36,820 bases of DNA from a virus. Positions 1-36,820 of this stretch are shown here, piece by piece. The first letter of the stretch is position 1. Each line of letters opens with the position of its first letter. The stretch is taken from IMG/VR virus record IMGVR_UViG_3300008624_000035, positions 1 to 36,820 of that record; one strand, given 5' to 3'. The translations under genes and the position numbers were made by a program. Below the pieces are notes generated by a model. That model was not told the origin of the DNA, made no database searches, and saw nothing but the letters and a program-made list of their open reading frames with translations.

Positions 1-488
1 CGAGGACCACCGAAGCCACTACCATCAGTGCTGACCAAGTCGACACCGCCAGTGATTTGTGAACCAACCTGATTCGTACCATAAATGGACTTGTCAGCAA
101 GGTTACCAAACCGGTCGGTTTGTGGCCCCGTACTGTCTCCCAAATTGGGCGAGAACACGAAGTCCAGGAAGAAGATGAGACCCGAGGGTAAGCTCATCGG
201 CTGAACACTAACAAGATCGTTAGCAATCAGTCCTGCAAAAACACGACGGACGATGGGGAACGCGACGGCTGCAAAGCCTTCAACATCACCACCAGACATC
301 GTAGAGTTTTCACGAAGAAGCTCTTTAGCTTGGTTCTCAAGTAACCTAGCCATAGACTGCTTCTTACGGTCATTATCAAGACCCTCTAAAAGTCCTGTGC
401 GCTCCCACTTTGATAACAAAGCGTGACCTTCTGCGCGCATATCACGGTTGACAACACCTTCGGTCAACCTATCAATAATACCAGCCAT
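1..488 (-). CDS. 23: Major capsid protein, T4 gp23-like (N-terminal part only)
   Basis: Only the first 162 codons are in the window; the gene continues past the left edge. In T4-like phages gp23 builds the hexamers of the head shell and its N-terminal piece is removed by the gp21 protease during maturation. My translation shows the gp23-family N-terminal region: a WERTGLLEGL stretch, then MARLLENQAKELLRE, then a domain with AAVAFPIVRRVFAGLIAND and VSVQPMSLPSGLIFFLDF. The ATG at 488 has a strong Shine-Dalgarno AAGGAG at 505-500. It follows the scaffold gene after a 38-base gap, the same 22-23 order as T4. Identification is by recognised family sequence and by synteny. Confidence 0.93.
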   Translation of the reverse strand, partial: MAGIIDRLTEGVVNRDMRAEGHALLSKWERTGLLEGLDNDRKKQSMARLLENQAKELLRENSTMSGGDVEGFAAVAFPIVRRVFAGLIANDLVSVQPMSLPSGLIFFLDFVFSPNLGDSTGPQTDRFGNLADKSIYGTNQVGSQITGGVDLVSTDGSGFGGP

Positions 489-526
489 TTTTAAAATATC
501 TCCTTATATAATTGTATTTTGGCATC

Positions 527-1705
527 TCATTTGATGCCTGCTAGTCTTTTCATCCTTTCCGCAATGGGATCGGATGGAGTGCTCTCTTGACGAGAAGCAC
601 GAATAACAGAAGTGCTGCGGCGAGTAATGGCTTCACTCAACGATTGTGGGCCGCGCTGTGGTGCGGCCGGCGTTGCGTTTTCAAGCGTATGATATATCGT
701 CTTGGCTTCTGTTACTGAACCAGCTTTCGAAATAGCGTCGGCAATCTTTGTTTTTTGCCGCTCATTTAAGGAGGTATTTCTGAGCACACGGTTCGTGTAA
801 AGCAAGCGAGCATTAGAAAGGTTGACATCATTCAATCCTTGTCGTAATTCTCCAGTTACTTGCTTATATTGTTCAAGGGACTCGTTAAGTTGTTTATTTT
901 CGAAAACTAACTCTTCTTGAGCCTTCTTTAAAGTATCTAATTCATCTTGGAAATCAGTGCTGCGACGATGTGCTAGCGCTCTCTCCAATTCATATTTCAT
1001 ATCTTCTGAGGAGCGGCCGGCCCAACCTTTTAAGGTGGCGCCCATGTCTACCGTCAATCTTTCGACGATATCCTCAATTAATTCATCAGTGATTTCTAAG
1101 CCTTCGGCTGACATCTCTGCGGCATCGACGTTTTCATCATCTTCTTTCTTCGAGCCGGGGTTCAGGAGACTATTCATTTGATCATCGTCTGCTTCGGCTT
1201 CGGCTGCTGCCGAGACACCGGGTGATTGCACTTCCTCAAGATCCTCTTCGTCTTCTGACAGGAGTTCTACCAGTGTTTGTTCATTGAGGTTGATCTCTTG
1301 TTCATCGTGGAGAGTTCGAACTGCTTCTTGCAGAGCATCAAGGTTAATCTCTATCTCGACGTCTTCTCCACTACGCGGAAGACGTTCTAAATTTTCGCCT
1401 TCGTTCTCTGAAAGGTTGTCCGTCGCGGCAAGGGGAATATTTGCGGCTACTTGTTCTCCAGTGCCCGCGTCAGTTTCGGCGCCCATCGGATCCATACCAC
1501 CTTCGGGGGCCCCTAGGTCCATTGCGGGGGGCGCTTCTAATTCTGCGCCTAGTGGATCTTCCATCTCATCCTGTTCTAATAACTTAGTCAGGGTTTCGCG
1601 AACTTCTGTTGCGTATTTGTCAATCACGGTAGTTTCCGCGCTTTTTAAAGCTGCTTCACGCAAGCTTTGAGCGTCGACGATGGCGTCTTTCAAAAGAGTG
1701 GACAT
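527..1705 (-). CDS. 22: Prohead core scaffold protein, T4 gp22-like
   Basis: A 392-residue, strongly acidic protein with an N-terminal helix, a long Pro/Ala/Glu/Asp-rich low-complexity section (about residues 45-200) and a helical, probably coiled-coil section (about 205-345). This architecture and the position directly before the capsid gene fit the T4 gp22 scaffold, which fills the prohead and is degraded by the gp21 protease. The last residues, ERMKRLAGIK, form a basic/hydrophobic tail that echoes the C-terminus of the 356-residue protein at 9651-10721 (RRWHQLAGI). The ATG at 1705 has a good ribosome site, TAGGAG. Sequence-level recognition is moderate; gene order makes the call firm. Confidence 0.85.
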   Translation of the reverse strand: MSTLLKDAIVDAQSLREAALKSAETTVIDKYATEVRETLTKLLEQDEMEDPLGAELEAPPAMDLGAPEGGMDPMGAETDAGTGEQVAANIPLAATDNLSENEGENLERLPRSGEDVEIEINLDALQEAVRTLHDEQEINLNEQTLVELLSEDEEDLEEVQSPGVSAAAEAEADDDQMNSLLNPGSKKEDDENVDAAEMSAEGLEITDELIEDIVERLTVDMGATLKGWAGRSSEDMKYELERALAHRRSTDFQDELDTLKKAQEELVFENKQLNESLEQYKQVTGELRQGLNDVNLSNARLLYTNRVLRNTSLNERQKTKIADAISKAGSVTEAKTIYHTLENATPAAPQRGPQSLSEAITRRSTSVIRASRQESTPSDPIAERMKRLAGIK

Positions 1706-1736
1706 TAATATACTCCTAAAATGATACTAATTCAAA

Positions 1737-1746
1737 ATAAATAGTA
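1737..1746 (-). promoter_or_regulatory. Recurrent intergenic motif ACTATTTAT, candidate late promoter
   Basis: On the minus strand TACTATTTAT lies 31 bases before the scaffold ATG, in the 100-base gap after the fibre gene. The same ACTATTTAT core occurs at 5131-5140, 8977-8986, 34405-34414 and 34435-34444, always between the end of one structural gene and the ribosome site of the next. Placement suggests a phage late promoter. However, T4 late promoters read TATAAATA in the direction of transcription, and here that reading is on the opposite strand, so the role is inferred. A weak hairpin (CCTCT/AGAGG) with a short T run precedes it at about 1762-1785. Confidence 0.35.
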
Positions 1747-1805
1747 TTTTATATCGTAAAACACCTCTTTTTATATAGGAGAGGCACTGTTAACACTTAG
1801 ATATA

Positions 1806-3989
1806 CTATGGAAGCGGCATTGACACGCCAATAATGGCCCAAGTATAAGCTCCTCCCCCCGCAGCTAGAGCCTGAATTCGTATTCCTTCGGTGGCTTCGA
1901 GAGATTGTAAAGCAGCATTATCAATCAGTTCGCTCCCGTTGGGACGCACTTCTGCTTCACGGTGAGCGCTAATATTTTTAATATAAAACACACTCCCATC
2001 GACCGTAGATGCAGCTGGTAGCGAAGCGGTAATGTTAGTCAGTGAACCGCTCATGTAAATGATATTATCAGAAATCGCCACACTATAATTTGAAGTTTTT
2101 ACTGCGTAGGGGAGCTTCAGCCCATATCCTACTACCAAGTTGGAACAACTTAATGCAGTTCCCGTGGCGCCCGAAGAACCAGTGCTAAAAGATAAAGCTC
2201 CATCTGACATAAAGCTTCCATCGGTGCTTCTCAAAAATTGAATATCGCCGGCGCCTCCGGACCCCGTAGCGTCGGTGGCTACATTTGTCAAGTTCGCACC
2301 GTCACCATAGAATGCGGATGCTGAAATGTTTACCGAAGCTGTGAGAGTGCCGGCGACATCAACAGTGCCAGCGGCGGGGTCTAAAGTAATATCTCCATCC
2401 ACATCAAATACCAGATGGGCTGCAGTAGCATTGTCATCAACTGTTGAGATCGTGGTTGCGCCATGGGTAGTGGTTTGAATCTGGAAGTAATCGCCACTAT
2501 CGGCTGAACTTTCAATTCTAAGATCGACACCACCGTCCTCAACATCAAGTTGGATTCCGTAGTTGACGTCTCCGCCCCCAGCTTCGATTCTTGCCCCTTG
2601 GACAAGGCTGCTGCCGTTTGTTCCGCCTTGCGCGTTAATAAACACACCGTATAGAAAGGCTCCGCCGGCGTCAGCAGCGTGCGAAAGCGTCGGGGTGACG
2701 TGTAAGCCATACATGTAGTTGTTGCCGTTGGTGGCTGTCGTGTTATCCATGTCAAGTTGGATACCATACATGGTGTTGTCTGACGTGGAAGCGCCGGTCT
2801 TATCCCAGTCTATGTGCAAGCCGGTTATTGAGGCTTCAGTGAGATCCGAGTAATTCTTGTCTAGTTTTATTCCTGTTGTGCCACCGTCTGACTGAACTGC
2901 TAGTGCTTGGGCGTTAATTGCTGCAGCATTATTCTGAATTATGAGCGCGGTTTTTCTTGTTCCCGTGTTTGATGAAGCGTCGTCAATATAAAGAGCGTTA
3001 CCCGTCGTTAAGGCGTCAGCAGATATGCGCAAAGCTTTGGCTGTTGTTATGGAATCTGCGTTGATATTAACAGCATTGTTGGTATCTTCTGCGTGATCAA
3101 TAGTAAGTGTGGGTTTCGCCTGAGCAGCGTCACCTGCAATCTCTAACACAGCGGCCGGCGTATCGGTGGAAACACCAATACTAACAGCATCATTTGCAGC
3201 GTCAACAAAAATCATATGTGTGTCGTTAACCGACTCAACCCTAAAGTCAACATCAACACCACCTTCGTTAAAAGTTGCTTCGTTTTGAGTGTCCTCGGTG
3301 AGATCTAGAAAATTGACGCCGCCGGCTTGAAAGTTTATGTCATCCTCTGTAAAGTTAATAAATGTATCTGTATCGCCTATATGAACGATCTTGTCAGAGA
3401 CACCTAAGTCTGTTCCATCAAAAGTTAGATTTGACTCTACAGTTGCCTCGCCACCGTTTTTATATGTCGCAACACCATTAGCAGTAGAGCCATCCCATAC
3501 GATTCCTGATGGTGGCAAATTACTCAAATTAGAACCATCGCCATAAAAAGCGGCTCCGGAGACATTAAGAGAACTTGACACATGTGCGCTATCAATAGTG
3601 GTTGTGGCAGTATAAAGAGCAGAGCCAGTGACACCAAGAGAGGCAGACGCATTCCCTACTATAACCAAATCGGCGCCGTCGTATGTTAAACCACTTTCGC
3701 CTTGAACAGTAGTACTATTTACCGAAGTGATAACACGATTGTCTGCGGCGCTATTGTAGGTCGTGATTGCAGCGGGAGTCAGTCCCGTAAGATTGGAGCC
3801 ATCGCCATAAAAAGCGGAGCCTGAGACATTTACAGAGCAAGATACATGCGCATTAGCAATCGTCAGGCGCCCTATGTTATTAGTTTTAAAGGTAATCTCA
3901 TCGCTACCGAAATCAATTTGAGTATCGGTATCCTCTTCGTTGAGAATATCGCCTAGTCCACGGGGGCCCTTTGAGGTGTTATAAGCCAT
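1806..3989 (-). CDS. Fibre-like virion protein 1 of 5 (727 residues)
   Basis: The largest of five tandem fibre-like genes. It begins MAYNTSKGPRGLGDIL and is rich in Ser, Thr, Asn, Gly and Asp with beta-repeat texture. The motif FYGDGSNLTGL or close variants (FYGDGSNLSNL, FYGDGANLTNV) occurs three times, near residues 60, 150 and 560, each after an xVSGSAF- or NISASAF-type strand. This motif is common in phage tail-fibre and head-fibre shafts. The last 75 residues (SLPAAS..., FYIKN..., ELIDN..., YTWAIIG) match a C-terminal domain shared with the four genes upstream. Probable role: trimeric fibre for receptor or surface attachment, as a tail fibre or a head decoration. The ATG has a GGAGAACC site. 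Specific receptor unknown. Confidence 0.7.
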   Translation of the reverse strand: MAYNTSKGPRGLGDILNEEDTDTQIDFGSDEITFKTNNIGRLTIANAHVSCSVNVSGSAFYGDGSNLTGLTPAAITTYNSAADNRVITSVNSTTVQGESGLTYDGADLVIVGNASASLGVTGSALYTATTTIDSAHVSSSLNVSGAAFYGDGSNLSNLPPSGIVWDGSTANGVATYKNGGEATVESNLTFDGTDLGVSDKIVHIGDTDTFINFTEDDINFQAGGVNFLDLTEDTQNEATFNEGGVDVDFRVESVNDTHMIFVDAANDAVSIGVSTDTPAAVLEIAGDAAQAKPTLTIDHAEDTNNAVNINADSITTAKALRISADALTTGNALYIDDASSNTGTRKTALIIQNNAAAINAQALAVQSDGGTTGIKLDKNYSDLTEASITGLHIDWDKTGASTSDNTMYGIQLDMDNTTATNGNNYMYGLHVTPTLSHAADAGGAFLYGVFINAQGGTNGSSLVQGARIEAGGGDVNYGIQLDVEDGGVDLRIESSADSGDYFQIQTTTHGATTISTVDDNATAAHLVFDVDGDITLDPAAGTVDVAGTLTASVNISASAFYGDGANLTNVATDATGSGGAGDIQFLRSTDGSFMSDGALSFSTGSSGATGTALSCSNLVVGYGLKLPYAVKTSNYSVAISDNIIYMSGSLTNITASLPAASTVDGSVFYIKNISAHREAEVRPNGSELIDNAALQSLEATEGIRIQALAAGGGAYTWAIIGVSMPLP

Positions 3990-4021
3990 TAATTAGGTTC
4001 TCCATTTTTACTAACTAGAAA

Positions 4022-5086
4022 TCAAGTTCCTCTAGATCCAATAATCCACCAATTTATTCCATCTGATTGAAGCGTGCGTGAGGCGCCATTCATTTTAAGA
4101 GTGACGTTATCAAACCTGTCAATTGAGCCGCCGGCGCTTTTAATCATTAAACTATGAGACCGAAGGGTATACTTTGTCGAGTTAATGCCCTTAATGTTGA
4201 TCATTCTTCCCTCATTTTGAGTAGCATCGGGTAGTGTGATACACGCACTAGTGTTTGAAACATCCGCTAACAGCGTGTAATCGTCTTGCTGTACAGTATA
4301 GTCGCCACTAATAGTTTTTATCGCTTGATGTAGCGCGCCGTCCTGATGAAGCGACCCACCTACTGTTAAGCTATTGGTCGTCGTCAATGAAATCATATCA
4401 CAATGACCATCGACATTTAGGATTTGCTTTGTAGGGTTAAAAGTCAATCCAGCGCTTCCGCCAAAACCAGTCCCCTTCTTAAATTGTAAGCTATTAACTT
4501 GGCCCCCAGGGTGCTTGAGTTTAGAATGTAAGTAATCATCATGCAATACTTGCAATGTGGTCTTGCGCAGTTCATTTTTAGAGACATCATATATCAATAA
4601 TAAATCTGGATCTGCCAATGTTTGACCTTGGGTGCGAATAGACAAGGGGGTCGTTGGGTCAATGATGAGTTGATTATTGTGCACTGACAGTCCTCCTCGA
4701 CTACCGAGGGGTAATGTGGCGGCAGGAACTGTTCCTTCAAGGGCCGCGGCGGGGATCTCAGTTAATTTCTTAGCAGACCCATTGAACACCTCGAAGGCGG
4801 CCTCTTGCCCTGAGAGAGTGCTATTCTTATATGTAAGATTGGGCGCGCCAGTTGCGGTAGTATTTCCGTTACAAATTAAAATGGCGCCGGGCGTATTGTT
4901 AGAAATAGTCTCAAGGGCCGTAGGTCTTAATGGTGTTCCATCAAGTAGTTTAAACTGTTTAGCGCTAATGTTATTTAAAAATGTTTTGGTGCCGCTAATC
5001 TCCTGATCCGACTCTTTGTCGAGCATATTTTGAGATAAAGAATCTTGAGTTTCTTTTACGTTAGTAGCAGTAATATTATAAGCCAT
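4022..5086 (-). CDS. Fibre-like virion protein 2 of 5 (354 residues)
   Basis: Begins MAYNITATNVKETQDSLSQN, sharing the MAYN start with its downstream neighbour. The middle is beta-rich and polar, with a GLTFNPTKQILNVDG stretch typical of phage fibre shafts. The C-terminal domain (about residues 265-354) reads DYTLLAD, ACITLPDAT, INIKGINS, SIDRFDNV, then NWWIIG. It aligns with the C-termini of the other four fibre-like genes. The ribosome site is weak (GGACCC), unlike most genes here. The gene stands alone behind a terminator (5141-5178) and a candidate promoter, so it may be expressed separately from the gene before it. Function as a fibre or receptor-binding protein is inferred from composition, repeats and context. 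Confidence 0.65.
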   Translation of the reverse strand: MAYNITATNVKETQDSLSQNMLDKESDQEISGTKTFLNNISAKQFKLLDGTPLRPTALETISNNTPGAILICNGNTTATGAPNLTYKNSTLSGQEAAFEVFNGSAKKLTEIPAAALEGTVPAATLPLGSRGGLSVHNNQLIIDPTTPLSIRTQGQTLADPDLLLIYDVSKNELRKTTLQVLHDDYLHSKLKHPGGQVNSLQFKKGTGFGGSAGLTFNPTKQILNVDGHCDMISLTTTNSLTVGGSLHQDGALHQAIKTISGDYTVQQDDYTLLADVSNTSACITLPDATQNEGRMINIKGINSTKYTLRSHSLMIKSAGGSIDRFDNVTLKMNGASRTLQSDGINWWIIGSRGT

Positions 5087-5118
5087 AAGAAGGGTCCATT
5101 GTAAATAGAATATTATTT

Positions 5119-5140
5119 TATTTATCTGCTATAAATAGTT
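5119..5140 (-). promoter_or_regulatory. Candidate late promoter region
   Basis: Just after the terminator and before the 4022-5086 gene, the minus strand carries AACTATTTATAG (about 5140-5129) followed by GATAAATA (5126-5119). GATAAATA matches the core of T4-type late promoters (TATAAATA) in the correct orientation and lies 33 bases before the ATG. Presence of both elements directly downstream of a terminator supports a promoter here. No experimental support. Confidence 0.45.
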
Positions 5141-5178
5141 TATAAAAAAGAGGACGCCCCCCACAAGGAGGGGCGCCC
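5141..5178 (-). terminator. Rho-independent terminator
   Basis: Read on the minus strand, GGGCGCCCC (5178-5170) pairs with GGGGCGTCC (5160-5152) to give a nine-pair GC-rich stem with one G-U wobble and a nine-base loop. A TCTTTTTTAT tract follows directly. It lies 45 bases past the stop of the 5223-6806 gene. The wobble pairs only in minus-strand RNA (the plus-strand version has an A-C mismatch), which agrees with all genes running on this strand. Confidence 0.9.
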
Positions 5179-5222
5179 AATATTTTAAAGAATGAAATTC
5201 TTCATCTGAAACAAGTTCGAGA

Positions 5223-6806
5223 TTAAAAGATCTTCCACTTACCAGCAGAGTCAGTATCGACGCACATAAGCGAGATAGAACCATTGTCTGAGTTAAGTTC
5301 GAGATCAACATCTACAGCCAAGTCATCGATTGAATCATTAGCGTTAACAGCCACGGTCAGCGTGTTGCCGTCCAAGCCCGTTACTTTGACGCGATAGATC
5401 TCACCTTCGGAAATGCTACTGCAACGCGGCAGAGTCCAGGTGCGATTTGCAGCGAAACTTCCTGTAGCAACATTCATGCCACCACTCAGAAGTTGATTGC
5501 CGTGTACGCCGTGAACTTCCACAGCCTCGTTACCAGCACCGATGTAAGTCTTAAGTCGAGACAAAGTACTCTTACGGTTTGTTCCACCAGCACCATCATC
5601 AACAATGAACAAGTCAGCGTCTACCAGAGCAGCGCCAATGTCAGTTGCACCGTCGATGTCAAGATTGGCGACAGCGAATGCGCCATCGGTACAATCAAGA
5701 CTGGTGAAAGTACCAGCGCGAGCAGTGTCGGCGCCGATAATACCATCAATGTTAGTACCAATTAAGTCGGTCGACGTAATAGACGTGGCAGTCGTGACAG
5801 TACCGAGATCAGCAATGGTCGTGCCATTAAATGTAGTACCCTTTTTAAATTTAATGTTATCATCGCCATCAGTAGAAAAGATCATGAAATCATTGCCACC
5901 GGAGTCTTCAACAAGCAGACCGGTAGCTAAACCATCATTGATCGTAATCTTGTTGGTGCCAGTATTACCATCAAAGTTAATATTCAAACCCGATGCATCT
6001 GCATCGGATTGAATAGTGTCGGCCTCCAGAACTCCAACGTTTGTGATGTCGCCATCACTAACGCTTAAGCTCGTTCCGATAAGAGCGGCAAAAGTACCAG
6101 CACCTGCAGAAGCGGCACCGATAGTGACGCCGTCGAGAGAACCACCGTTAATGTCGGCAGTCGTGACAGTACCGAGATCAGCAATAGTTGTGCCATTAAA
6201 TGTACTGTTCTTTCCAAAAGTAATTTGTTCAGACCCGTCCGTTGTAACAAACTTGAGGTAAGAATTCGCACCTTGTGTAACATCAAGCGCAATTGCCAGA
6301 TTGTCAGTAAGTGACATTTTATTAGTGCCACTGTCACCACCGAAAATAACATCAAGACCATTTGCTGCATCAGCAACACTGATGCTATCACAGTCGATAT
6401 CCCCAACATTAGAGATGTTGTTGTCGCCCATATCCAGAGCTTCACCTTGAGTGCCAAGACTCGTCAGAGACGAAGCGACGACTGCGCTACCAAGAGTAGT
6501 TGCGTTAAGAACGCTGGTACCTTGAATACTGTAGTAATCTCCGCTTTGCGAAAGATTAACGCCGTTGGCGCCTACCGCAAAAATATCCGTCGTCGCGGCC
6601 GCAACCACGAGTTCTGAACCATTCCAGTATAACGCACCATCAGCCGATCCATCGGCACCAAGTCCGAATACACCTGCTGCTGCGGCGCGAGATGTCGCAT
6701 CAGAATTGATCGCCATCATTTTGTCAGTTTCAACATTAGAATAGTTGAAGTCCATACCGCCCGAAAGCTGTGCCTCCATACTACCCGATTGAAATAAATA
6801 AGCCAT
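5223..6806 (-). CDS. Fibre-like virion protein 3 of 5 (527 residues), repeat-bearing
   Basis: A Gly/Asp/Thr/Ala-rich, beta-repeat protein. FNGTTIADLGTVTTA occurs twice, about 123 residues apart, each followed by a variant of DGVTIGA...AGTF, a motif widespread in cyanophage and other marine phage fibres. Sections of about 100-120 residues carry N..GTNK(I/M)(S/T) and related strands, so the shaft seems built by tandem duplication. The C-terminal domain (from about residue 450: WTLPRC, YRVKVTG, DSIDD, KWKIF) is the one shared by the five fibre-like genes. It ends at a strong terminator. GGAGGG lies 11 bases before the ATG. Probable fibre; whether it sits on tail or head is not shown. Confidence 0.7.
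   Translation of the reverse strand: MAYLFQSGSMEAQLSGGMDFNYSNVETDKMMAINSDATSRAAAAGVFGLGADGSADGALYWNGSELVVAAATTDIFAVGANGVNLSQSGDYYSIQGTSVLNATTLGSAVVASSLTSLGTQGEALDMGDNNISNVGDIDCDSISVADAANGLDVIFGGDSGTNKMSLTDNLAIALDVTQGANSYLKFVTTDGSEQITFGKNSTFNGTTIADLGTVTTADINGGSLDGVTIGAASAGAGTFAALIGTSLSVSDGDITNVGVLEADTIQSDADASGLNINFDGNTGTNKITINDGLATGLLVEDSGGNDFMIFSTDGDDNIKFKKGTTFNGTTIADLGTVTTATSITSTDLIGTNIDGIIGADTARAGTFTSLDCTDGAFAVANLDIDGATDIGAALVDADLFIVDDGAGGTNRKSTLSRLKTYIGAGNEAVEVHGVHGNQLLSGGMNVATGSFAANRTWTLPRCSSISEGEIYRVKVTGLDGNTLTVAVNANDSIDDLAVDVDLELNSDNGSISLMCVDTDSAGKWKIF
5787..5835. repeat. Direct repeat copy A inside fibre gene
   Basis: This 49-base segment matches 6156-6204, exactly 369 bases (123 codons) away, with two differences that I can see. 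It encodes FNGTTIADLGTVTTA. The in-frame spacing shows an internal duplication of a shaft module. Confidence 0.85.
6156..6204. repeat. Direct repeat copy B inside fibre gene
   Basis: Second copy of the 49-base segment at 5787-5835. High nucleotide identity over the repeat, against a more diverged surrounding module, suggests a recent copy or gene conversion within the fibre shaft. Confidence 0.85.
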
Positions 6807-6844
6807 TTTTAAAAACCCTCCATATTATAGTTTTTTTTAGGCAG

Positions 6845-6891
6845 GATGCTTGTTATACAGCAAGCACCCCAAGCACCACATTTGCATGTGG
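6845..6891 (-). other. Two adjacent hairpins in the leader of a fibre gene
   Basis: The 122-base gap 6807-6928 holds two inverted repeats. CCACAT/ATGTGG (6876-6881 with 6886-6891) has a four-base loop. GGTGCTTG/CAAGCATC (minus strand 6868-6861 with 6852-6845) has an eight-base loop and one G-U pair. On the minus strand the second is followed by an A run, not a T run, so it does not look like a normal terminator. It could be an RNA stability or processing element, or a weak barrier between the 6929-7726 gene and the 5223-6806 gene. Confidence 0.5.
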
Positions 6892-6928
6892 GCTCGCTAT
6901 TAATTAGTTGGCGCCAGTATATAAAAAC

Positions 6929-7726
6929 TCAATAAATAAAGTATTTATCGGACCCATTACAATAAATCGAGATTGATGCGTGAGGGGACATCAAAACTAC
7001 TGCATTTTGTCCATCAATAGTCTGGGATCCGCTGGTCCTAATCGTTATATTGTTGTTATCAGCGTTGCCACTCTCGTCCTTTACCACATAAGTTTGGCCG
7101 CTGTCCAATAGAGCAGCATTTAAGAGGCGAATTTCTATGGCTGTATTGGTAGAATCCACGCCTAGATAATAATCGTTTTTAGAAGCTGTTACATGACCAC
7201 TCACCGATACTCGATTCAAGGATAAGCCGCCGGCTAAAATCATTGCCGATCCATAAAATGCTGAAGCAGACACATTAACACTAGAGGAAACAGTGCCGCT
7301 AACCACCAGTTGATGAGTGGGTGATGTCTGTCCACCAACATTAAGACTACTGGTGACATATGCGTGAGAGCCATCTATAATCGTGAAGATGCCATCACCG
7401 CCGCCGCCGCCTGTAATACCGCTAAGACGGCTTCCGTCTCCCTCCAAATAAGAGGCAGACAATCCAATGCTGGCCGTCACATACCCCGTGATTACTAATT
7501 CACTGCCATCAAAAGTGAGATTAGTTTCACACGTAAGACTATTGGCGTCTCCTCCTATGTTGGTGAGAATAGCATTATCGGTAGGATTGGTTACCCGCGG
7601 AACATTAATAACAGAGGATCCATCCGAAGTGCTTAAATTACCAGATAGGATATTCCCAACTACTAAGTCGCCAGGAATAAATTCTAGTGGAGCAAGGACG
7701 GTACCTGATAAAGTATTGTAGCCCAT
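6929..7726 (-). CDS. Fibre-like virion protein 4 of 5 (265 residues)
   Basis: Begins MGYNTLSGTVLAP, similar to the MAYN starts of two other members. It has xVTASIGLSASYLEGDGSRLSGI and NVSASAFYG strands, the same GDGS shaft motif as the 727-residue protein, plus a GGGGG hinge near residue 110. The C-terminal domain (from about residue 190: EIRLLNA, TYVVKDESG, SQTIDGQNA, ISIYCNG, YFIY) is closest to that of its upstream neighbour at 7743-8513. AGGAGGT lies 12 bases before the ATG. Likely a short fibre or fibre tip; role inferred. Confidence 0.66.
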   Translation of the reverse strand: MGYNTLSGTVLAPLEFIPGDLVVGNILSGNLSTSDGSSVINVPRVTNPTDNAILTNIGGDANSLTCETNLTFDGSELVITGYVTASIGLSASYLEGDGSRLSGITGGGGGDGIFTIIDGSHAYVTSSLNVGGQTSPTHQLVVSGTVSSSVNVSASAFYGSAMILAGGLSLNRVSVSGHVTASKNDYYLGVDSTNTAIEIRLLNAALLDSGQTYVVKDESGNADNNNITIRTSGSQTIDGQNAVVLMSPHASISIYCNGSDKYFIY

Positions 7727-7742
7727 ACGATACTTTTACCTC

Positions 7743-8513
7743 CTAGAATATATACCAATCGTGTCCGTCAGAATACAAATTAATAGCTGGCATTGTGCCA
7801 GTCAATATATAGCTAGCTTGCCCATCAATGGTATCGGGCGACGAAGAGGAAACATAAATTTTTGTTCCTGAGCGCGATGCCACCTCATCCTTAATGACAC
7901 GCAAGGATCCCGTTCCAGCTAAGGAGGCACTGGGGAGCCGATAGTTAGTGTTTGCATCGCCGGCGCGGATTCCAATAATATAGTCGCCTTGCGAACCCGT
8001 AGTGCCGGCAGTCTCTGTAATTTGTGTATATTGAACCCGTAAGCCGGGGACCGTGAGAATTCCGGCCGACTGTGAATATTCGATAGCGAGAGCAGGACCA
8101 GAGACAGAACTACTGCCATAAATTTGAAGACTGCCACTGATTTTATGGTCGGCTGTATAATCGCTTCCAAGAATAGTGTTCTGCGAAATATAAAGACTTC
8201 CCGTTCTAACGTGCGAATCGTCGGAGCTATTACCAAAATAAGTAGAGCCGGTGGCATCGATAACTGCTATGTTTTCAATGTGAAAGTGACTAGCACTAAT
8301 CGCACCGGTGACGACCAATGCGCCTGTTAATACAAGTGTATTGGCATTATAGCCGCCATACGATGCGGTATACCACAACAAGTTAGCCGAACCACTGGTC
8401 GCGTTAGAGCCGGTTACAAACTGTATTGATCCGGTGGGACCATCAGCTTGTCCTCCAGTGCTAGCAGAACCAGAGTCTTCGCAGTTTATATATGCCCATC
8501 CAAAAGTGGCCAT
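7743..8513 (-). CDS. Fibre-like virion protein 5 of 5 (256 residues)
   Basis: Starts MATFGWAYINCEDSGSAS and continues with Ser/Thr/Gly-rich beta strands (ALVVTGAISASHFHIENI, TGSLYISQNT, ISGSLQIYGSSSVSG). The C-terminal domain (from about residue 185: NYRLPSASLAG, LRVIKDE, PDTIDGQAS, INLYSDG, DWYIF) is the clearest example of the domain shared by all five fibre-like genes. It sits one base from the next upstream gene (8515-8946) and 16 bases before the next downstream one, so these three are probably one transcript. Fibre or adhesin role is inferred from composition and neighbours. Confidence 0.66.
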   Translation of the reverse strand: MATFGWAYINCEDSGSASTGGQADGPTGSIQFVTGSNATSGSANLLWYTASYGGYNANTLVLTGALVVTGAISASHFHIENIAVIDATGSTYFGNSSDDSHVRTGSLYISQNTILGSDYTADHKISGSLQIYGSSSVSGPALAIEYSQSAGILTVPGLRVQYTQITETAGTTGSQGDYIIGIRAGDANTNYRLPSASLAGTGSLRVIKDEVASRSGTKIYVSSSSPDTIDGQASYILTGTMPAINLYSDGHDWYIF

Positions 8514-8514
8514 T

Positions 8515-8946
8515 CTAGCCTACTCCTACTGAACCGCTCCATGATGGGAGAAGCCCATCGGTGGAAGATGAAACTGTCGTTCTTCCGCGCGGAACACTAG
8601 TTAAGCCAGCCACAACATCGGCCTTGGCAGTAGGGTTGCCCGGGCTATATAGCCACACTTCAGAAACCTTTGCCTCCAGCACTCCCGTACTACTTGGGGC
8701 AGCCGATGCAGAGGGCGGGCAAGTAAAATAATTACTCCCAGAAACTCCCAATTGAGAAAACCCAACACGCACGGGGAAGGCTTCTCGATTAATAACCTGA
8801 AACCATCGAGTTACATAGGGGAACTCAACTTGTTTTGCATTTCCACAGTCAAGATTGCCAGAAGCGTATGGTTGCCCACTAACTTGATATGCCCCAACAT
8901 GGTTTAAACCTACTTCTGTTTTCCATGATGGATTCCAATTTGCCAT
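8515..8946 (-). CDS. Small virion-like protein of unknown function (143 residues)
   Basis: Begins MANWNPSWKTEVGLNHVG. It has a compact beta-rich core (RWFQVINREAFPVRVGFS, SGSNYFTCPP, LEAKVSEVWLY) and a Ser/Gly-rich tail. The PVRVGFS ... YF ... KVSEVWLYS pattern suggests a small beta-sandwich such as a head-decoration or fibre-adaptor protein. It is the first gene of the fibre block and has a strong ribosome site (TTAGGAGA). I do not recognise a named family with confidence. Confidence 0.6.
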   Translation of the reverse strand: MANWNPSWKTEVGLNHVGAYQVSGQPYASGNLDCGNAKQVEFPYVTRWFQVINREAFPVRVGFSQLGVSGSNYFTCPPSASAAPSSTGVLEAKVSEVWLYSPGNPTAKADVVAGLTSVPRGRTTVSSSTDGLLPSWSGSVGVG

Positions 8947-8976
8947 TATAAATCTCCTAAATTTTTAATATACACT

Positions 8977-8986
8977 ATAAATAGTG
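8977..8986 (-). promoter_or_regulatory. Recurrent intergenic motif CACTATTTAT, candidate late promoter
   Basis: Copy of the ACTATTTAT motif, 30 bases before the 8946 ATG, in the 41-base gap after the bS21 gene. Here it is part of a perfect dyad, CACTATAAATAGTG (8973-8986, read on the plus strand), so it could also act as a protein-binding site or RNA element. It would separate the fibre block from the upstream operon. Confidence 0.4.
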
Positions 8987-8987
8987 C

Positions 8988-9230
8988 CTAAATATTTCTA
9001 GCGCGCCTTTGTTGCGCTCTCTTTCGTTTTTGTTCGTCTCGGATCCTTTGCCGAGCCGCACGAATGCGTTTTTCCTTCTTTGCAACAGAAGGTTTTTTGT
9101 AGTGTCTTTTGTCCTTAACGCTCTCAATAATACGTTCTTTTTTTACTTTCTTAATAAAACGTCGGATCATGCGCTCGGTGTTTCCGTGACACTCGCGTGC
9201 AGTTACTTTAATGTGGGTTGCTCGGGCCAT
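8988..9230 (-). CDS. rpsU: Phage-encoded ribosomal protein bS21 homologue
   Basis: An 80-residue, extremely basic protein. It matches bS21 along most of its length: a short beta start (HIKVTARE), RMIRRFIKKVKKERIIESVK in the place of the bacterial ALRRFKRSCEKAGVLAEVR helix, then HYKKPSVAKKEKRIRAARQR for the FYEKPTTERKRAKASAVKR part, and an Arg/Lys tail. bS21 binds the 30S platform near the anti-Shine-Dalgarno end of 16S rRNA and helps initiation. Phage-borne bS21 is known in aquatic phages. The gene itself lacks a clear Shine-Dalgarno and starts 4 bases after the preceding stop, so it may rely on translational coupling. Confidence 0.88.
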   Translation of the reverse strand: MARATHIKVTARECHGNTERMIRRFIKKVKKERIIESVKDKRHYKKPSVAKKEKRIRAARQRIRDEQKRKRAQQRRARNI

Positions 9231-9234
9231 AAGT

Positions 9235-9654
9235 CTACTTTAATGCCTGCCAAATTTTAGAGGAATTTCCTACTAAAGAGCTAATGTCCACTCCAGCGTC
9301 ACTGGGATCTCCTAAGTCTGCGCTTCCTTGTTCTGGAATGTGATTTGAGAGTGGGGCTGTATTCTCAAATAAGTCCACTCCCTGATACGCATCTTTTCCT
9401 ACAACTTCCATCATCTTTTTTCTATATTCTTTTAACTGAGCCCGTGACGCCACGTCTTGTTCGGTCGTCTGAATGCCGACTGATGGTGTTGGTCCCTGAT
9501 TCGAAGACTGCTGCACTTCCACAAGCGGGGTCGTCTGGAGCCCTTTCGCCACTTCGGAAACCACATTGGATAAAAGCCCTTCTTCAAGGAGGACTTCATG
9601 AATACACTCTTTGACAAGTGGCTTGATTAATTGTTTAAGGTCTGATTTTTTCAT
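9235..9654 (-). CDS. Tagged small protein of unknown function (139 residues)
   Basis: Starts MKKSDLKQLIKPLVKECIHE, a variant of the N-terminal module seen on six other proteins here (helix with Leu/Ile spacing, then acidic residues). The rest is polar and probably disordered (PLVEVQQSSNQGPTPSVG, ENTAPLSNHIPEQG). It overlaps the 356-residue gene by 4 bases (ATGA) and lies 4 bases ahead of bS21. Between the prohead protease and scaffold genes it is in the place for an internal head or core protein. The LLEEG stretch fits an [L/I]-x-E cut site for a gp21-type protease. Function inferred only. Confidence 0.6.
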   Translation of the reverse strand: MKKSDLKQLIKPLVKECIHEVLLEEGLLSNVVSEVAKGLQTTPLVEVQQSSNQGPTPSVGIQTTEQDVASRAQLKEYRKKMMEVVGKDAYQGVDLFENTAPLSNHIPEQGSADLGDPSDAGVDISSLVGNSSKIWQALK

Positions 9655-10721
9655 AATACTCTCGGGTTAATTCCTGCTAATTGGTGCCACCGTCTCATTT
9701 GAGATTCTTCCAATATATAAAGCTCTTTAAGTGACTCGCGTTTGCTCTCAATGTCGGCCGGGGTGCATTCTTTTTCGCCGCACCAAGCTTTTACTTCAGG
9801 TGTTTTTTCAGGATTCTCAATTTCCCAAGCGAGCCACTGGCGAAACGCTTCTGGGAGAAAGAGATCCGTCTCGGGCTTCAAGAAAAAGCTGTGAAATGAT
9901 CTATATAAAGGATCTTCACCGTCCGAATCCTGGCCGCGATCCTGTATAACATCCGCGTAATAACGATACCAGATTCGCTTCTGCCTCTCCGATGCATTCA
10001 TCCAGGCTTCGTCTGTTGGGTAATGAATAGAATCCAAAGGTGCGTCATCCAATCCAAGAAAATGAATCACAGTTAAAGTGTGGTCGTCGCTATTAAGAAG
10101 AGGTTCCGGTATATCTGTCTCTTCTGAACCAGGGCTCTCATCTGCGGAATCGTCTTCTACAAAAGTGTGTCCGATATCTGCCAGAGCGTTTATCAGAGCG
10201 TTTTTTTCTTCCTCCGTCCGGCGTGCGATCCAAGTGCGCGCCTCTGCTACATCTTTGGAACCCCCACTTTCAAGAGCCTTTTTTAGTGGAGGTGCGCTTT
10301 TTTTTGCCCAAACGACCATCTCTTCGTCTTCGACTGGTGCCGGAGTAGTGGTGGGCATGCGTGTGCTAAGTCGTGAGGGCTCATCTGGGATGGGGGGGAC
10401 CGGTTCACCCAAGGCAGTCGTCCCAGTACGCGATGTGGGTGTAGGATCTTTAGACTTGGCAATGTCCATTAATTCTTCTGTGCGGCTTTGTTGCTCTTCA
10501 GTGTTGCTTGCACGTCTAATATAGAGGTATGCTGCTTGACGCTGGTTTGCTGGATCCGGGTCGGTCGCAAATACTCCACGAAGTTCGGCATCCGACATGT
10601 CTTCCAGGCCGGGAGCGCTTTTTTTTCGCAAGCGTTGCAGAAAAGAACCTTCGTTTAAAAAGGTTCTCCAGGTTGCAACGCGTTGTTGCTGGTCACTATA
10701 ACTAGACCATTGCTCACTCAT
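9651..10721 (-). CDS. Unknown head-module protein with WRTFLNEG start region (356 residues)
   Basis: A hydrophilic, acidic protein. Residues about 15-26 contain ATWRTFLNEGSF, a W-x-x-F-L-x-E motif shared with the starts of two other proteins and close to a T4 prohead-protease site (L-N-E before G). A Pro/Thr-rich linker (about 95-130) precedes a helical part with EEMVVWAKKSAPPLKKALES. The second half has Trp- and Tyr-rich helices (EAWMNASERQKRIWYRYY). The C-terminus, MRRWHQLAGI, echoes the scaffold C-terminus RMKRLAGIK. It overlaps the protease gene by 8 bases. I recognise no enzyme domain. Best guess: prohead core or internal head protein. Confidence 0.6.
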   Translation of the reverse strand: MSEQWSSYSDQQQRVATWRTFLNEGSFLQRLRKKSAPGLEDMSDAELRGVFATDPDPANQRQAAYLYIRRASNTEEQQSRTEELMDIAKSKDPTPTSRTGTTALGEPVPPIPDEPSRLSTRMPTTTPAPVEDEEMVVWAKKSAPPLKKALESGGSKDVAEARTWIARRTEEEKNALINALADIGHTFVEDDSADESPGSEETDIPEPLLNSDDHTLTVIHFLGLDDAPLDSIHYPTDEAWMNASERQKRIWYRYYADVIQDRGQDSDGEDPLYRSFHSFFLKPETDLFLPEAFRQWLAWEIENPEKTPEVKAWCGEKECTPADIESKRESLKELYILEESQMRRWHQLAGINPRVL

Positions 10722-11367
10722 CCGTCAATACCTCGTTCAATAAGCGATTGATACGATCAGCTTTGGTAAAGACATTGGGAGTGCTTAAGTCTTTGGCCTC
10801 TTTCATCATATATGCTCCCGGTGTTGAGGGTTCCGATACAAAATCAAAACAGATAAGTTGGAAATCGTCTTCGACGATTGTTTGTCCTTGAGCCTCACTC
10901 ACCGATCCCATTCCTCGTGAAGAGATACCAAGCTGTGCGCCGCTATTTACAAGGCCGCGCAAGATATTGCCCGATGGGGTGTCCAGTACTTTTACTTTGC
11001 CCATCACATTTTTATTTTCCATCCATACATCAGTCACCATATGCGATGCATTCTTTAAATTGATGACAGAATCATCTGGATGATCAAGCTCTCCGAGAGC
11101 ACGATTTTCTTTTACGAGTTTTTTGTAAGTTTCAATTTCTCGCATTAATACACGGTAAGGGTAAATACGACCGTTGCCGTTTTGCACATCTGCTTCTTGG
11201 AGTTTGCCCGAAAGCATCATTCCTCCGCTAGCAACGAAGCGCTTCTCATCTTCCGTTAACAGATCTTGGCATACGCCGCCTTCGCAAAGCGCGTAATATT
11301 CTCTTAGTAATTTCTTTCCCATAGCTAAGAACCTTTGCAGCACCGTCTGACCGGCTGCAGCATCCAC
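10714..11367 (-). CDS. 21: Prohead core protease, T4 gp21-like
   Basis: Serine protease that matures T4-like proheads by cutting scaffold, capsid and internal proteins after [L/I]-x-E. Key motifs match T4 gp21: a strand with GGMMLSGKLQEADVQNGNGR (T4 has IEGIFMQAEVVNRNKR), GELDHP with the catalytic His at residue 96 (T4 GELNHP), VLDTPSG, and GISSRGMGS with the catalytic Ser at about 149-150 (T4 GVSSRGLGS). The longest form uses GTG at 11367. An ATG at 11322 (MGKKLLREYYALCEGG) also fits the family N-terminus and has an AAGG-type site, so it may be the true start. It belongs to the 17-20-21-22-23 block. Confidence 0.92.
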   Translation of the reverse strand: MDAAAGQTVLQRFLAMGKKLLREYYALCEGGVCQDLLTEDEKRFVASGGMMLSGKLQEADVQNGNGRIYPYRVLMREIETYKKLVKENRALGELDHPDDSVINLKNASHMVTDVWMENKNVMGKVKVLDTPSGNILRGLVNSGAQLGISSRGMGSVSEAQGQTIVEDDFQLICFDFVSEPSTPGAYMMKEAKDLSTPNVFTKADRINRLLNEVLTDE

Positions 11368-11370
11368 TTA

Positions 11371-11676
11371 TTATTCCATGCGTTTGTGTTCATGTTTTAT
11401 TCCTTCATCTCCGATAATCATATTAAGAATATAAGATGTCCCCGAAGAAAGACACCCTAAAATAAGATAATTTACCGGTGTTACATCAAAATTAAATAGT
11501 TCTGTGTAAGGAGAAAGTAGCATTAAAATCCACCCTACATGAAAACCAATGCACATGGGGCACCTGAACAGTTGTCCAAGCCATCCTCTCGTAGGACGAA
11601 GAGCATCAAAGACTTTTCCGTAGACTAAGATCTGGGTAAGACCATAAGATGCCAATATAAAGTATAATAATTCCAC
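11371..11676 (-). CDS. Small membrane protein, DUF1360-like
   Basis: A 101-residue protein with three hydrophobic segments (about 3-20, 42-57, 67-90). The segment at 37-47 reads LFRCPMCIGFH, a CxxC motif at a membrane border that resembles the DUF1360 family. It starts at GTG (11676), which is favoured by AGGAG six bases upstream and overlaps the preceding stop (TAGTG). It ends 3 bases before the protease start. A membrane protein in the head operon could anchor prohead assembly at the inner membrane, as T4 proheads assemble there, but that link is inference. Confidence 0.6.
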   Translation of the reverse strand: MELLYFILASYGLTQILVYGKVFDALRPTRGWLGQLFRCPMCIGFHVGWILMLLSPYTELFNFDVTPVNYLILGCLSSGTSYILNMIIGDEGIKHEHKRME

Positions 11677-12224
11677 TACTGCTCCTGATAAAGCTTGTAT
11701 TCTTCTTTGATGATCTCTCGAATATCGCTTTCTGTAAGTTCCTGTCGGACGCGACCTAATAAGGCTTGAACTCTCTGTATAATAGTTTCCAAATCCTGTT
11801 CTATCGAACCAACTTCTTTCTCAACGTTGGTTAATTTAACTTGATTTGACCGCATTACGTTTTGTACGTCTCGCCCCTTGTTTTGTTGAGGCTCTTCGGG
11901 TGTAGGGTCTGCGGGAGCATTGTCGGGATTATCACCAATATTAAAAGGAGATTTTTCTCGAATATTGTTTTCTAGTTCTTCATTAGCTTTTTTACACTTC
12001 TCTAAAGCGGTTGCAAATTCTGGGCTGGAGCGTTGCTCGGGCTCAAATTCTCTAACGTCGGCGCATGCCGCCATAGTTTTTTTCCTTTCTGCTTCTACAT
12101 ATTTTTGAAATTCTTCGGTCGACTCTTCGGAGTCAGGGGCATCTTCTTTTTCGTCGCCATAGAGAGGGCGCGCCTCTTCCTCTTCTTGGAGATACCGATT
12201 CCAATGTTCTAATAAGAGTTTCAT
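11676..12224 (-). CDS. Tagged coiled-coil head-module protein (182 residues)
   Basis: Begins MKLLLEHWNRYLQEEEEARP, nearly the same module as the ParB-like protein at 22803-23711 (MKLLMENWRKFVNETEE). The W-x-x-Y-L-x-E sits at residues 8-14 and suits cleavage by a gp21-type protease. The remainder is very acidic and helical; residues about 125-175 (KLTNVEKEVGSIEQDLETII) form a likely coiled coil. Position between portal and protease matches T4 gp67/gp68, small prohead core proteins, and acidic helical character agrees. Sequence similarity to those proteins is not evident to me, so the role is inferred. Confidence 0.6.
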   Translation of the reverse strand: MKLLLEHWNRYLQEEEEARPLYGDEKEDAPDSEESTEEFQKYVEAERKKTMAACADVREFEPEQRSSPEFATALEKCKKANEELENNIREKSPFNIGDNPDNAPADPTPEEPQQNKGRDVQNVMRSNQVKLTNVEKEVGSIEQDLETIIQRVQALLGRVRQELTESDIREIIKEEYKLYQEQ

Positions 12225-12764
12225 TTAAATTGTATATAGGTAGCTCAACGAGTATGGATCGCGAATAAAGCCTGGACGAATAGAGCCCTGGTCACTGTGC
12301 TGGGGAACTTCTCCAAGTTCAGTAGAGTCTTGTTTATCCGGATGGATAAGCTCGTCGTCAGCCATCCCAATAATTGCTTCTGTTGTTTCAAAGTAGGGGC
12401 GCTCTTCTTCAATAAAGTTAGAAATATTAATGAGAGCCAGCTTCGGAGTGCTTAAGCTTTCTGACGATGCTTCTTCCATTAGTGCTTCAACCGATCCATA
12501 AAAGCCTCCGGCTTGAATAGAATCTGCTACGACAAGGCCTTTCTTTCGTAATTCGGCAAACAAGCGATTTTGGGCTCCGTAAACTAAATCATTCAAGGTT
12601 TCTTTGGGGAAGGTAGTGATCTTGTTGGTGCGTGTAGAAAGTACGATATCGATATCGCCGTGATCAAAAATCATCAGATCTCCATTCATACTCTTACGCA
12701 CATCTAATTCAAGGCGCACTACTGCGTCGTCTGCCGCCTGTCCAATTCTAACTGTTATTGCCAT
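12225..12764 (-). CDS. Conserved-looking head-module protein of unknown function (179 residues)
   Basis: The N-terminal 85 residues look like a compact mixed alpha/beta domain: TVRIGQAADDAVVRLELDVR, DLMIFDHGDIDIVLSTRTNK, then helix ETLNDLVYGAQNRLFAELRKK. The middle has a GFYGSVEALMEE helix and the C-terminus is a hydrophilic tail ending LSYLYTI. It overlaps the upstream gene by 17 bases and its TAA is directly followed by the ATG of the next gene, so translation is coupled. It lies between portal and protease in the head operon. No family recognised. Confidence 0.6.
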   Translation of the reverse strand: MAITVRIGQAADDAVVRLELDVRKSMNGDLMIFDHGDIDIVLSTRTNKITTFPKETLNDLVYGAQNRLFAELRKKGLVVADSIQAGGFYGSVEALMEEASSESLSTPKLALINISNFIEEERPYFETTEAIIGMADDELIHPDKQDSTELGEVPQHSDQGSIRPGFIRDPYSLSYLYTI

Positions 12765-13581
12765 CTGAATAGATTTCCTTTACTAAGCTTTGAGTTTTTA
12801 GCACCGTTAAAAGCAATTCCTCGTTAACAGCGACTGTTGCAAACTTATCTAAGCGCTCGATCACTCGATGAGTTTTGGTAGACATTTCAGGATCGCTTTT
12901 AATTTCGTCAACGTCTTTAGCCTTGTTTAAACATTCTTTAAGTCGCCCAATTTCCTCATTAAGAAAAATCTTCAGTTCGAGCGCGTTGTCAGCAAAAGAT
13001 GAAATATAGTGTGTCAAGAGTTCTTTTTGTTCTTGCAAGAGGTCGTCGCCGTATTTATCATTAAACTTTTCTACAAATGTTTTAATAACCAAATTATCAA
13101 TATCGTTTTCTTCTGTCTCGACCGTACCTTCTCTACACATACTAGTAACAATCTCCTGCTCCAAGAGTACTTGATCGCGAGGCGATGTCTTGGTCGAAAA
13201 AATCTGAGATATCGATGCCAAAGTTTTATAGTTGGGCACAAAGGCATTGAAAACAGACGAGTCTAATTCTTTATTTATGTCATCTATAAGAGCGCTTTGC
13301 TCTTTAAACAATCCAGTGAAATCCAAAAGACGGCTAGCTAATTTTGCTTCCCGTAGAATCTTTTCTGACGTTTCTTTATCGAAGCCACAACTTTCATAAA
13401 GAGATCGATGGCATTCTAAATCTTGTCGCAAAAGACTTCCTGGTTTGAAGTGCTTCTTAATAAGGTCCACGATCTTATTACACTGTATCGTGTCTTTCTT
13501 TAAGATGGCCGCGGTTGCTTCGCGAATCAACGCCTCATAAACAAATGCGGTATTTCTTTTTTTGTTATGTCTACCCTTCAT
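12748..13581 (-). CDS. Helical head-module protein of unknown function (277 residues)
   Basis: Begins with a basic patch (MKGRHNKKRNTAFVYEALIRE) and is mostly helical throughout, with no low-complexity parts. It contains KIVDLIKKHFKPGSLLRQDLE, a region of paired helices around 95-150, and a long C-terminal helix pair. It overlaps the portal gene by 11 bases and the next gene by 17, so it is tightly coupled to the portal. Proteins with this start are, to my memory, frequent next to portal genes in uncultured aquatic myoviruses, but no function is established to my knowledge. A portal- or core-associated role is a guess from place. Confidence 0.62.
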   Translation of the reverse strand: MKGRHNKKRNTAFVYEALIREATAAILKKDTIQCNKIVDLIKKHFKPGSLLRQDLECHRSLYESCGFDKETSEKILREAKLASRLLDFTGLFKEQSALIDDINKELDSSVFNAFVPNYKTLASISQIFSTKTSPRDQVLLEQEIVTSMCREGTVETEENDIDNLVIKTFVEKFNDKYGDDLLQEQKELLTHYISSFADNALELKIFLNEEIGRLKECLNKAKDVDEIKSDPEMSTKTHRVIERLDKFATVAVNEELLLTVLKTQSLVKEIYSDGNNS

Positions 13582-15541
13582 TATTATTCTCCAATCCTTC
13601 TAATCCTTTAAGGAGCGCCCGTATCGAATCGCTTACGTGAAAAAGCTTTTCTTCTTCAGAAAGCTCACTTGCGTTATAAATAGGTGCTTGTCCTTCATAA
13701 ATACCATTTCCCAAGCTGCCCATCTTTGCGAGGGAACCGATCTCAGCGCCTGGGACAACATTCCGAATAGCCGAGCTAGCTTTTTCTCGATTGTACTTCG
13801 CGCCCATAGAGCGCGTCCGGGCTCCTGCTGGTCGGCCATCAACCTTCTTAGGATAATATACTTTTCCCTTTGCTCCAGGGGTCAGACGAGGCTCGTTACG
13901 AGAGCCGGGTGGGACGGCTAGGAGCGCTGAATCATCGCCACCTCCCTCATCACCGCCGGCTTCACCTGCGGGCATTTCCTCGCCTCCGCCAAGATCACCA
14001 CCAAGATCTCCTCCGAGATCGCCTCCGAGATCGCCTCCAAGGTCTCCCCCCAGATCGCCTCCCATTCCGCCGCCGGCGCCTTCGGCTGCAGCAGCTTCAG
14101 CGACTGCCTGAAGAGCGGCGTCGTGCTTACGATCATAATACATTTCGCGTTGATTGCGACCAAAGTCTTCATGATTCATACCAAAGATATGTTCGGACAC
14201 CCAGCGCCGTGAGAAATAACCTTCTGTGGCTGCAGCGGCAATGTCGAACTTCTGCTTCCAGGTCTCAATTTCTTGAAGTTCTGCAATCTTGGACGGGTTA
14301 TTGAGAGTTAAGCTGAAGCTTAATAAGTCGTCGCCTCTGAAGCCTAATGTGTACAGATGGATGATACCAATCTTTGTAAGCTCTGCGATAATAACTCTTT
14401 GGAGTCTCTGAATGGTTCTTGCAAAACGAATGTCTTTCTGCGCAAGAGTAGTCTTGTCTTCTTCGGCACCTTCTCCCATCGTTAGATAAGATTGAGGTAT
14501 CTTGAGTGCGGAAAAAAGCTTATCACGCAAATACTTGATATCATCAATATCGGTAGTGTTGGTGCCGCCGGCGAGGTTCTTGATCTCTGTGACCGAGCCA
14601 GCGCGAACTGGGATGAAATAATCTTCTTCGATAGACATTGGGTTGTATCGCAAATCCACACGTCCGTTTTCAGGATCAATAACTTGATGACGCTTAAGGT
14701 TGGTCACAATTTTTTCCATATACTGTTCGACTTCATTGGGAGGAATAGAACCGACATCAATCTTAAACACTCGGCGCTCAGAAGAACGGATAACACGATA
14801 TGCCATCATAGCATCTTCCATCAACACTAGCTGGCGCCAAATGCGTCGTGCTGGCTCCAAAATTGATGTTCCATACGGAATGTACTTATCATTTCCTAAG
14901 ATGCGGAAATGGGCAACTTGCCAGTTTTCAAAGGTCATCCCAGCAGAGTTCCACTGAAACTGCACATAATTCGGGTTGGTGGCATCTTTACCTTCTAGTC
15001 TTTCAACTTCTTGGGCCGGGAGCGGTAGAACAGATGTCACTCCATATTTGTCATCGATATCAACATACAGGAAAAAATCACCATATTTACACATCGTGCG
15101 GGCCCAACCAAAAAGATTGTATTTTAAGTTAAGGATGCTATCAAATAAGACATCCAGTACCGCACTAATTTCTTCATTAGGACATCGGACATTAAGCATC
15201 GGGCGCAGTTCAGAATATGTTGTCATCTCATCTGCATAGATGTCCATCGTAGATGCGATTTCAGGCATATATTCCATCTGATCAAAATCTACATAACGCT
15301 CTGAACGTCGTTGGTTTTGAATCGCATTTGTAGCAATAACATCTAAAGGATTATAAAGTGTCTTTTTAAACTGTTGCCCCGATGCCGATTTAAAGCGAGA
15401 GGAAAATTTATCTAAATGTTGACGCCGAATGCGACGTCCCGATTGAGAACGATAGTTAACAATGGGACCCGAGAAGAGACGCGTTAACGCTTTGAATAAG
15501 CTCGTTTCAGAGTTTGCTGGGTTTTTATCTTGAATTGCCAT
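13571..15541 (-). CDS. 20: Portal vertex protein, T4 gp20-like
   Basis: A 656-residue protein with the T4 gp20 layout. A basic N-terminal part (QSGRRIRRQHLDKFSSRFKS) leads into YVDFDQMEYMPEIASTMDIY, then the portal core with FGWARTMCKYGDFFLYVDID, PYGTSILEPARRIWRQLVLM and a stem/crown region with SYLTMGEGAEEDKTTLAQKD and RFARTIQRLQRVIIAELTKI. It forms the dodecameric ring through which DNA enters and at which the tail joins. The unusual part is a Gly/Asp-rich C-terminal extension with a GGDL repeat (about 493-518). Lies 8 bases after the terminase stop. Confidence 0.95.
   Translation of the reverse strand: MAIQDKNPANSETSLFKALTRLFSGPIVNYRSQSGRRIRRQHLDKFSSRFKSASGQQFKKTLYNPLDVIATNAIQNQRRSERYVDFDQMEYMPEIASTMDIYADEMTTYSELRPMLNVRCPNEEISAVLDVLFDSILNLKYNLFGWARTMCKYGDFFLYVDIDDKYGVTSVLPLPAQEVERLEGKDATNPNYVQFQWNSAGMTFENWQVAHFRILGNDKYIPYGTSILEPARRIWRQLVLMEDAMMAYRVIRSSERRVFKIDVGSIPPNEVEQYMEKIVTNLKRHQVIDPENGRVDLRYNPMSIEEDYFIPVRAGSVTEIKNLAGGTNTTDIDDIKYLRDKLFSALKIPQSYLTMGEGAEEDKTTLAQKDIRFARTIQRLQRVIIAELTKIGIIHLYTLGFRGDDLLSFSLTLNNPSKIAELQEIETWKQKFDIAAAATEGYFSRRWVSEHIFGMNHEDFGRNQREMYYDRKHDAALQAVAEAAAAEGAGGGMGGDLGGDLGGDLGGDLGGDLGGDLGGGEEMPAGEAGGDEGGGDDSALLAVPPGSRNEPRLTPGAKGKVYYPKKVDGRPAGARTRSMGAKYNREKASSAIRNVVPGAEIGSLAKMGSLGNGIYEGQAPIYNASELSEEEKLFHVSDSIRALLKGLEGLENNNEG
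13985..14062. repeat. Tandem 12-base repeat coding GGDL units in the portal
   Basis: Six or so imperfect 12-base units encode (GGDL)n near residues 493-518 of the portal protein. The unit sequence varies mostly at third codon positions, so the peptide is kept while the DNA drifts. Copy number may vary between related phages. Confidence 0.85.
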
Positions 15542-15549
15542 TTATAATC

Positions 15550-17136
15550 TCACTTAATAATCCATTTATATTGTTCATAAAGTTTTGCCGCCTCTGTCGT
15601 TTTTTTATCTAGGGCATTCTCTTGTTTGTACCCCTGTTGGCCCGAAATAGTCGTGTTCATCGTAGTGCGTGTCGTAATAATTGCATCTACGAACGCCTTC
15701 TGATAGTTTAAATCACGTGCATTAGTTTGAATAGCAGTGTCACGCACCCAACATGCAATTGCTAAAGCCATAATCAAATCATCATTATAACTCTTCATAG
15801 CTTGAGGCTTTCCATTTTTCCAAATAAAAGTTTTCATTTCATTAACCGTGCGGGATGAATACACTTTAATTAGTTTATTTCTTATAAACTCTTCTAATTT
15901 TGCAACTATTAAAGGTCGGGTCTTCTGTGTAGTAGAGAAGCCGGCAATCGTGTTAGTTTTATATTCAGCTTGATGTTGCTCAATATATTCATGCGTTGAC
16001 TTTATAGAATAATATATATTAGGATAACCGTATTCTACAAGTTTGTCAAGTACTGTATAGCCAATATTATTATTTTCTACTACCATCATCGCATTTCCAA
16101 ACTCTCGGCCGACTTGATTAAGCATGTTAGCAAATAAATCAGGAGTTAGTTTTCCTTGATATTCTCCGATGACTTCTAAGGTTTCTAATTTGACAATATG
16201 AAATGTAGAAAAATCGGCGCCATCGCCACGAGATACATCCACCACCATCAAATAATTACAGGTAGGATCAAATTCTTCCCAAATCCAAAAATTACGGTCA
16301 AATCCCGTGCGATGTTTGGGCTCTTTAACATTCGATAGCAGCCATTCCATACATTCGGGATCAATCACTGTTTCACCAGACGTGTTGAAATTACATTGTA
16401 ATTCTTGTGCAATCTGGCGCTTGGACATGTTTCTTGTTTCTTTAGTGTACCATTGTTCATCTCGATCTGGGTGGACATCCCACGGTAACGTCGTTAAATT
16501 AAAATTGTTTACTCCAGAATCTGCTTCGGTACAGGTCTTGTGAAACCAGTTTCCCACACCATTTGGGGTAGACAACGCAATACAACGCCCACCTGTGGAC
16601 AACGTCGGATATAGACCAGTCCATAATTCTTCTAAGCCTTCGATGTGGGCGGCCTCGTCGAGAACCAAAAGAGACAGTGCTTCGGAACGACCGGCATCGC
16701 CCGAAGTGGACGCGGCTTTAATAGAGGAACCATTGGACAACTCGAAAGATGTGCGGTTGTCAACGCTGATTGTTGCAATCTTTAGCCAGTCTGGTACATT
16801 GCGCATGATACCTTTAACCTTTTTGACGAGGTTGCCGGCGGTGGCGAACTTGGTTGCCATAACTAAAATGGCCTTATCGCGATGAAATAGCATCATCCAT
16901 ACGATATAGCCGGCTGTGATTGTAGAGATGCCAAGCTGACGTGCTTTAAGGATGACATTAAAGCGATAATCATTAAAGTCATTTAGGAGCGCATCTTGAA
17001 AATCATATGTATCAAATAAAATCAACCCATGCATTGGGTGAGAGATACGAGCATAGTTTGTGAGAAAGTAAGCTGGGTCTTTACCGCATTTCAGAATCTC
17101 GTTGACTTGCTGTTTCTTGTCTAATTGAAAACTCAT
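15550..17136 (-). CDS. 17: Terminase large subunit, T4 gp17-like
   Basis: A 528-residue packaging motor. The N-terminal ATPase has a Walker A of the terminase type at 64-72 (KARQLGIST), Walker B LLVLDE at 156-161 with the catalytic Glu at 161, and coupling motif ALSTPNG at 187-193. The C-terminal RNase H-fold nuclease carries metal-binding acids in YLMVVDVSRGDGADFSTFHI, MMVVENNN and YNDDLIMALAIA. It pumps DNA into the head through the portal encoded next. The ATG overlaps the preceding stop (ATGA). Size is a little below T4 gp17 (610). Confidence 0.96.
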   Translation of the reverse strand: MSFQLDKKQQVNEILKCGKDPAYFLTNYARISHPMHGLILFDTYDFQDALLNDFNDYRFNVILKARQLGISTITAGYIVWMMLFHRDKAILVMATKFATAGNLVKKVKGIMRNVPDWLKIATISVDNRTSFELSNGSSIKAASTSGDAGRSEALSLLVLDEAAHIEGLEELWTGLYPTLSTGGRCIALSTPNGVGNWFHKTCTEADSGVNNFNLTTLPWDVHPDRDEQWYTKETRNMSKRQIAQELQCNFNTSGETVIDPECMEWLLSNVKEPKHRTGFDRNFWIWEEFDPTCNYLMVVDVSRGDGADFSTFHIVKLETLEVIGEYQGKLTPDLFANMLNQVGREFGNAMMVVENNNIGYTVLDKLVEYGYPNIYYSIKSTHEYIEQHQAEYKTNTIAGFSTTQKTRPLIVAKLEEFIRNKLIKVYSSRTVNEMKTFIWKNGKPQAMKSYNDDLIMALAIACWVRDTAIQTNARDLNYQKAFVDAIITTRTTMNTTISGQQGYKQENALDKKTTEAAKLYEQYKWIIK

Positions 17137-17477
17137 TCATCATCTACGATTTCTATTTCTTCTTCGGCTTCGATATCATCATCGCTTACATCCGCAGTTA
17201 GATCAACATTAAGGCCTGCGGCCGTCATTACATCATGTAAGTCTGCGAGAACGCGGTTGGCTTTTCCTTCGAGATCTTCTCCATCATGTTCATAATCCAG
17301 TTCTCCGGGGTGCGTATGAGACTCGTCTCCCTTGTGCCCGGTATAATCTTCTTCTCCGGGTCGGGTGCGAGACTTTTCGTCCTTGCCCATACCCCAATCT
17401 TTATCGTGACCTTCAGTGGTTGCTCCCGCAACTTCTTCCATAATAATCTCTTTGAGTCGTGCAATCGAAATTTTCAT
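17133..17477 (-). CDS. Tagged acidic protein of unknown function (114 residues)
   Basis: Starts MKISIARLKEIIMEEVAG, a member of the shared N-terminal module group; IME or MEE followed by VAG would suit a gp21-type protease. The remainder is very acidic, with two similar stretches (EKSRTRPGEEDYTGHKGDES and SHTHPGELDYEHDGED) that look like an internal repeat with RPGE/HPGELDY units, and it ends in DDDIEAEEEIEIVDDE. It overlaps both neighbours by 4 bases. A position just before the large terminase could suggest a small terminase, but no DNA-binding motif is visible. More likely an internal head protein or an acidic core protein. Confidence 0.6.
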   Translation of the reverse strand: MKISIARLKEIIMEEVAGATTEGHDKDWGMGKDEKSRTRPGEEDYTGHKGDESHTHPGELDYEHDGEDLEGKANRVLADLHDVMTAAGLNVDLTADVSDDDIEAEEEIEIVDDE

Positions 17478-18028
17478 GATTCTTTCTTCCTCGTATCGTT
17501 ATCGGGGCGCGTGCCGCCTTTACCATTCCAGCCGCCTTGATCTAAAAAGGTCTTCCATTTGGCTTCCACAGGATTGGTGGAACCTCGATTATCATCATTC
17601 ATAGATTCGTCCAAGCCACCCACACGATAGTGCTTCTTCGCCACTACCCAGGTTCGTACCCGAGAAGAATTTTCCACGCGGATATCTACTTCACCCTCGG
17701 CCGTCAGGCTGACCGAATCGCCAGTAATCTTTTTGTATTCTTTCTTAAGCCATCCTGAAATGTCAGTGAGGCGCTGATCGATATCTTCCTCAAAGCCGCC
17801 GGCGATAACTTCTTTAAGTTGGATTTCTGATTGATAGCTAAGGCACATCATATTCCCATAAAACTTCACATTGAAGCCATCCATCACTCGTTGATCGATG
17901 AGGGCATTACCCTCTTCTCGGCGAAGAATACCGGGCTTATCAGGCTCGTAGTCTTCTCCTAACGCGCCATCATATGCATTAGCGGCGGCTTGTGCTAAGC
18001 CTTGTACGATTTCGTAAACTGTTGCCAT
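17474..18028 (-). CDS. Unknown packaging-module protein (184 residues)
   Basis: Globular in appearance, with a helical start (YEIVQGLAQAAANAYDGALGE), a beta-rich centre (VMDGFNVKFYGNMMCLSYQS) and helices ending KWLKKEYKKI-like (ISGWLKKEYKKITGDSVSL), then strands (EVDIRVENSSRVRTWVVAKK). The C-terminal tail has EAKWKTFLDQGGW, close to the TWRTFLNEGSF at the start of the 356-residue protein. It overlaps both neighbours (ATGA and TAATG). I do not recognise the family; such a protein two genes before the terminase may act in packaging or connector assembly. Confidence 0.6.
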   Translation of the reverse strand: MATVYEIVQGLAQAAANAYDGALGEDYEPDKPGILRREEGNALIDQRVMDGFNVKFYGNMMCLSYQSEIQLKEVIAGGFEEDIDQRLTDISGWLKKEYKKITGDSVSLTAEGEVDIRVENSSRVRTWVVAKKHYRVGGLDESMNDDNRGSTNPVEAKWKTFLDQGGWNGKGGTRPDNDTRKKES

Positions 18029-18417
18029 TATTTATTTCCTTTTTGTGGTCTCCAACCTTGTTCCCATCTTTCTTCTCTATCTTCTACATATTTAACATAG
18101 CATTTATGGCAGCAATCAAATTTTAGAAAACAAACATCATCCAGTACCTTTCGCGCTAGCGCAGAACACACAGAACAATGTTGTAAAGAATCTCTATTAA
18201 ATAGTTTCTTTGAAACCTTTATGCCATTTACATCTATTTTCTCTTGGAAGGTTTCATTCTTATCTGTTTTTTTATATAACTCTCGCATTTGTACAAGATA
18301 TTCTTTCTCTTTGGTCTCGTCCCAATTTGCGCGTGGGTTTTGAATTGCTTCTTTGCCATATTTTTGGGAAATAGCCTGCTCTATCGCAGCTAATTTATCG
18401 AAATCTTTATCACTCAT
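18028..18417 (-). CDS. Zinc-finger-like protein of unknown function
   Basis: With the ATG at 18417 the product is 129 residues starting MSDKDFDKLAAIEQA. A longer form from 18438 (MQPIGCL...) is possible but overlaps the upstream gene by 29 rather than 8 bases. The first half is helical and charged. The second half has HCSVCSALARK and FDCCHKCYVKYVEDREERWE, two CxxC pairs that probably bind one zinc ion. The C-terminus is basic. It could bind nucleic acid or a phage partner. Overlaps the next gene by TAATG, so it belongs to the packaging operon. Confidence 0.58.
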   Translation of the reverse strand: MSDKDFDKLAAIEQAISQKYGKEAIQNPRANWDETKEKEYLVQMRELYKKTDKNETFQEKIDVNGIKVSKKLFNRDSLQHCSVCSALARKVLDDVCFLKFDCCHKCYVKYVEDREERWEQGWRPQKGNK

Positions 18418-18829
18418 TAAACAGCCTATAGGCTGCATAGGTGCTTAAGATTCCTACTCCAACACCGCCGGCGGCCCACATCCAATTATTGCGGGGGGAT
18501 TGCTTCAAGAGAGTTCTTTGAAGGTGGTCAATCTCTTCATCCTTCTGGAAGATCAGAAGACTGCTTTCTTCATGTAGGGCGTTATACTGAATCTCCCAAT
18601 TGCGAAGTTCTAGCTCGTAGCTTGCAATTTCAACTGAAAGTTCATAGTCAATTCGTGCTTGGCATGCGAGATTGGCGGTGGACTGGCGCGCCATGATTTC
18701 AGACAACGCTGGCACATCAAAAAGCACACCCTCAAACGGGGCACACTGCTGGTGCCCTAGAAAGGTAAATTGTCCTGCGTCCTCGGCCTGGGCCGGGCCT
18801 GTTAACATTAATAATAGACTAAGGAACAT
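18410..18829 (-). CDS. Exported, membrane-anchored coiled-coil protein (lysis cassette candidate)
   Basis: A 139-residue protein. The first 15 residues (MFLSLLLMLTGPAQA) look like a signal peptide with an AQA cleavage site. A helical, heptad-like part follows (about 60-105, SYELELRNWEIQYNALHEES). A C-terminal hydrophobic segment (WMWAAGGVGVGILSTYAAY) would be a membrane anchor. It overlaps the spanin-like gene by 11 bases. Topology suggests a periplasmic coiled coil tied to the membrane, as for a spanin partner. However, no lipobox cysteine is present, so it is not a standard outer-membrane spanin lipoprotein. Function inferred from context. Confidence 0.55.
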   Translation of the reverse strand: MFLSLLLMLTGPAQAEDAGQFTFLGHQQCAPFEGVLFDVPALSEIMARQSTANLACQARIDYELSVEIASYELELRNWEIQYNALHEESSLLIFQKDEEIDHLQRTLLKQSPRNNWMWAAGGVGVGILSTYAAYRLFNE

Positions 18830-19205
18830 AATTAAATCCGTACATTAACATTATAGTCTCCGCTAGTTCTTCTGGGTCTTGAGAGAATTGTCTTCCGTAT
18901 TCTTCTCTACGGTTCTCGATCTCTTCGAGCAATTCTTCTTGGCTCTCTTGGTAATCTTGTTCTACTTGATCTAAGGTATCTTTGTAGACCTGTAGTGATT
19001 CTTCCATATCCGCCATTTGCTTCTTGTGGATCTCTTGCAGTCCAGCAATCTGAGCTTGCAGAGATTGTTCTGAAGCCTCGTATGCCGCTTGCATCTGCTT
19101 ATAGTCATAGCGCATTTTGCCCATCACTACGCCAGACAAAAGAACGATCAATACTCCTTTCCAATTCTTTACTAAGAACTGGATGATCAGTTGTTGTGGT
19201 GTCAC
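18819..19205 (-). CDS. Rz-like inner-membrane spanin candidate
   Basis: A 128-residue protein with one N-terminal membrane segment (about 15-30, GVLIVLLSGVVMG) and then a long periplasmic-type coiled coil (about 35-115, EASEQSLQAQIAGLQEIHKK onwards). This is the layout of inner-membrane spanins (Rz), which disrupt the outer membrane in the last step of lysis of Gram-negative hosts. It uses GTG at 19205, overlapping the holin-like gene stop (GTGA). No endolysin is near. A tail tape or structural role is less likely given the small membrane neighbours. Confidence 0.6.
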   Translation of the reverse strand: MTPQQLIIQFLVKNWKGVLIVLLSGVVMGKMRYDYKQMQAAYEASEQSLQAQIAGLQEIHKKQMADMEESLQVYKDTLDQVEQDYQESQEELLEEIENRREEYGRQFSQDPEELAETIMLMYGFNYVP

Positions 19206-19396
19206 TTGCGTCCCTTGAATCTCTCAACAATGTCGACGGCACCTTGGGTGCCAATGAAGACGGTACTAATAACTACCCAATCACCGCTCGTCAAATACCC
19301 GGTAAAGGCTAATGCAGACGCAGTTATCCATACCAATAACTTACGAGAAGTAAGCTTTAACAACCACGTATCTAAAAATCCTTTATGCTCAGCCAC
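19202..19396 (-). CDS. Two-helix membrane protein, holin candidate (64 residues)
   Basis: Has two hydrophobic helices (about 20-35, LLVWITASALAFTGYL, and 40-55, WVVISTVFIGTQGAVDI) with a charged start (MAEHKGFLDTWLLKLTSRK) and a basic end (ERFKGRK). Small size, two membrane helices and a basic C-terminus fit a class II-type holin. It sits immediately upstream of the spanin-like gene. Its ATG overlaps the previous stop. A role in timing lysis is inferred. Confidence 0.55.
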   Translation of the reverse strand: MAEHKGFLDTWLLKLTSRKLLVWITASALAFTGYLTSGDWVVISTVFIGTQGAVDIVERFKGRK

Positions 19397-19587
19397 TAGC
19401 TACTCCACAGCCACCAGCCTACTGCTAGTCCATCGAGCCAGACCAATCCGACCAATAACCACCAGCTTAAACGACTAATGCCATCTTTGACTTCGTGCCA
19501 TACTGACCATCCTAAATCCAGGGCAACGCTCCATACGTGACCTGCGGCTGTGACGGTGCTATTCCATAAGTTACTTAATACACTCAT
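19396..19587 (-). CDS. Tryptophan-rich small membrane protein (63 residues)
   Basis: Ten of 63 residues are tryptophan. An amphipathic first half (NLWNSTVTAAGHVWSVALDL) is followed by a hydrophobic segment (SWWLLVGLVWLDGLAVGWWL). It is directly upstream of the holin-like gene and overlaps it by one base. It may be a second holin, an antiholin or a membrane-active peptide. No family recognised. Confidence 0.55.
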   Translation of the reverse strand: MSVLSNLWNSTVTAAGHVWSVALDLGWSVWHEVKDGISRLSWWLLVGLVWLDGLAVGWWLWSS

Positions 19588-19588
19588 T

Positions 19589-20593
19589 TTATTTTCCTCT
19601 ATTTTGTGCTTTTATGCTTTTTACGCATTTCTCATATTTTTCTTTATCTTCTCTGCCGACAGAACTAGTGCATATGGCCCAAGGATTATTCTTTTCCTCT
19701 TCTTCCAAATAAGCTTCGAGTTCTTCTCTAATATACTGCTGTAGGTTTTCACTATATGTAGGCCGGTCATAGCCCTGCTCTTGGGCCCACTCGGCTGCCG
19801 GCGCCAATTGGCCGAGCATGTCTTCTAATTCACCTCCTAAAGATAGGAGTCGTTGTTCATCTGCATAAGGATCTTCGGCAGTTTTCAACATTGTTCGCAA
19901 TAAAGCTAGTAGCTCAGCATTAGGGCGTTTTCCTACGTTTTCAAAAAACTTAAATCTTTTTCGTTTCTTCGGGGGTTCTTCCATCGCCTGCGTGGGGGCG
20001 CCCATGGCATTGTGGTATAGTTGCCACGCCACTGCATCTATAGCTTGCTGATCAACATTTACATGAAACGAAGCCAAAAGTTCAATGGCCTTACTTCGAT
20101 ATTCACGAGGAGGCCGTTGTTGCGCTGGCTCAGAAGGCTCTTCAGGCCATTTTCCGGTGGCCCCTAAAACTGTATCGGACCTTAAAGCGTCAGGATCTTC
20201 CTCGGGCTCTTCAAAGTCCTCGGGCTCTTGTTGGTCCAATGTTTTATTAGGGTTTAGTTCCGACAATTCTTCCGCTTCAGAGACTTGTTCCGGAGGGGAT
20301 GGAACAGGAGAGAAGCGTCCGCCGCCGCGGCCGGCCACCTTCTGTGCGATCCCCAAAGAATATGGATCATGACCAGTTATCGCTGAAGTGAGGTAATCGA
20401 TACTCATATCGATACCCTCCAAATTGTCAATCACAGATGAGAGCAGCGCCTCAATTTTAGCAGTCGACATTCCCTCAGTTCGCTCTGTTAAAACTTGTGA
20501 AAGGTGGATGCGCAAATATGTCTCTAGAAGGACATTTTTCATTTCCTTCTCCACAGTTTCCATCAGTTTCTTTTTTGTAATCTTTATTGACAT
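19589..20593 (-). CDS. Tagged unknown protein (334 residues)
   Basis: Begins MSIKITKKKLMETVEKEMKN, an extended variant of the shared N-terminal module, followed by VLLETYLR. A helical region with TERTEGMSTAKIEALLSSVI precedes a Pro/Glu-rich linker (about 90-160, EQVSEAEELSELNPNKTLDQ) and a second helical domain (about 165-260) that includes AIELLASFHVNVDQQAIDAV and a basic KKRKRFKFFENVGKR patch. The C-terminal part is helical, with EENLQQYIREELEAYLEEEE-like acidic helix. No enzyme motif seen. The tag suggests import into the prohead. GAGGTTC ten bases upstream supports the ATG. Confidence 0.58.
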   Translation of the reverse strand: MSIKITKKKLMETVEKEMKNVLLETYLRIHLSQVLTERTEGMSTAKIEALLSSVIDNLEGIDMSIDYLTSAITGHDPYSLGIAQKVAGRGGGRFSPVPSPPEQVSEAEELSELNPNKTLDQQEPEDFEEPEEDPDALRSDTVLGATGKWPEEPSEPAQQRPPREYRSKAIELLASFHVNVDQQAIDAVAWQLYHNAMGAPTQAMEEPPKKRKRFKFFENVGKRPNAELLALLRTMLKTAEDPYADEQRLLSLGGELEDMLGQLAPAAEWAQEQGYDRPTYSENLQQYIREELEAYLEEEEKNNPWAICTSSVGREDKEKYEKCVKSIKAQNRGK

Positions 20594-20781
20594 TCTGGTT
20601 CGAACCTCACTGGTGGAGTTGGCTGTGTCGGAATATGAATTCCTTCGTTAACCACGCCTTCAATTTCATTCAATCTTTCTTGGGCTCGATGGTGCACACA
20701 GCACGCGTATGCCAAAGCAAGTAATGCCAGCCCTACAGCCAGCACGTCTACACTCCATAACCTTCGAAGCCTTTCTCTCAT
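20584..20781 (-). CDS. Single-span small membrane protein (65 residues)
   Basis: I take ATG at 20781 (MRERLRRLWSVDVLAVGLAL), which overlaps the stop of the preceding 44-residue gene by ATGA; a longer form from 20862 would fully overlap that gene in another frame. The product has a basic start, one hydrophobic segment (DVLAVGLALLALAYACCV) and a polar tail ending TPPVRFEPECQ. A periplasmic tail with Pro and Cys could suggest a small spanin or lipoprotein-like partner, but the Cys is not in a clear lipobox. Unknown function. Confidence 0.55.
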   Translation of the reverse strand: MRERLRRLWSVDVLAVGLALLALAYACCVHHRAQERLNEIEGVVNEGIHIPTQPTPPVRFEPECQ

Positions 20782-20912
20782 TGCAATCCTGCCCAGGTTA
20801 ATACTATAACTAGTCCGATGATTGTTCCAAACGCTACACCCGAGCCGATAATGTCGGTCCACTTAATGCCGCGCCAGTCGAGCCAGTGATTTAGTTTATT
20901 CCAAAGCTTCAT
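20778..20912 (-). CDS. Very small membrane protein (44 residues)
   Basis: A short gene: ATG at 20912, TGA at 20780-20778. It starts MKLWNKLNHWLDWRGIKWTD, with four of the first 18 residues Trp, then one hydrophobic segment IGSGVAFGTIIGLVIVLTWA. It is joined on both sides: TGATG with the preceding stop and ATGA with the next start. This tight coupling, the coherent membrane helix and lack of other coding use of the interval support a real gene. Function unknown; part of the run of small membrane proteins before the lysis cassette. Confidence 0.6.
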   Translation of the reverse strand: MKLWNKLNHWLDWRGIKWTDIIGSGVAFGTIIGLVIVLTWAGLQ

Positions 20913-21148
20913 CAATAGTCACCGCTTATAAGATCTTGCGCAGCCGCGGCAGCCGGGATTCCCTGGTACCATAAATCATACAGATTAACGTCGGTGGCCA
21001 ATTCGTCTGCCGATACATATTCGTCAGACAAGCTTTCAATATGTCCATTTACTTCCATCACCCATTCTGCAAACTCTCGAAGTCCACGATTCATATTCGT
21101 AATCTCCTCTTTGATGATCTGCATCAATTGGGACTTGGTTACTTTCAT
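20912..21148 (-). CDS. Tagged small protein of unknown function (78 residues)
   Basis: Starts MKVTKSQLMQIIKEEITNMN, one of the clearest examples of the shared N-terminal module. The following upstream paralogue at 21150-21494 has the same first 14 residues with a single change. The remaining 55 residues are acidic and different from all other members (FAEWVMEVNGHIESLSDEYV, ATDVNLYDLWYQGIPAAAAA). It ends on a TGATG junction. Tag plus unrelated cargo is consistent with a packaged head protein. Function unknown. Confidence 0.62.
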   Translation of the reverse strand: MKVTKSQLMQIIKEEITNMNRGLREFAEWVMEVNGHIESLSDEYVSADELATDVNLYDLWYQGIPAAAAAQDLISGDY

Positions 21149-21149
21149 C

Positions 21150-21494
21150 TTATTCTCCGACTTGTGTTACCAGCGGCTCATCGCCTGCTAAATCAGCAGC
21201 TAGTCTCAAAAAGTCCCCCATCGACATTTCTGCCAGGGCTGGTGCCTGCTCAGAAGCTACATTCTGGCGTACAAATTCTACAACGTCTTGCGCAAACTCT
21301 CGCGCAATTCCCACATCCATGTCTGCAATGGCTTGTGCTTCCGTATCTTTTTGAGAGGGATCTGGCTCACCAAACGTGCGGCGCCAATTGGCGTCGTAGC
21401 CGGCGTGGCGACCCCCTTGCCGATACGGCATTTCGTTTAAGCTAGATGTTTCTTCTTTAATAATCTGCATCAATTGGGATTTGGTGATTTTCAT
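21150..21494 (-). CDS. Tagged small protein of unknown function (114 residues)
   Basis: Begins MKITKSQLMQIIKEETSSLN. The DNA of this 5' end is also close to that of the downstream gene, so the tag may have spread by local duplication. The body is acidic-helical: DTEAQAIADMDVGIAREFAQ and DVVEFVRQNVASEQAPALAE, ending LAGDEPLVTQVGE. The ATG directly follows the stop of the 53-residue gene. GGAGGAG precedes it. No enzyme domain seen. Confidence 0.62.
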   Translation of the reverse strand: MKITKSQLMQIIKEETSSLNEMPYRQGGRHAGYDANWRRTFGEPDPSQKDTEAQAIADMDVGIAREFAQDVVEFVRQNVASEQAPALAEMSMGDFLRLAADLAGDEPLVTQVGE

Positions 21495-21656
21495 TTATAC
21501 TCCTCCCCACATGTGCCAGCCAGCGGCAAGTCCGATAGCCAAACACGTTACTTTCGTAACGGCGAGCAGGACATAATCTTCTAATGCGCCGTTAAGCAAA
21601 ACAAGCTGCTTCGTTCTTGCCCATGTATCTCGCGCTAAATCTCGTGGTGTACTCAT
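21495..21656 (-). CDS. Very small membrane protein (53 residues)
   Basis: ATG at 21656, TAA at 21497-21495. It begins MSTPRDLARDTWARTKQLVL and has one moderately hydrophobic segment (YVLLAVTKVTCLAIGLAAGW) near the C-terminus. It fills the gap between the tubulin-like gene (3 bases away) and the next tagged gene (stop and start adjoin as TAAATG). Such snug packing supports a real gene. Function unknown. Confidence 0.57.
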   Translation of the reverse strand: MSTPRDLARDTWARTKQLVLLNGALEDYVLLAVTKVTCLAIGLAAGWHMWGGV

Positions 21657-21659
21657 TTA

Positions 21660-22787
21660 TTATTTTCCTTTGGGTAGCCCATTCATACATAGTATGGCAA
21701 CGAGCCCAGGTACATTATCATTAATATAAACACCTGAAAAAAGTGTGTCTGTTCTGCCGCCAACATATCCAATCGCTGCATCCATGTGTTTGCTAATCTC
21801 TGGATCGTTTGCCATCTCAGACGACGCAATCAATAATAATGCGCCGGTTTGGGGCTTACCTTTGGGGGCGGGACACGGAGAACGCTTCATACAATTCTGA
21901 AGAATCGTAGCGCCTAGGTTTGGCGTAGCGGGATCTTTTACCATTGTCGATCCAATAAACATTCTTTGTGGGGTTCGCAAACATCTTTCTAGATCTTTGG
22001 TATCAAACGATTGAATCGGCGATTTATCGCTGGAGAGTTTGAGAATTTGAGTCATTAACTTTGCAAACGCCGTGTTGGCAGAAGGAAACAGATTCAGCAT
22101 CCCCACCTTTCCGCGCAACAATTTAACTTGGCGTTCGTTGTCCAAAACGATGTGAGTGTGCTGGGAAACATCATTAAGTAAAGCTAACGCATTCTTGCTA
22201 ATTGTTGGATTCAAGCATTCTTGTGCGGTCGGCCACGACGTAATGTATACTACCTCGCCTTCGGCTTGTACCGACTTAAGGTAGCGCTCAAAGACGCTGT
22301 GTAGAGAAGCGACGGCAGAACCAGTTCCACCGCCACCTCCAGCGCAAACGAACAGCCAGTCAACTTTGCCTAATTTTGTGCGGAGGGCATCTTCTACGAC
22401 TGTACTGTTTGCATCAAACACAGCTTTTCCTAAATTCACATCTTTTCCAATGCCATCGGCATCGGGAATCAAAACCACATGCTCATCACCCACAGCGTCA
22501 GGGATATCTTTAGCAGTGGTATTAACAAGCAGAGTCCTGTTGTAGCCAAGATCGAGAAAGGCTTTGGCCATCTTGCCCCCACCTCCACCTACGCCAACAA
22601 TGGCACAGTTCAGTGATGCGGGAACAGTGTTCTCCGGAAGCAAATTCTCGTGGGTTACTTCTTCATCGTCTCCATAGTGATCGACGAAATCAAAGTCGTC
22701 GAACTCACTAGTTTTAGGGGTTTCGAGAGCAGGCGGATTGGTTTCCGTTGCTGTCTCGGCAAAATCAAAATCGTCAGGGTTGTTCAT
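21660..22787 (-). CDS. Tubulin/FtsZ-family GTPase
   Basis: A 375-residue protein with FtsZ/tubulin motifs. After an acidic, probably disordered 55-residue start with two DDFDF repeats, the nucleotide domain has a T1 loop GVGGGGGKM at 65-73, the signature GGGGGTGS at 150-157 (tubulin T4 loop) and a T6-like HIVLDNERQ with N217. The C-terminal half ends in strands like those of FtsZ (GGRTDTLFSGVYIND, GLVAILCMNG). The T7 loop, which in FtsZ supplies catalytic Asp (NxDFAD), appears as NLFPSAN at 232-238 without the acids. Phage tubulins (PhuZ, TubZ) form filaments that place capsids or DNA; that role here is inferred. Confidence 0.85.
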   Translation of the reverse strand: MNNPDDFDFAETATETNPPALETPKTSEFDDFDFVDHYGDDEEVTHENLLPENTVPASLNCAIVGVGGGGGKMAKAFLDLGYNRTLLVNTTAKDIPDAVGDEHVVLIPDADGIGKDVNLGKAVFDANSTVVEDALRTKLGKVDWLFVCAGGGGGTGSAVASLHSVFERYLKSVQAEGEVVYITSWPTAQECLNPTISKNALALLNDVSQHTHIVLDNERQVKLLRGKVGMLNLFPSANTAFAKLMTQILKLSSDKSPIQSFDTKDLERCLRTPQRMFIGSTMVKDPATPNLGATILQNCMKRSPCPAPKGKPQTGALLLIASSEMANDPEISKHMDAAIGYVGGRTDTLFSGVYINDNVPGLVAILCMNGLPKGK

Positions 22788-22802
22788 TATAATCTCCGTT
22801 TA

Positions 22803-23711
22803 TTATTCTGCGGCTTTTTTCTCTGGGCGGTTCCCATATGCGTCGGCCGGCTTGGGGCTATCAAAGTTAACCTTGCCTGTGCCAAGCGCTTGATTAACCG
22901 CATCCTGTGAAACGCCAGAGTCGCCGGCTTGAGGCATACTTTTCTCGCGAGAGAACCGGCCGGCAGACTTCTTAATGACCGGCAGATTACCAGCAATATA
23001 TTGGGCAGCGAGGCGTTTATCTGGTTTTTCAATCTTCTCAGCCTGAACTAAAAGCTGCAAGACTTCATCAGTAACATTTTTAAGAACAAAGTTCGCTACT
23101 TGTTGCTCGTTTGCTTGCATTAAATTTTCACCCTCAAATGGCTTTGTCACTACTTTGTCAGCAGTCGCAGCGATGGCGAATTGCATAACCTTAAGAGCCT
23201 CTTCTTCATTGTCGATAGCGGGTCCAGTTAAATTGTCGACCTTAACAGTACCACCTGGATTGACCATCATAATTTGTGACCACCGGTGATGCCCGTCTAA
23301 AATATATTTTCCATTGTATACTAAAATTGGAACTGGACCTGACTTCGAAGCCATAACAATTGGAGATCCGTTTAGTCCAAGAGCAGTTTTAGTGGCGTCG
23401 TATTTATTAGCTACCTGATCAGCCAGACTATTTCCAAATCCAATTTCTGCTTGGGTCGCTGTGAGATCTTGTGCAGCTATAGCGCCCGGCTGCACCTTAG
23501 CCACCTCATCGGCCGGCTGGCCATCGGCTTGGCCTGCGCCGGCGATCTTATCAAATTCTGGATCATTCGCATATTTCTTAAGTACCGCGACGTAAGTTGC
23601 CAAGGGAGTGCCTGGATTATTTAACGCATAAAGCGCGCCCTTATCCAGTTCGTGAAGATTTTCTTCAGTTTCATTGACAAATTTTCGCCAATTTTCCATT
23701 AATAATTTCAT
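22803..23711 (-). CDS. ParB/Srx-fold protein with capsid-targeting-like start
   Basis: I choose ATG at 23711 (MKLLMENWRKFVNETEENLH, 302 residues), which overlaps the Mre11-Rad50 stop by TAATG; a longer TTG form from 23771 would lie inside that gene. The core at about 125-160 has GPVPILVYNGKYILDGHHRW, where the LDGHHRW matches the ParB/sulfiredoxin-fold nucleotide-binding motif (D-G-x-H/R-R). The first 15 residues are almost the same tag as in the gene at 11676-12224. The C-terminal half is helical with a basic, disordered tail. It may act on DNA or nucleotides and may be packaged. Activity is inferred. Confidence 0.7.
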   Translation of the reverse strand: MKLLMENWRKFVNETEENLHELDKGALYALNNPGTPLATYVAVLKKYANDPEFDKIAGAGQADGQPADEVAKVQPGAIAAQDLTATQAEIGFGNSLADQVANKYDATKTALGLNGSPIVMASKSGPVPILVYNGKYILDGHHRWSQIMMVNPGGTVKVDNLTGPAIDNEEEALKVMQFAIAATADKVVTKPFEGENLMQANEQQVANFVLKNVTDEVLQLLVQAEKIEKPDKRLAAQYIAGNLPVIKKSAGRFSREKSMPQAGDSGVSQDAVNQALGTGKVNFDSPKPADAYGNRPEKKAAE

Positions 23712-26700
23712 TATTGGTTTACCTTTGCGTAGCCTTTTTTCTTTTCTATTACAATCTGCATGTCGACGCAATCTTTGAGAGAGTCTAAATGCGAGATCAA
23801 GAGAACGTTCTTAAAATATACCTTAATTAGTTCCAAGATCCTAATAAAACCCTCCATATTTTCTTCGTCCAATGCGGTGCCCGGCTCATCGAGGATAAAC
23901 AAGTCCGACTTTGGAAGTGAAGAAACACTTAAAAGAGCCAAACGAATTGCCATCGCGGCCATTGTCTTTTCTGCACCTGACGCCATTTCAATGGGCCGTT
24001 CGTCGTGCTTAGGATGCTTAATAAAGATGTCAAGCTTGTTTCCGCTGGTCTCAAAAAACACTTCGAACTCAACAATGTTGGCGAGAACTTTTGCAATCTC
24101 CTGGTTAATGACTGGAATCTTTTTCTTGATAATATCGTAAGCGATTCCGTTAGGGTGCATGCATTGCATAAGCAAATCGTATGCCGCATAACTATTCTGA
24201 AGGTCTTGATACTCCTTACTTTGAGCCTTGAGAGATTCAATCTTCTCTTCATAGGAACCCACCTGTCGTACAATCTCTAATGTCTCGTTATCACAGATTT
24301 CAATCTTTTCTTTTTTAGTCTCGATCTTAGTTTGGTAACCTTGTCGTTCTTTGATGACTTTTTCAAGTCCATCAATAACCTTTTTGTTTTGCTTATATTC
24401 AGCGACCTTGGTGGTGAGAGTGATCAATTCTTGATCAGTTGTGGCCTTTGTGTTCTTATTACGTTCGCATTCTAATTGCAGCGCGGCAACTTCCGCCTTT
24501 AGTTCTACAATCAGTTCTTGCGTTAAACGATACTCTTCAAGCTTTTCGGCTGTGTCGTCAGGAGACAACGTTTCTAAACGCATAGCGGCCGCGTGAAGGT
24601 CTGCTTCAATTCCTGGCTTGTTAGCTACGTCAATATAGGCATCTTTGATAAATCGACACGAAGGATAAGAATCGCCGCAGGGGATACTCTTCAAAAGCTT
24701 TTCCTTTTTGCCAATCTTTTCAATCTCTTCTCGAAGATTCATAATACTATGATCTAAAGTATCAATTTCTGCTTTGTCGGCTGTGAGGGTGGCATGATCG
24801 ATAAGCTCTAATAAGCTCTCTGATATTGCCACTTTCTGCTGCTTGACAAGTGCCAGTGCTGTTTGGCTTGTTATCTTCTCCTCCAACAACTTCGACAACA
24901 CTTGCTTATCTTTTTGCTCTGTCATGACTTTTGTGATGTCAATAAGCTTGCCAGGAATAGAATTGATCTTCTCGTCTAAGCGTCTCGCTCCTTCGTTCAG
25001 AAGTTTAAGTTCTTTACGATAATCCTCGCAAGTTGTGCGATTAGTTTCCGCTTGTACAGTCAAGTCTTCCAAGCTGGTTTCTAATGCCTGCACCTCAGTG
25101 TTGTAATCCCGATCCTCATACTTGCGCAGGAGAGCCTTGGCCTCAACAGAGTCGTCTTTGGCCATCTTAAACTTTTGGTCAAACAGCTCCAAATCGAGGA
25201 ACTTGGCGATGATTTCCTTTCGACGTGTCGAACCCTCATCAATGAATCCCAATGCACCGTGCTGGCTTGCCAGAGAAGACACCATAAAATCATCCATGGA
25301 CCCGAAGTGCTTTCGAATATTTGCGTCCGTCTGATTGCGTGTGGTGCCGTTTAAGGATGTTGTCTCGTCTGTGACAGGGTCATAGACTTCGAAGTTCAAA
25401 TCTGTTTTGGCTTCTAAGGTCTCAACACCTTTCAAGCGTTTCGTATATTTTTCAGAGGTGCGCTTAATGTTGTAGACTTTGTGTCCGATCTCGATCTCTA
25501 AAACGCCTTCGCAAGATTCTTGATGTTGATTAATAACGTTGAGGTTTTTGCGCTCGTTCTTTGAGGTGGTGTTGAACAATGTATACAGGGCCGCATCAAT
25601 GATGCTAGATTTGCCGCTGAAGTTCTTTCCAAAAACGCCAATGATGCCGTTAAGGTTTTCAAAGTCGATGGAGTTATCCTTTCCGTAATTAAACAGATTG
25701 TCCCATTTAAACGACTTGATTCTCCAGTTTACGTTTCTAGAGATCTCTTCTCGGTCCTCGATAATCTTGTTGTACTTGCTGTTAAGCTCAAACACGCGCT
25801 CTAGGGTTGTGGCATCGGTCTGGTAATCTGAAAGGAACTCGTCAATCAGTTCTTCTTGGACTTTAATGTCTCGCAGGTTTTCTGTCTTAATACCGTCAGT
25901 TAGATCTTCTACATTACCGCGCTCGCCTGCTGCTCTGTTGAGAAACGAGATGCTCTCGGGCTTAAAGCGATGCTTCGCAATGTCCATTGCTCGGCGCATC
26001 GTGTTAAGCGGAAGGTTATTGTTACTAACCAATCGCAGGCGTGCGCCAGTGGGTACTTGGAGATTGCGAGGCATCCGCCCCTTGAGTGTGAGCGGGATTG
26101 TAAAGAACGGCTTAGGGTTTTTAAACACAATCGGCTCAATGTCCCATTCGTCTTTAGATTTGATATCCCAAATGAGAATACCTTTGTCGTTGGTCTCGCC
26201 ATGGTTCTGCTGAACAGTTGAGCCAGCATACCAAACGCGTCCATCGTGATCTAGGAATTGGCGACGGTGAATATCACCAAGCATAGAAAAATCAAAATCG
26301 TCAAAGATAGATATATCATCTTCACCAAAACTCATCGTCCAATTGGTATCAGTTTTACAATTAGAGATTGAGCCATGATAAAGTGCAATATTGATCTTGT
26401 CAGTATTGGTGGGCTTCATCCAGTTGTCTCGATCAAAAACAGACAAGACATTCAAACAGAAATCGTCGTTCAAATGAGTCTCGCCTGAATCTTTAAGCAA
26501 GTGCAGTGTCGGCAGATTGAGCGCGTCGACAATCGGTGTCAGTGCGTCTTGACGACTGCTGTTCTTTAGGTTGCCGTCATGGTTTCCTAGAATGATATAG
26601 GTTGGTGCAATCTCAGCGAGACTGCGAAAAAAATCAGAACACATCTCAACAAACTCTGGTGAGATCTGGGTCTTGGTGTGGGCTATATCCCCACAGTGTA

Positions 26701-26818
26701 TAATGTAATCGACTTTTTGTTCCCGCAGCGTTTCATACAACTGCTCAAAAATGACTCGATATTCATAATGATACTTCAGATTTTTGATATGAGTATCACT
26801 TATATGTGCAAACTTCAC
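23711..26818 (-). CDS. Fused Mre11-Rad50 (SbcD-SbcC, gp47-gp46) recombination nuclease
   Basis: One 1035-residue chain. Residues 1-340 are an Mre11/SbcD phosphoesterase with metal motifs SDTH (D8, H10), CGDIAH (D44), GNHD (78-81), YHGS (H148) and GDIHRRQ (H184). Residues 365 to the end are Rad50/SbcC: Walker A GKNFSGKSS (397-405), a coiled coil, a CGDSYPSC hook-like pair (C714, C721), a second coiled coil, signature SGAEK (947-951), Walker B FILDEP (974-979) and H-loop SHLD. In T4 these are separate genes 47 and 46, needed for recombination-dependent replication and host DNA breakdown. GTG start at 26818 with GGAGGG; a sigma-70 promoter is just upstream. Confidence 0.95.
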   Translation of the reverse strand: MKFAHISDTHIKNLKYHYEYRVIFEQLYETLREQKVDYIIHCGDIAHTKTQISPEFVEMCSDFFRSLAEIAPTYIILGNHDGNLKNSSRQDALTPIVDALNLPTLHLLKDSGETHLNDDFCLNVLSVFDRDNWMKPTNTDKINIALYHGSISNCKTDTNWTMSFGEDDISIFDDFDFSMLGDIHRRQFLDHDGRVWYAGSTVQQNHGETNDKGILIWDIKSKDEWDIEPIVFKNPKPFFTIPLTLKGRMPRNLQVPTGARLRLVSNNNLPLNTMRRAMDIAKHRFKPESISFLNRAAGERGNVEDLTDGIKTENLRDIKVQEELIDEFLSDYQTDATTLERVFELNSKYNKIIEDREEISRNVNWRIKSFKWDNLFNYGKDNSIDFENLNGIIGVFGKNFSGKSSIIDAALYTLFNTTSKNERKNLNVINQHQESCEGVLEIEIGHKVYNIKRTSEKYTKRLKGVETLEAKTDLNFEVYDPVTDETTSLNGTTRNQTDANIRKHFGSMDDFMVSSLASQHGALGFIDEGSTRRKEIIAKFLDLELFDQKFKMAKDDSVEAKALLRKYEDRDYNTEVQALETSLEDLTVQAETNRTTCEDYRKELKLLNEGARRLDEKINSIPGKLIDITKVMTEQKDKQVLSKLLEEKITSQTALALVKQQKVAISESLLELIDHATLTADKAEIDTLDHSIMNLREEIEKIGKKEKLLKSIPCGDSYPSCRFIKDAYIDVANKPGIEADLHAAAMRLETLSPDDTAEKLEEYRLTQELIVELKAEVAALQLECERNKNTKATTDQELITLTTKVAEYKQNKKVIDGLEKVIKERQGYQTKIETKKEKIEICDNETLEIVRQVGSYEEKIESLKAQSKEYQDLQNSYAAYDLLMQCMHPNGIAYDIIKKKIPVINQEIAKVLANIVEFEVFFETSGNKLDIFIKHPKHDERPIEMASGAEKTMAAMAIRLALLSVSSLPKSDLFILDEPGTALDEENMEGFIRILELIKVYFKNVLLISHLDSLKDCVDMQIVIEKKKGYAKVNQ

Positions 26819-26843
26819 GTACCCTCCGCATAGATACTCTTAT

Positions 26844-26872
26844 AGTATAACTCATTGTCAAGCAAGAGTCAA
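26844..26872 (-). promoter_or_regulatory. Sigma-70 promoter for the Mre11-Rad50 gene
   Basis: On the minus strand TTGACT (26872-26867) and TATACT (26849-26844) are 17 bases apart, the ideal spacing. Transcription would begin near 26837, giving a short leader with GGAGGG before the GTG at 26818. It suggests early expression by unmodified host polymerase of the recombination, ParB-like and tubulin-like genes. Confidence 0.8.
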
Positions 26873-26876
26873 GCTT

Positions 26877-27254
26877 TTATTTTTTGCGGTCTTTCGCCAT
26901 CTTCCGGAACGTCTTTGCTAAGTTGTATCGTTTCGTTCCAGGCTTGCATGTGGGACCACCAAATTTATCCCCAGTGCAGACACCCTCGGTGCCGCGCTTT
27001 TTAATATCTTTCTCTGCGTCTTGAATCCACTCGTCATCCTCTTCTTCGGCCAACGGAGCTTCCAGCGCTTTCTCATAAGGATCGACTTCGGGATCGACGT
27101 ATTCTTCGTCTTCATCGCGCTTGCCGTGTCCGGTTCCACCGAGTTGGGCAGCGCGCAGGCTCATGCCGGCGCCTTTGCCAGCGCCAAGCTCGTCTAAAGC
27201 GATTGTAAGCTCTTCAAGGATGATCTCTTGAAGTTGTGCTTTGGTTACTTTCAT
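26877..27254 (-). CDS. Nested tagged protein, possible separate product (125 residues)
   Basis: Internal ATG at 27254 in frame with the longer ORF. An ideal Shine-Dalgarno AGGAGA (27266-27261) lies six bases before it. The product starts MKVTKAQLQEIILEELTIAL, then DELGAGKGAGMSLRAAQLGG, an acidic mid part (EDEEYVDPEVDPYEKALEAP) and a Cys/Lys-rich end (GVCTGDKFGGPTCKPGTKRY). The tag at its own start makes independent translation likely. The CxnC ending may bind metal or form a disulfide. Confidence 0.55.
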   Translation of the reverse strand: MKVTKAQLQEIILEELTIALDELGAGKGAGMSLRAAQLGGTGHGKRDEDEEYVDPEVDPYEKALEAPLAEEEDDEWIQDAEKDIKKRGTEGVCTGDKFGGPTCKPGTKRYNLAKTFRKMAKDRKK

Positions 27255-27935
27255 TGGGATTCTCCTATCGAGTGATTCTCCATAGCCCATGTTTCCTGAG
27301 CCTGCAAAGCCGGGGTTAACGCGGTGGGACGACGATCCTGACCGCTTGCGCAGTCGAGTACGTTCTGCATCGGACATACTCAGGTACTCCTGCGCCGAAC
27401 GGGCTTCTTCTGCGTCTCTCCTATTTCGCGCTCTTGCTTTTTCTTCTTCTTCTTCTCGTTGTTCCCTCTCATACCTTTCTTCCCGGGCGGCCTTTTCTCT
27501 TGCCGCAGCATCAGCTTTCTGATCGGCTATTTCTTGGGCTAGTCCGCCCAACTCTTTGGACAACCGATCTGCGTTTTGATCAAAACGGTTCATAAGACTC
27601 TGTGCTTTATGTTTAGGGTGACGGTCATACAGAAGGCGCCTCAGTTGTTGAAACAATTGTCCTAGAAGACCAGCTTCTATCCTGTCGCTCAGCAGGACAA
27701 AGCCTTCCCCTTCCTCCTTGGGTGCTACCAACCGGCTCGCGTACCTTAAGAATTGTTCTTCCTCTTCCGCGCTTAGGTCATTTGCCATATCGCCAATGGC
27801 GTCCAACTGCTTCCTACGGATTGCATATTCTTTCTCGGGAAGTTTCCCGCCAATAAAAGGGATATAAAGTTCTTGGAGTTCTTGTCCCAGTTCTTCATTA
27901 ATAATCTGCTTTAGTTTTGATTTGGTTACTTTCAT
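26877..27935 (-). CDS. Long ORF joining two tagged proteins in frame (352 residues)
   Basis: The ORF starts MKVTKSKLKQIINEELGQEL (tag) and has a helical domain with DLSAEEEEQFLRYASRLVAP, a highly charged helix (EKAAREERYEREQREEEEEK, about 150-175) and a short polar stretch. Then at residue 228 a second full tag, MKVTKAQLQEIILEEL, begins in the same frame. It is preceded by its own ribosome site. No stop separates the two halves. Either this is a true fusion, or one base is missing or added near the join: in another frame a TAG stop lies in the TCGATAGGAG sequence right before the second start. No known domain in either half. Confidence 0.6.
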   Translation of the reverse strand: MKVTKSKLKQIINEELGQELQELYIPFIGGKLPEKEYAIRRKQLDAIGDMANDLSAEEEEQFLRYASRLVAPKEEGEGFVLLSDRIEAGLLGQLFQQLRRLLYDRHPKHKAQSLMNRFDQNADRLSKELGGLAQEIADQKADAAAREKAAREERYEREQREEEEEKARARNRRDAEEARSAQEYLSMSDAERTRLRKRSGSSSHRVNPGFAGSGNMGYGESLDRRIPMKVTKAQLQEIILEELTIALDELGAGKGAGMSLRAAQLGGTGHGKRDEDEEYVDPEVDPYEKALEAPLAEEEDDEWIQDAEKDIKKRGTEGVCTGDKFGGPTCKPGTKRYNLAKTFRKMAKDRKK

Positions 27936-27945
27936 CGGGGCTCTC

Positions 27946-27996
27946 CTACACTGCCGAGAGTAAATTCATCAATAAATAGTCTTCTCTATCGATAAA
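27946..27996 (-). repeat. Duplicate of the primase 3' end (copy 1)
   Basis: Read in one frame this segment gives FIDREDYLLMNLLSAV and a stop, 15 of 16 residues equal to the C-terminus of the primase at 29375-29425. Six of the seven base differences are at third codon positions and the other is a synonymous Leu first-position change. It lies just after, and in the -1 frame of, the 73-residue gene at 27999-28220. See the findings for interpretation. Confidence 0.85.
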
Positions 27997-27998
27997 GA

Positions 27999-28220
27999 TT
28001 AATCTTTTCCGGTCTCCCTCTCTATATAGCCTCTAATTGCTTCAAGAAACACCTTCTCGAACCTTTTGTCGCTCCACCTTTTTAATCCGAATGATTTCTT
28101 GAACCACTCTCTGAACTCGTCTTCGAGTTCAAAAACTAATGTTGAAGTTCCGTCAGGATTGTCGATCACATCTGTGATTTCTAGTCTCTGCCAATCTTCT
28201 TTTTTGGTGTTCTCGCTCAT
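27999..28220 (-). CDS. Small conserved-looking protein (73 residues)
   Basis: Acidic then basic: EDWQRLEITDVIDNPDGTST and LVFELEDEFREWFKKSFGLK, ending FLEAIRGYIERETGKD. It resembles a small alpha/beta protein with an LVFELEDEF strand-helix. At its 3' end the -1 frame stays open and encodes KRLIFIDREDYLLMNLLSAV, a copy of the primase tail. With one extra A in the GGAAAAG run, the protein would be longer and end in that peptide. The 28-base gap before it has no strong ribosome site (GAAG near -8). Function unknown. Confidence 0.6.
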   Translation of the reverse strand: MSENTKKEDWQRLEITDVIDNPDGTSTLVFELEDEFREWFKKSFGLKRWSDKRFEKVFLEAIRGYIERETGKD

Positions 28221-28247
28221 TATTCTTCAATCACTTCAATATTTTTC

Positions 28248-28493
28248 TTAATGCTCTCGTCCCTTGGTTCGCAACTCCATTTGAATACCGCCACGATGTT
28301 TTGACTGAAATTGCTCTGGGAACTCTGCTCCTAAAAGGTTCATAAAGCACTCTTGTTCCCCGAATTCAGTGTCGGGGATTTCATAAAGGAGAGTGATAAA
28401 GTGATCTGGCTCGTGCTCTGATTCTACAAATACAATCCAACCATTACTTGCGCGACGGATTATGATATCACCAGACTCAAGTGTTGGTTTCAT
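28248..28493 (-). CDS. Small protein of unknown function (81 residues)
   Basis: I use ATG at 28493 (MKPTLESGDIIIRRASNGWI), which overlaps the stop of the preceding gene by ATGA; earlier in-frame starts lie fully inside it. The sequence has strands DIIIRRASNGWIVFVES and DHFITLLYEI, with a helix FMNLLGAEFPEQFQS. It looks like a small beta-rich regulatory protein. Part of the operon of small genes between the primase and the tagged double gene. Confidence 0.6.
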   Translation of the reverse strand: MKPTLESGDIIIRRASNGWIVFVESEHEPDHFITLLYEIPDTEFGEQECFMNLLGAEFPEQFQSKHRGGIQMELRTKGREH

Positions 28494-29068
28494 TCTTTGC
28501 TCCATCTCGCTGCTCGGATCTGCTCCCAATTCTCATAGCATCCGTCGCAGAGCGTTCGGATCCAACTTGTGTCTCTTTCTTTGCCGGGATCTCCGCATTC
28601 CTCGCAGGTTTCACACGATTTTGCTTCGGCTTCGCCGATTAGGCTGCGGATCTCGTCGTTTTCTGATGTCATATAGAACCTAAGCGATCCGAACTTCTCT
28701 TTCACCTGAACAGCCCTTGGATGACTTGACACATAACTATCACAGAAGCAAGCATAATAGTTGCCAGGGGGCTCCTCATCTGAATCCGGATCGACGTGAA
28801 CCGATAGGCACCTGCCGGGATTGCGGGTCTTGCAAGCATAGTGTCTGTCTTTCTTGCAGCCGCAATTCGAACATTCAAGGTTTGGATTTTCATCAACAAA
28901 CTTCTTGATGATCGGCTCAAGCTTCTCTGAGAGATCCCAGATAAGATCAAACCAGCCATCGCCGCACGAGAAGCCCCAACACATGAGCGTTGATTGCTTA
29001 GAGCCGCCCCTATCTGCATAAAGGAGCGGGAAAGCTCTCACAAGTCTAAAGTCGTTTTCTTCGTTCAT
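28490..29068 (-). CDS. Cysteine-rich zinc-binding-like phage protein (192 residues)
   Basis: The first half has the pattern CWGFSCGDGWFDLIWDLSEK (30-49), which I recall from many phage hypothetical proteins. Next, CSNCGCKKDRHYACKTRNPG (66-85) and an internal YYACFCD suggest a first zinc site. KEKFGSLRFY is a second recurrent phage motif. Near the C-terminus are CETCEECG and LCDGCYENW, a probable second zinc site. A role in nucleic-acid binding is possible, but unproven. Overlaps both neighbours by 4 bases. Confidence 0.65.
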   Translation of the reverse strand: MNEENDFRLVRAFPLLYADRGGSKQSTLMCWGFSCGDGWFDLIWDLSEKLEPIIKKFVDENPNLECSNCGCKKDRHYACKTRNPGRCLSVHVDPDSDEEPPGNYYACFCDSYVSSHPRAVQVKEKFGSLRFYMTSENDEIRSLIGEAEAKSCETCEECGDPGKERDTSWIRTLCDGCYENWEQIRAARWSKE

Positions 29069-29334
29069 TCTGTAATCATCCCATAATTATCGGTTCGAGT
29101 GTTCCAATCTTGATAAAGCGTTTTCCTGTCAACCTCTCCAAGATCATACTCGGCAATAAAATCATAGTCTGATTTTGGACTGGCGTGAACCTTGCAATAG
29201 TCGAACCCGCCGTCAATTGCAATTCCGATGTTATCGTAATCGTTCTTCCAACACCGGCAGCCTCTCATATCGTGACGAGTACGAGAATAAATTAGGGTGT
29301 TGCAATTGTTACACCTTAGTGCTGTTACTTTCAT
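29065..29334 (-). CDS. Small zinc-ribbon-like protein (89 residues), possibly leaderless
   Basis: Begins MKVTALRCNNCNTLIYSRTR, with CxxC, then HDMRGCRCWKND giving a second Cys pair, and IAIDGGFDYCKVH; this layout recurs in phage small proteins whose second part is IDGGFDY. The MKVT start resembles the tag group but the rest does not follow it. The consensus promoter at 29341-29369 would place the first base of RNA at or next to the A of the ATG, leaving no room for a ribosome site. A later start would remove the CxxC pair. Function unknown. Confidence 0.65.
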   Translation of the reverse strand: MKVTALRCNNCNTLIYSRTRHDMRGCRCWKNDYDNIGIAIDGGFDYCKVHASPKSDYDFIAEYDLGEVDRKTLYQDWNTRTDNYGMITE

Positions 29335-29340
29335 ATTCTT

Positions 29341-29369
29341 ATTATAAGCGATCTATCTGTAAATGTCAA
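29341..29369 (-). promoter_or_regulatory. Perfect-consensus sigma-70 promoter
   Basis: On the minus strand TTGACA (29369-29364), 17-base spacer, TATAAT (29346-29341). Both boxes match the bacterial consensus fully. The ATG at 29334 is seven bases past the -10 box, so transcripts would start at about the start codon. It would drive 29065-29334, 28490-29068 and the following small genes, likely early. Confidence 0.88.
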
Positions 29370-29374
29370 GCGGT

Positions 29375-29425
29375 TTATACTGCCGAGAGTAAATTCATGA
29401 GTAAATAGTCGTCTCTATCTATGAA
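29375..29425 (-). repeat. Primase 3' end (copy 2 of the duplicated segment)
   Basis: Codes FIDRDDYLLMNLLSAV and the stop of the primase gene. It matches 27946-27996 except at seven positions, mainly third codon bases. Confidence 0.85.
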
Positions 29426-30310
29426 TTCTGCTTTTTGTTTTCGCTCTCGGAAAACCTCTTTCGGCATGGAGCCCACGTCCTCGTAACCACTCACGTCAAT
29501 CTTGTAAAGTTCGACATCGTATTTAAGAAGCGTCTCAATAATCCTGTTCTCTTTTTCTCGCGCATCGGGGTCGAGTGCAACGAAGACTGGTGTATCGTTG
29601 TACACGATTTTGCGGATGAGATCGGAGTCAGATCGCAGAGTGGACCCCAAAATAGGTACGCTGTTTCCGGCAGTAATGGCATCAAACACCCCTTCCACGA
29701 TTGTCAAGTCATCGTTCCAATCAATATATAGCTCATTGAACACAATGTCTTTAGATGCTCTGGGATTCTTATACTTGTATGAATCTCCGTTATAGGATCT
29801 CGCGATGAAATAACTGACATTGCCGTCATCGTTAAAGGACGGGATGATAATGCGGTTGCGATACTCGCCGCTGAAACAATAACCTATCTTCCACTTAAGA
29901 ATCTCGGCCTTTGTTATACCGCGTGAGTACAAGTATTTATAAGCGTATACACCAGTTGCCGGCACATTGCTGGCGAGACTTACAAATTCTTCTGGAAGAT
30001 CCAAAGTGGGCTGAGGGTCCACACGAACGCTATCATCAAATAGCTCAGCAAATCTATCGAGATCGTGGCGACCCGTGAGTTCTTCCCATCGCTGTAGTTG
30101 AACAAACGTTCCAAAACGACGAACCAGCCGGCGAATATTACGACCACGATAATCACATACCCAACACTTAAAAACATTCTTGCGGATGTTAACAGAGAGT
30201 TTAAGCTTGTGGTGATCGCACGCAGGGCATTTGAAAAGTGTTTCGGAACCATTTGTATGTGAATATCCTAATACATCACACAGAATCTTGTGTTTCTTTT
30301 TCTCGCTCAA
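29375..30310 (-). CDS. DNA primase, DnaG/T4 gp61-type
   Basis: A 311-residue primase that would make RNA primers on the lagging strand. It has an N-terminal zinc-binding part (FKCPACDHH at 27-34 and FKCWVCDYR at 48-55), a linker with YLYSRGITKAEILKWKIGY as in DnaG-like primases, then a TOPRIM domain: TIVEGVFDAI with E206, and VALDPDAREKE with D247 and D249. The C-terminal peptide FIDRDDYLLMNLLSAV is duplicated at 27946-27996. It uses TTG at 30310; GGGAG six bases before supports this rare start. It overlaps the RuvC-like gene by 35 bases. Confidence 0.88.
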   Translation of the reverse strand: MSEKKKHKILCDVLGYSHTNGSETLFKCPACDHHKLKLSVNIRKNVFKCWVCDYRGRNIRRLVRRFGTFVQLQRWEELTGRHDLDRFAELFDDSVRVDPQPTLDLPEEFVSLASNVPATGVYAYKYLYSRGITKAEILKWKIGYCFSGEYRNRIIIPSFNDDGNVSYFIARSYNGDSYKYKNPRASKDIVFNELYIDWNDDLTIVEGVFDAITAGNSVPILGSTLRSDSDLIRKIVYNDTPVFVALDPDAREKENRIIETLLKYDVELYKIDVSGYEDVGSMPKEVFRERKQKAEFIDRDDYLLMNLLSAV

Positions 30311-30851
30311 TTATATCTCCCGCTCTCGCGATTATAATTGCATCCGCCCGATCATAAGATTCAGGTTTGGGATTGCCCTTACTTGTATATTGTATCTTAA
30401 AAGTGGGTTCGTTGTCAAGTAAATATTTCAAAACAACTTGTTTTGCTTTCTCACCTCTCGGAACTCTAATGCCGACTTGCTTGCGAGCAGACGAAGCGCC
30501 GATAAATTGTGGTTCGATTTCAAATAGTTCGAAGAGAAGCCACGCTACGACGCCATTAAAGCGCGTGAGTGTTGAAAGTGTTTTAGCTGATGAGCGGCCT
30601 CCCATAAACATATGGAGAGATTGCTCAATATAGATGTGCTGAATAGGAAACTCAGAATCTCCAGTCATCTTGTCATCGTTATTAAGCTGGTACATTTCGA
30701 AAATGTCCAGTATCTTTTCTTTTATAGCGATTGTCTTAGCGAAAAAGCCTTTGTATTTTCGCAAATCAATAGAGTCATAATATACCAGCACGTTATCGGT
30801 AACAATCGCAAAACCTGTGATGCTGGTGGAAATATCCACACCAAGTATCAT
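30276..30851 (-). CDS. RuvC-like (RNase H fold) Holliday junction nuclease
   Basis: A 191-residue protein with the acidic site of the RuvC family: LGVDISTSITGFAI with D6, HIYIEQSLHMF with E76, and SYDRADAIIIA with D167 and D170. A central KTLSTLTRFNGVVAWLLFEL helix and QVGIRVPRGEKAKQVVLKYL are also typical of phage RuvC-like resolvases. It would cut branched DNA before packaging, the job of endonuclease VII (gp49) in T4. Its ATG overlaps the previous stop (TAATG). It partners logically with the primase and the Mre11-Rad50 protein. Confidence 0.85.
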   Translation of the reverse strand: MILGVDISTSITGFAIVTDNVLVYYDSIDLRKYKGFFAKTIAIKEKILDIFEMYQLNNDDKMTGDSEFPIQHIYIEQSLHMFMGGRSSAKTLSTLTRFNGVVAWLLFELFEIEPQFIGASSARKQVGIRVPRGEKAKQVVLKYLLDNEPTFKIQYTSKGNPKPESYDRADAIIIARAGDIIEREKETQDSV

Positions 30852-32278
30852 TAAATATCCAATTTTAATTTAAAGGAGTAGTCTCGATCTTCTTCTTTGA
30901 GAACTGGATTTGCTAACGTTGCAACGCCGATCATATTCTTATTCTCATCATAGACTGCCACTTTGGAAATATACACACTCCGTTTAAACGGAGCCTCATA
31001 ATCATTATAACTCGAACTGACGGTGTTGGCAAGGAATTGATCAGGATTTTCTTCATAAACTTGTGAAGAGGTATATTGTAGTTTGTCTTGTCCATACTTT
31101 AAATATGTGGGGTTATTAGAGAAATTGGCTTCTCCACGCTTAGCATGCGTAAACAGTGTCATTACTTGTGTTTTCGTCTGCCCCTTGAAAGATAAGCTAA
31201 AAGAAGCTTTTGCAAAATTAGTCCCAGTGTTACTTTGATTAAGTCCATCATTCGCACCGACACCAAAATAAAGCCATGTGGGAGAGGAATTCACGGCCGT
31301 CTGTAATGGGATAGCAGCCGCATTTAAAGCCCACGAGCCAGTTAAGACAATGTATCCCTCATCGTACATAATAACTCCTGCAACTTTATTATTATTAGCT
31401 GTATACCCTGTGGAAGCGGAAACTTGAATTAATTCTCCGTTTTGTCGACGGTCTTGAAGTTCTCCAATCAGGCCGCCGTCATAATACCATTTTAAAGAGA
31501 CCGTTCCGGGCTTGATTTGAGAGCCAAAGGCTATTGATGGAATGGCGATTAAATTTAAGGTCTGTTCATTTTTGTTCCACGAGTCCGATCCTAGAGAAGC
31601 AGAAACTTTATAGTGCGCACTTCGAATGCCATAAAAATTTAAACGACCTTTTAAACTATAGAAGTGCCTATCGAGAGAACCAGAAGGACCATCTCCTAAT
31701 GCTGTTAACTTGCCCTCGATGGATACCTCGTCGGCGCCGGAGCCAGACGTCTCCCCCACCGCGCCAAAAGTGGGACCTGTAGAACCGCCGACTATATATT
31801 TGCGCACTATTGAGGCGGAGAGAGGATAGGTTCCGGTTAGAACATCACCATACATATATTCGGTAGCATAACCGGTAGCATTAACTGTTTTCCAGCTTGC
31901 GCCGGCGCTGTCTTTGGAAATCCAAGGATAGATGCGTCCAGTATATTGAACAAATGTCTGGGGTTCTGGTCCAAGATCGGCGACAGCCTGGGTATAAGAG
32001 CCGCCTCCTCTAGAGTGAGGGCCGGCCTCACCGATAATCTTATCATCCCCGCTTGTATCTGGTCGATCAATATTGTACTCATACAAGCTAATACTGCCGG
32101 GGGATACCATACGAACTTCAGACACAGCAGAACCGCCGCCGCCTGCAGTAGAAGTGCCGGCTTTGCTCGGTGTATTGTTATAAAAGATATCCCCATCATA
32201 AATGAAGAATTCACAATGAGGCTCTGCCATCATTGTATTTATAAGGATATCATTTTGTCCAAACTTCTTGAAGGACAT
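30851..32278 (-). CDS. Virion-type protein, paralogue pair A member 2 (475 residues)
   Basis: Starts MSFKKFGQNDILINTMMAEP and is rich in Ser, Gly, Thr and Tyr, with beta-strand texture. The 100 C-terminal residues (ANFSNNPTYL, VYISKVAVYDENKNMIGVAT, LANPVLKEEDRDYSFKLKLDI-type end) match the same part of the gene upstream at 32280-33362 (YSSNPTYTTS, ITTVGLYNAQNELLAVAKLS). Both also share a KPGTVSLKW/KPGTFSITL stretch. So these are tandem paralogues. A structural role in tail or baseplate is inferred from composition; I have no firm family name. Start has only a weak GGA site, one base after the previous stop. Confidence 0.62.
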   Translation of the reverse strand: MSFKKFGQNDILINTMMAEPHCEFFIYDGDIFYNNTPSKAGTSTAGGGGSAVSEVRMVSPGSISLYEYNIDRPDTSGDDKIIGEAGPHSRGGGSYTQAVADLGPEPQTFVQYTGRIYPWISKDSAGASWKTVNATGYATEYMYGDVLTGTYPLSASIVRKYIVGGSTGPTFGAVGETSGSGADEVSIEGKLTALGDGPSGSLDRHFYSLKGRLNFYGIRSAHYKVSASLGSDSWNKNEQTLNLIAIPSIAFGSQIKPGTVSLKWYYDGGLIGELQDRRQNGELIQVSASTGYTANNNKVAGVIMYDEGYIVLTGSWALNAAAIPLQTAVNSSPTWLYFGVGANDGLNQSNTGTNFAKASFSLSFKGQTKTQVMTLFTHAKRGEANFSNNPTYLKYGQDKLQYTSSQVYEENPDQFLANTVSSSYNDYEAPFKRSVYISKVAVYDENKNMIGVATLANPVLKEEDRDYSFKLKLDI

Positions 32279-32279
32279 T

Positions 32280-33362
32280 TTAGTAGTCCAATCTTACTCG
32301 CAGCGTAATCTCGTTTGAAGGATCCTTCTTGAGCGGTTCCGATAACTTGGCCACAGCGAGGAGTTCATTCTGTGCATTATAAAGCCCAACAGTAGTAATA
32401 TAAGACACCGGCGGATCAGAGGCGACGTTTTTCACATTAATCTTGCCGCTTGTCGTGTAGGTCGGGTTCGAACTATAGTTGAAACTATTATGAGGAGCCC
32501 TACAGAAATAAATGGTAGAATTGATCTCGGTTGTGTTGTTATAAGAGAGGTCATAAATTCTATGTCGGAGGGCATCACAGTTTCCGGAAATCGATGAAGA
32601 GATCATGGAGCCTGTAGTAGAACGCTCGGTGTAGTCCAGATTGTAAAAGTCTGCGCGCGAGGTCTCTGTAGCGCCGGACATCCAACACGAAGCCGAGAGG
32701 ACTACAATTGCTGCTTCATAAAACACTAATCCGCAGCGCGAATCAGCATTACTACCCGAATAAAGAACTCCATAAGTTCCACCGGGAGTATTCTTGGTTC
32801 CTTGTGTCAGGGAAGCCGATCTATCAGTCAAGGTGAGGCGCCCACCGCCGCCGACACTATATGGAGCTGCCCATGAGCCAGAACCAAGGGTGATAGAGAA
32901 GGTGCCCGGTTTAATTTGATCTTTACTAAGAAGCCGAGAGAAATTAACGAAAAAGCATTCTCTCATCTGGCGATCATTGTCACCATAGTCTAAATCACTT
33001 TCAAAAATTTCAACTTCGTTATTTGAGCCGGTATATCCCAACAATACCTGCGACATCTGATTATAAATGTTAATTTTCTTCTTTTGCATCATCACCGCCG
33101 TGTGTGAAGACTGCGATAAGACAGAGCTTTCGTCGTATCCCATTGTAATATCAAAGATGTGATTTGCTGAAGAACTTAAATAAGGATAATCATATACCGA
33201 TTGAAACATTCCATGAGTATAGTTCTTGATATTACCCTCGTTTGGATAAGTTCCGTAGGTGGCACTTAAAATAGCGCCTGTGACGGGGATCGCCTCATGC
33301 AACAACGTCTTGGTAGTCGTGCGATCTGTGTTGGGGTTTAATAATTGATAATTTTGGGGCAT
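32280..33362 (-). CDS. Virion-type protein, paralogue pair A member 1 (360 residues)
   Basis: Starts MPQNYQLLNPNTDRTTTKTL. Polar and beta-rich, with FFVNFSRLLSKDQIKPGTFS, AIVVLSAS and the C-terminal module SSNPTYTTS...ITTVGLYNAQNELLAVAKLS...LRVRLDY shared with the next gene. The common module ends both proteins with a basic-acid-aromatic strand (KLKLDI or RVRLDY). Likely a virion component of the tail or neck. Exact role unknown. Confidence 0.62.
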   Translation of the reverse strand: MPQNYQLLNPNTDRTTTKTLLHEAIPVTGAILSATYGTYPNEGNIKNYTHGMFQSVYDYPYLSSSANHIFDITMGYDESSVLSQSSHTAVMMQKKKINIYNQMSQVLLGYTGSNNEVEIFESDLDYGDNDRQMRECFFVNFSRLLSKDQIKPGTFSITLGSGSWAAPYSVGGGGRLTLTDRSASLTQGTKNTPGGTYGVLYSGSNADSRCGLVFYEAAIVVLSASCWMSGATETSRADFYNLDYTERSTTGSMISSSISGNCDALRHRIYDLSYNNTTEINSTIYFCRAPHNSFNYSSNPTYTTSGKINVKNVASDPPVSYITTVGLYNAQNELLAVAKLSEPLKKDPSNEITLRVRLDY

Positions 33363-33378
33363 TTAATATCTCCGTGAT

Positions 33379-34386
33379 TTAGCCACTTACGTACCGGATA
33401 AGCCTTAAGGGTACTTGGATTGAAGCATTTGTATTTGAGCCGGCTATTAGGGTGAAAGTGTCAATAATATCATATAGCTGACCAGTACTAAATACATTTT
33501 GCGCCACTTGTCCGTATTTAGTCCACTCGGTAGCTCTAGTTCCCCCTGCTAATTCTCGCAAATCTTCAGGTACATTAAAGTTTAATTTGGCTGCGGTTCC
33601 TCGTGGACCCGAGATAGCCGAAATAAGGGTGTCCAAGTTCGCTCCTTGAGAAGCATAGTAAGACACCAAATCATCTACTGTATTAGCGGCATAAGTTTGA
33701 AAGTTGACGAGTCCTCTAGAGGTGCCTGGACCGCGCGCGTTCACAAGAGGTCCAAACGCCACATTAGGGGCGCCATCGGTATTATTAGAAAAAGTGGAAG
33801 CTGGCCCGGTCCCCCACACTCCATTAATAAATCGAGAATCTACCGATACCGTAAAACTTGAGTCTATGAGGTTCGTACTCTGCAAGTAGGCCGTGCGGTT
33901 AGCAGGGGTGCCTTTAAGGTCTGTTGTGTTGATTCCGGATTCAACCACTACAGCGCGAGTAGGATTCCGGATGTTGGACATTAATACATATTTTTCATCG
34001 ACATTAGAGGAGTTTACTATTTTGTTTCTTGTTTCAACATTTACTGCAACATATAGGACTTTTTGGTATTTTAATACGGACTGGGTTGTTAGCTCGTTTA
34101 AGGCCAAAGAGGGCATGTATAACAAATTGTTGTTAGTTAAAGTGAGAAGTCCATATTGAATTTCAGAAGCTTTAGTGTGGGCGACTTCTACGGGTGTCTG
34201 TAAGATCTCTAAATCGTAGTATGCTGAGCCTGACGGGTTGTTTTTGTCAAAAAGGTTGTATTGTATCTCGTCGTCTCCAAGCGCAAACTTTCGAATTTGA
34301 AAGTTCCCTTCGGATAGCCTGCGGCGGCCGGTGTCGGTTAATACTGCGTCAAGGATTATGTCGCCAGAATTGTCTAAAAAAGCCAT
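33379..34386 (-). CDS. Virion-type protein, paralogue pair B member 2 (335 residues)
   Basis: Begins MAFLDNSGDIILDAVLTDTG and continues RRRLSEGNFQIRKFALGDDE. The gene upstream (34451-35524) starts with near-identical residues (MSFLDNAGTIILDAILTDVG, RQRLAQGNFQVTKFSLGDDE). They also share VVESGINTTDL/VIESGITTDQL, VDSRF, AISGPRGT/AIAGPRGT and the C-terminus VPLRLIRYVSG/IPLRIIRYAGT. So this is a clear tandem duplication. Texture suggests a virion protein; its specific place in the particle is not shown. A candidate promoter motif lies upstream. Confidence 0.66.
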   Translation of the reverse strand: MAFLDNSGDIILDAVLTDTGRRRLSEGNFQIRKFALGDDEIQYNLFDKNNPSGSAYYDLEILQTPVEVAHTKASEIQYGLLTLTNNNLLYMPSLALNELTTQSVLKYQKVLYVAVNVETRNKIVNSSNVDEKYVLMSNIRNPTRAVVVESGINTTDLKGTPANRTAYLQSTNLIDSSFTVSVDSRFINGVWGTGPASTFSNNTDGAPNVAFGPLVNARGPGTSRGLVNFQTYAANTVDDLVSYYASQGANLDTLISAISGPRGTAAKLNFNVPEDLRELAGGTRATEWTKYGQVAQNVFSTGQLYDIIDTFTLIAGSNTNASIQVPLRLIRYVSG

Positions 34387-34404
34387 TTATTTTTCCTCTC
34401 TTGT

Positions 34405-34414
34405 ATAAATAGTG
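34405..34414 (-). promoter_or_regulatory. Motif CACTATTTAT, candidate late promoter (proximal copy)
   Basis: Same ACTATTTAT core as at 1737, 5131 and 8977. It is 18 bases before the 34386 ATG. The plus-strand reading is TATAAATAGTG, an exact T4 late-promoter core but facing away from the genes. Confidence 0.35.
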
Positions 34415-34434
34415 TGTATTTTATTTGTTTTACC

Positions 34435-34444
34435 ATAAATAGTT
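34435..34444 (-). promoter_or_regulatory. Motif AACTATTTAT, candidate late promoter (distal copy)
   Basis: Second copy in the same 64-base gap, 48 bases before the 34386 ATG and 7 bases after the end of the 34451-35524 gene. Two copies in one gap support the view that the motif is functional. Confidence 0.35.
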
Positions 34445-34450
34445 AGTTTG

Positions 34451-35524
34451 TTATGTGCCAGCATAGCGTATTATTCTCAAAGGAATTTGAACTTGGGCGC
34501 CGGTTGTTGCGCCTTTAACATAAATAGTCGTATCTATATAATCGTATTTATCACTTCCACCAAATAATATTTGATCATTTTTTCCAAAAATAGTATATTT
34601 TTGATTTCGTGTGGTTCCGGAACTACCGCCTATCTCATTTACGATAGTGAGCCCCAAAGCCATAACAGTTCCGCGAGGTCCAGCAATAGCAGAAATAGAA
34701 CGATCCGTCAATGGTCCCGTATTGTTGGTACTATAAACTCTATTTGGTCCCGCTGCTACCATATAAGAATCAAATTTATCGAGCGGGCTAGTTATCGATA
34801 TTCTCGTATGTGGCTTAAAAGTTTTAAAATTCATCTCTAATTCACCATTGGTTCTGTTCTTAAAAACTGCATCGGCGCCGGAGCCTATAATGTTGACAAA
34901 AAAACGACTGTCTACATGAACATAGTAATAAGTGTCTAACACAGCCGGCTGTACAATGAATGCTCGCGAATTTTCTAAATTGCCGGCCAGTTGGTCAGTG
35001 GTGATTCCGGATTCAATTACGATTTTTGTTTTATTATATCCTAAGCTCTCTAATATATAATTAGTACTTCCAAGCGCAGATTTCAATTTTTTGCTAGTTT
35101 CACCATTAACTGCCAAATAAAAAACCGATCCACTAACTGGGCGCGCTATACCCGGGTGTTCATGAGGCTGTCCTGTGTTACCCTTTGTACTAGCAGAGCC
35201 AGAATAATTAATTTTTAATTCAGGCAAATAAAGAAGATCATTTCTTTCAAAGGAAGTAAGTCCGTAGTTTATAGTGGCGCTTGTGTTATTAAGCGCTTCA
35301 AAACAAGATTGCGAAAGAATAAGATATCCAGCCGGATCGCTAAAGGAGGTCCAAGCCGGAGGATCATTATTAGCAATAGGCGCTATGTATAGCTTATAAT
35401 CAATCTCATCATCACCTAATGAGAACTTGGTGACTTGGAAGTTTCCTTGAGCCAATCGTTGGCGACCCACATCTGTAAGGATTGCGTCGAGTATGATAGT
35501 GCCGGCATTATCTAAGAATGACAT
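34451..35524 (-). CDS. Virion-type protein, paralogue pair B member 1 (357 residues)
   Basis: The first 45 residues (MSFLDNAGTIILDAILTDVG, RQRLAQGNFQVTKFSLGDDE) and last 15 match the gene downstream. The middle is more diverged, with an insert of about 20 residues near residue 105 (SASTKGNTGQPHEHPGIARP). It retains ESGITTDQLAGN, YVHVDSRFFVNIIGSGADAV and ISAIAGPRGTVMALGLTIV. Likely structural, in the tail or neck; no firm family name. Confidence 0.66.
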   Translation of the reverse strand: MSFLDNAGTIILDAILTDVGRQRLAQGNFQVTKFSLGDDEIDYKLYIAPIANNDPPAWTSFSDPAGYLILSQSCFEALNNTSATINYGLTSFERNDLLYLPELKINYSGSASTKGNTGQPHEHPGIARPVSGSVFYLAVNGETSKKLKSALGSTNYILESLGYNKTKIVIESGITTDQLAGNLENSRAFIVQPAVLDTYYYVHVDSRFFVNIIGSGADAVFKNRTNGELEMNFKTFKPHTRISITSPLDKFDSYMVAAGPNRVYSTNNTGPLTDRSISAIAGPRGTVMALGLTIVNEIGGSSGTTRNQKYTIFGKNDQILFGGSDKYDYIDTTIYVKGATTGAQVQIPLRIIRYAGT

Positions 35525-35542
35525 ATTGGTTCTCGTGAGTAA

Positions 35543-36820
35543 TTATACTTCTTCCGTTAAATTAAAGGTTAAATTTAAATCAATTTTCTTGCCTGTTTTT
35601 TTAGAAGTCAATCTAATTTTAAATTTCTGATCGAAAATTGATTCTTCCATCCCCGGGGCCCCTACGGATAGTGCGCTGATTTGACTTTCCGCAGTCTGAG
35701 TGAAATCTACATTACTGGTATCCAAAGCGAGTTGTTGAAAATTTGGAATAATTTGAAAAAGCTTTTTAAATTTAATCGAAGGATTGACAAAAACTTCGTC
35801 TGCAAGATCTTCTTCAAACAACTCTTTAAAGAGCGCATATTTATAGCCACCATCATCCACCAATTCAGCCTCAATTATAGCCGAAGGAGATCCGGGCTCT
35901 TGATGCGCGTTCAATAACCGCATCACATAATAATATTTTTTATTAGTCTCTATTGTATCGTGAAATGCTTTACTGGGTTGGTAATACGACATGTCGGTAG
36001 AAACGTCACCGCGAATTTTTAAAGAGATTGTCTTATAAAGATGGTTGTTGAAATCTTTATAAGTAGCTGGTTTTGTATCTCTTCGAAATATTTGAATAAA
36101 AGCCTGATCTGAAACTGGAGGCCTTCCAATTTCATCGCTCTCCGACAACCCAGTAGATGCCAAATAGTTAGTCTTGTATGTCTCATCTGATGTTTGAATA
36201 ATAGTAGGAAAAGTGTCCGCAGGCTGATAAACTTCGGCTTGAATATAGAATCCGATCTTTTGTGAATTGTCGATCACCTGGAAAGGCACAACATCCAAAC
36301 CCGGCGCTGGGTTGTCTAAAATCGTCACAGTATTAGAGGTGACGGGGATTTGTAAGATTTGAAGTGTAGGCTCATAATAAAGATTAAAGTCGGCCAAATA
36401 AGGATATGTCGACAAGGCTTCAGCATTAGTAGAGAAAGTATTATCGGTAGCCAGTTCATTATACACGCCATGGTATTGTACACCACTATAGTCACTCCAT
36501 TTGCTATCACTGCTAGCAAAAAGCTGTTCTGCTATCTCTCCTGTGGTGGGGTCTTGAAATTGGACGCAAAACTTATCCGCAGAGCTGTTTACTATGCTAC
36601 CGGTGCCGATGTTCTTTCCAATTCGCAAGTCTGCCATTCGGTATTTCATTCCTGTGATCATCACATACGCATAAATATTATATGTATAAGTCTCTCCATA
36701 CTTTACTTGTGAGTCCCAATATTGGAACAATCCCTCTCCGGTGTCACGGGAGCTATTGGGGGACTCATTGTAGAACCACACATTTTGAACATTGCCGAGA
36801 GCATCTGTCTTTTCAAGTCT
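35543..36820 (-). CDS. Large virion-type protein, 5' end beyond the window
   Basis: The frame is open from 35543 to the right edge, so the start is missing; the visible part is 425 residues. An internal GTG at 36781 is not needed as a start, because 13 more codons in frame precede it. The visible sequence has beta-rich, fibronectin-like strands (DSQVKYGETYTYNIYAYVMI and NKKYYYVMRLLNAHQEPGSP), the second like the Y-Y-V-R...A-G-x-S-P end of a fibronectin type III repeat. It ends with basic-acidic strands (FKIRLTSKKTGKKIDLNLTF). Likely a tail or baseplate component; role inferred. Confidence 0.6.
   Translation of the reverse strand, partial: RLEKTDALGNVQNVWFYNESPNSSRDTGEGLFQYWDSQVKYGETYTYNIYAYVMITGMKYRMADLRIGKNIGTGSIVNSSADKFCVQFQDPTTGEIAEQLFASSDSKWSDYSGVQYHGVYNELATDNTFSTNAEALSTYPYLADFNLYYEPTLQILQIPVTSNTVTILDNPAPGLDVVPFQVIDNSQKIGFYIQAEVYQPADTFPTIIQTSDETYKTNYLASTGLSESDEIGRPPVSDQAFIQIFRRDTKPATYKDFNNHLYKTISLKIRGDVSTDMSYYQPSKAFHDTIETNKKYYYVMRLLNAHQEPGSPSAIIEAELVDDGGYKYALFKELFEEDLADEVFVNPSIKFKKLFQIIPNFQQLALDTSNVDFTQTAESQISALSVGAPGMEESIFDQKFKIRLTSKKTGKKIDLNLTFNLTEEV

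Follow-up and report, generated by a model that had tools for sequence, protein, structure and literature searches.

Genes and tagged proteins of the window

The window is a 36,820-nucleotide stretch of viral DNA (IMG/VR record IMGVR_UViG_3300008624_000035), contained at 99.99% identity in the contig G001, and all features described here lie on its minus strand. The gp21 homologue that an earlier, sequence-only reading had placed in it is a gp21-type prohead protease at 10714..11367 (PF03420, E 3e-30; phrog_207 head maturation protease, E 5e-54). It is accompanied by a gp20-type portal at 13571..15541 (PF07230, E 2e-76) and a gp17-type terminase large subunit at 15550..17136 (PF03237, E 9e-9). 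Beyond gp21, in the direction of gp23 (which G001 has at 134-136 kb), lies a scaffold-like protein with the C-terminal RMKRLAGI (527..1705). Its place in the gene order makes it the probable gp22; it matched no PHROG, and no Pfam family above cut-off.

The sequence-only reading had also listed seven starts, all present, as sharing one N-terminal pattern, here called T1. Every stop-free start-codon 16-mer of the window (n=1,978) was scored with a profile built from 552 tagged proteins, from which the loci listed for the window's own phage and for its nearest relatives had been left out. Five of the seven score far above chance, the next-highest 16-mer elsewhere in the window reaching 3.5 and the maximum among 200,000 random 16-mers 6.1; the start at 20593 is degenerate, and the one at 9654 does not belong. 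The top score, 41.8, is that of a 114-aa protein (21150..21494; MKITKSQLMQIIKEE), followed by a 78-aa protein (20912..21148; MKVTKSQLMQIIKEE; score 41.4) with a relative in L138 bearing MKVTASRLKQIIKEE.

The third, a 352-aa protein (26877..27935; MKVTKSKLKQIINEE; score 39.0), contains a second tag. As had been claimed, the start at 27254 is nested within this frame; it has AGGAG upstream and combines a T1 tag (MKVTKAQLQEIILEE; score 33.8) with a 125-aa downstream part (26877..27254). The C-terminal domain of the longer protein is shared by further T1-tagged proteins of L093 and L488, and the C-terminal part of the nested one is a stand-alone tagged 75-aa gene in L488. Internal T1-like tags number 22 distinct cases in the fetched loci, this one included.

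The fifth member is an acidic 114-aa protein just upstream of the terminase (17133..17477; MKISIARLKEIIMEE; score 25.9). Its relatives in the same place are 90-95% identical over the first 20 residues and also share the short C-terminal end IEIVDDE; their middle parts vary in length and sequence. Since tag and C-terminal end are both shared, this is ordinary divergence of a single gene. As for the degenerate member, of 334 aa (19589..20593; start MSIKITKKKLMETVEKE), it scores -17.5 unaltered, and 8.3 once the reading starts two residues further in and M is put in first place. Proteins with related bodies begin with MSMKITKAKLLELIQEE (L138), MRVTRAKLKHLIKEE (L136) and MKITKAKLKQIIKEE (L068), and its C-terminal domain also closes T1-tagged proteins in L065, L158 and L200. 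It is a worn copy of T1, the tag being intact on the relatives.

The protein at 9235..9654 (139 residues) is a conserved neighbour of gp21 and is not tagged. In the fetched loci it has 76 tblastn matches below 98% identity, of which the 14 listed all span the full 139 residues. A T1 profile score of -41 and these full-length homologues in gp21 loci rule out a tag on an unrelated protein; this is one conserved protein. Against cultured phages, tblastn of the gene gave no match.

The list of seven was also incomplete, as a second tag, T2 (in the window MKLL-ENWRKFLNE), begins proteins at 12224 and 23711. The first has 182 aa and the C-terminus SDIREIIKEE, and lies between gp20 and gp21 (11676..12224; MKLLLEHWNRYLQE). 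The second has 302 aa and a DGHHRW core (22803..23711; MKLLMENWRKFVNE); its homologues in G002 and G007 have T1-like leaders, and in Microcystis phage Mel-JY01 the leader is the 10-residue MGILKQLLKE. An AlphaFold model of the window's T2 cargo from a three-row alignment had a mean pLDDT of 31.6, too low to be of use. None of the window's tagged proteins matched a Pfam or PHROG family convincingly.

Leader families and their register

The leader patterns are MKITKxxLxxIIKE for T1, MK[LK]LLxEWRKFLxE or MKLLLENWRKFLNE for T2, and MKxLRxYIRxxLxE for T3. Blind clustering of protein starts, with BLAST-homologous bodies removed, recovered T1 and T2 together in five long contigs (G001, G009, G028, G019 and G002), T1 in G029, and T1 and T3 in G007, a jumbo relative. 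The T4 capsid-targeting sequence (CTS) MKTYQEFIAE, used as positive control, was recovered too. A further cluster, MKxGDLV, with up to 19 genes in G007, was excluded from the tags, as it probably represents small paralogues of one family. Long contigs hold 6-35 tagged genes each. Within one genome, a short leader is common to proteins whose mature parts are unrelated, as seen both in the blind clustering and in the distinct Pfam families of the bodies.

The sequence-only reading held that [L/I]-x-E falls at the proper place, and the register is indeed fixed, with [LIVM]-x-E at residues 12-14 in all three tags. E14 is present in 132 of the 139 T1 starts that residues 1-12 alone defined (scan pattern not matched) and, among loci chosen by criteria other than T2, in 88% of 40 T2 starts. 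The T1 set behind the conservation profile and the ORF collection required E or Q at residue 14, so conservation of that residue there is partly by construction; the 132/139 figure is unaffected. Conservation of T1 collapses beyond residue 16, with 0.3 bits of information at residue 17. A motif-free count, which omitted G003, G017 and G024, found [LIVM]-x-E ending at residue 14 above background in all 7 multi-tag contigs examined, with a weak peak in G001 (p 0.013) and G029 (p 0.035). The same count gave no excess in T4, immuto, Mel-JY01, Cr30 or HTVC008M.

The tag prefers certain codons more than the bodies do, among them ACA for the threonine at residue 4 and GAA for E14, as would be expected if the conserved start were a nucleic-acid signal (a translation enhancer or recombination site) and not a peptide. 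Third codon positions, however, vary at every conserved residue tested, and T1, T2 and T3 differ in sequence with a common peptide register. We reject a DNA-level signal because synonymous sites vary, and give it next to no credence.

In terms of the protease site itself, the counterpart of the T4 gp23 maturation site LTE65 is LRE or LKE in all 5 tagged genomes examined, by an alignment that has further L-x-E sites nearby. As gp23 leaders contain these additional sites, the motif by itself is weak evidence. P1' in T1 is mostly E, unlike in capsid-protein sites, which is a point against the capsid-targeting reading.

Cargo and exchange of tags

A total of 887 distinct tagged ORFs was collected from the fetched loci. 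Pfam domains among them include ADP-ribosyltransferase (ART), SAM lyase, NUDIX, kinases, zeta toxin and GNAT acetyltransferases; most scanned representatives had no Pfam match (they were pre-filtered for E14 and at least 60 aa, the T1 ones being limited to the 130 longest of 398). T1 cargo is strongly acidic in 41% of cases and strongly basic in 1%.

More than one tag class occurs in 17 of the 96 body families having at least two members, with homology up to E 2e-109. Homologous bodies in Mel-JY01 and G009 both resume at SSLSR directly after the E. Tagged genes also stand in tandem, with 22 adjacent pairs vs 2.9 expected in G007 and 15 vs 1.95 in G028, and several tagged bodies share small C-terminal domains; an unsupervised search for shared C-termini returned one module in G007 and little elsewhere. 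The tandem arrangement, the shared C-terminal domains and the short end retained with the tag in the relatives of the 17477 protein are what one paralogue family, with bodies diverged beyond recognition, could leave behind. The bodies nevertheless fall in different Pfam families, and homologous bodies carry different tags in different phages. Because homologous bodies exchange tags, we reject common descent of the tagged proteins, which is very unlikely.

Rarity and association with gp21

The T1 pattern has at least 120 matches in viral contigs, and the same codons in permuted order have 0. Among 84,980 prokaryote genomes there are 11 stretches, several within contigs with runs of tagged genes, and gp21 is present in 2 of the 7 prokaryote genomes with T1 stretches.

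Co-occurrence of tag and gp21 was found in 28 of 47 tag contigs (15-98 kb), vs 0 of 41 random contigs (p 1e-10), these being the contigs of at least 15 kb among 80 listed of 120 and not lineage-matched. Tags and protease could both be marks of a single phage group, in which case lineage alone would account for the association. Of the tag-selected contigs of at least 98 kb, 23 of 29 have gp21 (L125, selected by gp21 itself, is excluded). We looked among them for the motif in phages without the protease, and found that five of the six contigs without gp21 are fragments lacking the gp21-gp23 stretch. The sixth, G006, carries only one tag and has homologues of terminase and portal, with nothing in it that matches gp21. 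For contigs selected by T2 or T3, gp21 is present in 11 of 37, namely in 11 of 13 of at least 119 kb and in 0 of 24 of 36-97 kb, which suggests that the cargo clusters lie far from the head genes.

Of 75 gp21 loci (5 more of the 80 were too short and were left out), 49 have a tagged ORF ending no more than 1.8 kb upstream of the protease gene, or 38 of 61 when distinct gp21 are counted, compared with 120 of 1,157 control windows. This position bears on another explanation, that the leader stays uncut and serves as a helix for docking or localisation to a target outside the head (such as host RNA polymerase, a replication compartment or the membrane). Room for such a helix is left by the small size and acidity of many T1-tagged proteins, and by packaging being an inference here. 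Against it stand the place of tagged genes just upstream of gp21, three leader sequences with one register ending in the gp21 cleavage motif, the recovery of the proven T4 CTS by the same analysis, and cargo overlapping classes predicted to be head-packaged in the consulted sections of PMC5512222. We regard it as improbable.

Cultured phages

Among 20 cultured-phage proteins homologous to tagged bodies, a clear leader ending [LI]-x-E stands at the junction in only 4; at least one, immuto 106221, begins right at the body, without a leader. Flavobacterium phage immuto is the nearest cultured tagged phage found, with MKKSQLRQIIKEALD-type leaders on 4-5 genes. A tblastn search of cultured phages with the consensus tag peptide, a short query, gave no match, and two tagged cargo proteins had distant homologues only, all below 60% identity. 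Among the other cultured phages with gp21, clusters of at least three starts were absent from Cr30, HTVC008M and P-SSM2 (first 240 of 252 kb). Mel-JY01 has one cluster of three starts (MNTEEIDFKFN), which is not tag-like. Literature searches found no paper on the immuto virion, and no virion proteome or cleavage assay of a tagged phage.

Proposed mechanism

Very probably, the leaders form a T4-type capsid-targeting system with parallel tag families, through which proteins would be packaged and then cut by the gp21 homologue. A shared T4-like tag cut after [L/I]-x-E had been proposed from the window, and the register, the tag exchange, the effector-like cargo and the association with gp21 support it. 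The end of conservation after residue 16, the [LIV]-x-E of gp23 and the tagged genes just upstream of gp21 fit a T4-like mechanism as well.

The 14-residue N-terminal leader, probably an amphipathic helix, would bind the prohead core or scaffold and draw the protein into the prohead. The gp21 homologue would then cut after [LIVM]12-x-E14 and free the mature protein inside the head, to be ejected into the host along with the DNA. At least two leader families, T1 and T2, would act side by side in this phage group, and a third, T3, in jumbo relatives.

If so, the tags would give a sequence-only readout of packed and injected proteins in a largely uncultured phage group, and many tagged ORFs may be early-infection effectors or counter-defence proteins invisible to homology. 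Capsid targeting, which T4 uses for a few internal proteins, would extend to a large and modular set of cargo, and the short leaders would be new means of bringing proteins into phage heads.

More tentatively, and with the balance somewhat against it, T1 and T2 (T3 in jumbo relatives) might bind different core or scaffold proteins, sorting small, often acidic cargo (T1) from larger enzymes (T2, T3), and some genes might be tandem tag-cargo-tag-cargo polyproteins cut by gp21 into separate injected effectors. With several such address codes and polyproteins, the head would be a programmable multi-protein delivery device in these uncultured phages.

Comparison with known systems

The sequence-only reading knew of no named description of the motif, and the literature searches yielded no description of these tags either, nor any of six T1-like and six T2-like peptide strings.

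In the consulted sections of PMC9026906, T4 IPI, IPII, IPIII and Alt carry an N-terminal leader of 10-19 residues ending [L/I]-x-E. Both systems thus have an N-terminal leader with this end on several otherwise unrelated proteins, a gp21 protease in the genome and an ADP-ribosyltransferase among the cargo. The leader sequence differs, with 14 residues here and 10 in T4 IPIII, and here there are two leader families per genome, on 6 to 35 genes per long contig. Acidic proteins are frequent in T1 cargo, whereas those sections describe T4-type internal proteins with CTS-like sequences as basic, and tags here also occur inside ORFs. Judged by pattern, T2 ends [FY]-[LIV]-x-E like the F-I-A-E of T4; T1 and T3 do not resemble it.

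The head-protein propeptides of giant phage SPN3US are likewise N-terminal and removed by a gp21-like protease, with a targeting role proposed by the authors, according to the sections consulted of PMC7411985 and PMC10052503. There, cleavage follows A-x-E, two propeptides have 20 and 24 residues and others 111-254, and those sections do not describe a short tag common to many unrelated proteins. Lastly, the polyvalent proteins, as presented in the sections of PMC5512222 used here, overlap in effector domains (ART, GNAT, NUDIX and ParB-like); theirs are multidomain proteins with 2 to 15 domains, whereas those described here are mostly short, with a shared leader.

Tagged protein starts in the window

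The window matches the reverse complement of part of a 203-kb record (G001) at 99.99% identity. The sequence-only reading had described seven starts sharing one N-terminal pattern. All seven exist on the minus strand, and five carry the tag T1 (MKITKxxLxxIIKE). A profile was built from 552 tagged proteins after removal of the listed loci that belong to this phage or its nearest relatives, and was used to score each of the 1,978 stop-free start-codon 16-mers that the window contains. The minus-strand starts at 21494, 21148, 27935, 27254 and 17477 scored 41.8, 41.4, 39.0, 33.8 and 25.9, respectively; the runner-up reached 3.5, and the top score among 200,000 random 16-mers was 6.1.

The other two differ. 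The start at 9654 scores -41 and belongs to a highly conserved protein, MKKSDLKQLIKPLVKECIHEVLLEEGLLSNVV (9235-9654, minus strand), conserved over its full length and close to gp21, with 76 matches in the fetched loci and no name from Pfam or PHROG. That at 20593 is a worn T1 copy, because relatives of its body (the part after the tag) in loci L138, L136 and L068 begin with the tag. Relatives of the 17477 protein keep the tag and a short C-terminal end around a variable middle, and this case is divergence of one gene, not clean tag exchange. A second tag, T2 (MK[LK]LLxEWRKFLxE), absent from the earlier list, is found at 12224 and 23711.

Blind clustering of starts

All candidate protein starts were compared within each of nine long contigs, pairs with BLAST-homologous bodies being removed before the cluster search. 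Wherever present, T1 (4 to 26 genes) and T2 (5 to 9 genes) rank among the top three clusters by size. Both were found in G001, G009, G028, G019 and G002, only T1 in G029, and only T2 in G024, a partial sequence of G001's phage or of one almost identical to it. In G007 (289 kb), T1 occurs with a third tag, T3 (MKxLRxYIRxxLxE, 14 genes). G006 has no cluster of three starts.

With the same method, the top cluster in T4 consists of MKTYQEFIAE-type starts, i.e. the known capsid-targeting sequence. Flavobacterium phage immuto heads the cultured phages listed by the gp21 search, at 43.6% identity; its first cluster is signal-peptide-like, and in its second, four to five genes have MKKSQLRQIIKEALD-type starts. 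Mel-JY01 gave a single cluster of three, not tag-like, and Cr30, HTVC008M and P-SSM2 gave zero clusters of three or more.

Small proteins starting with MK[VIP]GDLV also cluster in G007 (L391-L405), G019 and G002, with up to 19 per genome. In L567, a WOR-3 chromosome record, similar genes stand next to the only tag.

Register and conservation of the leader

In all three tags, [LIVM]-x-E occupies residues 12-14. E14 is present in 132 of 139 T1 starts (a set defined by residues 1-12 only, not matching the scan pattern), in 88% of 40 T2 starts and in 5 of 6 T3 starts, the last two from loci not selected by the respective tag. T1 holds 3.3 bits at residue 14, partly by construction of the set, then 2.4, 1.4 and 0.3 at residues 15, 16 and 17. 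In the same loci, T1 matches number 343 at ORF starts vs 14 internal. Third codon positions of conserved tag residues are variable, and therefore selection acts on the peptide.

In a motif-free count, occurrences of [LIVM]-x-E with the E at residue 14 of the ORFs as called were compared with the per-position count at residues 21-39. The values were 13 vs 6.3 (G001), 16 vs 3.5 (G009), 20 vs 4.1 (G028), 8 vs 3.7 (G029), 16 vs 5.2 (G019), 18 vs 5.2 (G002) and 29 vs 9.4 (G007), the excess being weakly significant in G001 (p 0.013) and G029 (p 0.035). G006 is not above background (3 vs 3.1); P-SSM2 gave 9 vs 5.7, and five other cultured phages were not above background.

Association with gp21 and head genes

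The gp21 homologue (T4-type prohead protease) reported in the window is a clear protease match. Among 29 tag-selected contigs of at least 98 kb, 23 have a gp21 match and 22 a match to gp23, the major capsid protein; a thirtieth (L125), selected by gp21 itself, was excluded from the gp21 count. Five of the six misses (G003, G017, G024, G028, G029) are syntenic fragments that leave out the gp21-gp23 stretch. The sixth, G006, has a single tag with terminase and portal homologues, and is an unexplained exception to the co-occurrence of tag and gp21.

At 15-98 kb, gp21 is found in 28/47 tag contigs vs 0/41 contigs drawn by a random 14-mer. Among T2/T3-selected contigs, gp21 is found in 11/13 of at least 119 kb and 0/24 smaller. 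Of 75 gp21 loci, 49 have a tagged ORF that ends no more than 1.8 kb upstream of the protease gene (38 of 61 when each distinct gp21 sequence is counted once), compared with 120 of 1,157 same-loci control windows. All T2 genes of G009, and seven of nine in G001, lie ~75-110 kb away from gp21. Aligned to T4 LTE65 of gp23, the 5/5 tagged genomes checked have LRE or LKE, with other L-x-E sites nearby.

Outside phages, 84,980 prokaryote genomes yielded 11 stretches with the T1 pattern, and gp21 is present in two of the seven genomes holding them. L561, L562, L565 and L571 have at least two neighbouring tagged genes resembling those of the phages; L567 and L569 have single tags. Most of the contigs are probably marine, judging by project numbers.

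Tag exchange and cargo

The fetched loci hold 887 distinct tagged ORFs. Of 96 body families that have at least two members, 17 carry more than one tag class (filtered BLAST, residues 17 onward, E <= 1e-8, 60% coverage of both); one pair has T2 and T3 leaders on bodies 60% identical (E 2e-109). A clear leader of another type, with [LI]-x-E as its last residues before the body, is found in 4 of 20 cultured-phage homologues of tagged bodies, and none was seen on inspection in the other 16. SSLSR is preceded by MQFKQYILGE in Mel-JY01 and by MQDILHEWRIFLAE in G009. The Mel-JY01 homologue of the window's T2 cargo begins with MGILKQLLKE, a third Mel-JY01 homologue with MIKLKSLLQE, and the immuto 5'-nucleotidase with MKKVMGNLADLLLE; immuto 106221 starts directly at the body.

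Within ORFs, 22 distinct tags were found, of which 11 follow an N-terminal tag. A start codon is present at 16, with a Shine-Dalgarno-like site at 11 of these 16. Such tags may mark internal starts, or polyproteins that gp21 would cleave.

Most tagged proteins scanned have no Pfam match. The T2/T3 cargo (median 192 aa; 134 non-redundant proteins scanned) matches 23 families, including NUDIX, ADP-ribosyltransferase, S-adenosylmethionine lyase, P-loop kinases, GNAT, protein kinase, zeta toxin, guanylate kinase, RNase T, HAD, HD and ParB, with no phage structural family among the matches. For T1 (130 proteins scanned; median of representatives 114 aa) the 16 families include zeta toxin, P-loop kinase, poly(A) polymerase, pentapeptide repeats, sigma-70 region, a TseH-like domain and GNAT, plus weak, odd matches to FliD_C and EIF_2_alpha. 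An untagged comparison (134 proteins, 100-400 aa) gave 66 families; the 25 among the matches listed include the protease itself, exonucleases and sugar enzymes. Among 398 non-redundant T1-tagged proteins, 41% have a strongly acidic mature part, which would be compatible with a role as DNA mimics in counter-defence. The ADP-ribosyltransferase Alt is described as packaged and injected by T4 (PMC9026906, PMC5512222).

Other features beside the tags

A C-terminal module, [RK][WMF]..[LMI][AS]G[ILMV], is shared by scaffold-like and other proteins (527-1705 and 9651-10721, minus strand); in fetched ORFs it occurs 48 times C-terminally vs 6 elsewhere, and is possibly a capsid- or scaffold-binding tail. 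One G007 protein (104008-105084) has both this module and a T1-like N-terminal tag. The T2-tagged protein upstream of gp21 (11676-12224, minus strand) carries a T1-like SDIREIIKEE near its C-terminus, with a few residues after it; in L031 and L163, there are proteins that have a tag-like sequence at each end.

A Tubulin/FtsZ-family GTPase (21660-22787, minus strand; PF00091, E 2e-8) adjoins tagged genes, with 33 tblastn matches below 98% identity in the fetched loci. A single 1,035-aa ORF (23711-26818, minus strand) joins metallophosphatase and SMC-type domains, putatively gp47-like and gp46-like. Consecutive fibre-like ORFs (1806-8513, minus strand) have stretches such as ASAFYGDGSNLTG in common, which suggests shuffled modules.

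Comparison with T4 capsid targeting

The proposal of a capsid-targeting tag stands as to the common leader, its register and a gp21 of the T4 type, and fails for 9654, with 20593 kept as a worn copy. Very probably, the tags form a T4-type capsid-targeting system cut by the gp21 homologue; the count of leaders in cultured homologues (four of 20) and the 17477 case lower this confidence slightly. By analogy with T4, the leader would most likely attach to the prohead core, the tagged protein would go into the prohead, gp21 would cleave behind E14, and the mature protein would leave the head together with the DNA.

The tags would work like the T4 sequence, with which they share three defining features: a shared leader, an [L/I]-x-E end and gp21 in the phage. 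Sequence homology to the T4 leader and a like protease specificity may be further ones, and packaging with cleavage and a leader that suffices by itself would be expected of such a system. T4 has its L-x-E at residues 8-10, as do the 10-residue leaders of the cultured homologues. The literature searched, with subscription papers mostly beyond reach, contained no description of the T1, T2 or T3 leaders.
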